Under the pieces are notes generated by a model. That model searched no databases. It was given only the letters and a program-made list of their open reading frames with translations, and had not been told where the DNA came from. The translations under genes and the position numbers were made by a program. From Allacma fusca (taxonomy: Eukaryota; Arthropoda; Collembola; Symphypleona; Sminthuridae): a DNA stretch of 64,000 nucleotides. Positions 1 through 64,000 of the stretch are shown piece after piece. The first letter of the stretch is position 1; the number at the start of each line of letters is the position of its first letter. The stretch is taken from the NCBI GenBank assembly GCA_947179485.1, contig OX359245.1, positions 52,501,067 to 52,565,066 on the forward strand. The letters run 5' to 3'.

Positions 1-227
1 GAACGTTTCGATAATACATCCTTCAATGAATACTTACAGCACTTTATGTGTGGATGTAAGTGTGAAAATTACAAGCTGCATCGTTTATTGTTACTACACG
101 ACATAAAAATTTACATGCTTCTTAAAATATTTGATGAGCCTTCTCATTCCGATATTTTTCATAGCTGTTCACCATGCAACCGGATATCAGGTTGATAGCC
201 ATAATATAATTGATAGCCAGGATACAT

Positions 228-380
228 TTCGTTTCACCTCGTTTCTAAAAATGAATCGATTATGCGTCGCCGAAAATTATTAGTAGCAATAGAAAGGGAC
301 CAAAGTAACTCTGCCAAAATTTTTTAATGAAATGTACAGATAATACATTGTATTGTTATATAGTAAAGTATTTTTGTTGC
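228..380. repeat. Short duplicated segment, copy 1 of 2
   Basis: This stretch is recognisably similar to 3712-3850. Both contain TTTCGTTTCA, then a tract of about 30 bases, then ATTAGTAGCA or ACTAGTAGCA, then AATGAAATG. No coding frame is shared. It is probably an old fragment of the duplication that built the receptor array. The rest of 1-428 shows nothing else I can name. Confidence 0.4.
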
Positions 381-428
381 CATTTGATTTATTGATGTGT
401 ATAAATATAGATATATACGTGCTGCAAA

Positions 429-1258
429 CATCAGCTGTCCCAAAACTTGTTCGAGTGGCTTCGTACATCTACACTCCGTACACTACATACACACTCCGTA
501 CATCGAGTTTTTGTCATCATTGATGTCAGACCATGCGGCGTCCATGCCACTTCGATGGAAAATATTATTCGCATTTACCCAATTCTACTTTCTCTGCTTG
601 TTAGGTCACGCTGCAGATTTCATGGGGCAGTCTTTTTGCGGGTTGTTATTCCCAATTTTAGAAATCATTCCGGAACTGAGGTAGAAACTATTTTTAATTG
701 GAACACGAATAGATGTGTCATTTATAAATGTGTTGTCGGACTCTCAATCAGTTCTTTGTTGTTATAAATCCTAACAGTTCCCGGGATTGTAAGCTGACAA
801 CAGACGAACTGCGAACACCTGAACGGATGACTAGGATTTACAGACAGCTGAATCGCATCATATCTCTTTACAACCATTGATTATCAACGTTTTTGATGAC
901 ATTGCAAGGACTCGCCATTCTTATAGCCGTCTCTTCTTTTTCGGGGATGTTACTTGCCCATGGATTAGTGTCAGTTGTACTGTGTTTAGTAGGTTTGGAC
1001 GCGCTTTTGACGGTTTTCATTGTAGCACACTTCTTAGCAGAGTGCAACTTTCGTTCCACGAATTTGTTGAAACAATGGAAATACCAGGTTCTAAGCGCCA
1101 ATCGGGAGGATAGAGCTTGGTTGAGTAGAACTATTCGAGCAACACCAAGTTTAAAGATTTATATGGGCAATTTGTTTTACTATGATAAATTCCTACAGTT
1201 CACCACATTCAAATTCGTATTCGAAAATACTATTATTATTACCTTGACTACGAGATAG
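429..1258 (+). pseudogene. Chemoreceptor-like gene copy 1, broken (exons 2-3)
   Basis: Remnant of the receptor family seen intact in copies 2 and 3. Exon 2 (about 429-680) has lost roughly 90 bases from its middle and changes frame, but its end still reads into the family's PILEIIPELR and a GT donor at 681. Exon 3 (775-1258) has exactly the family length, 484 bases, and ends in the family's TLTTR tail. Two lesions are visible. The acceptor AG before 775 is changed to AA, and an in-frame TGA at 878-880 stands where copies 2 and 3 have TGC. Downstream the frame stays open with both transmembrane segments and the C-terminal receptor motif. No exon 1 lies within the window, so it is cut by the window edge or lost. 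Loss of function is seen in the sequence; membership of the family is clear. Confidence 0.85.
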
Positions 1259-1286
1259 GCTAAGATAAGGGCAACAATATAGCAGG

Positions 1287-2759
1287 CCCAGTAAACCACT
1301 GTAGGTTGCCCTAACGTTAAAACGCAACGTTCCGTCTTTATCATCAAAAGTTAGTGTTGTATGAGTGCTAGACCAACAACGTTATGCTGCAAATGCTTCG
1401 CTAGCATTTGCACTCCGCTTTTAAGAAACGGTTAAACAATCACTTATAAATAACATTAGAGAAACGCTATGAGTAAGTGCTGCACAACCGTTGTTGCTCA
1501 AACGCTTACATAGCGTTTGCATAACGCTTCCATAACGCTAGAGTGTACGGACATGCGCGCGAACAAGCATGCATCAAATGAATCTGAGTGGGAATATGCC
1601 AGATTGTCCGTTGCATTCAATTACAGCACCCTGCAGTACTTACAATTATTAGTTTAAAAAATGTTGTGATTAAGTTTATTTTTTACTGAAAGTAAATTTG
1701 TTAAAATTAAATTATTGCGGAATCTAATACATCCTTATTCCATACAAGACCTGGGCGTTTATTTGAAGTGGTTAAACCCAGGAATCCAAATCAATCTTCT
1801 TAAAATGTAAGTATGTAGTTCGAAATTATTTATTGTAGATCATAATTTATAAAAATAAAGTTATTTTAAATTATAGTATGTATAATTGTTCTGGAATACA
1901 TTTGTGCCTAGGCTTATAATTACCTTGTTCAAGATTGTCGATTTTTCTTGTCAATTAATTAAATTATTAACAGTTAGGTCGAAATGTATTCATTGTTTTT
2001 TGGCGTAGTTTCAGGGAACCGGCCGGATTAGCAGAGGTACATACCGTATGTTGCTGACCTTGACCTTTAAATGGAACTAGGATTTCAGTGGATAATTAAG
2101 AAGTAAGTATTAGTTAACATTGTAAGTTAGCATAGAGTGTCAAATAAGCTGTAATGAGTATTTTATGTTCAGAATTCATGAACATTGGGAAGACATTCAA
2201 AATAAAATGAGATTTTACTGATGTAATTTTTGTATTTTATTTAATGTTTTCAGAGCTTATTCGTCAGCTGTCTCTAATACAGATTCAGTCTGAATCAGTT
2301 TGAGAATAACGAAGACTATTTCAGGTCTTGACAACGACGGAGATTTGTTTCTACGGTTTTGTGTTATTGTTGTATTTTAATCTTGATCTGTATGTCTTTT
2401 AAAACATTGTGTGAATAGTATTAATTGTAATAAAAGAGATATACAATGATGTAATCATGGTTACGAGTTCAAGTTATTTTAACTATTGTATTATAATTCA
2501 GGGTAAAAAGTATTATAAGCAGGAAATTTTAAGTACTAATATTTTAGTGTTATGTTAGCATTAAACGAGTCACGTTTCGTTAGTTATTTGAACGTTAAAA
2601 TCTGACGTTGCAACAATCTTAACCATTAGTGCTTGCGGAGCGCTACGCAAGCGGACATTTGAGCGTTTGGAAAGCGCTAAGATTAACGTTGAGGCAACCA
2701 TGCTAACGTTAGAATTATGCATTAGTACAATGGTCCTGCAACGTTCGTGGTTTACTGGG
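1287..2759. mobile_element. DNA element with CCCAGTAAACCAC inverted ends
   Basis: The 13-base end CCCAGTAAACCAC at 1287 is repeated as its exact reverse complement ending at 2759. Both arms are dense in AACGTT and AACGCT words: 1310-1550 in the left arm and 2560-2710 in the right. No transposase frame is visible inside, so it looks non-autonomous. The flanks give at best a 2-base duplication (GG on both sides). The element at 61771-63825 has the same CCCAG terminal bases and a 2-base TG duplication, so the two may belong to one superfamily, which I cannot name. Confidence 0.6.
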
Positions 2760-4333
2760 GGTGTTTGTGTTTATTTTTAGTTCACCACATGGCTAATTTG
2801 GGCGTATATAAAATAAATGATTTTTGCTTACAAACGTTGTCACTTGCCGCATACCAGTTGATAAATAATACGGTTCTGACTGTCCGTATTGCCTTAGGTT
2901 ACTATTGCAACAAATTACATTTGATTTTTAAGCCTGATATACATAGAGCATAAAGTAAATCTGCATACCAAAAAAAGCACTTAATGTTGAATATAATTGC
3001 TTGGGTTTCATGGGTATATATTTTGGTGCATGTTTTATTGCACTCCAAATAATAGCTAGCCAATTGTGTTTGTTTTAAAGACGGAGAAGTTGATATCGGG
3101 AGTCTCTGCTTTGCTCTATTTATTCAGAATATGTGCAAAATTCTATTTACAACAAAGTCTATAATTATTGTAAAATTCCCTGACAATAAGTTAATTCTGA
3201 AGAAGCAAAAATATGTGTTCTCGCAAAAATCTCAAATACAGAGATGGTATGGATACTTTTTTAAAATTCACATGAGAAGACAGTAATAATTATCGGGTTT
3301 TACATTATGAAAGTAAATTCTAAAAGCTACGCTTGATGTGCTTAAACCCAAGACACTTGTTCTTCAGCCTTCAGGTGTATTTCCGTAGACCGTTTCGATG
3401 AAGAGAATTATCCTTTAATGTTGAAAATCCTAATTACTGTAAAATCATAAAATCACGTAGATGAAATTTTCAAAAACCCCACAATGTTTCCTCATACGTT
3501 TTCCTGGTTATTGAATTCTTACTGAACTGCTTATGTGATTATGTAATCGGAGCCTGCACAGCAATACAAATTACACGTGCGTGCCGAAACTCTTACATTT
3601 CTTTAACATTACTGTAATTAAAACGTTCGTTTTAAATATTTTATGTGCCGTTCATTCTGGCAGTTTTCGTAAACACTATTCAACTAGAAATTAGAGATGA
3701 CCATATGTAGTTTCGTTTCAACTTGCCTCTAAAAAATCGTATATATACGTTGTTGCAGATTACTAGTAGCAGTTGGACGAATCCAAAATCATTGGACAGA
3801 TATATTTCAATGAAATGCAGGCCACATTTTGTACATTATTTTGGTTGCATTTCATTTATACGAATACTGTCGGAACTGATAGCTAGGATGATCGAATTAC
3901 TTCAACAAAAACTGTTATTTCCTTTATGCACATGATATGTAGGTTATTTCTCCATCCAAATCCGAAGTTTTTTGTTTAAGCTTAATGTGTTCTCAACTGC
4001 CTTCATCTTTACATTGAACTCAGATCACATTTATCATTTATGCGCAATATGCAAAGTGCGTATGAGATAGAGAGCATATCGGTGCTAACGTCTTAACAAT
4101 AAAATGTCATAAAGCTAAAACTGTTTCAAAAAAATCATAAAACTGTTCCTTTCCGTTTTCTCGATATTTATTTATTATTGTGTATTCCTTTACTAATGTA
4201 TAATTATGCATATTTTGAATCATCAGACCTTAATAATATTAAACTAACACCACAATGATGAGAGGCGTGACATGCTGATGTACGCAAAAGTTTTGCAATG
4301 CAAAACTACTGCAGAACATTGCATGAAATGTTG
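2760..4333. other. Intergenic stretch without recognisable gene
   Basis: AT-rich sequence. Open frames here are short (70 codons or fewer), have no family resemblance and show no splice-consistent structure. The only recognisable element is 3712-3850, the partner of the segment at 228-380. Confidence 0.5.
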
Positions 4334-4341
4334 ACTATGAA

Positions 4342-4492
4342 TAGGGTTTGTCGATTTTTAAATGCCATGGCATAAATGGCAAATTAGGCAGGCATATCTG
4401 GCAGGCATTTAGGGCATGTATTCACACGGGCTGCTGGCAAAAAATACCGGGCAGGCAAAATACCTAAGGCATTTAAAAATCGACAAACCCTA
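4342..4492. mobile_element. Short hAT-like MITE, AAATGCC/GGCAGGCA word family
   Basis: A 151-bp element. The ends are perfect inverted repeats of about 25 bases starting TAGGGTTTGTCGATTTTTAA. The flanks carry a perfect 8-base duplication ACTATGAA (4334-4341 and 4493-4500). The interior is almost only the words GGCAGGCA, AATGGC and AAATGCC. An 8-base TSD and a TAGGG end fit the hAT superfamily. It is too short to code. Confidence 0.85.
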
Positions 4493-4574
4493 ACTATGAA
4501 TAATATCCTGGTGTACGCGTGCGTGTCCCCTGTATTTTGCCTTTTCAATTGGCGAAAGATTTTTTATAGCTAAG

Positions 4575-4735
4575 GGCTTTGGGGTAGGGTTTCTGTTCGG
4601 GACGGGACCGAGATCGGGACAGTTTCGGGACAAAATTTTTGTCCCCATGTTATTTCGGGACTGAATCGGGAGGATTTTCTTGTCCCGAAGATTTCAGGAC
4701 GGGACGGAACAATAGATCGGGACAGAAAATTATAC
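4575..4735. repeat. GGGAC word-array repeat, copy 1
   Basis: Contains about ten GGGAC/GTCCC words in both orientations. It shares a core with 5925-6070 and 42949-43095: TTTTTGTCCC, TTATTTCGGGAC and GACGGAA in the same order. It probably forms one arm of an element whose other arm is 5925-6070, separated by the 4903-5916 insertion. I could not fix its outer ends or a TSD. Confidence 0.55.
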
Positions 4736-4902
4736 CTGTACAGTATACTATTGCTGTAAAAATGAATATGTATGGGAATGGTTCCATTTAAAATTAGTTA
4801 TTCCATATATAAATATTTTTTTAAATAAAATTTCGCTATTATTTGAGGTATTCTTGTAGAAATAAAGGAATTTGGAGAATTTCATAAGACTGGGATTATA
4901 AC

Positions 4903-5916
4903 CAGTGCTGCGATCGGGTCAAGTAATTTCAAAACTTGACCATGAACTTAACTTGACCACGAGACTTCAAGTAATTTTCAAGAGACAACTTGAACTTGGT
5001 AACTCGCGTTCGTGTAATTACTTGACTTGTCAAGTTCAAGTAATCAAGTAACTTTTGTAAGACCCGAACATGATCATGAACCTTAACTTGAACTTCACTT
5101 GACCATGACTTGAACGCGACTTTAACTTGATAATTCAAGTTAAGTATCACAAAAAATAAAACATGGCCACAATAACTTGTCGAACTTGCATCGGCAAATT
5201 ATTTCGTTCAGACTGAAAACCCAAACGCATTCAGTAAATAATTTTATTACTATTTTGTATTTAAAACCATTTGAGGACATCTTGGAGCGTATACTGAATA
5301 CAGTAACAGTTCGATATAATTGAACATACAATATCTAAAAGGGATTTTCCTTATAAAAACCGTCTAAAGGATTGTGTAAATGAAAGTTGGGGTCAAACAA
5401 ATGCATCCTTGATATCGATACATTCCTTATAAACTGAGCCCTTATAACGGACTTTCACTGTATATCTGACGAGTTTTACATAGTGCCAAGTTTTATTTAA
5501 TGCTCATATATACAGATCGTCATAAAACGGACTCTGATTTTGAATTTTGTCCTTTGATTTATGACATGTGCACACAAAATACCCTAAACACGGCATGCAA
5601 TTGGATTGTGATTTTGAAATTGCTTCCGTCCTTTATGGCAGGCACAATCTAAAATTACTTGAACTTGACCATGGAATCTCAAGTTCACGATCAAGTTTTT
5701 TCTTTTCATGACTTGACCCTGAACTTGACTTGAGGTTCAAGTAAATTCCCCTTAATTGTACTTGAACCTGACATCTTAAAATGTCATGCTCAAACTGAGT
5801 ACGTACTTGAACTTGACCCGAAAGATTCAAGTAAACAAATTGGCCTACTTGAACTTGACCCAAACTTGAACTTGACTTGAAAACTCAAGTATTACTTGAA
5901 CTTGTCCACAGCAATG
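4903..5916. mobile_element. hAT-like element, CAAGTTCAAG word family
   Basis: A 1014-bp element with a perfect 8-base TSD ATTATAAC (4895-4902 and 5917-5924). The ends start CAGTGCTGCGATC on the left and, reverse-complemented, CATTGCTGTGG on the right. Both arms (4915-5150 and 5640-5905) are arrays of CAAGT/ACTTG and AACTTGA words. The 500-base middle is AT-rich and unlike the arms. No transposase frame is visible. It sits inside the older GGGAC element. Confidence 0.85.
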
Positions 5917-5924
5917 ATTATAAC

Positions 5925-6070
5925 CGGGACGTCCCGTCCCGAGGTTTTCGGGACGGGACCGGGATCGGGAGAGTTCCGGGACAACATTTTTGTCCCTATG
6001 TAATTTCGGGACTGAATCGGGACGATTTTGTTTGTCCCGAGGATTTCGAGACGGAACAGAATTGCCGATT
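5925..6070. repeat. GGGAC word-array repeat, copy 2
   Basis: Begins directly after the TSD of the 4903-5916 element. It repeats the order of words of 4575-4735 in the same orientation (GGGACGGGACC, TTTTTGTCCC, ATTTCGGGAC, GACGGAAC). Sequence from 6071 to 6350 shows nothing recognisable. Confidence 0.55.
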
Positions 6071-6358
6071 AGGGAACTCCGGACTTTGTGCATTAGGTAT
6101 CGATACATAGGAAAAATTTGTATGTACATCAAACATGTAAGCCAATTTATAGGTTAAGACAGGTAGAACTCCGTCGGATAGAGATAACTTCGAAAATATC
6201 TATATTAGATGCAAGCTGGAAAATATTCAGAAATAAATGGAAATTATGCCTTAAGATATATGAAAATTAACGCGATAGGGATAACGGAATGTACACAATT
6301 GTGCGACGTGGGGAAGGGTGTCATCCATGCGTTGCGCGTCAGGCAAAGCAGCCTAAAG

Positions 6359-7115
6359 TAGAGGTGGGACCCGGAAGCAGGCTTTTTGGCCCGAACCCGA
6401 CCCGGCCGGGTTTTTGGCCGGGTTCGGGCAGCAAATACGAACTTACGTCGGGCTCCGACCGTGTGCGGGCTACACTAAAACAATGAAACCGGTTTAAGAT
6501 CGGGCTTGGGCCTGCATTTATTTTTCAGTTCAGGTTTCGGGCGGGTCAGGAATTACAAATGACCCGACAATTCTACTAGAATAGAATTTAGGACAGATAG
6601 GTGACATGCATATTTGACGTTGCGCATAGTTCAGACATTGCTTTCGTGTATACTCATGCTATAGGCGTTCACTGTATTTAATACGTACACATGCTTAAAC
6701 ATTTTGAAACGATGCTTTAAGCTTGATAGTTTATCTTCAAAAATTTTCAGGGCCAATAAGGTTTGCTCCGTGAGTGCACGTTTATTGAATGTGATGAGTT
6801 GGGATGGATAGTATATGTAAATATAATAGAATATGTAAATAAAGGTTTCACAGCCGATTCAATTGTTGCTAAAAAGCCAGGTTTTCATCGGGTTTTAAAA
6901 CAATTGAAAGATCGGGTTTTTAGCGGGTTCGGGCTGAAAAATTTTTTGATACCGGGTTTTTAGCTGGTTCGTGCTTCACATAATGTGAAGTGCATAAAAC
7001 GTGCCGGGTTGAGTATCGAATATTTAACCCGTTGGCGGGTCGGGTCGGGTTAATAGAGTGTTTGTTCGGGTTTCTTCCGGTTCGGGCCTGAAGTCAAGCC
7101 CTAATCCCACCTCTA
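6359..7115. mobile_element. hAT-like element, CCCGAACCCG word family
   Basis: A 757-bp element. Its ends are inverted TAGAGGTGGGA / TCCCACCTCTA. The flanks are GCCTAAAG and GTCTAAAG, an 8-base TSD with one mismatch (6351-6358 and 7116-7123). The left arm (6370-6560) carries CCGAACCCG-type words and their complement. The right arm (6880-7090) carries GGGTTTT and CGGGTTCGGGC words. No coding frame. Confidence 0.85.
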
Positions 7116-7295
7116 GTCTAAAGTTAGACAAATTTTGCTGGTAATTGTATATTTAAATCAAAACTTTAAAAAATAATTTATTTTATGAATGATCGGTTGC
7201 TTTTTCTATTGGTCCTTACATTTTACCATGTACTTTCTTTTTATTGATTGATTATTGAGTTCATTTTTACAGATTTAAATTCTATTATGTATGAT

Positions 7296-7481
7296 ATGCA
7301 TTTATTTTCCGGTCGAGATATCCTTCTGATTATGCTCGTTTTGCTGTGTAATTGCACTGCCTTTCTCGGTATTTTGATTGTCTTTTATTGCGCTCGTCAA
7401 TTTTCCTCACTTTTGTACCGCTTCGGTAACATTATGTGCACAGATCTTAATGTCAAAAAAATTCACTGTTTTGTACTGTAA
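7296..7481 (+). other. Small transmembrane frame shared with segment A2, unrecognised
   Basis: A frame of 61 codons beginning MHLFSGRD and followed by one strongly hydrophobic stretch, then LLYRF. The paralogous frame at 38861-39004 aligns for 47 codons with no indel, while the flanking sequence does have indels. The A2 frame ends at a TGA soon after the shared part. It could be one exon of a membrane protein gene, or a decayed receptor exon. No splice sites are convincing, and I do not recognise the family. Confidence 0.3.
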
Positions 7482-7613
7482 CGTATTGTTGTCCACGGAA
7501 TTGTTTTATTGTTCCACTAGAAATCAAAATCATGTGGATTTCACTTGTTCATATTTTAATATGATTCCTGTTGTTAGGAATCTCATGATATAGTAAGTTA
7601 TACCAATTTAAGT

Positions 7614-7985
7614 TGTCTCAGCCCGCTACTCCAACCTGGAGATAGCTGCTCAAGAGTGTTCTAAATTTTGTCCGAATATAAATAGTTCCTGAACTCAATA
7701 GAATAAAATTGTTTTCCACTCAGTTATTTCCAATGCTTTAATAGATCTTTTAACTTAACTTCGATTTGGGATCAAACACTTAACACAAAAGTTCATTCCT
7801 CTACGACATCCAATCTCTCACTGTCTCCCGTAGTCCTCAGTCACACCACCAAAACCTTAACGATTTCTTAACGTTTTTCTAATTTACATGTTACTAGTGT
7901 ATGATCCCCGAGTTACAAAATAATAATAATATTACTACTAATAATAATATACATACATAGTCCAAAATCATAAACGACCATGACA
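7614..7985 (-). repeat. BEL/Pao 3' LTR
   Basis: 372 bp, TGTCTCAG to CATGACA on the + strand. Its copy at 13516-13887 appears identical. Directly inside it, on the - strand, is a purine-rich tract AGGTGGGAGTA that could serve as the polypurine tract. Confidence 0.95.
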
Positions 7986-8095
7986 TACTCCCACCTAAAT
8001 TGTGTCCAAAAAACACAATTTACAAAATGACTTTATGATTTAGTAATTGCAAAAATACATTCGTAATAATTCATTTGAAATAATAACAGTATGAT

Positions 8096-9370
8096 TTATT
8101 CTGCAAAATTCCAACCGGCGAGTGTGTACGTAAGTCTCTCCGGAGCTCGGATGACCCTTCCACTTCTGGTCCTTTTCTCGGGCTCCTTCTCTTCTTCAAC
8201 TTCCGGTTTCTCTTCTTCAACTTCCGGCTTAACAGCATCACTCGCATCTGTATGGGTTGAGTCCCCGTCCACTTCCTCTGATTTCCTATCAGCAGGACTT
8301 GACTCGAACTCTAACGGGTAAACCCTTTGAATGGGCCGTAAAAGTTCTCCATGTGCAGTCTTTAGCTTTACTAGTCGGTGGACTCCATCACGACCTGGAA
8401 GTTTTTCAATCACTTTTGCAAGAGGCCAGTCCATTCTCTTCTTGTTGTCAGATCCAATCATCACAATCTGCCCGACCTGCACTTCATTATACTTCTTCCT
8501 GTTGGAATGATGAAGCAGGTTAGCCAGGTACTCAGTCCGAAACCTTCTACGAAGCTCATCTCTAATCTGCTGCCTATAACGAAACCGGCGCTGGAACTTA
8601 TGTCTCTCGATCTCATCAATATCTGGAACAGATATACTCATTACATCGCTCATAAACATTGCGGGTGTTAGAGGCATTAACTCTCCTGGGTCTTCACTCA
8701 CATATGTGAGTGGACGAGAATTAATCACTGCCTCAATGTCACAAAGGCAAGTCTCAAGCTCTTCGCGATTCAATTTCCCTTTCACAAATATTCTCCGCAT
8801 GAGCCCTTTTACCAAACCAATGAGTCGCTCCCACCATCCTCCCCACCAAGGTGCAGAAGCGGGATTAAACCTCCATCTTATCCGGTGGCAACTAAACGCG
8901 TCCTTGATCTTGTTCCAGTCTAATTTGCTCATCAAACCTTCTAAACCAGTAAAATTAGTTCCACGGTTGCTGTAGATTATTTCTGGTCTCCCTCGTCTGG
9001 CAATGAACCTTCGCAGGGCCTGTATAAACGCTTCCGTAGACAACGACTGCAGCAGTTCCAAATGAATGCTTCTATATACCGAGCAAGTGAATAGCGCAAA
9101 CCACGCCTTCGAGCCATCTACTAAAAACAACGGTCCTCCAAGGTCCACTCCGGTAGTATAGAAAACCCGCCCATCACTAGCTCTTTCTTTTGGTAACGGT
9201 GGCTGATTGCAACCGAACGATCTCCCACCGTTTATCTTGCAGGTTGTACATCTTGAAAGATATTTGTGAATCACCTTTTTTGAGTTCGGAATCCACACAA
9301 ATTCTCGGATCTTCACAGCACAAATCTGCGGACCGGCATGGCAGTTCTTCCTGTGAACTGAGATAATAAG
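8096..9370 (-). pseudogene. BEL/Pao integrase and C-terminal domain
   Basis: First methionine-led frame at 9316 (406 codons); the frame is open from 9370, just after an in-frame TAG that separates it from the RT frame. It shows the zinc-binding C-x2-C (CTTCKI), then the DDE-type core: first Asp in GVDLGGP and the Glu in WWGGWWERLIG. The motif that normally carries the second catalytic Asp in this family (S-D-N-G-T) reads IYSNRGTNF, with Asn in the Asp position. The C-terminal part (EVQVGQIVMI, GRDGVHRLVKLKT) is the usual BEL-type DUF5641-like tail. It normally inserts the cDNA into host DNA; with this substitution and the upstream stop, this copy is probably inactive. Confidence 0.85.
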
Positions 9371-12064
9371 CTATTCTGTGATGGGATGATCATTTGGTAA
9401 GTACACTGGCATGAGAAAAGATTCAGTATCCTCCCGTAGGATGATTCTCAGCTTTACACAAATAAGACCGTCCTCATTCTTGACAAGAGGGAGGTCCACT
9501 TTCCTCTCTACATCAGCTTCCCTCTGAACAATTCGCCAAATAGATTTTTCCGACATTTCAAGTTCCTCTGGGTCCAAGGAGTCCCCTCGGTGTTTGCGAG
9601 ATAGCCATCTCCGTACCCAGGCAATGATCCGGATATTACGACTATAATCATTCGTAGGCAAGTACCATCTTCCTACTACTTCTCTGTTAGCAGAAGCCAC
9701 TGTCTTCTTTCTTTCCCTTGCAACCTCCATATCGTTGGTTTTTACCTCCTCCTTTGGCCACTCCGCGGGTCTGAGGAGCAGCCTTTTGGGACCAGTCCAC
9801 CAGTTTGATTGCACAAATTTTTTTATTGAACATCCACGCGAAGGGAGATCAGCGTGATTTAACGCTCCTGGGACATGAAGCCACTCATCATTTGAAGTTA
9901 TCTTCCGGATCTCCTGCACCCTGTTGGTAACAAAAGTACCCCAATTGTCACTCCGCCGGATCCAGGTAAGTGCTGTCATCGAATCTGACCACAGAATTGT
10001 CTTCCACTTTTGTTTGGCTCCTGCCTTGACTGAACTAGCTAGCCTGGCCCCAATCAAACAAGCTAATAACTCCAACCGTGGTATGGTAGCCTTCAAAGGT
10101 GCCAGTCTGGATTTGGCTTGAAGAAGTCTGACTGTCACACGCTTCCCAAGCTGAACCCTGATGAAAGCAACAGCAGCATATGCTGCTTGACTAGCATCTG
10201 TAAAGACATGTAGAGTCCAATCGCCTTCCTCAGGGGGGACCTCAGCAACCCTTCGAGGGAGAGTAATGGAAGCTAAACATTCCAGATCCCGACACCACTG
10301 CAAAAATCGGGAAGATATTTCTTTTGGAACTTCCTCGTCCCATGACAATTTGGCAAGGCAGGCTTCCCTAAGACAGAACTTCGGCTCTAGACACACTGTT
10401 ACAAACATTCCCAGAGGATCAAAAATAGAATGAGCCATGGCAAGAATTGTTCTCTTCGTAATAACGTCTGGAGTACTCAGCTTAGTCAGTGTGGGAGTTA
10501 AGGAATCTATTTTCTTGTCCCAAGTCAGTCCTAAGACGTTGATTTTGCTACCTGCTCCGGAATCGTCTTTCTCCAGACTTGTTTCCCAACATCTTAAATC
10601 CATCTTGGCCTTCTCCATTAGTCTCACAGATTTTGATCTAAACTGGTGATAATCCTGAGCAGTGTCCAGAGAAACGACACAATTATCAACATAAAACGAC
10701 GAAAGTAATAACTCAGCAGTTTCTGATTGATCCTGTAACAGATGATGCTCTATTACCGCTGCGAGCTGAAAAGGGCTGCTACTGACTCCAAAAACTACTC
10801 TTCGGTGGCGAAACACCTTGATTGTCGTCATATTTCTCTGCCACCATAAAAACCGTAGAAAATCCCTGTCTTCTGGATGGACTGAAATCATACGAAAAGC
10901 TTTTCTGATATCAGCAATAACTCCAACAGCCCGAAGCCGGAAGCGAAGTAATATGTCCGGTATAAGTTCCAGTTGGTTTGGGCCCTTTGCAAGGCAGTCA
11001 TTTAAACTCAATTTCTTCCCCAACTTACAGGAGGCGTCAAATACCGGACGGACCTTCGTTGTGCTTGACTCCAACTTGATGATAGCTCGGTGTGGTAAGT
11101 AATGAGCTACTGGACTGTTTACTTGCTCGGGTAACACTTCCTCAATCACGCCTTCCCTTAACCATTCCATGAAGACCTCCTGATATGTGCCGTAATATCC
11201 AGTGTCTCTGAGTTTCTTCGTAGTCGACGACAGTCTTTTTAAGGCCTGATTCCAATTGTTGACAACATTAGATTTCGGCATCACCCAGGGCAACTGTATC
11301 TGGTAACAACCTTCTTCATTCAATGTAAGAGTCTGGAGGAAGTGACACTTGATGTCTTCTTCGATCTCTTTCTTTGGTTTAGTCTCCACAGGATCCCCTA
11401 TTCCAAGAGTATCTAGATCCCAGAGCTGTTTGATGTTCAGGATACTCATCATGGAGGTGGTCAGTGTTTCACTATAAGATGCGGCATTATTTTCACCACT
11501 AATGACCCACCCAAATCTTGTCTCAATAGCGGTGATTCCAATCTCCGTATGTTGTATCCTCCCAGTCAAAAGTTTCCCGTAAACATCGTTGCCCAATAGA
11601 AGCTCAATTTCTTCTGAAGTATCACAATCCGTCAGTGAGATCTGGAGGAGCTGTAATTCCAAAGGAACCTCCGCTAACTTTACGGTAGGCGCTCCAGCAA
11701 GAATTGTATTCTCATCAATTAAATTCAACTCTAATACAAAACTTCCATCCAGGCTCTTGATCTCGGCTCGGTAGACCTTGTGTTCAGCAAAATTAGTTTG
11801 CTGCCCAGAGTAGAGAAAATGTCCAAGAATTACTGATTGAGAGACTGGCAGTCTTAGCCCGGTCGCTGTGGACTTCAAAATAGCTGACTTCTGAGCTCCT
11901 GGATCCAGTATAGCTCGAACTGTCCTTTCTTTTCCTTCAGGGCCTAAAACCTTCACCTTGTCTGTAGAGGGACTTCTTTCAAAACCCGAGTTGATTCCGT
12001 GGTGCTTAGGCAGCTTGTTGATGTTGAAGCTTTTGCCTCGTTTGGATTGAACCCCTTCTTCGAA
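9371..12064 (-). pseudogene. BEL/Pao protease, reverse transcriptase and RNase H
   Basis: Open from 12064, with the first possible start (GTG) at 11956; 861 codons from there. In order: an aspartic-protease region (AILDPGAQKSAIL, with D-P-G where most aspartic proteases have D-T/S-G), a reverse transcriptase with the YVDN box seen in many arthropod BEL elements (SSFYVDNCVVS), and RNase H (FTDASQAAYAAVAF). It ends at a TAG at 9371-9373, and the same frame reopens at once into integrase. It lies in a different frame from gag and overlaps the gag-frame extension by about 110 bases, so expression would need a frameshift or an older indel is present. Confidence 0.9.
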
Positions 12065-13362
12065 TCATTCTTGCTTATCCGACCTTTTGGACACATAACC
12101 ACGTGATGTCTTCCCAGGCACGATTGGCATCTACTTTTGTCTCGGCAATTGAAAGAAAGATGATTCTTTCTAAAACAAAGGAAACAACATTTAGCTTTAA
12201 TTAATTTCTGCTTCCTCTCTTCATAGGTTAGTTTTGGCGCTGTTTAGTAGTCTTTGCTCGGGTGAGGTTTCTCGCAGAAAACACAGTTGACCTTTGCAGG
12301 TTTCTTGTTGTTGATAGTTACTACTCTTGCTGCCGTAGTCAATCCCGCTGCAGTTGGAAGGGATTCCTCTTCAACTACTTCCACCTTTCGCTTCTTGTCG
12401 CGAACAGTGCACTTAACTGTAGACAGGGTTATAGCTATTTCATCCTCCCTTTGTGCTTCTGCTTTAAGGAATTTCATCAGAAGTTCCAGTTTAGTCAAAC
12501 TCTCCCCGTTGTACTCAGAATCACTTTTGTACTGATCTTGAACTCTCTTCCAAGTACGAAGAAGTTCTTCGGAGAGCGATGCCTCCAACATTGGGTAGAG
12601 GATATCACAATCAGCCTTCGTCTTTCTTCCCAATGATTCCAAAGAATGAAGCTTGCCCTCCAAGCGATCGTACAATTCCATAAGAGTCATTCTCTGTCTG
12701 GACGTTACTAGCTGAACTATTTCCTTCATCAGCATATCAGTGATGGCGTCTTCTTTACCGCACCGGTCTTTCAAGGCTTGTATCGCCTTGTCGTAATTCT
12801 CTTCTGTGCAGTAATATACATTCACTGCCTCAGCCGCCCTTGTTCCTTCAACCAGACTCTGCACAAGGTATTGGAACTTTTCCACCTTCGTTAAAGCAGT
12901 CGACTCGTGAATACTTTTGAACTGCGCCCACCAAGGTAGCCAATCCTCCAGCTTCCCGCAGTATTTCCTAATCTCAAGCTTGGGAAGCTTTAATGACGCA
13001 TTTCGTTTCACAGTCGACCCAGTCAGAGTTCCAATTTCCTCTGTGCTCGATGATGGCCCTTCCGTAATTTTTTTTAAATGTGCGTTGATCTTAAAAACCA
13101 TATCTAGGTACTCCCCAATTCCGGATTGTTCTTGATCAACGTCCTCTTGGGGCTCATCTCGATCAATCATCATATGGATAATCTGGTTGTTGTATCCTTC
13201 AAACTTCATTGCGGCCTCATTGAATCTTGCGAGCTTTGCCATAACTTCATCGCCATTCCACTGCTGTTGTTCCAAAGTTCCATATATTTCACCTTCTAAG
13301 GCTGTCACTTGACGACGATGGAAAGCTCTATGCTTATGGAGCGACTCTAACTCCGCCATCAC
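11953..13362 (-). pseudogene. BEL/Pao gag with split zinc-knuckle region
   Basis: The first 372 codons (13362 to 12244) match the DUF1759-type gag of BEL/Pao elements: a helical N-terminus, then KLPKLEIRKYCGKLEDWLPW. They end at a TAA (12244-12246) immediately after a first Cys-rich motif (CVFCEKPHPS). The same frame continues after that stop to a TGA at 11953-11955 and includes two more zinc-knuckle motifs (CCFLCFRKNHLSFNC and CQSCLGRHHVVMC). A single base change could explain the internal stop, but stop-codon readthrough cannot be excluded from one copy. Gag forms the particle that packages the RNA. Confidence 0.85.
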
Positions 13363-13487
13363 TTCCCGTGGTAAATATGCGAGGGGATCAAATTAAATGT
13401 TCACCAAAATAAAAGGTATAATCCTGAACACACACAATACACGGACAATTATTTACAGTCACTTTTCAGGAATATCCAAAATTTGCA

Positions 13488-13513
13488 GGTTTGGATCCTG
13501 GCAGGATCGCCAC
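13488..13513 (-). other. Primer-binding site of the BEL element, likely tRNA-Arg
   Basis: Just inside the 5' LTR the + strand reads TCCTGGCAGGATCGCCA followed by CA and the LTR start. From memory of insect tRNA-Arg(ACG) 3' ends plus CCA this is a match of about 17 bases. The tRNA assignment should be treated as probable. Confidence 0.55.
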
Positions 13514-13515
13514 AA

Positions 13516-13887
13516 TGTCTCAGCCCGCTACTCCAACCTGGAGATAGCTGCTCAAGAGTGTTCTAAATTTTGTCCGAATATAAATAGTTCCTGAACTCAA
13601 TAGAATAAAATTGTTTTCCACTCAGTTATTTCCAATGCTTTAATAGATCTTTTAACTTAACTTCGATTTGGGATCAAACACTTAACACAAAAGTTCATTC
13701 CTCTACGACATCCAATCTCTCACTGTCTCCCGTAGTCCTCAGTCACACCACCAAAACCTTAACGATTTCTTAACGTTTTTCTAATTTACATGTTACTAGT
13801 GTATGATCCCCGAGTTACAAAATAATAATAATATTACTACTAATAATAATATACATACATAGTCCAAAATCATAAACGACCATGACA
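13516..13887 (-). repeat. BEL/Pao 5' LTR
   Basis: 372 bp, same start (TGTCTCAG) and end (CATGACA) on the + strand as the copy at 7614-7985, with no difference that I could find by eye. An internal AATAAT microsatellite stretch is the same in both. Confidence 0.95.
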
Positions 13888-14091
13888 TAAGTATATATAA
13901 TAACATAGTGTGCTATGAATCACTTAATTTGAAAAAACTACTTTAAAAATATTTTTTCCCTGCTTCAATAATTCTTTGAAATTTGTGTAATCACTCATCG
14001 AAGTGACTATATGGAACAGTCTTTTTCTGTTATTATTTACAAAAGCGGTTTCCAGTAATTGTATTTAAACTTAATTTTTAGTGATGTGTTC

Positions 14092-14834
14092 CAACGGTGT
14101 TCAAATGACTCTGCCTACCCTATATCCTTCCAATTTATAAAATCTTAACCGAGCCTACATATATGCCTACATTTTAACCGCCGAATAGACCAGCCTATCC
14201 TACATCCTTCCTATATGGGGAGCACCAAACCTACATATTTGCCTACATTTCATTGACAAATTAGATCAACAAATACTACACCCTTCCCTATGCTTTTCGT
14301 TACTGACAGACTATTTAAGAGCATTCCACTCTAATTAAAAACAATGTCTCAAGTCAATGGAATCGGAATAAAATAGTTAAGTCACCTTGGTCAAAGTTCC
14401 TAAGAGCGGAACAGTGTCGACCTCGCTTTGGATTGCGCCGGAAATAGTGCCCAAATTTTACAACGTTGGTCAAAAGGGATGTCACACTTAAGATTTCACA
14501 AATTAAATACCGCAAGAAACATTTCCAAAGTCAGCTTTATTATAAACGCAATAATTATTTATTTCAGTGGTATACAATCTGCAAGTACCAGTCGCGGATT
14601 ATTCTTTAATTTTCATTTTGCCCGTTCCATATACCATTAAATGAAAATGATGTGCTTCAATAGCCTACATATATGCCTATAAGTTTATGACGGCTGAGCC
14701 TACCTATTTTGTAGGCTAGGTTTGAAGTGTATATTCTTGCACCCTATTTTGCCTACAAGCCTCTTTAATAAAATCCTCGCACCCTATAATTAGCCTACAA
14801 GTAGGCCTATATGTAGGATAGGCGGACACCTTTA
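14092..14834. mobile_element. hAT-like element, GCCTACATAT word family
   Basis: 743 bp with a perfect 8-base TSD ATGTGTTC (14084-14091 and 14835-14842). The ends are CAACGGTGTTC and, reverse-complemented, TAAAGGTGTCC. Left arm (14115-14290) and right arm (14660-14825) are arrays of CCTACAT and GCCTA words, reversed in the right arm. The element at 61920-62800 uses the same words. Segment A2 (39340-39360) shows the site without the insertion. Confidence 0.88.
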
Positions 14835-15023
14835 ATGTGTTCAATAAAATGGTATGCAATGAAGCATTTAATTCATAACGCGACGTAATTTGGGAAAATT
14901 GACCGCCAAGGGTTCTGCCTTACAAATGAGGATGAAAAGTATGACGGACGGACTTCTGCAGCTTGTACACTCAATAGTGTAGACGTATGTCGGAGGGATT
15001 AAATACGTGATTTTCATATCGAC

Positions 15024-15413
15024 TACAAATGTACATACTGATGGACCATGATGGAAGGATTGATTTTTGGGGAGAATTTGGTTGCAGTGCACATAACTGT
15101 GCAGGTTAAAACTTGATTTTTCTTTAAATAGTAACAATTAATATTTCATCGTCTTTCAAAAATTGAAAATCTTTATTGGATTTAACATTGAAAAAAATTG
15201 ACGGAATCCCCTTCCCTGTGGAATCGTTTTAAATTTTGAAACTTTCCTGAGATTTTCTAAGCGAACGGAGCATAATGAACTCGAGTTACATGATTTTACA
15301 CGTTGTTAGCATTCGAAAAGTTACATGAGTTTTGAAACATACTGGGGGAGTACTAAAATATGAACTAAGCTTTGTTTGAATCCACGTGTACCGTGTCCGA
15401 CAATCTTACTTTG
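15024..15413. mobile_element. Relic right half of the long-inverted-repeat (TAA) element
   Basis: Similar along its length to 61490-61770 joined to 63828-63890. It shares the CCATGATGG region, TTTAAATTTTGAAACTTT, ACATGAGTTTTGAAACATAC, then GAGTACT and the terminal CAATCTTACTTTG. The left half is missing. A second relic in the same relative position lies at 46870-47187 upstream of unit 4, and unit 3 lacks it. Confidence 0.6.
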
Positions 15414-15765
15414 TTAGTGGACAGAAGGCATTAGCTCGGTATTGCTTTAGCTATTCATACAATTATCCTACTGTACAACAGGAAACGCGTGTAGTGCCCT
15501 GTATTTCCCACTACAAATTGAAAATCATTTAAGCGTTTAATATTTGTTTTTGATACTATTTGAGTAATTATTACTTAATAATTACACAAGTGTTGTCTTA
15601 AACATTGGATTTTATGTTCAATACCGATCTCAGCAATTATGTGTGATTATAGTGTTTGTTAGGTTAAGAAATGATTGCTGTCGGAAATGGTAGAATGGAT
15701 TTTTGAAACTTAAACTGGCACTATTTTAGTTCTCACATAAACTGTTAATTCCTGTATGTATGTAC

Positions 15766-16410
15766 TATAGCTCCTTATTGAGTGATTACCTTGCGGAACC
15801 GTACTCGAACTCGTAATCGAAATCGAAGCATCGAGTATGGACTCCAATCCAAGGTACTCGTACTCGCCACATATACGAGTACTCAGGAAAATACTTGAAA
15901 TAAGCGACCGAGTTCCAGTTCAGAACCCGAACTTGTTTCATACTCGCGAGTACGGAACTGTAAATACCAAAATCCCGTACTCGTACTCGTGCCGTGACTC
16001 GAGTCTTCATACTCGAGTATTTAATAATAACAAGACCACAATTGAACAGTGATTTTTTTTAGATTCATTTAATTTCTCACAAATAATTCCCTCAAAATTT
16101 TTAAATTGAACATGCAGTGCCTTCGTCTCTTTACTGGAAATTCAAAAGTTTGCAACACTTGTGTGCACGTGTACGCGTACTCGTATATTGAGCATGTGGT
16201 ACTCGAACTCGAACTCGATAACCCTTATGAGTATTTTTATTGGACTCGTACTCGTTTGATACTCGTACTCGTAAGTATGTGAAAAATCGTTACCCGTACT
16301 CGAAACCCATTTCAAGTATCGAGTATTCACAAAAATTTGACCGTACTCGACTCGAACTCGTACTCGTACTCGATACTCGCCGGTATACTCGAACTCGATA
16401 AGGAGCTATA
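15766..16410. mobile_element. hAT-like element, TACTCG word family
   Basis: 645 bp with a perfect 8-base TSD GTATGTAC (15758-15765 and 16411-16418). The ends are inverted TATAGCTCCTTAT / ATAAGGAGCTATA. Nearly the whole element consists of TACTCG, ACTCGAACTCG and CGAGTA words. Unit 4 (47893-47920) and unit 3 show the uninterrupted target. No coding frame. Confidence 0.9.
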
Positions 16411-16961
16411 GTATGTACATACATCCCGTGGGTGCTATTACTCCATCCATTTTGTTGGGCTGAATAAAATATGCTGTCGAGCGCAGCTATGTTTAATGTT
16501 GAACTCTAGATTTATACGAAAACGGGGTTCTAGTATCTATTTGAGGTCGAACTATTATTTCAAACTCCAGGTGAAATTTTTGAAATGGTTTTCTATTAAC
16601 TACTTATTTGCCTTGCTAATAATATTTGAAAAGATATTAGGGCCCCGTAAGTTTAATGTTATGTTTTGGCTAAGTTTATTTTCCTAATGGTACCGTAAGC
16701 AAAGTCTAGGAAATGGAATTGGAACTCGTTAAACTATAGTTTAAAAGGGTTAAGTAAAGATTCATTTCAAGCAAGTTAATGTTGAATGCAATTATACACG
16801 TACTCTAAAAAATTGCAACACTCTAAGCAAGAAGCTTCAAAGTTGGAGTTAAAACTCACGTTTGCTTATTGACTTTACGAAACTTTTAGACAGTACACTC
16901 CTTTGAACTGATTGAACGAAACTTACTGACTCTGAAAATAATATTCACTGTTTAGTCGAAG

Positions 16962-19926
16962 ATGTTCAGTCCAACTAATATACCTCAGTGGAATGACTAC
17001 AATTTTTTCCCAAAAGATACAAATATAACTTCTGACAACAGCTTCAAGGAGAACAAATTAGCAACAAATGTTGTAATCTCCTCAATAAACAGAGGTGTAA
17101 AGTTGGGGAAATTTTTTCAAGGCCACCCATATATCTGGAATTACGAAACTGGTCGCGTGGAAGAGATCAAATCTGGCTGGCGATACATTTGGTTTTGCCT
17201 CAACACTTTTTATGGTTTGGCGTACGTTTCCTTTGTGGTTTTTAGATTCACACAGATCAGTATTCTCAACGGAGGGCCTCTTGCCACGCGGTTGTATATG
17301 CTATTTGTTACTTCGTTCTACCTGATCTTTCCCATGAACCAGTTAACATTGGTTTTTAAAACCCAAGAATTCTGCACCTACAGGAATCAAGTCACAGCAT
17401 TCTTGAAAGTGTTTGAAGGTAACATACATTAAACATTTAAAATACCTTTTCTGACTACATTTCCCATTTTTTTAAAAAGTGCTTCTCAAATATCTCGCTT
17501 ACTTTATACTTCATTAAAGTGCTTAACAGCATTGTACTGGCGGGCGTAGAAAGAGCTAACGTAATTTTGGTGTTTCATTCTATCACAATAAATTGTTCTT
17601 GGAAATAATCCATCATCAAAAAGTAGCAAAATCTTTGGCGTTAGGTAGTTTAAATTTGATTTACTGTGTATGAGGCCACATGTACATAGTTATACACAGT
17701 ACGTATAAAATTAAGTTAGTTAAACCACCTAAGGGAACATGCAGTTAGTTTTTTTGATAAATAAAAATATTAAAAAAGTAATAACATTTCGGGTTTTTAC
17801 AATGACGATTTCTTCGTTTCGGTATATTCCCACAATAAAATTGTCTGAAATTTTTAAAGCTTAAATAATGCAAAACTATTTGTTTTAAAGAAAATGGTTG
17901 TAAGTAAGTCATAATAGTTCATTACAATTTTCAGTGTGAACTACTATTTAATGAAAACGATTTCCCATGAAATTTGAAGCAACTCGTGTGCTTTGAAATA
18001 TTCTTAGTAAGACTCGGTAAAATGACAACATCATAAACTTATCGTCCCGTATTTTCTTCAATAACCGCGATACACTATTATATCTATTAAATACTTGCTT
18101 CTGTCTCCTTCAGTCATTTCCACACTGATCTATTAAATAGCTCCAAGTATCTAAATTTCATCAAATTTCATACATTGAAGTATTAACGCACTTTCTAATA
18201 AATATTTACGTGAGATTCAAAAAATGAACTTAATGAACATTGCAGGGATTGGATTTTTGTGGGAACAAGATAATATTCTTCCCACGAAGCAAATATTTCT
18301 GGCAGTCAAAATGCCAAATGGAAGGGATTATTTTTTGCGAGCAGGGATTTTAAAAATCGTTGACCTTTTTCTGGACAGGGATTTTCAAATTTGTTGGCGT
18401 GTTTCAAGGAAACACATATGTAAATCAAACGGGGAATTTTAGACTGGTTGATCTTATTAGGCAAGGGCTTGATGTCTTATAGAGAAATTATTTTTGCCGA
18501 CCAGGTATTTTTAAAATCGTGGACAGTGTCTTCAACAGGGATTTTTGAAATCGTTGAGGACCTCCCTGCAGGGTCATTATATTCAGCAGGGAAATTCAAA
18601 AAATATTCTTCCAGGGAGATTTACTAAATCCGGCCCGTGGAACATTGTGACTTTTAATATTGATCCGGATTGAAAAAGTTACATTCAGAATATATGAAGC
18701 TGAAGTTGCTACTGTATACCGGGAAATAAAATAATTTACGAACTGTCTTACACGCGGGATAGAAAACAAATGATTGTTTTATCCTTTACGCGTATTAAGT
18801 AATTACTACCCTTTTACTTTTCTGAGATTGAACCCGACGTCCTTTCACGCTTTCTAATCGTTTACTAAAAGGTTTTCGAGATGAGCGCATCGGAGGTAAT
18901 CGTAAGAACCACACAACCAAATCGGTCACTATAGGAATTGTAGCCATAAGAACACACATTATCGACTTTGTCTAGAAATCTAGTATATATGTAAGTATGA
19001 ACATACAGTTCTTAATTGTTGCATATTCTCTGGTTCTTTAGAATCTTACATGTTGCCATCAGCGCCCATGCCAAAACTTGTTAGAGTGTCTCCATATGTC
19101 TCAGCAGCCATAATGACATTAATAACTATAAATATAACTGGAATAACATTATCTGCCTACTTTCGTCCGGAGTCACCAGAATTTTTAACATCATTGCTTT
19201 CGGAACCTGAGTCCATACATTTTGGATGGAAAATTGCCTTTACAATTTTTCAATTCTACTTTGCATGTTTATTTGGTCTCTCAGGAGATTTCATCCTGAA
19301 CTCTATCGGCGGGTTGCTGTTCCCAATTTTGGAGGTCATCCCGGAACTGAGGTACAACATTATTCCAGAGTATATTCTAAGTGTCAAAAACATTTCATTT
19401 ACAAATGTTATAAAATTCAAGTCACATCATTATTTTTTGTAGCAGTTCAACGAATTCTAAGCTGACAACAAACAAATTGCGAACACCTGAATGTATGATA
19501 AAGATCTACAGACAGCTGAATCACATCGTATCTCTTTACAACCAATGCTTGTCATTATTATTGATGATATTGCAAGGCCTGGTAATTCTTCTTGTTGTCT
19601 CTTCTTTTTCGGGCATGCTGCTTACCCATGGAATACTCTCAGTTGTACTTGGCGTAGTTGGTTTGGATATGCTCGGGATGATTGTCACATTGGCCTATTT
19701 TTTAGCTGAATGCAACCTTCGATCTACGAATTTGTTGAAACATTTGAAATATCATGTTTTAACCGCCAGGCATAAGGACAGAGCTTGGTTGAGGAAGACT
19801 ATTCGAGCAACCCCAAGCTTGAAAATATATTTGGGCAATTTATTTTACTTTGATAAATTCTTGCAGCTCACTGTAATCAAAATTATATTCGAGAGTGCCA
19901 TTAATGTTACCTTGACCACACGGTAG
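16962..19926 (+). CDS. Seven-transmembrane chemoreceptor-like protein, copy 2 (intact)
   Basis: Three exons: 16962-17418, 19042-19351 and 19443-19926. Introns are 17419-19041 (phase 1) and 19352-19442 (phase 2), both GT-AG. Together they code 416 residues. I see seven hydrophobic segments, at roughly residues 74-96, 110-132, 170-195, 215-250 (one long or two close), 290-312, 318-345 and 385-410. The C-terminus has the layout of insect gustatory/odorant receptors: R-x-x-I-R ahead of P-L-K-I-x-x-G-N-L-F, then a last membrane span. Such proteins are plasma-membrane ligand-gated channels of sensory neurons; the ligand cannot be read here. The ATG at 16962 is chosen because it is conserved in copy 3 and an in-frame TAG lies just upstream. 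Family-level call only. Confidence 0.7.
18243..18639. mobile_element. hAT-like element, GGGATTTT word family, in intron 1 of copy 2
   Basis: 397 bp with a perfect 8-base TSD GAACATTG (18235-18242 and 18640-18647). The ends are CAGGGATTGGATTT and, reverse-complemented, CACGGGCCGGATTTA. The interior repeats GGGATTTT, AAATCGTTGACC and CCCTGC. A degenerate copy is in the same place in unit 4 (59215-59544), while unit 3 carries the target GAACATTTTAAC only once. The insertion therefore predates the split of units 2 and 4. Confidence 0.88.
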
Positions 19927-20285
19927 GATAAGGACTGGGTCAGTTTAGATTGATTTGGCTTTTCCGCCTTTTCAACGCGGGGTTTACCAATTTATTTGTA
20001 TTAATCTAACCGGGGGTGCTTAATCATTGTAACGCTGCTAAATTATCCCTTAGAAGGGATTATTCTTGTATTAGTGGGGCACTGTGAGACAGCGAGAGCT
20101 TTCATGAGTTACCCGCTTCTTACGTAAAGTAGTTACGGAAGGGCTAAGGACTTGATAGATTTTGGGAAATATTTTAATTTGCCCCGAAGTTGCGAATACT
20201 AGAGTACAGAATAGTATTTTAGCAGTTATATAAACTCTTGTATGTACATGACGTTGTTGCTAATTGCACCCATTTTTTCGGGCTA

Positions 20286-20291
20286 AATAAA
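20286..20291 (+). promoter_or_regulatory. Candidate polyadenylation signal of receptor copy 2
   Basis: AATAAA about 360 bases after the stop codon, in a region collinear with the AATAAA at 45248-45253 after copy 3. Position conservation is the only support. Confidence 0.4.
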
Positions 20292-20309
20292 TTATGGCGT
20301 ATGCAATTA

Positions 20310-20952
20310 TCGTTAGAGTTCAAATCCGGGCTTACACTAACACGACTTCCTACTTCCACGTGGGGGTCAAACAATTACTGTATTCAAAGCTCCCAATAAT
20401 TGGAAGTTATTATAACATGATGTATTTATTTGTAGTCGTTGTCGTTGGTAGTTTTTTAATATTTAATTATTCTCTATGTAATTATTTTATTTTAAATATA
20501 CAATTCAACAAATTGTTAGACGTAAACCTGTATACCTTATTTTAGCAAAACCTGTCAACAGTTACCTAACTAAGAAGGCTGAACTAAATTGAGACTGGAT
20601 TTGCGATTCAGTTTAGAAAAACTAGTTCATTTTCATAGTATCACGGAAAAGGATGTGAGACGGCCTTTACGTGCAGGAAAAACATTTAATGAGATGTGAG
20701 GAACATATACAGTACGTATTAACAATAGATATAGAAAATGTTTTTGTTATTTCTTAAAAACTAAAATTAAGTTGTATTTGTCCATATCGTAATTACAACT
20801 GTACAACGTACTCCAAAATTATTGATGCAATTATGAAAGCTCAGAGTCACAGGATTATGGTGGTAATTTCAATATGATTATATACTTTTGAAAAGAAACA
20901 AAATCCAACTCAACTTAATACGAATATGCTGAAATGTAATTTACCTTATTTT
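20310..20952. other. Intergenic stretch, nothing recognised
   Basis: AT-rich sequence between unit 2 and the hAT-like element at 20961. The longest frame (20294-20545) is a hydrophobic 83-codon run without start context, homologue in the window or splice sites, and I do not call it a gene. Confidence 0.5.
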
Positions 20953-20960
20953 GCAAATAG

Positions 20961-21655
20961 TAGTGCATCGCATGGGTTCAAAACAGTCTAACCTGTATCT
21001 GAACCTGGACCCAAACTTTGGGTACCTCAAAAGCGTGAACCCGTACCTGAAAATGTATCCATTTCACAGGTTCAAATTTTTCGATCCTGAACCTGACCCA
21101 ATTGCGTTTTTGTAGTACCCGCACCTGATTAGTACCTGAACCCGAAAAAGTACCCAAAAGACGACCTGAACCCGGGTATTTTTGGACCGGACCTGAATAT
21201 GTTTGGGTACTTGAGAATCCAAACTTTTTTAAATTTTATCTTGTATTAAAAGTACAATTGGGTATTTGTAGTACAAAATATATTTAAAATGCATAAGAAT
21301 GAAAGTTCACTGGTTCCTGGGACACCCTGCCATTGCTTTTGCGATGGAAATCCTTTGGGAAGCTTGAATTCTCCGGCCTTTAACTTTCAATCAATGAACC
21401 CAAACATTTCAGGTCTTTTGCGATCAGGTTCAGGTCTTTTATGTGTTGCACCTGGTCCTGACAGGTAAAATCAAACCGGGTTTTTCTCTGTACCTGGTCC
21501 TGAACCTGAACCTGTACCCAATTTTACGGGTATAAAATATTGTACCCAGAAAGGACCCAAAATTATTGGGTCCAAAATAAATGAACCCATACTGAACCTG
21601 AACCTGGACCTGAACCCAAATACCCGGGTGCGACCTGAACCCATGCGATGCACTA
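20961..21655. mobile_element. hAT-like element, CCTGAACC word family
   Basis: 695 bp with a perfect 8-base TSD GCAAATAG (20953-20960 and 21656-21663) and a perfect 20-base terminal inverted repeat starting TAGTGCATCGCATGGGTTCA. The left arm (20990-21215) and right arm (21410-21640) are arrays of CCTGAACC, ACCTGAACCC and GGGTAC words. The middle (21220-21370) is different sequence. No transposase frame. Confidence 0.93.
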
Positions 21656-21663
21656 GCAAATAG

Positions 21664-22229
21664 ATCAAATCTTTAAATTCAATACGACCAAACGAGTAGC
21701 TCTAGCGGTGTCTTCAAAAAATAATCGTCTTTTATAAACGGATAACTGAGAGGATTTTGATAAAATCTGGAGTATGATTTACTTTAAAATAGTCTCCTGA
21801 CATGAGCGTCTCTAAATGAAGGAGCATGTTACATGTGTAACGATACAGTATGATCAAACAGTTGAAATGTTCTTCTTTGCAAGGCTGGGGTATTGGATTG
21901 GAATTAGAATCGCTATTTTATTTTTTATTTTTATTATTCGTATCGAAATTAACATTTAATTTAGCATATTTTGGAAGTATTTGTGGCAGAATTTTTAAGC
22001 TAAAAATATCCGGAATTATTATTAATCAGTAGTAGTATTTGTATTCCCTTCAAAGACTTATTCCAGTACTTCACGAATTAAAAATTTCCCTGGAATTGAA
22101 AAACAGTTGGGCTTAATTGACATACTGAACGTCCAGAATGAATTTTTGGTGGATTTATATTATCTTTGAAAAAAACCACGACGTCACAGCACTATGAATG
22201 ATCCATATACTTGCAAGTAATTTCAGAGA
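21664..22229. other. Intergenic stretch, nothing recognised
   Basis: AT-rich sequence leading into segment B1. No frame with family resemblance is visible. Confidence 0.45.
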
Positions 22230-22643
22230 GTTGTTACATACATATGTACATACATAGATTTTACCAAGTATTATCAAACAACTTTATTATTACATTGTTT
22301 AAGTAATACTGTATAAGCTGTTTACAACCATTTTGCTTGGCATATACTTTGTTTCTATTTATTTTATCACAAAAAATTCAAGAAAGTAGTTGTACATTTT
22401 CGAGGCTATTTTAATAATTGATTGCATTTTACAAGTTTGTAAAATAATTAATATGGGTTACCATTTTAATTATTTAGTGATTTCGTTTTCAGAGGAGAAA
22501 TGATCGCCTATGTTATTTATATGGAGGAAATATTATTGCTTGTTATCAGGTAAGTAATAACCTCTGCTAAAAGTCAAAGGATTTAAATTTCATTAGGCTA
22601 ATTATTAAGGTGTAATTACAGTAAACAAGATGTCTTTGGAACT

Positions 22644-22997
22644 TCAAACGCTAATAAAACTGTTGCCCTGAAACCTTTGAATTATGCCCACATGAGCTGC
22701 CAATCCGTTCAAAGCTTCAACTGCCGAGTTAGAGTCAAATCTCCAAGCATGTTTCAGCTTAAGAATCCAGTTGAGGATTGATATTAAAATTTCCGGTAAA
22801 TTTTGGATTCGTTTTTTCTCGAAGCGCAGAATGGGACGGAAATTTTTCTTATTTAAATGGCATCTCTCCGGGTTAACTAGAGCAGCCAATGACTCTCCCT
22901 CGTTGAACAGCTCTTCAGGAATTGGGATGTTGCACGACAGGATAACTTCCAAAATCGAGTCTAGGATTACCAGATCCTCAGAAGTGATGAAGGACAT
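22644..22997 (-). CDS. Conserved small protein of segment B, unrecognised (copy 1)
   Basis: 117 codons from ATG at 22997. It is mostly helical-looking, soluble, and rich in Leu/Ile/Glu, with no signal peptide or transmembrane segment. Landmarks: EDLVILDSILEVIL near the start, IPIPEELFNEG, LVNPERCHLNKKN, then ILRFEKK and WILKLKHAWRFDS. The paralogue at 36036-36389 has exactly the same length with about 23 substitutions and no indel, although the flanking DNA has many indels. That supports past or present selection on the protein. It may be one exon of a larger gene. I do not recognise a family. Confidence 0.5.
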   Translation of the reverse strand: MSFITSEDLVILDSILEVILSCNIPIPEELFNEGESLAALVNPERCHLNKKNFRPILRFEKKRIQNLPEILISILNWILKLKHAWRFDSNSAVEALNGLAAHVGIIQRFQGNSFISV

Positions 22998-24015
22998 CTT
23001 AGAATTATTTGATTTGGGATTTTACCAACGTTCCAAGTCCTAGACAAAGGGATTATGTTAATTGTTAGTTTATTATGATTATTTGATGGTACTAATATGA
23101 TTTCTCAAACAAAAATTAATACTTCGCACTCCGAAAATAAATATGCAATTAAAAGCAGCCAAAATACAAAAAACAGTGGTGGCCAATAGGAAAAAATACA
23201 GATAAATTTGCCGTACAGATGTGAACAGATAGATAGATGCTAAATTGATACGAGGGAACCTGATATGGTAAAAATGCCCTGCAAATTTACACGCTTATAC
23301 GGAGAGAGGTTATAATAATATATTAAATGGGAAATGTTTACAATATTTCTGTCCCTGCGGATGCCATTCTCTTCTAGGTGTATTTCTTTACTAGTCTTAA
23401 TAAACTGGATTTTGGCTTATTATATCAAATCCGCGAATCTTATTGATTTAAATTTAATGATTTTACTAACTTACCCTAAAAGTTGGGATGAAAAGAGTTG
23501 TGGAAACTTCAGATCTCGGGCACCTTTCTGCTGAATAGTGCACGAATGTTTGGAAGTGTTTTCAAAAGAGCAGCTCAACATGTACAAACAATTTTTATGA
23601 TCGAATCGAAGACATAAAATTCTGAATGAATCCATAAATCTCATTCTCAAATTTAGTGCAATGATTTTATAGTTTTTATGAGCTCCTGTATTTGTTATAA
23701 ACAATGCCATTTTAAATGCACTGGAAATGTTTACTGTCAAAGACAATTACGTTCGGTGCACAACTAAATACTTACACGCTGTTTATTTTGCCTAAAGAAG
23801 TATCTATATCGTCACTGAAGAGGAGAAATAGTTTAAGTGCTGTACAAAAATGCGCACTGAGTCCATTTTGCGTCTTCATTGACTGTACAGTAATTTTTGG
23901 TAAAGTACTATACAGTACAGCCTTATCTCAATTGTAAGTAGTGCACTCCGGAAGTTAGAAAATTATTGCAAACATTTTATAGTGGTATGCACAAAAACCA
24001 TAATTGTGCAAACGC

Positions 24016-24416
24016 TAGGGATGCCAATCGTCTGGTCCGGACCATTTATAATGGTCCGTTATTGGTCTGGTCCGGTCTGATCCAAGTTGTGGACCAGACT
24101 AGATGCAATTGGTCCAGTATCAGAACCATACCAGACCAAAGAACCATGGTCCTAATCTTTCGCAAAATGACAAACTTATGGATTCTCGAAATCCCTTATA
24201 ATGTTTAAAATTGTTATTTTTAGGGATGAAATCAAAATTCCACTTAATAAAACATGATTATTTACTCACTCTTAAAGGTTTTCTGGACCATGGTCCGGAC
24301 CATGGTCTTTGGTCTGGTCTGGTCCGAAAAGTTGGACAAGACCAATAGTCTCGTCTTACCTTTGGACCAGACCAGTTTCATAAATCATGGATCAGACCAG
24401 ACCATTGGCATCACTA
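24016..24416. mobile_element. hAT-like element, GGTCTGGTCC word family, copy 1
   Basis: 401 bp. The ends are TAGGGATGCCAAT and ATTGGCATCACTA. The 8-base flanks GCAAACGC (24008-24015) and ACTTACGC (24417-24424) agree at five positions, so the TSD is decayed. The arms are arrays of GGTCTGGTCC and GGACCAGACCA. Segment B2 lacks it. The element at 47277-47684 is a second copy of the same family. Confidence 0.8.
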
Positions 24417-24719
24417 ACTTACGCATACATAATTTTATCCCATAATAAAAGGGCTCACATAGAAGTTCGATGAAATACGACGTATGATGAATATTTTGTT
24501 TCTGTTTTAAACGCATACAACCCCCTGCTTAATTGTCACAATTTAAAAAAATTGAAACCAACTTCAGCTGCAAATAACGGGAGGACCATTTAGCGGCCAC
24601 TGCACGTCGATTTTCTGAATCTGGATGTGTTATGTTGTGCTAATGACTTTTCTATATTTGATGTCTCAATAAATTTATATAAATATTGAATTGCTGAAAA
24701 CATATGTAATTTTAGGAGT

Positions 24720-24860
24720 AGGACTGTTCCGGAATGTTCCAGGATTTCTTGGAATGGTCTGATCCTTAAACCTGAACCGAACCATTTTATCTGTTCTCAG
24801 TGTAGGATCAGGACCAGAACTGTAGGACCGGAACCATCTGGTCCGTACAAATTGCTGGAG
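24720..24860. repeat. Degenerate GGACC / GGAACC word cluster
   Basis: Short stretch with GGACTG, GATCAGGACC, GGACCGGAACC and the complement, resembling one or two arms of a word-array element. No clear inverted ends or TSD. The following sequence to 25560 shows nothing recognisable. Confidence 0.35.
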
Positions 24861-25603
24861 GAACATATGTTCTCTTTTTCGCGTAATTACAATGGCTCCC
24901 AAAATTTTGGTGAATTTGACAGCGTGATTAACACGTTCATAAATAATTGCGTTGGTGGCATTTTATTTGCACAAGTCCTTACTCGATTCGACCATTTTTA
25001 CAGCAACGAAAATCAAGGTGGGCATTTTTGGCAGTGTCAAACATTGATAATAATATTTTTGTGTGATAAAAAGGGTAGATTTTCCACCAAAAAATATACA
25101 AATCATATGCCATTACGAAATGATTACGAACACCTTTAAACTAGGTTCCAGATTTTATTTGCGATGAATAATATTTTCATCACTTTTGAATGTTGACAGA
25201 CACATCTGAGGAGTTTTTGGGCTTGGTATGTCCGAAATAACTGAGGAATAAGCGCGTCCTCCGAAATCTGCGAGTAGTATTTACAATTACAGGATAATAG
25301 TGCTTCTGGTTATTTACTTTTTACGATTCAATCTAGTTGTACAAGTACTCAAATGATTTATGCTGTGGTTAATGTTAAGATGATGGGTGTTTGTGATACC
25401 ATAATATCGTTTTGGTTAAGGTACTGGAACTAAAAGTGACGGTAAAATTTAAATCATTAAATCTTTTTGAATTTTATTGAAGTATTTTCCCCAAAGGGTT
25501 CTATCCAACAAATGAGACGTGGAACAGGTCCGCTTTGTTATGGTGGCACCAGCCACTTAGTAAAACAGCCTTGTCCGTACGTCTGATGTCCGTACGTCCG
25601 ATA

Positions 25604-26045
25604 TCTCAAAAACAACAGGACCGATTGCAATGAAATTGTTTATGGAGATTACTTGTGTCATAAGTAAGGCTAAATTCGTATTTGGTTGAAATCGGCCGGA
25701 TAGTTTTTTCGAAAACAATTCTTGAAATTTTGGACATTTTGGATACGCCAAATGACAAATATCTTCAAAACTACTAAATCGATTTCAACGAAATTTTTTG
25801 TGAATATTACTTTTGTTAATGGTAATGGTTACTACCTATGCGGTTGAAATCGACCAGATCGGTTTTTTTCGAAAAAAATTCTGAAATTTCGAAAAAAAAC
25901 TCGAAATTAGCCCTACTTTGACGGTGGTAGCTGACGCCACCCTACGCGAAGCTCAAATTATCGCGTAGCGTTGTTTTTGAATTTCTGCACTGACATGCCC
26001 ACATCTCCATGTATTTGCTAATGTGAAGCACAGGGCTTTAACTAG
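25604..26045. mobile_element. Possible Helitron-like element
   Basis: 442 bp bounded as A|TCTC at the left and CTAG|T at the right, the boundary pattern of Helitrons, with an 8-bp perfect stem CTACGCGA / TCGCGTAG at 25942-25968. Two diverged direct repeats of about 150 bases (25604-25735 and 25757-25895) contain GATTGCAATGAAATT / GATTTCAACGAAATT and GTTGAAATCG. The stem lies farther from the 3' end than usual, so the assignment is weak. Confidence 0.35.
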
Positions 26046-26129
26046 TATAGAATTAGAGAACAGGTACTCTAAAACAACTACATATATGAATTTAATGGCA
26101 TGTAAGGAAAACACGGCTCAAAGGATTGA

Positions 26130-26515
26130 TAGGTAAACTCCCAGTTCGTCACTCCCACTCCCGATCAGTCCCAGAAGGGCTGAGATACACGCAGTCCACT
26201 CAGTCCTTGCTTATTATAGCGTGAGTCCAACTCAGTCTCAGTCCCAATAAACTCTTTGGTCAAACTCCCACTCAGTCCCCAAGGATACAAAATAGCGCTA
26301 ATTTCCATCCTTGGGCTTTAATATATTATGGCACTAAAACTTAAAAATTGCTTAATATTGTATGCGCATCAGTCCCACTCAGTCCATCAGTCCATGCACT
26401 TGAATTAGTTCAATCCGTCAGTCCCACTCACTCTCAGTCCCAACTGTTTTCATACATATCAGTCCCACTCTCACTCCACTCCCTGTTTATCCACTCAGCC
26501 CCGAGAGAGACAATC
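26130..26515. repeat. CAGTCCCACT word array
   Basis: About twenty degenerate copies of CAGTCCCACT, ACTCAGTCC and CACTCCC, with a word-poor middle (26290-26360). Unlike the hAT-like elements the words run mostly in one orientation, and I found no inverted ends or 8-base TSD. It may be a decayed element or a locally expanded tandem array. Confidence 0.5.
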
Positions 26516-26820
26516 ACTTTTCCCTAACATTAGCTCAAAGTTCCCAGTTAGAGGCTCAATATGGCGAACCCCAATATGACGACAGGAAGTACTTGTAAAG
26601 CAAATGATGTTTGTATGACCTACTCAATGGGCATAACAAATGGTGAAGTTTAAAATATCTATGCCGCCCGATTTTGAATTTGTCTAATTTATTATAATTT
26701 ACAAAGCTTTATTTATCTATATAGTATATATGTTTAATATGCAAATAGGATAGTAAATAAAGTATTTTGGCAACACATACCTACATTCGTATTTACATTT
26801 TTCATATCGCAGTGGCTTTA

Positions 26821-27754
26821 CTAAGGAACTTTCATCTCTAGAAATAGAATTAGAATTGTCAGGATCTGCTCCATCGTGCTTTGTGGGGTTTTAATTGTAC
26901 AATACACAGTGAGGATGCGGGCACCGCAAGATCGTAGACTTCTCAAAGTCATGAATAATGATTTAATGACAATTTTATCGATGACTGCATTGACCTGAAA
27001 ATCAAGCGTTGGTCTACTTTTTCCCGCGTAATCCTGAGCTCTCAAAATCGTATTTGTTCGTTGGGATAACACCCTTATATGTAGCTAATTTGGGTGAACA
27101 TGGTACAAATAATGAAGAGAAAAATATAAGTAGTTACTGGGAACAACAAAATACACATGGAATTTCAGGGAATCATAAGCTGTGATAGCAACATACAAGC
27201 AGAATATAGTGATTTAACACAAAATAAATACCATGATAGAAAGCAATTCATAAAATAGCTCATTGAAAAAATTCGTGAGGAGGCAAATATACTGAACTGT
27301 TTTCAATTTTTGAAATTACTTGCGACGAAAGGCCATAGAAGCACTAGAATCATTTGGTATTCTAAAATGAGATTTTATTTTTAAATGTTAGGGGAAAGTC
27401 CAAGTTATAATTGCACCGTTAGGTAATGAGTAATTTTTTATTGTTAATCTATTTTGACCTGAGAAAAACTCTTACTGTAATTTTGGAAGCCACTGAAGTA
27501 TATTCACAAAATAACAGCAGAATATTGCTGTTGACAACATAGCCACGGTAAAACAGTAGAACGAAATGTAAAATTCATAGACCCCCAAAATACAAAGAAC
27601 CAAGCAAGAGTGTGTTTCCGGCTTCAGCTGGGGTCCCACAAACATGGAATAGTGCGGGAAGATGATACAAGTCAAGGCGAAGACAGACGAAAAGGTAAAA
27701 CTTTGAAATGCCAAGCCAAGTATTGGAAGTATCCCTATTAGAGTTATTTGTTAC
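26821..27754 (-). pseudogene. Second chemoreceptor-like gene, minus-strand fragment
   Basis: Two minus-strand coding pieces look like the 3' end of a membrane receptor. The first, 27754 to about 27475, has several hydrophobic spans (SVFALTCIIF, CLVLCILGVYEFYISFYCF, MLSTAIFCCYFVNIL) and ends at a plausible GTAAGA donor. The second, up to 27072 and ending at a TAA near 26821, reads RSLRSC, then STMEQILTILILFLEM, the layout of the last span of gustatory/odorant-type receptors. The frame of the first piece is still open where the 27754-33546 transposon begins, so the gene is probably cut there. It is not a close relative of the + strand array. The family call is tentative. Confidence 0.35.
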
Positions 27755-28217
27755 AGGAACGTCACCGCATTGTACATATTTAACGTCCTTACGTTAACTG
27801 AACGTCCCAATGGACGCGCAATTTCTTAGCAAATGTCCGGAAGTCACCCGTCTCACAGACGATACTGATGATCGTCGCATCTACGTCCCAATGTACGTAC
27901 GTGTGAACATACCATTTAACGTACTTACGCCAATTTATTATGACTAAAATGTACTACAATAACTAATTGTTTGAATTAGGGCTTAATTTCCAAGGGATAT
28001 ATTATTGTATCAAATAAAATACAGCACGCGATACATCATTTTAAATCAATTATATTTTATTATAGAAACAGTTTCAATGCTGTCCACATGTAAAATGATT
28101 ACAAGAAGTGCATGTACATTTTAGGAGTCGTTGTTTGATACTCTTCCATCACTTGATTTAAAAATCCTACGCTTTGCATGTTTTAGCCAATATTAAATTG
28201 CGACTTATATGCCCTTA

Positions 28218-29563
28218 TCAGTAGGCCCAGGGTCCATTGTCCCTACTGTTTCTACGAAAAATCACACCAATATGTAAGTAAATACTATATCGATGAAGAA
28301 GTAATTTTGAGCATATTATTTGGATGCTTAACTTACTTCTTATCAAATGTACCAAAAACCTGTGCTTCTTCAATCCAGCCTTAGATGGCTGATTTTTGCG
28401 CACTACTCCCTTCCAATTAAAATGTGAAGCGACAAAATCAGTCATAATTGTTGCCAATTACCCTTTCCGTTGAGTTTTTCTCCCACCCAGTTCAAGCCAA
28501 GAAAGGAACCTGGAAAATTCAATTTTAAATCTAATTAATATTCGTGATTTGAAACTGCTTCAGTGAGCACATAAATCGAATACTACTTTTAATATAATAT
28601 AAAAAGCTTCCGAGTCAAAACTGTTTTCATTGACTGACTAATGAAGGATGCTTAAAAATTATTAATTCGTGATTAAATTAGTATAAAATTGCATTTAACT
28701 GCAATCACTAAGGTGTATGTCAAAAGTTGAAACGCTTTCGAATGTCTTCAACGGATGGTCAGGACATTTGTCTGGTTCTCAACAATAGAGAATCATGAAC
28801 TTTTCAGATTCTTTAAGAAATCCAATACTTCTTCTACTTTCCTCTCAATTCTCTCCAGCCGATGCAAAACAGACTTATCCACAGCTACGAATAAATCCAT
28901 ATTTCCGTATATATTATCCATATATCCATATAGCCGTTTATAAAATGGTTTATATGCCTGATGATATTACAGCCAATTTATTGAATTTAAATGGCTCAAA
29001 TATATATCACAGTTTGATTCGAAATTACCTGAAAACCGACTAACAGGAGTAGCTGAAGTCATTTTGCTCACAAATTATTCTTTGTGAAGATTACATGTAC
29101 TCCCCCCTGACTTCTGGTGGGGAATTCCATCGTATCCATGAACTTCAGTTACCACACCAAGTTGTACATTTTCCTGGCCGTTTTCATGTCGAAGTAATTG
29201 AAACAATTCTGTAGGCACCACCGGAGGATTAGGCAGATAATGTGCAACTTTCTTTGTCGGTTGAATTCCGAAATCTGACTCAGATGATTCATCTGAAGAG
29301 CTTGAACTCTTTTGAGTTGATGAATCGTTAGCAGCAGATATGATCTTACGCTTATTTGCTGAGACGTGAGATAAAGTTAAGCCGTTAGAATCCAAAGCAG
29401 AATTATTTGTTTCATCTCTCATGTACTCATCTTGTTGTGCTTGTACAGCTACTAAGTTAGCTACAATAACAAAAAAATATTTACGTTGACAATCCTGAAT
29501 ACTGAACATGTTAAACATAAATCGGCCAATAATTTGGAATAACTTACTTGATATGAACTTCAC
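28218..29563 (-). pseudogene. DUF4806-like second gene of the transposon
   Basis: Three pieces in order on the - strand. 29563-29075 has a Ser/Asp-rich linker and a nuclear-localisation-like KKVAHYLPNPP. The piece near 28900-28780 has a short coiled coil (HRLERIERKVEEVLDFLKN). 28457-28218 has FVASHFNWKGV followed by basic residues, resembling the start of the DUF4806 domain. This order (linker, coiled coil, DUF4806) is known from many arthropod and cnidarian proteins of likely transposon origin. The frames are interrupted, and the third piece loses sense after about 35 residues, so the gene is decayed or spliced in a way I cannot resolve. Confidence 0.4.
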
Positions 29564-30187
29564 AGAAATTAGGGTAGACTTCCACTAGTTGGAGCTAAAC
29601 ATCGTTTAAATGCTGAAAAGTACCGATTAGATCCCGGCCAATTGCAAGTTTTTAAATCCTCGCTAACACATCTCATAGGGAATATTTCACAGGGCGAGGT
29701 TCCATCTTAAGCTTTTTCACGTTCGAAGCTAACTAACACGAACGCTGCTGAAGCCATTACTAATGACTATGCTATATTAGCAAAAAAATAACATAATTGA
29801 ATATTTTAGTTTTGCAATGAGAAAAGGGAAACTTTTGAGACATGAATATCTATTTTATACGATGGTAGTAGGTAATCAAAATAGTTTCGAGCGACGAGTA
29901 ACGTTTTCCCAATTACTAAAATTCAGTTTATAGAAAATTGATAATTTGAAGAAAATCACCAGATCTTGTTTTGCAATAGGAATCTTTGCCGTTTGTCACA
30001 AAACTAAAATATTTTCCGACACACTTCCGAAATTGCTCCAAATATTTTAAACCCAGTGTAGGACCGTGGGAGCGTTACATTTGTAGTGACGGTAATAGGA
30101 CAGGCAATTCAGGGATTACGTGTGATTCTTCTGCTAATCGTCGATATATTTTTTGGAGGGGCTTATTTCCGGAACGAAATTTTTCTT

Positions 30188-31769
30188 TCAGTACTCCCAA
30201 ATAATTTTCAAATGGGAAGGCACTAAATGAGTCGAGATTTCCATGTTATATTGCTTCATATGATAAATGCAACAAATTATGTATGTTGTACACCATATTG
30301 ATTTCTCCATAAAGGCTTTTAAAATGTTTGACAAACAACTGAAAAAGCTGTGAGCACCTCCACACATAGCAGTATTCTTCTGTAACAGGATTCGAATGGC
30401 AACACTAAGCAGTAAAAGATTATCGTAAGCTTCTTTAGCCAGAATATGTTTCATTACAACTGGTCCCGCATATAGTAAAAATAATCTGCATTCGGTAGCT
30501 TTCCATCTTGAATAACATTCCAAGTCTCGCGGTTTTCGTTGAAATTCGGACGGGATATTAAATTTCACATCCTCAAGTCGGTTTGAAGCAAGTTTTACTT
30601 GGGATGCTTGGAACCTAGTACGTTTGGGCCCTTGAATCCACACAGAAATCAATTTACGCACAGTACCTAAACATAGTAGATGCATGTAATCTAATGGTTC
30701 TTGTGAAATCATTCGAATCCCTACATTTTCGAGTGGGGACTTGCTAGAGGCGAAGTGATATATATGATGGTCCTCTTGTTTTCGAGTTAAAAAACTATCA
30801 TCAGTTCGAAGCGTGGACGATATTTCTGGAAATATAATTTTTTTCTTCCATTCCCCCTCCACTTCACATTTTTCGCAGCTATAATATCCAGTGTGTCCTT
30901 TGATTGATTTTATGAAAGCTCTTGCTGGAGCATCACAAATGAATAAACACTTATTAACGTTTAAGCAATACTTTGTATCTTGAATAACAAATCACTCTTT
31001 AAGTTTCATTAACTCCTGCACAAATTGTTCAAAGAATGTGGTTAGATAGACTTGGAATTGCCTGAATATATTTGTACAGGGAATGGATATTGATCTGAAC
31101 AATTTTGAATTTGGGCTAGAATTGGCCAAAAACATGTACTTGATTTGTTGCTAATGGGAATGTCATCTATATTAAAATGAAGTGTGATTTCTGTTGTGCC
31201 CTCTAATTTTTTCTTCAGTTTTTTTTGAATACCATTTTCTATCCCTAAATATAAAAGTTCTCCACAAGTATTTTCAGCAATTGGTGACGTCAGTGGTGTT
31301 TTCAATAACGTTTTTGCACATTTTGGAAGTTTTGGAAATATTTCCACAATAATTTTAATAATTTATTAAATGCTTCGAGCTTCATTAAATCATTGATGGC
31401 CCATGATCTCAGTTGTATTTCTATAGTATCCGGAATGGATTCTTCACGTTCAAAATCTTCAATCAATGATTTTCTTTATATATGTAGATTTTCGTTATAA
31501 CTCATCAGTAAAGTATCCTTATTATCGCTGGAAAAGTAGTTGCAACAATCGTCGGGCGAAAATTCTTCGGGTGAAAAATATACAGATGATGATACATTTA
31601 AATTCTTGTTTAGAGTTTTCCCACTGTGCACTTCACTTTCACTTTCAGGTGAATTAACTTTAATGTTGTTAATCTGGGCAAGAGGTGATTCAAAGTTTTC
31701 AATGTCCTTTTTAACTGCGCTGCAAATTATTCGTCGCATTTGTCTACCAGCAACGGATGTTTTACCCAT
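30188..31769 (-). pseudogene. Transposase-like protein of the ACGTC element
   Basis: The N-terminal piece starts at an ATG at 31769 (MGKTSVAGRQMRRII). A second piece, 31347-31042, has LHFNIDDIPISNKS and CFWPILAQI. A third, about 31010 to 30188, has CDAPARAFIKSIKGHTGYYSC with a C-x2-C knuckle, then PLDYMHLLCLGTVRKL, EFQRKPRDLE and WKATECRLFLLYAGP. Those landmarks in this order match a widespread group of TE-derived proteins in insects and cnidarians, often called transposase domain-containing. The group's superfamily is uncertain to me; a CACTA/Tnp2-like relation is possible from the D-x-M-H-L box. Stops and frame changes separate the pieces. Confidence 0.55.
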
Positions 31770-32167
31770 TTTCGCTTTTAGAAATAGATTAAAAATACAT
31801 GGCAATATTACTAATAAACGTCTAACTTACTCGAAATAAAAACGGAGGTTTCACAAAGTTATAGCAAATCGCACACCGTCTGAACGAGTTGAATCATAAG
31901 ATGACCGTTGGTATTAAAACTTATTTGGTATTGTCTTTCTGAGCATGATTTGCCGCCGTCCCTGTAATGTAATGCGCGTGCCAGCGTAGAACGTCATGGG
32001 GACGTTCGTCTTACCGTTCTGTTTTTAAAGTATATTTAAGTTTTCCAGTAACGTTACTAGAACGTAGTTATGGGACAAATGAGTGACGTACAATATTTAC
32101 ATCTTACTTACGTTGATGCAACGTAAGTTAATTTTTGTCAAATCAGGACGTTCATTTTACGTCAAAT

Positions 32168-33476
32168 CAGACCTAGATAAGCGAAAAATAAGGTTTCCGT
32201 TAGTTCGTTATACGTTATTGTCATTTTTTTCCGTTTTCGTTTTTGTTTTCGTTATTTTAAAATACCGTTATCGGTTAAAACGGTTTACAATCAAAATAAA
32301 TTCGGTTAAACGGTTAATAACGGTATTTAACAAATTTATTTGTATATTTTTAAATTTATATTTGATTAGACTAATAACAAAAGTATTATTCAAACATTTC
32401 AAAACCACGGATCCAATACCATTCAAAATCCGTTTGTTCGAAGGAACAAAACGGCGTTCATTACCTCGTCATTCATACTGCTTCGTCTTTCAGATAGTAC
32501 AAATGCTAAGGCTGAAAACAGGCGTTCAACACTGACTTGAGTCGCAGGAAGGCAAATAATTACTCTAGCTATATATCTCAACGAAGTTGGACCATTACTG
32601 GCCCACCATTCGAACAGATCTAACTTTACGCCTTTTTTGTTTTTTTCACGCGGAATTTTCTCGTATAAGGCTAAACCTTCCAACAATGCTGTTCTGCTGG
32701 AAACAGAAGCCGTAAATGCAGATTCTTTGTTCTTGTCTTTATTCCTCAGATATACTTCGAACGGGTCCTCCTCGTCATCAGAAACATTAGCTTTAGGCTG
32801 CTCGACAACTTGCTCTTCAATTTCAATAAGCTTTTCTAACCGTTTGGAAACCGAAAGGATAGCTTCATGGGCCGTTATGGTTTGGTTTTCTGAAGTCAAA
32901 ATGTTGAAAAACTACGCTGACTTTTTGTCTGCCCATTTTTGTGGTCAAATTTTTTGAAACCCTTGGAACATACGTTGTAAATAAAGTGGAACAAACAATT
33001 AGCACTATTAGTAGAAACCTAAATACGCTGAAATAGAAAACAACTAGCAAAAGCAGATGTGTTTGTAAAAAACTAACAATACACAAGTCGAAATACGCTC
33101 AAATTTAACGAATCTAACAATAAGTAATTTATGCTCACTAGGTGAGTAATCAACGCACCGATATGTACATACTCCTATAAAATACGTTTACAATTAGCCA
33201 CGCATTCCAACGGCATACGTTTTCATTGAGTTCAAGGGTTGGAAGTGGAGTTGGAAGGTAGGGGTACTGGTCGCATTTACAGTTGAGAAAAAACCTAAAA
33301 TAACCGTATTTTTTCCGTTTCCGTTTCGGTTTTTACTAAAACACATTTATAGTTTTTTTTCGTTTATCGTAATTCGTTTTTTTTTCGTTTTCGTTAGGAT
33401 TTCAAAAACCGTTACTGTCATTTTTCCGGTAATAACGTTATGAAATAACGTTATTCCATAACGTTATCCAGGCCTG
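32168..33476 (-). mobile_element. hAT element, CGTTTTCGTT/AACGGTT word family, with transposase remnant
   Basis: 1309 bp with a perfect 8-base TSD CGTCAAAT (32160-32167 and 33477-33484). The ends are CAGACCTAGATAA and, reverse-complemented, CAGGCCTGGATAA. The left arm (32190-32330) repeats TTCGTT, CGTTTTCG and AACGGTT. The right arm (33290-33470) repeats CCGTTTCGG, TTTTCGTT and AACGTTATT. The interior keeps the C-terminal part of a hAT transposase (32423-32899). This element links the word-array design directly to hAT. Confidence 0.92.
32423..32899 (-). pseudogene. hAT transposase C-terminal dimerisation domain (fragment)
   Basis: 158 codons; the last ~80 residues match the hAT family C-terminal dimerisation domain: LDLFEWWASNGPTSLRYIARV, then the signature LPATQVSVERLFSALAFVLSERRSSM, then AVLFLRTN. 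The upstream part is an acidic linker. The BED zinc finger and most of the catalytic core are missing: the upstream - strand sequence to 33290 has no matching frame. So it cannot be an active transposase, but it shows that the element descends from an autonomous hAT transposon. Confidence 0.9.
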
Positions 33477-33615
33477 CGTCAAATTCTGTAGCGTAAAGAA
33501 CTGTGCTAGTATGACTCTGGTAAATGCACGTCCCGTGACGTTCTGGACCTATTTCGAACGTCAAAATTCATTTGCCTTTCTACTAGGGATGGCTTGATCT
33601 TTTTTTGAAGCAAGT

Positions 33616-34026
33616 CTAAACCATTGAAAATTTAAACCAATGCGCAGTATGACACGTGTACATTACCAGCTGGATCGATGCAGTCGATGCAACTACAAGT
33701 TTTACGAAATGAACCGCCACTTCCGTCCTGATTTTCCCCCGTGATACTACCTGGTAAAATGTTATCAGGAGGTAAATAAAGTAAGGATGAACCTGAAGAA
33801 AATTCAAGTTAAATAGGAAATACGATGCGGACTTGGTCTTTTGTATTCTGATTCTGATGGTGTTAGTGTCAGGGGATTTTATTCGCGCGATAGGAACTAC
33901 TTTGAGCCGTTCGGCATTATTAATGTAAGATTTGATCATAGGTAACATTTTCCACCCTAAATTGTCGAACAGACTACTCCCTCTAACCCGATTGTTATCC
34001 GATGAGTTTTCGGAAAATTCTGTCAT
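33616..34026 (-). CDS. Hypothetical small gene, minus strand
   Basis: A frame from ATG at 34026 for about 78 codons, hydrophilic, with basic RIKSPDTNTIRIRIQKTKS. A 42-base GT-AG interval (about 33756-33797) could be an intron. Splicing there would lead into a Cys-rich tail with four Cys in a C-x-C-x2-C pattern plus one downstream; without splicing the frame runs on to a stop near 33616. I do not recognise the family. It lies just beyond the right end of the ACGTC transposon and may belong to its flank. Confidence 0.25.
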   Translation of the reverse strand: MTEFSENSSDNNRVRGSSLFDNLGWKMLPMIKSYINNAERLKVVPIARIKSPDTNTIRIRIQKTKSASYFLFNLNFLQVHPYFIYLLITFYQVVSRGKIRTEVAVHFVKLVVASTASIQLVMYTCHTAHWFKFSMV

Positions 34027-34029
34027 TTG

Positions 34030-35569
34030 TGAGCTCTCAAGTTTGACTGCTGTTTACACGAATATATGTAAATCTAATGGCAATTCTGCATATAGTCTTC
34101 TTTTAATGTAGTCTGAAAGTTGACTGTACCAGTATATGCGAGGTTCTGGATTATATTTTATGTGCTCACAGTTTACTGCCCACGCAAACTACAAGTGAAC
34201 TTAAATACCTTTTGGCGCAAATGTTCATGTACATAAGTAATTATACCTATAATGCTTAAATTGGCAGTGATTGCGAGATATCGGATTGAAAATGACTATC
34301 CATAACTAATTATTTTTCCATGTAAATCAAGATATAATTTTGGAATCTTTTAGTTGAATCTTTAGTTAATCGAAAATTGACTCGACATTTGACAGCTCGC
34401 GATTAATCGTCCAGGAAATTGAAATGTCAAGAAACAACTAATTTTTCGGGTTTGAAAAATCTTAAATTTTTTTAAATATTTATTCGTAATAAATTTTGAA
34501 ATGATTTATGCTAAATTATTGAGTGGGACAATGGCAAAACAATTAAATTATTACATGGTCTCGTCCATAATACAGGAATGGAATCACTGGTCAGAAAAAA
34601 AATTGGAACATATCATTCCGAATGGTTATTTAATTCATCTTTCAACCCGACCGAAAACAGGGTTGTATCCACTCCCAGCACTACCAACCCATCTTTTGTA
34701 TACAACAGTTAGGAATTATTATATTCCAGGCAGGATATATATTAAAAAATCGTCGATGTCATAATTTGAATAAGCAAACGTTTGTGTTATAGAAAAACGG
34801 ATTAGGTTATAACACCTCCTAGCTCTGGTTTATTGTAAAGTTACTGGTTGGAAAGGGATGTTTGGATGTTTTCGGAAAGGATCCGTAATGAGACAATTTC
34901 GGGACATACCTGCTCTACACGGGCAACTTTAATCGAATAGCCAGACACTTCAGGGATTTCATAAAACGTGTATGGTAATAAACTTAACAACTGTTATTGC
35001 CTAACCAGTCGAGTGTAATTAAATTTCATGTTGTTTTACTATCAAAAACAAGCTGATTTGACTATGTCAAATTATTTGGAAGTAAAATGAAATTTGTTTT
35101 CATTTAGTATTTAACGTATTTTTAGAATGAAGGCTGCGCGCAAAAACTGTCTTCAGAAAAACGATTGAAAAGTAAATCCATGGCAACATACAAATCTATT
35201 AAAACGACACTGCTTATGGGAAATGGAGCTCTTATTGTGAAATGAAAATATCTCCAAAATGTAACAATCGTTGTCCATTCGAAACATCAAGGCCTTTTAG
35301 AAAGTACTGCAAGTCGGAAACCTAAGAATAAATTATCGATGCAATTTGCGCAACTGTTTTGCAACCAATTTCATTTCATTCTAGCTCATTTTCGTCTCCT
35401 TCAAAGGTTCGAATTGCTCCGTGAGAGTATCAGAATGGGTAATTGGGCTCTTTTGGGGAATTAAATCGTCTGACCTTGCATAAGGACAAAATAAATCTAT
35501 CTTAATGTTTGTAGAGTACACTAAATAGAGAGACTGAAATTCAGACATACACTTGCATTTTAACTAGTT
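34030..35569. other. Intergenic stretch, nothing recognised
   Basis: AT-rich. The 87-codon frame at 34501-34764 has no family resemblance, hydrophobic core or paralogue in the window, and I do not call it a gene. Confidence 0.45.
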
Positions 35570-37670
35570 AAATCAAATGTGTGGAGCAAGAAAAATCCAC
35601 ATATGCACATAGAATTTACCATGTATTACCAAACAACCTCAGTATATTTGTATTGTATTGTGTAAGTACCATAAGCTGTGTATAACCATTTGGCTTGTTA
35701 TGTGCTTTGATTCTCGTTCATTTTAATCCAAAAAAAGTAGTTCAACACTTCCGAGGTTATGAAAATATTTAATAGAATTTTTCAAACCATAATGATAATT
35801 TTGTGATTTTGTTTTCACAGAAGAAATGGACACTTGAGTTATTTAGTTGGAGGAATTTTTTTACTTGTTATAAAACTTCTGCTAATAGCCGTAATGGCTT
35901 TAAAATTCAATGGGCAATTATTAAGGTTCGCACTAAAAAACATTTCTACCAGATACTCAAATAATATTGGAATTTAACAACAATTACAAGTATATAAATC
36001 TAAATGTAGAAAGCGTTCCCTATGTCTTTGGTGCTTCAAACGATAGTCAAACTGCTTTCATGATACCTTTGAATTATGCAAACATGAGTCGCCAATTCTT
36101 TCAAAGCCTCAATTCCCGTACTCGAGTCAAATCTCCAAGCATGTTTCAGCTTAAGGATCCATTTGAGGATTGATATTAAAATTTCCGGTAAATTTTGGAT
36201 TAGTTTTTTCTCGAATCTCAGAATGGGACGGTAGTTTTTCTTATTTAAATGACATCTCTCCGGGTTAACTAGAGCAGCCAATGACGCTCCCTCGTTGAAC
36301 AGCTCTTCCGGAATTGGGATGTTGCACGACAGGATAACTTCCAAAATCGAGTCCAGCGTTACCAGATCCTCAAAACTGATGCGGGACATTCTGGGATTAT
36401 TAGGTTTAGTCTTTTATTGACGTTCTAAGACCTAGATAAATAAGTGATACTAATTGTAAGCTGATTATGATTAAAAAATGTTGCTAAAAATAATTTCTCA
36501 AATTAAAAACGATACATTGCACTCCGAAAATAATTGTACTTCAAAAAACAGCCAAATTACAATTCTTGTTAGTAGGAAAATATCCAAATAAATTTACCTT
36601 GCACTTAAGAACAGATTGATAGATGCTAATATGCTAATTTCTTAATATGAGTGAGTCTCATTTGATCAAAATGTACTGTAATAATACACGCTTATAAATA
36701 TGTGGAGAGGCTATAATAATATAGTAAGTGGGAAAGTTTTACAATATTTCAGTTCCAGCCAATGCAGTTCTCTGCAAGACATATACTTTTACTGGTTCTA
36801 ATAAACAAGATTAAATTTGGCTTACTATAGAAAATCCACAAATCTTATTGATTTAAATCAAATGATTTTATTAAATTCACTGAATATTTGGGATAAATAA
36901 AAACTGTGGAAATTTCAGAACTCGGGCATCTTTCTGCTGAATAGCTCACGAGTGTTTGGAAATTGTTCCCAAAAGAGCAGCTCAACATGTACAAACAACC
37001 TTTTATGATCGAAGACATAAAATTCTGAATAAATCCAACTCTCCCATTCTCACATTTAGTTCAATAAATTTATTAGCTCTTGTATTTGTTGGAGACAATG
37101 CCATTTTAAAGGCATTACCAATACTTACTACCAAAGGAAATTAAGCTCGTTGTTCAACTAAATACTTTCCTATTGTGTATTTTGCCTGAAGGCGCTGCTG
37201 TGCAAAAGCATGCACACGTAGTCCACTTTGGATCTTCAGCGACTATACAATGCTTATTGGTAAGATACTATTCAGTATTCTCTCAATTATAACTAGCACA
37301 CTCCGCAAGTTAGAAAATGATGGTATGCACTAAAACAATAGCGTTGCGTTAATAATTTTATTAGAATTTACACAAGCTTTAATCTTACCCCACAATTGTT
37401 CTTATTGGAGTTTGACTATATATGACGTATACTTCTGCTTTTATTTCCGTTTTAAACGCTTGCAACGTTCTGCTTAATTGTCGGAGCTTTACAAAAATCG
37501 AAACCAACTTCAGCTGCAAAGAACGGGAGGCTCTGACCATTTAACCGCCACTGCACGGCGATTTTTTGAATCACCATGTTTTATGTTGTGCTAATGACTT
37601 TCCTATATTTGATGTATCAACTAATTTATATAAATATTGAATTGCTGAAAACATATTTAAAGCCGATATC
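35570..37670. repeat. Duplicated segment B, copy 2
   Basis: Collinear with 22230-24700, in the same orientation, without the 24016-24416 insertion. It gives the empty site for that element and carries the second 117-codon minus-strand frame. Confidence 0.85.
36036..36389 (-). CDS. Conserved small protein of segment B, unrecognised (copy 2)
   Basis: 117 codons from ATG at 36389, the same length as 22644-22997. The core IPIPEELFNEG, LVNPERCHLNKKN, PILRFEKK and LKHAWRFDS is shared, and the last 30 residues are the most diverged. There is no membrane segment or signal peptide. Two copies with intact, equal-length frames in otherwise gap-rich duplicated DNA argue for coding. It could be a stand-alone protein or one exon. 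No function can be given. Confidence 0.5.
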   Translation of the reverse strand: MSRISFEDLVTLDSILEVILSCNIPIPEELFNEGASLAALVNPERCHLNKKNYRPILRFEKKLIQNLPEILISILKWILKLKHAWRFDSSTGIEALKELATHVCIIQRYHESSLTIV

Positions 37671-37822
37671 ATTTAAAGTTGCGTTATATTCGACAGAAGT
37701 TCCTTGATGCGATTTGCACAGAAATCCAATGGTGTTGAGCTCCCGTCGGGCTTCCGAAGCTAATGAATTATGCGTTCTTGACATACTACAATCGGTAAGC
37801 ATGGTTTTAATGATATTTAGAG

Positions 37823-38565
37823 TAGTGCGCCCACTATTTCAGTTCATTTAAAAAGATGTTTCGTTACAGTTTGGACGCTGAAATGAATCGAATTTATGGT
37901 CTCGTTTCAGTTTCCAAAAAAGTGTTCGTTTCAGTTTACTCTGAACTGAAACGAAACGGAAAACGATCGATTCAAACATTTAAAATGCTTGGCATTAAAT
38001 ACTTTATGACCCGGTATCGTATGTCTAAGTTCCTTCAACTTCAGACATGCTTCGAAAGGTAAATCTAGCCGTGGGTAGTTCGGATAACTCCAATCATTTT
38101 CCATGTCCAAAGCAGGATCCACCAGGACCCACAAAGTGTATCCTTAACCCCGTGGTAGTAAGTTCAATTTAAAATTTTACAAACGTCCACTTTCAAAACG
38201 TAATATAAATATACCTAGCTAATTTTCTTAAGTTATACAGACTTAAACTTTTTATTTTCTAATTCAGTATTCAATGGTTTCCCGAACCCTTCAACTGTCT
38301 AAAGACGATTTCATCACTCTATTCAATATTATATGGAGTCCACATGTACAAGAAATAAAAAATTTCGAAAGCAAAATGTTGGTGACAGCAGCATTTTTAC
38401 CGGTAGAATATAATTGCATTTGAAACGCGTTTCAATAAGAATGTTCCGTTTTGATCGTTGAGTCTAAGCTGAAACGCTTGTTTCAGTTAGCTTAAAACTG
38501 AACTTTAATTTTTATAGAGTGAACTGAAATAAACTGAAACGAAACGAAAATTTTCGGGCGCATTA
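37823..38565. mobile_element. hAT-like element, TGAAACGAAAC word family
   Basis: 743 bp. The ends are TAGTGCGCCC and, reverse-complemented, TAATGCGCCC. The flanks are ATTTAGAG (37815-37822) and ATTTGGAG (38566-38573), an 8-base TSD with one mismatch. Both arms are arrays of GTTTCAGTT, GAAACGAAAC and TGAAACG. The middle is unrelated sequence with no transposase. Confidence 0.85.
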
Positions 38566-38799
38566 ATTTGGAGTATAGTTTCTGTATCTTAAATTTTGTT
38601 TGGAGTGTGGGAAGTTCCAACAAGAAAACAGCATACACCTTGTTTAACAGAAAGCAACTTGGAAACGTTATAGGGATTCATATGGCGAACTTCTCGGACA
38701 GAAGGTGACAACGCGTAGTACCGAATTCTTTTAAACACAAATTAAAAATCGGTTTTGTATCCCGCTGTGGTACCCATTTTTTATAAACTATACAGTAAA

Positions 38800-39480
38800 T
38801 GTAATTTTTTCAGTTTTAATCATTTCTGATAATTTTATTTGATTCAAGTTCAATTATGTGATGCATTTACTTTCCGGCCGACATTTGCTGCTGATGATGT
38901 TCGTTTCGCTGTGTAAACGCACTGTTTTTATCGGTATTTTGATTGCCTTTTATTGCGGTGGTCAATTTTCCTTACTTTTGTACCGCTTTCGTAAAATCAT
39001 TTGAATAGCTCAAAATGTCAACAAATTTTGCTGATTTATATTGGAATATATTTAGTGCACGGAACTGTTTTATTGTCCCACAAGGAAACCAAATCATGCG
39101 GATTTTACTTACTCGTATTTTAATACCATATCTGTCGTTAGAAATCTCATGGCATAGTCAATGATACCAATTTAAGTTTAAAACTACTTTTTAAAATTAT
39201 ATTTTCCGCTAGGTTCTCGTGTAATCAGTTGTAAAACGTGTTTGAAAAAGTTATTTTCAGTAACTATTTGGAAGTTGTTTTCTGTTATTATTTAGAAAAG
39301 TAGTTTCCAGTAATTGTATTTAAACTTTATTTTTAGTGACGAGTTCAGTGTAATGGTCTGCAATTAAGCATTTAATTCATAACGCGAAAATTTACACCAA
39401 AGGGTTCTAACTTATAAATGAGAGGGTAAAGTATGACGGACGGACTTCCGCAACTTTTTGTATAAAATGGAACTAATTAC
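38800..39480. repeat. Duplicated segment A, copy 2
   Basis: Uninterrupted homologue of 7230-14990. It shows the pre-insertion sites of the BEL/Pao element (a single TAAGT after CCAATT) and of the 14092-14834 hAT element. It contains the short membrane-type frame at 38861-39004. Sequence from 39480 to 39944 shows nothing recognisable. Confidence 0.75.
38861..39004 (+). other. Small transmembrane frame shared with segment A1
   Basis: 47 codons, MHLLSGRH, then a hydrophobic stretch and LLYRF, ending at a TGA. It aligns without gaps to 7296-7436. See the A1 copy for limits. Confidence 0.3.
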
Positions 39481-39952
39481 ACTGAACTAAGAACATTGAA
39501 TCAATATCTTTCTCTGAAATCTTAACGTCAGTTAAATATTTCTATTCGGAATTAAAAATGATAGTACTGCTCAGATTTTGACTATTTTTGGCCTTTTTGT
39601 TATAGTTTGTAACAACTTATTTTTGGTAATTTAGAATCGTATTTACATCAGATATATTACATCTAAATGAGAAAATTCCCCTTTAATTAACCTTATATTT
39701 ATCTTGGGAATCCGTTGAATTTTATAAATGAATCTTGTGATTTTCTGATTGTAAACAAAATTTATCTTCTGTTGATGTATTCTTGAGTCGCGTCAACGTG
39801 TAGTATTTCAAAAGCCTAAGAAGGTTACAGATACACTGTTAGGAAATGTTTTGTATTACTTGTTTATAACACCGCGTTGATGTTCTCTAAAATGCTCTTC
39901 ACGAAGTCGTTCACTTTGATCCATCTATATAACACAACAGCATTGAATATGT

Positions 39953-40453
39953 TAGTGGTCGGATCGATTCAATTTGATTCGAATTTTTCAATTTGATTCA
40001 ATTTGAAGCTTGAATTGAATCGAAAAACCGATTTTCGATTCAATTTGCCCCAAAGCAATTCAATTCGATTCAATTCACTCAGTGAATCGAATTGAATTGG
40101 AAATCGAACGATTCAAGTGGGAAAATACAAAATTTTACTTATGTTACTGGAGTGTCGTATACTTATTGTAAAGGGCATAGTAAAAGCTATGCTAAAATAA
40201 CAAACGTTGTGGTATACGCAGTATTTCGACTTTGAATATGCGGGAAAAAAAGTACCCGTGCGTAGCCGAAGCGGTTTTGATGAATTGTTTGAATTGCAAT
40301 TCACATGATATGATTCGATTCAGTTCAATACCCAAATCGAATCATTCGATTTGGCTTTGCTGCAAATCGAATCGAAATACTACTGAATCGAATTGAATCG
40401 AATCGAATCGAATCAAAAATTTCCAATTCTGAATTGAATTGGTCCGACCACTA
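39953..40453. mobile_element. hAT-like element, GATTCAATTCGA word family
   Basis: 501 bp with a perfect 8-base TSD GAATATGT (39945-39952 and 40454-40461) and inverted ends TAGTGGTCGG / CCGACCACTA. The arms 39960-40110 and 40300-40445 are built of GATTCAATT, GATTCGA and AATTGAATC words. The TAGTG end and TSD length are classic hAT features. The middle (40110-40300) is different sequence without a long frame. Confidence 0.93.
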
Positions 40454-41694
40454 GAATATGTACATTTATTATATAAATACTGCTTGTAACCAGATTCAGA
40501 GTTGAGATATTATTTGACTTGTGAGCCAATGATTGATATTTGATAGTAATCGTAGAGTAATTTCTTTTTTTAAATGAAAATATTTCAAATATGTCTTTTA
40601 AAAATGCCTTTGAAATAATAATAAATCAGAATATGAAATTAATAAGTATTATTTCTGATATACAGTGCCAAACGTATGTACTTGAAATCGCTTACGCATG
40701 TGCATAAACAACATTTTATATACTTTGATAGATCTAGTATAAGCCGATAGGACCGATTACTTGAAATAAGTATGTTTCATAGTTCATTGCATATATAGTA
40801 TCATTAATCTTAGTAGACAGAAGGTATTAGCGTCGTATTGTTTTAGCGATTCATACAATTAACCTCCTGAACAACAGGAAACGCGTGTCGTGCCCAATAT
40901 TTTGTACCATTAATTCAAAATGAATGCTGTAAATGTTTAATGTTTGTTTCTGCCTGTATTTGAGTAATTATTTAATAATGTAAAGCTTGTGTTATCTCAA
41001 ATATCAGATTTCACTCTCATATGTTCGATACCGAGCTCAGCAATTATGTGAGATTATAACCTGTTTGTAGGGTTAAGAAATGAATACAGTCGGAACTGTT
41101 AGAAAGGATTATCGAAACTTACACTGACACTACTTGAGTTTTGACATAAACGATTAATTCTTGTATGTATGTACAACACGTGGATGTTATTACTCCATCC
41201 ATTTTGCTAAGCCATTTTAAAGTTAAACTCTGGATTTACTCTAAAATGGGGTTCTAGTAATTACCTATTTGGGGCCAAATAATTATATCAAACTCCAGGT
41301 AAATTTTTAGACAATAGTTTCTTTTAATCACGAGTTTGTCTTACTGATGCTATTTGTAGAGATATTGGAGCCTTGTACGTTTATTTTATTTTTTGGTTAA
41401 AAGTTTATTTTCCTTATGATAACGTAAGTAAAGAGTACGAAATGAAATTGGAGCACAGTAAGCTTTGTTTTCAAAGGTTTAAGTAAAGAATCATTTTAAG
41501 CAGGATAATGTTGTATGCAATTATACACATACTTTAAACTAGCAGTACTTAGTTTAAAGTACTTAGTAAAGTTAGATTTGAAACTCTCATTTGCTTATTG
41601 GCTTTAGAGAACTTTTATGATTTTGCACTCATTCGAACTGATGGAACGAAAATTGTCAACTCTGAAAATATTGTTCGCTGCTGTATTGCCAAAT

Positions 41695-44600
41695 ATGTTC
41701 ACCCTAACTAATACTCCTCAGTGGAACAAATATAAATTCTTTATAAAAGACACAAATAATAAACCTGACAACAGCTTCGAAGAGAGGAAATTAGTAACAA
41801 ATTCTGTCATCTCCTCAATAAACAGAGGAGTAAAGTTAGGGAAATATTTTCAAGGCCACCCGTATATGTGGAATAACGAAACTGGTCATGTTGAAGAGAT
41901 CAAATCTGGCTGGCGATATATTTGGTTTTGCTTGAACACTTTCTATGGTTTGGCTTACGTTTCCTTTGTGGTTTTTAGATTCATACAAATCAGTATTCTC
42001 AAAGGAGGGCCTCTTGCCACGCGTCTGTATATGCTATTCGTTACTTCGTTCTACCTGATCTTCCCCATGAATCAGTTAACAATGGTTTTTAAAGCACAGG
42101 AATTCTGCACCTACAGAAATCAAGTCACATCATTCTTAAAAGTGTTTGAAGGTAACATCAATTAAACATTTAAAATTCTTTTGTAGCTTCCTTTCCCATT
42201 TTCTCAAAACGCACTTTTCAATTATCTTGCTTACTACAAAAAACATTGCATTTGGGGTCTGAAAATAATTGTCATGGTTTTGTTTTTGAATTTTATGACA
42301 ATATATTGTTCTTTCAAATAAGCAGGGTTGCTGATTTTTTTGATTTTTTTGAAAAAAATCAAAATAATCGGATTTATTTGATTTAAATCGGATTTTTTTG
42401 ATTTAAATCAATATTTTCTGATTTAAATTCAAAATTTTATCGTACAATACCATTACAATTACCTCCTAATAATATTGTACACTGTTGGTACTAATGATAC
42501 TTGAACAATTAAGAAAATATATTGAGAGAAAATTACAAAAGCAAGTTAACTACCTAATGAAATAAAAAGCTGGTTAAAGGCCAATTCCAAATATCAGCAG
42601 AATTGTTTGTAAATTGTAACAATTTCGAATTCAGTTTTGTATTTGAATCCAAACGCTGTATAGGACAAATACCAGCTATCTCATTTGGATTTTTATTGAT
42701 ATATACACTATATACACATTTCATAAAATGTGCATCTCAGTTGTGTTTTGGGAAGGGATGGTAGAGTATGTTGGGCAGAATTTGTTTTTGTAAATTGGGA
42801 ATATTCCATTTAAAATGTGCATATCTCTCCGTACAACATTTAAATTATGTATAAAATTTATAAAGCATAGAGTATAACATTTAAAAAATGCAACATTCAT
42901 ATTCAAATCTTGTCACTTGAAATGGTACTCTTTTAGAAAGATTGGATGTTGGGACGCTTTTGTAGATACTGAGTTTCTGATAGGGACGAGACAATTTTGG
43001 GACATAAATATTGTCCCGTGTTATTTCGGGACGAGATCAGGATACTTATTTTTGTCCCTGGATTTTGAAACGAGACGGAATCTTTTGAGACATAACAATT
43101 TTCCCCAGCAGAGGCTCTATTAATATACAATATTTCAAAACTCATTCACATCTAAATTTTATGGCACTGTGACAGCATGACAGATAATCAATATGGTTGC
43201 GTACCCAGATTATCCTGAAAATTATCAAAATCCAAAATGGTCTCATGACCAAAATTCGTAAAAACACAAAAATACACGTTTTACAACGTTTCGAGGCGTA
43301 CAATTACATTTTACCTAACCGCGAAAGTCGAATAGTCAATATTGATTTAAATCAGTGATTTATTTGAAAAAAATCAAGTGATTTAAATCTTGATTTAAAT
43401 CATGATTTAAATCAACGTGATTTAAATCAAGCCACCCTGCAAATAAGCGATCAATACAAATTAGCACGACAGGTTATTAGTGTTAGGTAGTGTAAATTTG
43501 ATGTACTGAATGTAAGAACACATTTATATCCATCACAATAGTTCATTTCAATATTCAACATGAAGCGTTATTTGATGCAAATGAATTCCCATGGAATTTG
43601 ATACAAGCCCTATGCTTTGAAATATTTTTAATAGAATTCACGTCATTCTGGGTAAAATAACAACATCCGAAGCGTATCGTGCCCTGTATTTTCTTCAATA
43701 ACCCCACAATGTTATTATAATAACTAAATTCTTGCTCCTGTCTTTTTACACCGACCTATTAAAAAGCTCCAAGTGAAGTTCACAAAATTTCATACAAAGG
43801 AGCATCAAAGCAATTTCTAGTAAACCTTTACGGGAGAAAGTAAAATTGAACAACTAAGCATTTCTAAAAACTTCTTCACTTATTTGAACATTTTAACTTC
43901 GAATTTTGACCCAGATTGAAGAATTTAATTTTAGAACATTTGAAGCTGAGGTTGCTATCAACCGGAGAAATCAGTGAATTTATGAATTGTCTTACACGCG
44001 ACTAAGGAAATGAAAATAATTAATTTAATCCTCTATGTATATTAAATAATTAAACATCTTGTGTATGTGTAAGCATGTATGTACATACAGTTCTTAATTG
44101 TTGCATAATCTCTGATTCTTTAGAAACGTACATGTTGCCAACAGCGCCCATACCAAAACTGCTTCGAGTGGCTCCATATGCCTCAGCAGCTATAATGACA
44201 TTAATAACTATAAATATAACTGGAATAACATTATCTGCCTACTTCCGTCCCGAGTCACCAGAATTTTTAACATCGTTGATGTCGGAGCATGTGTCCATAC
44301 ACATTGGATGGAAAATCACATTCACAATTTTTCAATTTTACTTTGCATGTTTATTTGGTCTCTCAGGAGATTTCATCCTGAACTCTATCGGGGGGTTGCT
44401 GTTCCCAATTCTGGAAATTATCCCTGAATTGAGGTACAACAGTATTCCAGAGTATATTTTAAATGTCAAGAATATTTCATTTACAAATGTTATCAAATTC
44501 CGTACACTTTATTATTTATTGTAGCAGTTCAAGGGATTGTAAGCTGACAACAAACAAACTGCGAACACCTGAATGCATGATCAAGATCTACAGACAGCTG

Positions 44601-45008
44601 AATCACATCATATCTCTTTACAATAAATGCTTATCAATATTGTTGATGACATTGCAAGGACTTGTAATTCTTCTTATTGTCTCTTCTTTTTCGGGCATGT
44701 TGCTTTCCCATGGGCTGCTCTCAGTTGTACTTGGCGTAGTTGGTTTGGATATGCTCGGGATGATTGTCACATTGGCTTATTTTTTAGCTGAATGTAACCT
44801 TCGATCTACGAATTTGTTGAAACATTGGAAATATCATGTTTTAACAGCCAGGCAGGAGGACCGAGCTTGGTTGCGGAAGACTATTCGAGCAACATCAAGT
44901 TTGAGGATATATATGGGCAATTTGTTTTATTTTGATAAATTCTTACAGCTCACTGTAGTCAAAATTATATTCGAGAGTGCCATTAATGTCACCTTGACCA
45001 CGCGGTAG
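41695..45008 (+). CDS. Seven-transmembrane chemoreceptor-like protein, copy 3 (intact)
   Basis: Exons 41695-42151, 44124-44433 and 44525-45008 have exactly the lengths of copy 2 (457, 310, 484). Introns are in phases 1 and 2, all GT-AG. Product 416 residues, same membrane layout and C-terminal I-R-A-T-x-S-L-R-I-Y-M-G-N-L-F motif. The frame is also open upstream to an ATG at 41617, which would add 26 residues. I prefer 41695 because only that start is shared with copy 2, where an in-frame TAG stands upstream. Intron 1 holds the 42323-43439 hAT-like element. The two intact copies differ by substitutions only, which suggests both are maintained. Confidence 0.7.
42323..43439. mobile_element. hAT-like element, GATTTAAATC word family, in intron 1 of copy 3
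   Basis: 1117 bp with a perfect 8-base TSD CAAATAAG (42315-42322 and 43440-43447). The ends are CAGGGTTGCTGATT and, reverse-complemented, CAGGGTGGCTTGATT. The arms 42335-42430 and 43340-43430 are arrays of GATTTAAATC and GATTTTTTTGA. A GGGAC repeat (42949-43095) sits inside. Units 2 and 4 show the uninterrupted target. Confidence 0.93.
42949..43095. repeat. GGGAC word-array repeat, copy 3
   Basis: Shares the ordered core of 4575-4735 and 5925-6070 (ATTGTCCC, TTATTTCGGGAC, TTTTTGTCCC, GAGACGGAA) but is more diverged. It lies inside the 42323-43439 element, so it inserted there or was captured by it. I could not define its ends. Confidence 0.5.
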
Positions 45009-45247
45009 GCTCAAGACTGAGTCAGTTCAGTACGATTTAACCAATCCGTCGTTTCAACTCAGGGTTTCCCAATGTATGTTTTAATCTAAACGGGTGGTTA
45101 TACATTGTATCGCTACTAAATAATATCTACGAAGGGTTTCTTGTTTTACCAGCGGAGCTTTGTGAGATAGCTAGAGCTTGTTTTTCACTACAATTCAGTA
45201 TAGTATTCCAATTGTCATATACATACGCAAGCTCTTGTATGTACATA

Positions 45248-45253
45248 AATAAA
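45248..45253 (+). promoter_or_regulatory. Candidate polyadenylation signal of receptor copy 3
   Basis: AATAAA about 240 bases after the stop codon, in the 3' flank that is collinear with copy 2. Confidence 0.4.
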
Positions 45254-45290
45254 GCTGTTGATAATTTTATCCATTTAGTCGGCACTAATT

Positions 45291-46869
45291 AAATGTATAT
45301 TGTACAATTATTGATAGAGTTTAAATATGGGCTTCCCCGCGCAACCGTTTTCATTTGAAGCGTATGGGAAACTGCCTGTTTGAACGTTGTTGGGCGCTTT
45401 GTTGAAAGTCCCACATATGTAAGTACCCATATGGTGCCACTCAGTAAACCTTTCCCATATACAATTCCCATTGGTAATATTTGATAGAATCCAATTTTAA
45501 TTGACTACTATTTGTGATGCAATAATAAAATTTGAAATGACGGGATTAATGTGAAGATGTCAATAAATATGAGAAATAAAATAAAATTTGAAATGAGAAA
45601 TACGACAATTTTGTAACCAATTTTTAGGGTGCAAAAAACTTTTAGTAGACATTAAGGAAGCGTACCCCATTAGCATATTGAAGTGAATGAAGCATGTTAT
45701 AAAAATATCTTACAGTGAGCTGTATGAAAGGACACTAAACGTTTTGAGTTTTTTTTTCTGAAATACCTTTTGGGAATCACAGCATACATTTCGTTTCAAA
45801 TTCCGCAATTTTGAAGGTCTTTGGTTGTGAAAGACAAATCTTTAGTGTACAATATGGAAGTTAATGCAAAAAATGATTTAAGCACTTGACGATTAACGAT
45901 TTTGAAAAACATAATGGCGCTAAAATTTTCAATACTAAAATAATTAATTGCAATAAAATGAAAAACAATTAAATGACAGCTTTCTACGCACCCTGTTGCG
46001 ATTTCCAATACAGCAAGTTGCATTTCCATCCTGCGAATCTTCTCGTCTTTTTGGTCGTATGAGCATTTCGTACTTACGTTATTACAATATATACCGAGTA
46101 TGAATCATGAAAACTGGCAAATAAATAAAATAAAAGCGCTATCTGACCATCATTTTATCTTGAAAAAAAATTGCTGAAATAAGCATTGCATTGTTATATT
46201 GGCTGGTGTTATTTGGACAATATTATTATTTACAATAAGCTACTTCAACTGTTAAGTTAAAAGTTATTGTCAATAATTCGGAAATAGTTGTAATCACGTC
46301 GTTATTAATAGCTTACCTCTGACTTTTGGGAGAGTTCAAGAAATCTGTCGTTACAAAAAACGGTCAAATCAAAAACATTCTCCTCTTCAATGATGTTTGA
46401 CACAATTGTTGCTTTTCTAAGCCACTTTCTGGATTCCACGAAATTCAAAAACAGATTGACTAAATTCTACACAAACTTCACTTGTCTCAATAGTTTGGGT
46501 GATTCACAAAGCAACTTGTGTTTCGGCGTAGAAATTGTAATTCATTTCTAGAAAGACTATTTTTTCATGTTGTTATTCAATTGTTAAATTTAAATTCACA
46601 ATTTGAATTGTTTTAAAATTTATATGCTAACAAAATGTAGAAAATTTTAATAGGAGTAAGGTCGATCTCTCCATAGTGGAGATAATTGTTAACGATCGCT
46701 CTGCTTTTCTCCTTGTTCATAGCAGGTGCGTCTGTCTTAACTCTAACTTTTCTCCTCCTTTTAATCATTGAATAAAAACTAAATACAATTGTACTAATCT
46801 TCGATATTATTTCACCTTTTGCTCCTCCTTAATTTCCCCAAACCCGGACAATATACATACGGGTATACC
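45291..46869. other. Intergenic stretch, nothing recognised
   Basis: AT-rich sequence between units 3 and 4. Frames are short and without homology to anything I know. No inverted ends or word arrays stand out. Confidence 0.5.
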
Positions 46870-47187
46870 ATGATGGAAGGATCAATTTTTATGAAGAATT
46901 TGGTTGCAGTGCATATAACTGTGCAGGTTAAATCTTGATTTTCTTTAAATAATCAAAACCTATTTCATCGTCTTTCAAAAATTGAAAATCTTTGTCGGAT
47001 TTACCATTAAAATTTAAAACAAGGCAGGTATCGTTTTAAAATTTGGAACTCTGGTGACATTTCCTAAGCGAACGGAGCAAAATTCACTCAAGCTACATGA
47101 GTTTTGATACATACTGGGGGGGGGGGTAATAAAATATAAACTATAATTTGCTGGAATTGACGTGTACCATCCGACAATCTTACATTG
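46870..47187. mobile_element. Relic right half of the long-inverted-repeat (TAA) element, second
   Basis: Collinear with 15024-15413, with CCATGATGGAAGGAT, GTGCAGGTTAAA, CATGAGTTTTGATACATACTGG and the end CAATCTTACATTG. It includes a run of nine or more G at about 47109. The same break point as the unit 2 relic shows it was already truncated before the units duplicated. Confidence 0.6.
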
Positions 47188-47276
47188 TTAGTGGACAGAA
47201 GGCATTAGCACTGTAGTGTTCATACAATTATCCCGCTGTACATCATCAAACGCGTGTGGTGCACTTTATTTCCCAC

Positions 47277-47684
47277 TAGGAATGCCAATGGTCTGGTCAG
47301 GACCATTTATAATGATCCGTTAGTGGTCTGGTCCGGTCTGATCTAACACTTGCACCAGACCAGATACAATTGGTCCAGCTTCAGGACTAAACCAGACCAG
47401 ACCACATGACCATGGTCTAAAAATTGTGCAAAATAAAAATGTTTGTATCAAATCTCACAGAAAAGAAACAAATTAAAAAAGTTATTTCTGATAATAAAAT
47501 AATAATTTCACTAGATAAAATGTGATTATTTAATTGCACTCTATGGTTTTCTTTATCATGGTCTGGACCATGATCTTTGGTCTTGTCTGGTCCGAAAAAG
47601 TGGACCAGACCAATTGTCTGGTCTGATCCAGATTTTATGAAACTGGTCTTGTCCAAAACTCCAAGCAGACCATTGGCATCACTA
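47277..47684. mobile_element. hAT-like element, GGTCTGGTCC word family, copy 2
   Basis: 408 bp. The ends are TAGGAATGCCAAT and ATTGGCATCACTA, as in 24016-24416. The 8-base flanks TTTCCCAC and TTTCCAAA agree at six positions. Unit 2 shows the empty site (ATTTCCCACTACAAATTG). The arms are arrays of GGTCTGGTC and GGACCAGACC. Confidence 0.85.
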
Positions 47685-49232
47685 TTTCCAAATACAAATC
47701 GAAAATCCAAGTAAACGTTTAATATTTGTTTCTGCCACTGTTTGAGTGATTATTTAATAATTGCACAAGTGTTATCTGCAATTATGTGTGATTATAATGT
47801 TTGTTAACTTAATAAATAATTGACGGAGCTGGTAGCAAGGATTTTCGAAACTTAAACTGACACTATTTTAGTTGCATAAACTGTTAATTCCTGCATGTAC
47901 ATACATCCCGTGGATGCAATTACTCCATCCATTTTGGCCGGCTAAACAAAATATGCCGTCCCACGCAGCTATGTTTGGCGTTAAGCTCTGGATTTACACT
48001 ACAACGGGTTTCTAGTATCTATTTGAGGTCGAACAATTTTTTCAAACTCCAGGTGAAATTTTTGAAATTGTTTTCTTTTAACTACTTATTTTCCTTGCTA
48101 ATAATAACTGAAAAGAAATTAGGGCCCTGTAAGTTTTATTTAATTTTTTTGTTAAAGTTTATTTTCCTAATGGTACTGTAAACAAAGTCTAGGAAATGAA
48201 ATTGGAACTCGGTAAACTTTAGTTTAAAAGGGTTAAGCAAAGAATCATTTCAAGCAGGTTAATGTTGAATGTAATTATACAGGCACTTTAAAAAATTGCA
48301 ACACTCTAAGCAAGAAGCTTCAAAGTTAGAGTTACAACTTACGTTTGTTTATTGGCTTTGCGAAACTTTTATGATTATACAGTACACTCCTTTGAACTGA
48401 TTGAACGAAACTTTCTGACTGAAAATATTGTTCACTGTATAGTCGAAGATGTTCAGTCTTAACTAATATACCTAAGTGCAATGACAGTAATTTTTTTCAA
48501 AAAGATACAAGTAATAACTGTGACAACAACTCCAAAGAGAGGAAATTAGCAACAAATTCTGTCATCGCCTCAATAAACAGAGGAGTAAAGTTAGGGAGAT
48601 TTTTTCAGGGTCACCCATTTATCTGGAATAACGAAACTGGTCGCGTTGAAGAGATCAAATCTGGCTGGCGATACATTTGGTTTTGCTTCAATACTGTCTA
48701 TGGTCTGGCGTACGTTTTCTTCGTGGTTTGTATATTCGTGCAGATCAGTATTCTTAATGGTGGGGTCTATTGCCACGCGTCTGTATATGCTATTCGTTAC
48801 TTCGTTCTACTGGATCTTCCCCATGGAGCAGTTGACATTGGTTTTTAAATCCCAAGAATTCTGCACCTACAGGAATCAAGTCACAGCATTCTTGAAAGTG
48901 TTTGAAGGTAACATAAATTAAACATTTAAAACTTACTAAATTAACTTTTGCCTTTGACTGCCTTTCCATTTTCTCAAAACGTATTTCTCAAATATCTAGC
49001 TTACTTTGTACTTCATTAAAGCGCTTAAGAGCATTCTACTGGTGGGCGTAGAAATAGCTATTATAATTTTGTTGTTGAATTCTATCACAATAAATTGTTC
49101 TTGGAAATAATCCATCAACAAAAATTAGCACGACAAATCTTTGGCGCTAGGTAGTTCGAATAGTTTGAATTTGATGTACTGTGTATAGGACAATAGGACA
49201 CATGTACAAAGTTATACACAACACACTACAAG

Positions 49233-49640
49233 CAGGGGTCCGATTTTTGTAAATCTCCCTGGAAGTACATTTATGAATTTCCCTGCTGAATCAAATGTCG
49301 CTGCTGGAAGGTCCTTAACGATTTCAAAAATCCCTGCTGAAAAAAAGATCAACGATTTTCAAAATCCCTGTTGGCAAAAATAATTTCCTTTTTTTTATAA
49401 TTTTTCTGCAAGACGTCAAATCCTTGTCAAAAAAGGTCAACCAATCCAAAAATTCGTGTTTGCGTAACAAATTTCCCTAAAATATGCCAACAAATTTGAA
49501 AATCCCTGCCAAAAACAGATCAACGATTTTTAAAATCCCTGATTGTAAACTAGAATCCCTTACCTTTGTGATTTTCCCTGACAGAAATATTTTTTCCCTG
49601 GGAAGAATCTTCCCGTCTTCCCACAAAAATCCAACCCCTA
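49233..49640. mobile_element. hAT-like element, AATCCCTG word family, in intron 1 of copy 4
   Basis: 408 bp. The ends are CAGGGGTCCGATTTTTGT and, reverse-complemented, TAGGGGTTGGATTTTTGT. The flanks are ACTACAAG (49225-49232) and CCTACAAG (49641-49648). Words AAAATCCCTG, CCCTGCTG and GATCAACGATTTT are the same as in 18243-18639, in the opposite orientation. Unit 2 shows the empty site. Confidence 0.88.
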
Positions 49641-50032
49641 CCTACAAGTAAAATTAAGTTAGGTAAACAATCTAAGGACACATGTAATTAGTTTTCTTGA
49701 TAATTAAAAATATTAACAAATTAATTACATTTCTGGTTTTTACAATGACGATTTCTTCATTTTGTTATTCTCTCACAATTGTCTGAAAATGTTAAGCTTT
49801 AAATAATGCAAAACTAAATGTTTTGAAAGAAAATTGTAAATAAGTCACAATAGTTAATAACAATTGTTGATGTGAACTGTTATTTAATGAAAATGATTTA
49901 CCATTAAATTTAAAGCAAGCCGTGTGCTTTGGAATATTCTTAATAAGACTCAAGTCATCGACAGTAAAATGACAGCATCATAAACTTATCGTCCCCTGTA
50001 TTTTCTTCAATAACCGCGGTACTCTATTATAT

Positions 50033-50552
50033 TATTAAGGTCAAGATGAGGTCACTCCATTTGAGTAACTTTCCAAACTTGACTAATTATGAATCGTGCT
50101 AAAAATGTAATTAATTGGATGAAAACAATTAATAAAAGTCTCAAATGTAATCCAGAGAATTATTGAATGAAACAACCCGAAGGCTGATTGTTTATTCAAA
50201 ATGAAACTGAAAACGAAATGATTATTACTTCAACAATAACTTCAGAAACTTAAAAATAGAACAAAAGGGGAATCTCAGAGGATTCCAAAAATCAAACAGA
50301 AAGGAATAACTCTCAGTCTAAGACTGAAGTTCGCAAATAAGATTTGCACACACTTTAACACTGTCGTGTGTGATTCATACATCATTACATCATTTCATAA
50401 GATGAGACGCGTCCAAAAGTGGAGCGTGAGAAGTCCCTCGTCAGGGATTCTTTACTCTGCTCTAGACGCAGCTAGAGCTGACCTTTAACACTAATAACAA
50501 TTTTATTACATGACTAAAATCACTTCTTACAACTACGTATGTATACCTTACA
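50033..50552 (-). repeat. Ty3/gypsy 3' LTR
   Basis: 520 bp, TATTAAGG to CCTTACA on the + strand. Pair of 58547-59066. The adjoining internal sequence is not clearly polypurine. Confidence 0.95.
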
Positions 50553-50917
50553 TCCAGGGGTCCGGGAAAAACATTTTGTCCTCAAAATGTGAACAATTTT
50601 ATCATGAATAAAATATAAATGACCAAAAGTATGTCAAAATGATACCATAATAAGTACTGGTAAAGTACAAACCTGAAAATGATAGAGTAGATAGTTACAG
50701 TAAGAGAAAAAGAGAGACAAAAGATTGGTTTTGTATTTTTCATCTATACTTACACTTGATAATTTACAAGGAAGACATTATCAAGTTTGCCTCACAATCG
50801 GAAGCCACTTAAAACTATGACAATTTGATTAATTTCATAATTCTAAGTACTAAATGCACTGACAAAAATATTTTTAACACCACACTTTTATATACACAAG
50901 CACTTTATTGATGAAAG

Positions 50918-52813
50918 TCAATAAGCACGGGGGAAGGTAACAACGGGAGCAGGATGCTGGGCGTTGTTATTATCTTCAGGAGTTGACACGAAGACGGCCT
51001 GCTGGAGGTGTCCGTGTTGACGCGAAGAAGTGCGGCGATAACGGTAACAACCGTAAATGATTAAAAGTAAACCAAAAAGAGTAAAGAAAACAATACCAGT
51101 TATGGAGAAAATTCTGAATTCCAAATTATAATCACCAGTGCCGAGGCCAACTTCAAGTTGAGGGGTTGGAATGACAGCAGGGATGACTGGAAGTTTGAAT
51201 GACTGCTCTTGTGCAGTCGGAGAGGCTGGAGTAGCTTGGGTGGACTTTATGACGCTCTCGAAATTGAAAGTTTTAGGGTCGGCAATCAGCATGAGTTGGA
51301 GCAACTTGAAATCTTGTATGGCTTGATCCATGGGAGACAAGGTCACGTTAGGGCTGAAATTAATACTTTCACTCGCACTAGTAACATCTTCTTTGAGAAG
51401 TTGATGAGGAGGAAGGTTTTGGTTGAAGGTATTAGAAGGTGAAGGCACAAAATCAAGCACTTTAGCAATTACGGGAGGAGCAAGCACAAAACCGGCTCCA
51501 AGAGCCATCACTTTTAATGCATTAGCACGTTTTTTCTTATTTATGTCAGTGAGAAAAGGATTTGGGGCAACTTTAGAATGAAGCGTGTTAATACTTACGG
51601 ACCTTTGAGGAGGAATTACCAACTTTTGGTTGGAAAGAGCCTGTTGCTTGTTCATTTTGGAGAGACTGAATCCATGTGTGAGGGATGGTAAGCTGTTCCA
51701 TCCTCCGGGCGGGGGTAGTGGGGCCGCTCCGCCGGAGCAGATGAGGAAGAAAACACAGAGCGTGGTGAACTTTGTGGAGAGGCCACAAATTCTCCTCTGT
51801 CGTTTAGCAGGAACTGTTGAGACATATGTGACTGAGTCATCTGAGGAGTCCCCGAAAGGTGGGACGATGATTCCCGGAGATGAGGCGGATTCTCCGAAGA
51901 GGGCGGAGGCCGGCTCATCATGCTCGTTGTGGAAGAAACTGTCGTGGACGGAAGTCCCGAACGGAGCACTTCGAAGGAGGGAAGGCGATATGCAGGAGAC
52001 TCGTTCCGCACGCGAATTGGATCGCTTTGAGCGGGTCGGATTAATGACTGGTTTTTGAACTGACACTGGGGGTGAGTCACTTTTGGGGTGGAAAAATTTT
52101 GACACGCCGGAGGTACCGGGTTGGGGTGAATCTCTGGCGGAACTACTAAAAACTGAGCTCGCGAGTGACTCGGAGCTGACATTTGAATAGGCGGGCGACT
52201 GTGGCAATGATATTTCGCGTTTGTTAAAGGACTCGAGGTAGGGAGCAACTTCCGTTGTTTCGGAACTGCCTTGAGATGCTCGAGTGTTGACTGGGTAAAA
52301 ACTTCGATGTGGATTTGAGGGTCCACTAAAATCACTGGAGTGGACAGAACGAATTCCGCTGGGGAATCCCTCATTTGATGCAACAATTGTTTCCATGTTA
52401 TAGCCTGGCGGTACGCTGCCGCACAATAAGCACCTCTCAATTGATCTATGAGCAAGGGCACAGCACTGGGTAACACAAGTCCCAGGGCGACGTGACGAAA
52501 AGTTCTGGAGTAGATGGGAACTGAACAATCCGTTGCAGCAATGACTTGTCCAGTTGCATCCGAAAACTGAAGGGGAAAAATTTTTACAATACACTCGGCC
52601 ACCGGACAATAAACTGGGATATTGGATGGAGTAGGGAGTGTAACCGAAGCTAACTGCGACCAAGGGTTCTCTCCTAATTTGAAAATTGGCCTGACTCCCA
52701 GCGTAGTCATAGGAGTCAGTTGGCCTTGGAGAGTGGGATATTGCGGGGGTGCTGGAGAGTTGGGGGATGAAGAATTCATGACGATGCATGTGTAAAACGA
52801 CACAGTAGGGCAA
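50918..52813 (-). CDS. Env-position membrane-protein-like frame of the gypsy element
   Basis: 631 codons between integrase and the 3' LTR. The last 280 or so residues look like a membrane protein: a signal-like hydrophobic run (LCVFFLICSGGAAP), a second hydrophobic stretch (VMALGAGFVLAPPVIAKVL), an N-glycosylation site, and a strong single transmembrane span with a basic stop (FFTLFGLLLIIYGCYRYRR) before a short tail. The first 350 residues are Cys- and Ser-rich and less protein-like, and they overlap a second frame (51652-52803). The true protein may start inside this frame or be made by splicing. Position and layout suggest an env-like role, but I see no sequence match to a known envelope family. 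Confidence 0.5.
   Translation of the reverse strand: MPYCVVLHMHRHEFFIPQLSSTPAISHSPRPTDSYDYAGSQANFQIRREPLVAVSFGYTPYSIQYPSLLSGGRVYCKNFSPSVFGCNWTSHCCNGLFSSHLLQNFSSRRPGTCVTQCCALAHRSIERCLLCGSVPPGYNMETIVASNEGFPSGIRSVHSSDFSGPSNPHRSFYPVNTRASQGSSETTEVAPYLESFNKREISLPQSPAYSNVSSESLASSVFSSSARDSPQPGTSGVSKFFHPKSDSPPVSVQKPVINPTRSKRSNSRAERVSCISPSLLRSAPFGTSVHDSFFHNEHDEPASALFGESASSPGIIVPPFGDSSDDSVTYVSTVPAKRQRRICGLSTKFTTLCVFFLICSGGAAPLPPPGGWNSLPSLTHGFSLSKMNKQQALSNQKLVIPPQRSVSINTLHSKVAPNPFLTDINKKKRANALKVMALGAGFVLAPPVIAKVLDFVPSPSNTFNQNLPPHQLLKEDVTSASESINFSPNVTLSPMDQAIQDFKLLQLMLIADPKTFNFESVIKSTQATPASPTAQEQSFKLPVIPAVIPTPQLEVGLGTGDYNLEFRIFSITGIVFFTLFGLLLIIYGCYRYRRTSSRQHGHLQQAVFVSTPEDNNNAQHPAPVVTFPRAY
51652..52803 (-). 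CDS. Alternative overlapping frame of the gypsy element
   Basis: 383 codons in a different frame of the same strand, overlapping the 5' half of 50918-52813. Its first 190 residues look more like a folded protein than the other frame does (VYCPVAECIVKIFPLQF, GYSRTF-like region, HVALGLVLPSAVPLLIDQLRG, VILVDPQIHIEVF); after that it is Pro/Ser-rich. It begins 10 bases after the other frame's start. It may be a separate accessory protein or the true N-terminal part of the env-position product. No family recognised. Confidence 0.45.
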   Translation of the reverse strand: MSFYTCIVMNSSSPNSPAPPQYPTLQGQLTPMTTLGVRPIFKLGENPWSQLASVTLPTPSNIPVYCPVAECIVKIFPLQFSDATGQVIAATDCSVPIYSRTFRHVALGLVLPSAVPLLIDQLRGAYCAAAYRQAITWKQLLHQMRDSPAEFVLSTPVILVDPQIHIEVFTQSTLEHLKAVPKQRKLLPTSSPLTNAKYHCHSRPPIQMSAPSHSRAQFLVVPPEIHPNPVPPACQNFSTPKVTHPQCQFKNQSLIRPAQSDPIRVRNESPAYRLPSFEVLRSGLPSTTVSSTTSMMSRPPPSSENPPHLRESSSHLSGTPQMTQSHMSQQFLLNDRGEFVASPQSSPRSVFSSSSAPAERPHYPRPEDGTAYHPSHMDSVSPK

Positions 52814-52835
52814 CTAAAGTAAGTATAGCAAAAAT

Positions 52836-53531
52836 TTATACACGTTTGGCTTTATCAATCAATCGCTGAGATTTTCGCACCGGAAGTGGGAGTTTAGATG
52901 GAGACGAAACTTTGGATAAAACTGGAACACGAGTCGCACTTTCAGAAGATGATGATGGAGTGGAAATGTCAGGAGAGTCGGAGGAGTGAAAATGACTGAG
53001 CCAAGAGTTAAACTCATCTTGGTCATCACTTGTGTATACATACTCAGGGTGTATTATACCATTACCTAAATCTAAACTTATAAGCTTGAGCTGTGAAAGA
53101 TGACACCGGACATTAGGTCGCAACCTTTGAGAAGGGAATGTTAAAACTAGCTCAGCATTATTGTTCTTATCTATACTTACAATTGTATAGGGGCCTATCC
53201 ACCTACAGAGTAATTTATCGGAAAGACCAACTTTACGCTGTGGTAAGTAAAATCTAACGTGGGAACCAACTTTATATTCAAAGGGTCTGTATTGCGCATC
53301 AAATTTTTCCTTGGCCTGAATCTGAGCTTTGCGAATTAATTGAGCAATTCGCTGATGCATAATTTTTACTTGATTCGGACTCAACTGAGTAATACTTAAA
53401 AGGGAATTAGGGATCGAGTTTAGCATGGGAGCTGGAGGCTGGCGCCCGAAAAACGCTTGGAAAGGGGAAATTTTTGTAACCGAATGCTCACTGGTATTGT
53501 AAGCAGCAATTACATATGGAACATATACGTC
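52836..53531 (-). pseudogene. Gypsy integrase C-terminal part
   Basis: Continues the integrase frame after a TGA at about 53532. The 196-codon methionine-led part starts at 53426. It has the usual post-core region (AYNTSEHSV, SPFQAFFG), then the chromatin/DNA-binding-like tail (FEYKVGSHVRFYL, LCRWIGPYTIVSI) and a basic end. In this family a Trp is normal where the TGA stands, so a single TGG-to-TGA change is likely. Confidence 0.85.
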
Positions 53532-55481
53532 TCAATTATCTTGATTATCGGAAACAAACTTACTAAGCATTATTGCTAAAGTTTGGTTCACTCTTTCCAC
53601 GGCTCCATGAGACCGGGGGTGAAAGGGCACACTAAAATTATGAGTAATGTTAAACTGTTGTGTTAACTTTTGCACAACTGCCGACTTAAATTCAGCGGCA
53701 CCATCAGAAATTAATGTGGACATGCCTGGAAAAGTTAAAATAAATTGCTCGAGATGCATGGAAACATTCGCAGCATCTTTGACAGGAAGCAATGAAACAT
53801 GAACCCATTTTGTAAACAAGTCTGTTAAAACTAATACATATTTATTACCTCTAGGTGTTTCTTTAAAGGGGCCTAATAAATCCATCGCGTAAGTACTAGC
53901 GGGAATTTTTATGGGAATTATTTTAAGACTGTCCATCCGTAGACGAGTCTGATGTTGGCGACTTTGGCACTCGGGGCATTGTGAGCAATGCTTGAAAGTG
54001 TCCGCGGTCATGGATCGCCACCAATAATAGGGACGGATCCTTGCCAAACATCTACGAAAACTGAGATGACCTGCTAAGGGATGATTATGGGCATTATGTA
54101 ATAATGTGGGAATCAAGGCCTTAGGAACTAAAAGTAAATTTGGTTGCCTAGGATTAAACTGAATAAAATACACAGCATCACTATTCGAAGTAACTTTTGA
54201 GCGCTTTTTTGTTAATAATCTCTGCAAAACAGGATCAATTGCTTGAGCATGTTTCAAGTCGTCAGGATTAATTAATGGATCAAAAGGAGTAATGAGAGAG
54301 GAAGTAAAACCAGGTAAAATCAAATCCTCCTCAGATTGTGTATCACTCGACAGTGCATATGGACAACGGGAGACGCCATCCACATTCCTGTGGAGAGAGC
54401 CTTTTTTATAACGTATCACATACCTATATTCTTGTAAAATTATAGACATTTTTGTAAGTCTAGCAGTAGGGTCACGCTGACACTTTAAAAAGCATAATGC
54501 ATGATGGTCAGTGACAATTGTAAAAGGCTTTAAAAATAAAAATTCACGTAACTTTTTCGTGGAAAATACAACAGCAAGACACTCTTTCTCAGTGACACTC
54601 CAATTTTTCTCCGTAGGAGTGAGTGCACGAGAGACATAATAAACGGGATGCTCACCATCCTCGAACTGTTGGTGGAGAATCCCTGCAATTGCAAGGTTGC
54701 TCGCATCCGTGTACAATAAACATGGAAGATTCTCATCATAATGTCTCAACACAGGGGCTTTACACACGGCCTGTTTGAGATTTTCAAAAGACTCATCACA
54801 ATCCTTGGACCAATGGTACAAAGAATGCTTTTTGAGTAAGCTCTGCAATGGAGCTGCAATCTGAGCAAAGCCTAAAATAAATCGTCGGTAATAACCTATA
54901 GTGCCTAAAAATTTTCTAAGAGTATCTAAATTATTGGGCTTCGGCTGGCGCATTATAGCAGCCACTTTAGCCGGTTCCGTTGTTAATCCTTGTTGGGTCA
55001 AATAAAATCCGAAAATGATATGTTCTTGCATAGCAAAATTACATTTCCATGGACTGAGTCGAAAATTAACTCGGGATAACGCTTGAAAAACTAATTCAAG
55101 GGCGACTAAATGAGAAGGAAAATCACGACTGTATGGAATTATATCATCTATATATGATACAGCATGTGTATAGCGTAAGCGTCCCAAAGTTGCTATAGCT
55201 AATTTTTGGAAATAGGCCGGAGCATTTTTGAGACCGAAACATACGCGGAGGTACATATATATACCAAATTCAGTAATAATAGCGCATAAATGTCTATCAT
55301 CAGGATGAATCAGAGCCTGATAATAGCCGCTAAATAAATCCAAGGGGGAAAAATATTTTGCATGACGGAGTTGGAAAAGTAAATCATCAATGCGGGGAAG
55401 AGGAAATAACTCATCTTTAGTGATTTTGTTTAACTTTGTAAAATCACACACTAACCTCCATTTATTTAATTTTTTATCGAA
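53532..55481 (-). pseudogene. Gypsy reverse transcriptase, RNase H and integrase core
   Basis: 639 codons from the first methionine at 55451. Reverse transcriptase with YIDDII as catalytic box and CFGLKNAPAYFQ; RNase H (LLYTDASNLAIAGI, VTDHHAL); integrase zinc finger H-x3-H, then C-x2-C (CSQCPEC), then the core with Asp in AMDLLGPF, Asp in LISDGAAEF and Glu in GAVERVNQT. All catalytic residues are present. The frame differs from the protease frame; an A-run at the junction (about 55475) suggests a one-base indel. It ends at a TGA inside integrase. Confidence 0.93.
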
Positions 55482-56805
55482 CTAAAAATACTGGGGTTGA
55501 ATAATTGGAAGACTCACACGGGACTATAATATTAGCCTGTATGAGTTTGTCAAGTTCACTTTTTAATATTTCACGTTCAAGGGGACTGAGTCTATACGGT
55601 TTGGACTGAACTGGAACATCCGAGTTCAACTGTATACGCATAGGAGGGAGAATGCAAGCCTGTAAATCATTAATGCTCCATGCAAAAAGATAAGAATACC
55701 GATTTAAAAGTTGAATAATAGCATGACGCTGGTCTGGGGTAAGCTGAGAATTAATATTGATAACTGAAAGTTGTTCAGTAGTCAATGGTTTAATGTCAGA
55801 GGGAATAACAGGGACAGAAGAGAGGGCTTGGACAAACTCATACCGTTGTGAGTAACCTAAAATTGTGCCCGCAACAATAAGTTGAGGAGAGCGAGACACA
55901 TTGGAAGCCAATAAAACATTTTTACTATGGTTGATGACAGGGGGGAAAATAACTTGAAGTTGTTTTTCTACTGTAGGGCTGGGAATGAACGCACATGAAT
56001 GAGTGGAATTCATATCTGTGGTTGGAATGTACATTTGACGTCGAGGGGGAAGGTTAATGGTAAACAAGGACTTCACTGGTAAGGAACATCCACATTCCAC
56101 TGAGCACACTTCATTGTATGCATGACTACGAAGATAATGGGTCACTTGTGAATTATACATAATACTACGACTAACATCTACAACCAATGTGTATTGTTTG
56201 AGAAAAGCACACCCTAAAATGAATGAGGGGGTGAGAGTATCTAACACATGAGCTGTAGTTGTGTAATTTATATTATCTAACTTAAAACACAAAGTTACTA
56301 CACTGGAAGTTTTAAGTTTGGTTTTGTCAGCGGTCATAATATGACAGGAAGGGCCTGGCAAAATTTTACTCTCAGCTGGCACTGCACTTCGTAAAATTAA
56401 AGTATGTGTAGCACCAGTATCAACTAAAGCATCAATTGTCACTGAGGTAAAATAGCACATGATGTAGGGGCAATGTGTAGCACTTAAAACATTTACAGAG
56501 GGTAAGTAATCTGGGGGTATGACTGTAGAGTGGGATTTGCTTGAACTTGCTGGGGAACTGCAGCCTGTTGAGGAGGCGCAAAAGCAAGTTCCACTCTTTG
56601 AACATTTTGGCGATTGTTGGGATTGTAATTGTTGTTGCGGCGGTAATTGTTGTTTTGGTAATTCCGTTGACCATTGTTGCGGTTCTGGAATTGTTGTCGA
56701 TTTTGATTGTTTTGGGGACCCTGGTTCTGATTGTTGGGTCCCCGCTGCCCATTTCCCGACCGACAGTCGCGAGCAAAATGACCAAATTTGTTGCAATTGT
56801 AGCAT
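55474..56805 (-). CDS. Gypsy protease region and start of RT
   Basis: 443 codons. The retropepsin active site is ALVDTGATHTLIL, followed by a conserved ILGCAFLKQY; the end is the RT leader (YRLSPLEREILKSEL, STPVFLV). It overlaps the gag frame by about 310 bases and is reached by a -1 shift, the usual arrangement for such elements. It stops at a TAA directly before an A-run; RT continues in another frame. I could not identify a standard slippery heptamer in the gag overlap. Confidence 0.88.
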   Translation of the reverse strand: MLQLQQIWSFCSRLSVGKWAAGTQQSEPGSPKQSKSTTIPEPQQWSTELPKQQLPPQQQLQSQQSPKCSKSGTCFCASSTGCSSPASSSKSHSTVIPPDYLPSVNVLSATHCPYIMCYFTSVTIDALVDTGATHTLILRSAVPAESKILPGPSCHIMTADKTKLKTSSVVTLCFKLDNINYTTTAHVLDTLTPSFILGCAFLKQYTLVVDVSRSIMYNSQVTHYLRSHAYNEVCSVECGCSLPVKSLFTINLPPRRQMYIPTTDMNSTHSCAFIPSPTVEKQLQVIFPPVINHSKNVLLASNVSRSPQLIVAGTILGYSQRYEFVQALSSVPVIPSDIKPLTTEQLSVININSQLTPDQRHAIIQLLNRYSYLFAWSINDLQACILPPMRIQLNSDVPVQSKPYRLSPLEREILKSELDKLIQANIIVPCESSNYSTPVFLVR

Positions 56806-57998
56806 TGGAGCCCACGAGCAGGGTTGGGATTATTATTATTATTACCGTTATTTTGATTATTATTGTTACGAGGAGTACCATTATTATTATTTCTACCACC
56901 GCCTCGTCCGCGACGATTATTATTCCGTTGAGCAGGTGGGTTACCATTTAATGCGTTAACTTGAGCATGTGGGGCATCAGATGTAGTTAACTTTTTGATT
57001 TGTTCTTCCAAAGCTAATAATTTAGCAGTAGTATCGGGCATGGGAGTAGCTTCTTGTTGAAATTCACGATGCTCGCAAAATCTAACAAGGGCTGCGATAC
57101 TTGTAAAACTCAAGCCGCTAGTAGCTTGGGCGTATTTTGGGAGTAGTCCCGAAATGCCCCAAGCCACTCTATCAGCGACGGGCATGTTTGCATCATAACG
57201 GGAACAAAGTGTATCCATTGCATACAAACATTTTGCACATGACTCTTTTTCTACCTGAACTTTTGATTTAAGTTGGTGCAAATAAACTTGACGGCTTTTT
57301 CCGTATCTTTCTCGAAGAGCTGTATACATAGTGGGAATATCTACTACAGTGGAACCTGCACGTCGAATTTCACCCTGTAGCCAAAGAAATGGATCAGGCA
57401 ATAATAAATTGGGGAGATTATTTTGTAACTCCGCCCAATCCCATTTAAGTAAACCAATAATCCGCTCCAAATCCATAATAAAATCAAAAACATCATGATT
57501 CGCCGGATCAAACTGATTAGTTTTCTTAAAATTAAGAAAAGAATTCGCTGGAGGGGTTTGAATCACTATCGTAGGCGGAACTGTCGTCGCCATTTTATTC
57601 GTATGATAATAAACTGTTGAAAAATAACCACTAGGTTCTTGAAATAAATCACATAAATTTATTACCGGAGGTGGGATCTTAAATTTACGAGAAGCACGTT
57701 TTGCATTTTTCTGCGAAGCACTTTGAGTAAAACTAGCACTAGGGGTAGGTTTAGTAGTTTTGGTTTTAAGGGGTGGAATTAATGGAACAGTTGTAGTAGT
57801 TGGAGGAGTCTGAGCTGTGCTACTGGAAACTGTAGTTACAGGTTGGCGCTTACGAGCAGCCTTTAAAACCTTAGCTAATTGATCTTTATCTAAAATGTCA
57901 GGGTTAGAATTTGAACGAGTTGAACGCCCTTGAGGCGGAGGTGAAATTGATGACTGAGATGCAAGGGGTTTCTTTGGAGGCTGTTTTGAGCCAGACAT
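56493..57998 (-). CDS. Gypsy gag with one zinc knuckle
   Basis: 501 codons from ATG at 57998. Basic, Pro/Ser-rich N-terminus; a capsid-like middle (FDFIMDLERIIGLLKWDW, LWLQGEIRR, LRERYGKSR); then a long Asn/Arg/Gly-rich stretch around a CCHC knuckle (CYNCNKFGHFARDC). It forms the particle and binds the RNA. The frame appears intact. Asn-rich codon use gives large shadow frames on both strands. Confidence 0.9.
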   Translation of the reverse strand: MSGSKQPPKKPLASQSSISPPPQGRSTRSNSNPDILDKDQLAKVLKAARKRQPVTTVSSSTAQTPPTTTTVPLIPPLKTKTTKPTPSASFTQSASQKNAKRASRKFKIPPPVINLCDLFQEPSGYFSTVYYHTNKMATTVPPTIVIQTPPANSFLNFKKTNQFDPANHDVFDFIMDLERIIGLLKWDWAELQNNLPNLLLPDPFLWLQGEIRRAGSTVVDIPTMYTALRERYGKSRQVYLHQLKSKVQVEKESCAKCLYAMDTLCSRYDANMPVADRVAWGISGLLPKYAQATSGLSFTSIAALVRFCEHREFQQEATPMPDTTAKLLALEEQIKKLTTSDAPHAQVNALNGNPPAQRNNNRRGRGGGRNNNNGTPRNNNNQNNGNNNNNPNPARGLQCYNCNKFGHFARDCRSGNGQRGPNNQNQGPQNNQNRQQFQNRNNGQRNYQNNNYRRNNNYNPNNRQNVQRVELAFAPPQQAAVPQQVQANPTLQSYPQITYPL

Positions 57999-58546
57999 AA
58001 AAAACCATAATTATTTACGTACCTTTTTCCAGTAAAACATCAGTAAGTCTTGATATGACCAAAATAATAAATCATTTAAACACTTGGACAGGAAAATCAC
58101 TCTGTCAAAACAACACACACAGGAAAATCTTCTGTGGAAAACTTGAAAGCAGGTAAAGGTCCTCTGCAAAAATCCAGTAAGGCAGGCAAATCCTCTGCAA
58201 AATCTTGTACGGGCAGGCAAATCCTCTGCTTAGTATGACTCAATCCTCGGAACCTCCGTGGGCCAGGAGAGTAGACTCGGGGGTAGTCCAAGACAGCTTT
58301 TGTTGCCACTTGGGCCACCTGACTTCAGTAGTTGCAATCTCCAAGTCCTTAAAAAAAATTTCTCGAGACGGGAATAAAATCAACCGTTAGACAAACCTTG
58401 TGTTAAAATTCAATCTCAAATGAATGCCAAAATCTCAAACTTTTTTCTTAATTATTGCGCTTTTAACCCGGGGAGCCTAATCTGAGAGCTATTCGGGTGA
58501 CTTATTCACGGGCAAACTGGTGAAAAGTCTTTGACATGGGCCACCA

Positions 58547-59066
58547 TATTAAGGTCAAGATGAGGTCACTCCATTTGAGTAACTTTCCAAACTTGACTAA
58601 TTATGAATCGTGCTAAAAACGTAATTAATTGGATGAAAACAATTAATAAAAGTCTCAAATGTAATCCAGAGAATTATTGAATGAAACAACCCGAAGGCTG
58701 ATTGTTTATTCAAAATGAAACTGAAAACGAAATGATTATTACTTCAACAATAACTTCAGAAACTTAAAAATAGAACAAAAGGGGAATCTCAGAGGATTCC
58801 AAAAATCAAACAGAAAGGAATAACTCTCAGTCTAAGACTGAAGTTCGCAAATAAGATTTGCACACACTTTAACACTGTCGTGTGTGATTCATACATCATT
58901 ACATCATTTCATAAGATGAGACGCGTCCAAAAGTGGAGCGTGAGAAGTCCCTCGTCAGGGATTCTTTACTCTGCTCTAGACGCAGCTAGAGCTGACCTTT
59001 AACACTAATAACAATTTTATTACATGACTAAAATCACTTCTTACAACTACGTATGTATACCTTACA
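58547..59066 (-). repeat. Ty3/gypsy 5' LTR
   Basis: 520 bp, same ends as the 3' LTR. Directly inside it on the - strand is TGGTGGCCCATGTCAAAG, which by position is the primer-binding site; I could not match it to a tRNA. Confidence 0.95.
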
Positions 59067-59214
59067 ATATCTACTAAATTCTTGCTTCTGTCTCCTTCGT
59101 TCATTTCCACACGGGCGTATTAAATAGCAACAAGTATGTAACGTTAATAAAATTTCATAGAAAGGAGTATTAACGCATTTACTAATAAACCTTTAAGTGA
59201 GATTACAATAATGA

Positions 59215-59544
59215 AAGGAGCCGGATTTTTGTGGGAACAAGGGAAGATTCTTCCCATGAAACTAATACTTCAGGCAGGCAAATTTTCAAATGTGAGGAAT
59301 TTTTAAAATCGTTGACCTTTTTCTTAACAGGGATTTTCAAATTTGTTGGCATGTTTCGGGGAAATATGTAATTCAAACGGGAATTTTAGACTTTTTGACC
59401 TTATTTGGCAGGGGTTTAAAAATCGTTGACCGTTTCTTTAGGAGGGGTTTTTGAATAGTTGAGGACCTCCCTGCAGAGATATATAATTCAGCAATTAAGT
59501 TCAAAAATAATCTTTCAGTGTGATTTACAAAAATACGGTCCGTG
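59215..59544. mobile_element. Degenerate GGGATTTT-family hAT-like element, shared with unit 2
   Basis: The same words (CCGGATTTTTGTGGGAA, GGGATTTTCAAA, AAATCGTTGACC) and the same flanks (GTGGAACAT then GGTGACTTTTAATATTGATC) as 18243-18639, but the ends and TSD are eroded. It is an orthologous insertion, not an independent one. Confidence 0.7.
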
Positions 59545-61770
59545 GAACATGGTGACTTTTAATATTGATCCGGATTGAAGAAATTCATTTCAGAACATTT
59601 GAAGCTGAAGTTGCTACTGTATACCGGGGAAATCAAATAATTTACGGACTGTCTTACACGCGAGCTATTGAAACGCAAATGATTGTTTTAATCTTTTAAG
59701 TATACTAAGTAATTATTATTACTCTTTTACTTTTCTGAATTAAATTCTGAGTCCTTAAATCGCTTTCTAATCGTTTACTAAAACGTATTTGAGATGAGTG
59801 CATCGGAAGTAATCGTAAGAACCACACAACCGCATTTGTCACTAAAAGAACTTCGTTTTAATTCGTACCTATACAGGAATCGCAAGAGCTATTGCAGAAA
59901 AATTGTAGCCCTAAGAGAACGCACGATCTAGAGACTTCGGCTAGACATCTAGTGTATAGTGCATATATAATTACATATGTAAGAACATACAGTTCTTAAT
60001 TGTTGAATAATCTCTGGTCCTTTAGAAGCGTACATGTTGCCATCAGCGCCCATGCCAAAACTTGTTCAACTGGCTCCATATGTCTCAGCAGCTACAATGA
60101 CATTTATAACTATAAATATAACTGGAATAACATTATCTGCCTACTTCCGTCCAGAGTCACCAGAATTTTTAACATCATTGCATTCGGAACCTGAGTCCAT
60201 ACATTTTGGATGGAAAATCGCCTTTACAATTTTTGAATTCTACTTTGCATGTTTACTCGGTCTTTCCGGAGATTTAATGATAACCTCTGTCTGTGGGTTG
60301 TTGTTCCCAATTTTGGAGATCATCCCGGAACTAAAGTACAACAGTAATTCTTCCAGAGTATATTCTAACAAGGTAAGATTTTGGGATGGTACAAGCCGAT
60401 TCAAACAAAGCATAGCACATGTTTGAGTACTCACCTAGTATGTTTCAAAACTCATGTAACTCGAGTGCATTTCGCCCCGTTCTCCTAGGACACGTCACCA
60501 AAGTTTCAAAATTTAAAACGATACCACAGGACCTGTCTTTTAAAAAAAAAGTTAATGTTAAATCCCATAAGGATTTTGAGTTTTTGAAAGTCGATGAAAT
60601 TTTGATTTTCACTATTTCAATGAAATTCAAGTTTTTACGTACATATTTATATATCCTGCAACAAAATTCCCCAATACGTAATTCCTCTATCATGGCGCAT
60701 CTGTATGTATGTTGACGATATGTTTTATTCACTCCATATTTAATTACTTATACAAGCGCATAAACTGGAATTTTCAGATTTACCCTTTGATGTACATAAG
60801 TATAACCAGGGTTACTCAAATGAAAATGTAATGGGTTTTATGAATGCCAACCCACCTGAAAATGCACTGAAAATGTGCTTGTCTGATAGTGCCCGGTATT
60901 TTGGGCATTTCAAGCGTATTGGTGACGTTAGCAGAAACATATGCACTGTTGTTGGTCGATCAGCGTTTTTTCCGGAGAATTTTGATATAATTGAGCCCAT
61001 ACAGTTTTAGAAAATTTTATTGTTAAGTTTATGAAAAATCAATATGCATAATTAATTAATTACATGGTAAGTGGTTTAAAAAATTTAGTTTTTAAGGATT
61101 TAAAAAGAGTTAGATTTTGAAATTGTGATTAACGCAGTGCCTGTGTAAGTTTCGAATTTTGATGACGACTATATTTAAATATTTTTAACAAAAATACACT
61201 AATTTTATAAACAGTTCAAAACTTGGAACTCATGTAACAATTTTTGGGTCGACTTTGAAAATTGAATTTTAACAGCCCAAGTAAGAAGCCTAGGAGTCAA
61301 AAATGTGACAATGCAAAAATTATTGCACATATGTAGATAACAGTTATTTAATCCTTGTTTGTCACATTTTTGTAAAAATGTGTTTGCCCGCTAAATGGTT
61401 AGGTGCAAACGAATTCTTACACCAAAAAAATAACAAATAATTATTATATTTTCCATAAAGTTGTCTGTTTCAATTTCAACTTCTAATTTACATACAGATG
61501 CGCCATGGTGGAGGAATTACGTTTTGGGGAATTTTGTTGAAGGATGTATAAATGTGTACGTAAAAACTTGAATTTCATTGAAAAAGCGAAAATCAAAATT
61601 TCATCGACTTTTAAAAACTCAAAATCCTTATGGGGTTTAACATAAACTTTTTTTAAAAAGACAGGTACCCACCTGTGGTATCGTTTTAAATTTTGAAACT
61701 TTGGTGACGTGTCCTAGGAGAACGGGGTGAAATGCACTCGAGTTACATGAGTTTTGAAACATACTAGGTG

Positions 61771-63825
61771 CCCAGCTAGCACTGAACGTCATAATGATAT
61801 CATTATTAATACATGAAATTCATAAACAGTTCATGTCTTTTTGATGAGGAGATTATGACTTCCAGTGGGCATCTTATCAATGAGCAATTTCTGACACGGT
61901 TCTGAAATAGTACATAAAACAAAGATGCTAAACTGATTTTGCCTATCCTACATCCTACCTATACATTCAGTTTAGGAGGGGCCTTCCTTCTTCCCTATTT
62001 GTGCAATTGCTAGGCCTATATCCTTGCCTACAAGTAGGCATTTGCCGCTGCCTACATTTCTGCCTATATAGGGTAACGGAAAGTGTAAGCCCCTTCCTAC
62101 ATGGGACCCTATACTGTAGAATTAAATTATATTTTGATTAAAATTCATAATTACATTTGCTGTCTTTATTTTAGCAAATTTATGATGGACATATAGCATT
62201 AGTTTAAAAAACAATTAGGCTATCCCTCATATGCAACAATTATTCAGCAAACACTCACAATTGTTTGTTACTTTCTTATGTATCATATTTTTAAGCAAAC
62301 TGCTTGTGAGTACTTCTTCAAAATTAATGTTACTCGTGCATTATGTGAAAACTCCTATTGATTGGTCGTATTGCATGTTACAGTAAGTATATAAGCATCG
62401 AGCAATCACATACAATATATGTATATGTACTTAGTTATGTATGGATATTATTTTGAATGGGAAATCTCACATGTCCCTACAGTAGCCTGATGTTCCAACG
62501 TAGCCAACGTTCAAAAATCGTTTTGGTTAGCATTGAGATAACTTATTCCATAATGAGAAAATAGTTATGTACATACATATGTACATCCTACATATTTGCC
62601 TTCATACAAGCGCGTTTTCGTGCTGCCTACATATATGCCTATATGACCGCGTGTATGCAGGCGTGCATTCCTATTTTATAGGCATTTTTTCTGAGAAAAC
62701 CAGTGCACCCTATTTTGCCTATAATTTTTTCTGCAAATAGCTCGCACCCTATAAATAGGCCTACATGTAGGCCTACATGTAGGATAGGCTAGCATCTTTG
62801 ACATAAAATATTACGGATTCTGGGGTTCTTCGTAATGATTTCAGTATGCCAGGGCCAGATTGAACTGGCCTCATAATCTTGTCATTTTCCGTAAAAATTA
62901 TGAAATGACTTTTTGCGCATGCTTACTGGGAGGGCGCGAGACCAGTGCAGGAATAAACTTAACCAATAATTTCTAGTTGGTTAATTAGTGGTGTGCCTTC
63001 ATCGTTCCTAATTCACTTAAAAGTATTAATTTTTAAACGTGAAATAAATTACCTTAGTGTGTCAATTTGTTTGCCGAGATTGTGAGTGAAGGACAGTACA
63101 TTTTAATTATACCTCACGAATTTTTAAACTTTGGTAATTAGTGAAAAGAAGTGAGTTAAACATATACAAATACATATAGTGCATACATACTTACACCTTA
63201 CACTTTGAATAAGAGCATTCAACACAATATTTTTGTTTACATTTTTCATCTGAGTACAATTAACAAAAAATCCACGTGTTTCCTCTATACGAATCAAGCC
63301 TCGCATTTATACAGTTACAATATACTGTCTTGAGTGTAATTTCGTTCTATAATTTAAAATAAGGGTGTTTTACATTTGCGGTATTTTTGGTGGAAGGGAA
63401 TTCGTGTGTAGATGGACGAAAAAGTGTTTTATTGGAAATATTTAATAAAAAATGTTTATTTCCGATCATTATATTTATTGTGGCTTTGCTTTCATTGTAT
63501 ATGCATATAGTTGTATGTAGTTGGAACTGTCTAATTACTATCGAATTTGTATATGCCGTACACGAGGTAGTGGTAGAATAAATTATTTGATTACTGTTAG
63601 AGGGAAGCACTGTTGCCTCATAATCTGGTCATAATTTCCCCGCACGCATGAAATATCTTTGATGTCATTACGACAGCTTAATGAGCCGAATAAGCGGACA
63701 TTTCAGGATCATAGTGGTATCGTTTTGATTTCATTATGAAAAAGTGATGTTGTCATTTTGAATAGTACCCTACAGTGCCACTGAAGTCATTCTGAAATCA
63801 TTATGTTCTTCCAGTGCTAGCTGGG
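61771..63825. mobile_element. CCCAG-ended DNA element, TCATTATG word family
   Basis: The ends CCCAGCTAGCACTG and CAGTGCTAGCTGGG are perfect 14-base inverted repeats. The flanks are TG on both sides (61769-61770 and 63826-63827), and the continuous arm of the host element (CTAGG-TG-AGTACTC) explains the join. The subterminal parts repeat CATAATGA/TCATTATG and CATAATCT words. The interior has no convincing transposase frame. The terminal bases and TSD length resemble the element at 1287-2759. Confidence 0.7.
61920..62800. mobile_element. hAT-like element, GCCTACATAT word family, second copy
   Basis: 881 bp with a perfect 8-base TSD ACATAAAA (61912-61919 and 62801-62808). The ends are CAAAGATGCTAAACTGATTT and, reverse-complemented, CAAAGATGCTAGCC. 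The arms 61940-62110 and 62590-62790 are arrays of CCTACAT, GCCTATA and TAGGCC words, as in 14092-14834. It is the innermost level of the nested insertion. Confidence 0.92.
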
Positions 63826-64000
63826 TGAGTACTCAAACATGTGCTATGCTTTGTTTGAATCGGCTTGTACCATCCCAAAATCTTACCTTGTAAGTGTCGA
63901 CAACTTTTCATTTACAAATGTTATCAAATTCCGTACACTTTATTATTTATTGTAGCAGTTTAAGGGATTGTAAGCTGACAACAAACAAACTGCGAACACC

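Follow-up and report, generated by a model that had tools for sequence, protein, structure and literature searches.

Elements in the window

The stretch of Allacma fusca DNA analysed here (the window, 64,000 bp) holds fifteen short elements, E1 to E15, that the initial annotation had recognised as hAT-like; at each of the start positions that it gave, no better border exists within 3 bases. The fifteen make up 12 families, with E4 (at 14092) and E15 (61920), E6 (18243) and E14 (49233), and E8 (24016) and E13 (47277) forming pairs. E1 (4342..4492, 151 bp) has a terminal inverted repeat (TIR) matching at 14/14 positions and an 8/8 target-site duplication (TSD), ACTATGAA; its array of 6-mers is not significant. 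E2 (4903..5916; TSD ATTATAAC, 8/8) carries 33 copies of the word ACTTGA and is bordered on both flanks by sequence rich in another word, CGGGAC, belonging to element fragments around it at 4585..6100 (borders approximate). E3 (6359..7115; TSD 7/8) is built on AACCCG/ACCCGA. E4 (14092..14834; TSD ATGTGTTC, 8/8) uses GCCTACA and has a paralogous empty site at 39259-39446; E15 (61920..62800), of the same family, has the TSD ACATAAAA (8/8). E5 (15766..16410; TSD GTATGTAC, 8/8) has 23 copies of CGAGTA/TACTCG and empty sites at 41053 and 47791. E6 (18243..18639; TSD GAACATTG, 8/8; word CAGGGA/AATCCC) has an empty site at 43749 (68% identity), and its relative E14 (49233..49640; TSD 7/8), in reverse orientation, has one at 17611 that lacks 5 junction bases.

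E7 (20961..21655; word ACCTGAACC; TSD GCAAATAG, 8/8; TIR 14/14) belongs to a family in which all 40 scored genome copies, from 1267 candidates, are full length at 98-100%. E8 (24016..24416; word GGTCTGGTCC) has a TSD of only 5/8 and a gapped empty site at 37257; E13 (47277..47684; TSD 6/8), of the same family, has empty sites at 15384 and 40810. E9 (32168..33476, minus strand; words AACGG/ATAACG; TSD CGTCAAAT, 8/8) is a hAT element that retains a C-terminal transposase remnant at 32423-32911 on the minus strand. The remaining three are E10 (37823..38565; words CGTTTC/ACTGAA; TSD 7/8), E11 (39953..40453; word AATCGAATTC; TSD GAATATGT, 8/8) and E12 (42323..43439; word GATTTAAATC; TSD CAAATAAG, 8/8; empty sites at 17525 and 48973), the last of which holds CGGGAC-word sequence near 42980-43100. 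Absent from the initial list is E16 (26124..26532; word CAGTCCCACT), with a candidate TSD, GCTCAAAG (8/8), a TIR of 8/12, and CAGTCC on one strand in 11/11 occurrences. An element with AACGCT/AACGTT arms at 1287..2759 has a 12/12 TIR (CCCAGTAAACCA) and no 8-bp TSD, and is left unassigned to a class.

E9 sits in the right arm of a larger element at 27757..33543 (minus strand, borders approximate), both arms of which carry ACGTC repeats (4 in 204 bp and 7 in 297 bp, the core being at background). The six top-ranking inverted pairs listed for this interval all lack CACTA tips and a 3-bp TSD; since its borders are unsettled, it is called CACTA-like only. Its own open reading frame has no Pfam match and matches an Allacma fusca protein at 73/83 residues. 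In a scan of five relatives of the frame, PF13960 matched three and PF02992 one of the three, every score falling below cut-off; precomputed PF13960 matches are found on 5 of the 120 relatives listed.

Borders and hAT identity

The 8-bp duplications are perfect in 10 of the 15 elements, in line with the nine or more first claimed; three others (6359, 37823 and 49233) match at 7/8, and the two weakest are 47277 and 24016. A combined TSD and TIR score of at least 19.5 is reached by 15/15 elements and by 8 of 150 random starts, with the limit that seven of the fifteen do not exceed the best random start (21.5). The tips match YARNG at 23 of 30 ends, as do 1.2% of window positions; neither tip of E5 or of E9 does so. 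A tip of the YARNG type is the consensus of short hAT TIRs.

Copies elsewhere in the genome bear this out. The TSD is 8/8 in all 11 copies examined of the E5 family and in all 11 of the E7 family, and in 5 of 7 of the E4 family, both misses being truncated copies. In the E8 family it is 8/8 in 14 of 20 copies and at least 7/8 in 17 (one TSD is common to three of the 20), which confirms the family despite the poor duplication of E8 itself. Satellites without TSDs in other copies, the outcome against which the initial annotation had set its own reading, are ruled out by these E4, E5, E7 and E8 copies: the elements are TSD-bounded, satellite DNA forms long head-to-tail arrays without such bounds, and the arrays that Tandem Repeats Finder picks up are all short. 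The assignment to hAT is thus supported by 8-bp TSDs, short TIRs, subterminal repeats, and the hAT dimerisation domain of E9 (PF05699, E 1.9e-11). A BED zinc finger was not found in the one frame of E9 that was scanned. The other 14 elements have no open reading frame of at least 150 amino acids, as expected for non-autonomous copies.

Word arrays

The arrays of short words are real: the best 6-mer exceeds the maximum of 100 dinucleotide shuffles in 14/15 elements (all except E1), and the best 8-mer does so in 10/15. The margin in E6, E9 and E14 is one count only. Of 25 random 600-bp control segments (30 shuffles each), 2 beat their shuffles at k=6 and 2 at k=8; the segments concerned are at 25280, 25463 and 46214. 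A blind scan of the window found 172 of 1596 scan windows hot, as against 2-9 in five Markov sequences. Every element except E1 has its own hot windows; of the 45 that lie wholly outside the fifteen, five further regions hold 25 and the rest of the window 20.

At 26 of 30 ends the first exact word lies 9-21 bp behind the tip; the innermost is 43-640 bp from the tip (median 208); the core between the arms, 38-483 bp long, is without the family's words. The arrays do not fill whole elements, as had been proposed: word coverage is at most 15% in both middle deciles of 13/15, and arrays are confined to the arms. Nor is the word reversed in the opposite arm. Mirror polarity is rejected, the words lying mostly on the same strand in both arms. 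Lag autocorrelation (13 elements) places 5 or 6 bases first or second best in eight and 12 bases in three, and no listed period, 10.5 included, exceeded shuffled inter-word intervals in a test of helical phasing on 413 pairs from 12 elements, where z peaked at 1.7 for a period of 6.0. The 30 terminal 90-mers fold as single strands with a mean z of -1.75, compared with -0.10 for 60 controls.

Each family does have its private word, but the words do not differ completely, as some are near neighbours. Twelve of 91 family pairs lie within one mismatch (null mean 6.7, P 0.033), and within two mismatches P is 0.10. Five families' words fit AYYYGA, a pattern drawn post hoc: ACTTGA, ACCTGA, ACCCGA, ACTCGA and ATTCGA.

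Viral contigs were considered as another place for such arrays and rejected. Two words, ACTCG and GGTC, were sought as exact patterns, and all 39 resulting stretches (26 for one word, 13 for the other) were density-screened. The two richest in ACTCG, L003 and L018, turned out to be a serine/threonine-rich coding repeat and a simple repeat, whose best TSD/TIR pairs are weak. No relative was detected in these contigs with a profile of the E9 domain.

Transposase-bearing elements elsewhere in the genome

Among 150 hAT dimerisation domains scored in the genome, from 860 candidate loci, seven were placed within elements that are bounded by TSDs and carry arrays of other words, borders having been obtained at 7 of the 10 transposase loci examined. 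Words taken from the right arm of each cover 12-49% of the left arm of that element, no more than 9% of the left arms of the other six, and 0-3.2% of its own core. One private word thus occupies both arms of all seven, so hAT elements with a transposase gene have dense private words as well. The pairing of each family with an autonomous copy, proposed at the outset, was run in part and yielded these seven; since the top word of each differs from those of the window families, E9 is the one case in which a window word and transposase sequence occur together, and there the sequence is that of the C-terminal end only. A partial BED match in one of the seven, the L071 element, scores 20.1 bits, below the cut-off of 20.6, and no BED match was found in the upstream parts of L057 and L050.

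The words of E2, E11 and E14 also occur near transposase domains, in L057, L062 and L067 respectively, and these are not partners: the first is a separate insertion (the left end of an E2), the second an E11 copy that hosts the nested transposase element, and the third a whole E14-like copy.

Conservation of the words

Between copies, words vary less than cores do, and where the copies are older they also vary less than spacers; young bursts are without the effect. Identical positions number 124/141 in words and 95/133 in arm spacers for E8/E13, 95/107 and 128/165 for E6/E14, and 82/93 and 30/59 in the right arm of E4/E15. The observed contrast was reached by 0 of 120 neutral simulations for each of the latter two pairs and by 1 of 120 for E8/E13, where simulated copies had drifted further apart than the actual ones (identity 0.71 vs 0.78). 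Diversity among 22 copies of the E8 family is 0.068 in words, 0.102 in arm spacers and 0.138 in the core. The difference between words and core is clear (0/100 under both definitions of word columns), while that between words and spacers depends on the definition (P 0.03 or 0.31); the constraint is therefore partly on whole arms. By count of variable columns, words and spacers do not differ significantly among copies of the E4 (13/181 vs 12/163), E5 (13/263 vs 16/201) and E7 (9/325 vs 2/214) families, nor do they when E6 is compared with its passive duplicate E6b (56/68 words vs 123/162 spacers, P 0.30).

What the words may do

These elements are very probably short members of the hAT superfamily, in about 12 families and mostly non-autonomous (MITE- or Ds-like), whose words are predicted to dock transposase as in Ac and Hermes. 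They insert precisely, with 8-bp duplications, and consist of a short TIR, then a degenerate, family-private array, then a word-free core. Each family's transposase would dock on the words through its BED zinc finger; a large number of weak sites could capture a multimeric transposase by avidity, thereby conferring family specificity, with the catalytic core acting presumably on the tip. Words may turn over with the transposase by substitution, by gain and loss of units and by occasional inversion, as in E8/E13. In two elements whose dimerisation domains are 78% identical the words, AAGGCA and TAGGAA, are similar but no longer the same, which fits such turnover. Over 21 pairs, word similarity does not track domain identity (Spearman 0.15, P 0.51).

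A bolder extension, put forward tentatively and more doubtful than not, is that a hAT radiation of at least 19 families, counted from the window together with the seven transposase-bearing elements, uses the dense same-strand private word of both arms as an address code, one that outpaces the dimerisation domain and moves partly by near-neighbour steps. If so, a BED recognition code could be read from one genome, as could whether or not titration by non-autonomous copies is the driver.

An adversarial version, in which non-autonomous copies titrate transposase and words and BED domains escape together to new words, is unlikely. Many private words do coexist in one genome, short elements are very numerous (the E7 family above all), words have already diverged between the two elements with 78% identical domains, and five families fall within the post hoc AYYYGA; but the lack of tracking across the 21 pairs counts against it, and neutral co-drift or separate arrival of families gives the same pattern. 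Less probable still is that the arrays are a by-product of mutation, slippage and template switching expanding degenerate arm repeats that transposition merely copies. The short steps and local tandem runs in the arms would suit this, a 48-bp inversion inside the E8/E13 array shows that such rearrangement happens, and three young families lack constraint on their words. It does not sit well with one private word being present in both arms and absent from the core, in transposase-bearing elements as well, with older pairs preserving their words better than their spacers and the E8 family preserving them better than its core, or with the shortness of the arrays that Tandem Repeats Finder detects. 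That the words serve a host factor, or are regulatory or silencing signals, is highly improbable: Hermes may use host DNA-bending proteins, but the word differs between families to which one host offers all the same factors, and in Ac and Hermes the precedent is binding by transposase.

The docking reading bears on what keeps the transposases of one genome from mobilising elements of other families. Families with distinct dense words, some with transposase genes between their arrays and many short relatives, make a panel on which to ask whether specificity is set by the subterminal word and how it changes; the arrays would be overlooked if elements were annotated by TIR alone.

Comparison with known systems

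A search of the literature, with most subscription journals outside its coverage, found no family-private dense word arrays in hAT elements. Maize Ac/Ds is the nearest precedent: its transposase binds repeated AAACGG hexamers cooperatively and the terminal ~200 bp are needed; it shares with the present elements the 8-bp TSD and non-autonomous copies that keep their ends and swap their cores (PMC3260210). Ac/Ds has one word, with three copies shown to be required, whereas the 64 kb of the window contain about 12 words, one of them in as many as 33 exact copies within 1014 bp.

Hermes, a housefly hAT element, needs ~220 bp of each end, and its BED fingers bind partly palindromic subterminal repeats (STRs) just inside the TIR, where the words also lie here (PMC10368747). 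It differs in its 4-base site, AAG(T/C), with 17 and 14 occurrences, and in that STR2-7 of the left end are antisense and STR1-5 of the right end sense, a strand convention that may differ from the same-strand count used here (PMC10368747). Retention of ~70% activity after mutation of interior putative sites (PMC10368747) counts against the docking reading. The ends of the yeast hAT element Kat1 are similar in having a conserved hexamer, TGAATT, between the TIRs (6 copies, 12 at 5/6); Kat1 is a domesticated single locus with fewer repeats, whose polarity is said to differ between ends (PMC4763223).

CACTA elements (En/Spm, Tgmt*) likewise have private subterminal motifs, bound by TNPA-like proteins and diverging between families within one species, and co-divergence of the repeats and their binding protein has already been proposed for them; they differ in being another superfamily, with a three-base duplication and a separate DNA-binding protein (PMC2613891). 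The basic design is, then, already known; so many different words in one genome are a useful natural series.

Insertion and family structure

The fifteen hAT-like elements of the window, numbered E1 (start 4342) to E15 (start 61920), fall into 12 families, E4 and E15, E6 and E14, and E8 and E13 being same-family pairs. A joint search for target-site duplication (TSD) and terminal inverted repeat (TIR), run from each start to ends at most 2600 bp away, finds every one of the 15 proposed starts to be itself the best border within 3 bases, and the 8-base flanking duplications of the initial annotation, nine or more of them perfect, hold up (8/8 in 10 elements, 7/8 in 3, 6/8 in 1 and 5/8 in 1). 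Among 150 random starts put through the same search, 8 reach the lowest element score (19.5), 4 score at least 20, and the maximum is 21.5, which the scores of 7 of the 15 elements do not exceed. A list-free scan of the window for exact 8-bp TSDs with a TIR returns 17 pairs, 7 of which are these elements; 30 Markov sequences yield 3.0 pairs on average.

When joined element flanks are matched against the duplicated flanks of the window's tandem gene copies, an uninterrupted paralogue spans the junction for 7 of the 15 elements. The lone TSD copy of the empty site aligns gap-free for E4, E5, E6, E12 and E13, and the alignments of E8 and E14 are gapped at the junction; TTTCCCAC, present once in the empty copy of E13, fits that element's decayed 6/8 TSD. 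The multi-exon gene copies themselves (540-1058, 16948-17442, 18988-19926, 41681-42175, 44070-45008, 48436-48931, 59972-60341 and 63888-64000), which we take to resemble an arthropod gustatory receptor, gave no Pfam match in searches of the window proteins.

The genome (392.7 Mb, 91 contigs) was searched for further copies, and those of four families were checked for TSDs, which are 8/8 in 11 of 11 examined copies of E7 (one TSD common to two copies), 11 of 11 of E5, 5 of 7 of E4 (both misses truncated) and 14 of 20 of E8 (at least 7/8 in 17 of 20; one TSD common to three). E7 (20961-21655) has 1267 candidates in the genome, of which 40 were scored; every one of these is full length, with an identity of 98-100%, and the family is very young. 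For E5, 39 of 40 scored copies are full length (identity 93-100%). A satellite origin of the word arrays, the alternative that the initial annotation had raised, is ruled out by these TSD-flanked, mostly full-length copies; together with the empty sites, they establish transposon families.

As to class, E9 (32168-33476) encodes a hAT dimerisation domain (PF05699, E 1.9e-11), which its three database relatives have in common, and 23 of 30 element tips fit YARNG, the hAT tip consensus. The 14 other elements contain no ORF of at least 150 aa.

Density, placement and privacy of the words

The arms do carry short-word arrays: 14 of the 15 elements have a best 6-mer above all of 100 dinucleotide shuffles, and 10 of 15 have such a best 8-mer; among 25 random segments, 2 pass on each measure. 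The highest exact counts are those of ACTTGA (33 in E2) and CGAGTA (23 in E5). From the tip, the first exact word lies at 9-21 bp at 26 of 30 ends and the innermost at 43-640 bp (median 208), with word-free cores of 38-483 bp; both middle deciles have at most 15% word coverage in 13 of 15 elements, E1 and E15 being the exceptions. The words sit in the arms and do not, as had been proposed, fill whole elements.

The words had been described as family-private and completely different. They are private, in that the coverage matrix is high only on its diagonal and for same-family pairs (chief exception: E7 words cover 16% of E3), but not completely different: with E16 (a further candidate element, 26124-26532) and the CGGGAC family (word sequence flanking E2, 4585-6100) counted in, top words lie within one mismatch in 12 of the 91 pairs formed by 14 window families (null mean 6.7, P 0.033), and allowing two mismatches gives P 0.10. 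E2, E3, E5, E7 and E11 have AYYYGA in common, with densities of 13-39 per kb; the other elements do not exceed 9.8 per kb, and sequence outside elements has 5.2. This sharing, spotted before it was tested, is a lead. Words TGTCCGTACGTCCGA and TCGAAA also occur at 25560-25990, outside any assigned element.

Transposase-bearing relatives

A genome search with PF05699 gave 860 candidate loci, of which 150 were scored, all above the cut-off. Among 30 loci, word clusters within 1500 bp of the domain lie downstream in 25 and upstream in 5, an excess that includes near-identical copies, has a largely coding upstream side, and is only a lead. Ten loci, chosen across different domain groups and words and partly by downstream word cluster, left arms having no role, were extended upstream and searched for borders. 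Elements of 3.3 to 4.9 kb span the domain at seven: L057, L055, L061, L071 and L073 by the top-ranked border pair and L050 by the second-ranked, all with 8/8 TSDs, and L062 by the third-ranked (TSD 7/8). The L062 element lies within a copy of the E11 family, and the pair ranked after it marks the borders of that copy. The same search resolved no element at L052, L063 and L072.

The words of the seven elements are AAGGCA, TAGGAA, CCTTCA, CGCTCA/CCCTCA, CTCTAC, CGGATA and AGTTCA. Words defined from the right arm alone cover 12, 14, 14, 21, 41, 49 and 23% of the left arm of the same element, and no left arm of another element is covered beyond 9%; in the converse test, left-arm words reach 13-48% in the right arm of their own element and no more than 7% in the right arms of the others. 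Coverage of their own cores is 0-3.2%. Across the 21 pairs, word similarity is uncorrelated with domain identity (Spearman 0.15, P 0.51); the closest domain pair, L057 and L062 (78%), has the highest mutual word coverage (8.4%), and four near-identical transposases (L050, L051, L053, L068) have one word in common. The L071 element has a partial BED match upstream of its hAT domain (20.1 bits, below the cut-off of 20.6).

Further details were noted for two of these elements. The L071 element (G000:C9, running from L086 2348 to L071) has a 14/14 TIR and an 8/8 TSD, and CGGATA arrays cover about half of both its 300-bp arms; at L062/L079 (G000:C5, ~36927511-36931711), where the TAGGAA-word transposase element is nested in the E11-family copy, both TSDs are 7/8.

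The initial annotation had the word reversed in the opposite arm. This is wrong, since same-strand pairs mostly lead in both sets of elements. In the window, they lead for the top word in 11 of 15 elements, with ties in 3 (E10, E11, E13) and opposite-strand pairs ahead only in E8; for the second word they are ahead in 10, tied in 3 (E8, E13, E14) and behind in 2 (E9, E10). Several of these leads, for either word, are narrow. Among the seven transposase-bearing elements they are ahead in 6 and behind in L055.

Constraint and change in the arrays

In comparing pairs, a position was counted as word when either copy carries the word there, and the rest of the arm as spacer. Identity in words and spacers is 124/141 vs 95/133 for E8/E13 (E8 1-341, E13 1-348, the right 60 bp with an inverted block omitted), and for E6/E14 it is 95/107 in words and 128/165 in spacers. 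In the right arms of E4/E15 the corresponding figures are 82/93 and 30/59. Neutral simulations (120 each) match these differences once for E8/E13, where the simulated pairs are more diverged than the real one, and never for E6/E14 or E4/E15. E6b (59200-59570), a second E6 copy that arose through segmental duplication of the gene unit, served as the passive-decay control; E6 and E6b show no significant difference (words 56/68 vs spacers 123/162, P 0.30).

Over 22 copies of the E8 family, diversity is lowest in words (0.068), higher in arm spacers (0.102) and highest in the core (0.138). A tree-based neutral null matches the word-core difference in 0 of 100 runs; for words against spacers it gives P 0.03 when a word column is called by at least 2 rows and 0.31 when called by half of the rows. 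Young E4, E5 and E7 copies show no significant word-spacer difference, as expected of mere decay since a burst, and lend no support either. Overall, the arms appear to be under constraint between rounds of transposition, the words probably most strongly.

The E8 and E13 arrays are collinear except for 24361-24408 and 47610-47657, which match in opposite orientation (89.6% over 48 bp), a small inversion with its ends in word copies. E4 and E15 match along the right arm (74.6% over 169 bp) and have left-arm words in common; their cores differ.

Other elements in the window

A larger element with putative borders at ~27757-33543, with E9 in its right arm, carries the repeat ACGTC 4 times in one arm of 204 bp, 7 times in the other of 297 bp, and 4 times in its 3970-bp core vs 3.7 expected, the arm limits being set by eye. 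It appears CACTA-like because relatives of its ORF (30191-30991) carry sub-threshold tnp2 and DUF4218 matches; among the closest named relatives, an Allacma fusca protein matches at 73/83 residues.

An element at 1287-2759 has a perfect 12-base TIR (CCCAGTAAACCA) and AACGCT/AACGTT arms, without an 8-bp TSD. The LTR retrotransposon at 7614-13889, presumably of BEL/Pao type, has identical 374-bp repeats (7614-7987 and 13516-13889) and a DUF1759-bearing ORF. Another, spanning 50033-58846 or beyond, has reverse transcriptase, integrase and CCHC matches and near-identical end repeats 8514 bp apart; a Pfam search gave no match for its extra 631-aa ORF (50918-52813). At 60373-63893 a gene exon is, by eye, apparently interrupted by nested inverted-repeat elements, the inner inverted pair (60467-61735) matching at 39/40 bases.

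Mechanism and comparison with known systems

Short and transposase-bearing elements alike are insertions bounded by TIRs, with private words arrayed in their arms, for which constraint is partly shown. By analogy with characterized hAT systems, the BED fingers of the transposase may dock on the words, with avidity. In Hermes, AAG(T/C) repeats are bound by BED domains, and ~220 bp of each end is needed (PMC10368747); in Ac, transposase binds cooperatively to AAACGG repeats (PMC3260210). Strand folding, applied to the 30 terminal 90-mers, gives a mean z of -1.75, with 11 below -2 (controls: -0.10, 4/60; E12 reaches -7.6 and -5.2), and fits inverted words paired near the tips, like STR1/STR2 of Hermes. 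Apparently new, in the literature searched, is a single genome's set of hAT families whose arms both repeat, densely and for the most part in the same strand orientation, a word private to the family. Published work already describes subterminal repeats for most hAT elements and, for CACTA elements, private repeats that diverge alongside their binding protein; E4 and E15, with ends kept and unlike cores, resemble Ds2 elements, which keep the ends of Ac with other filler.
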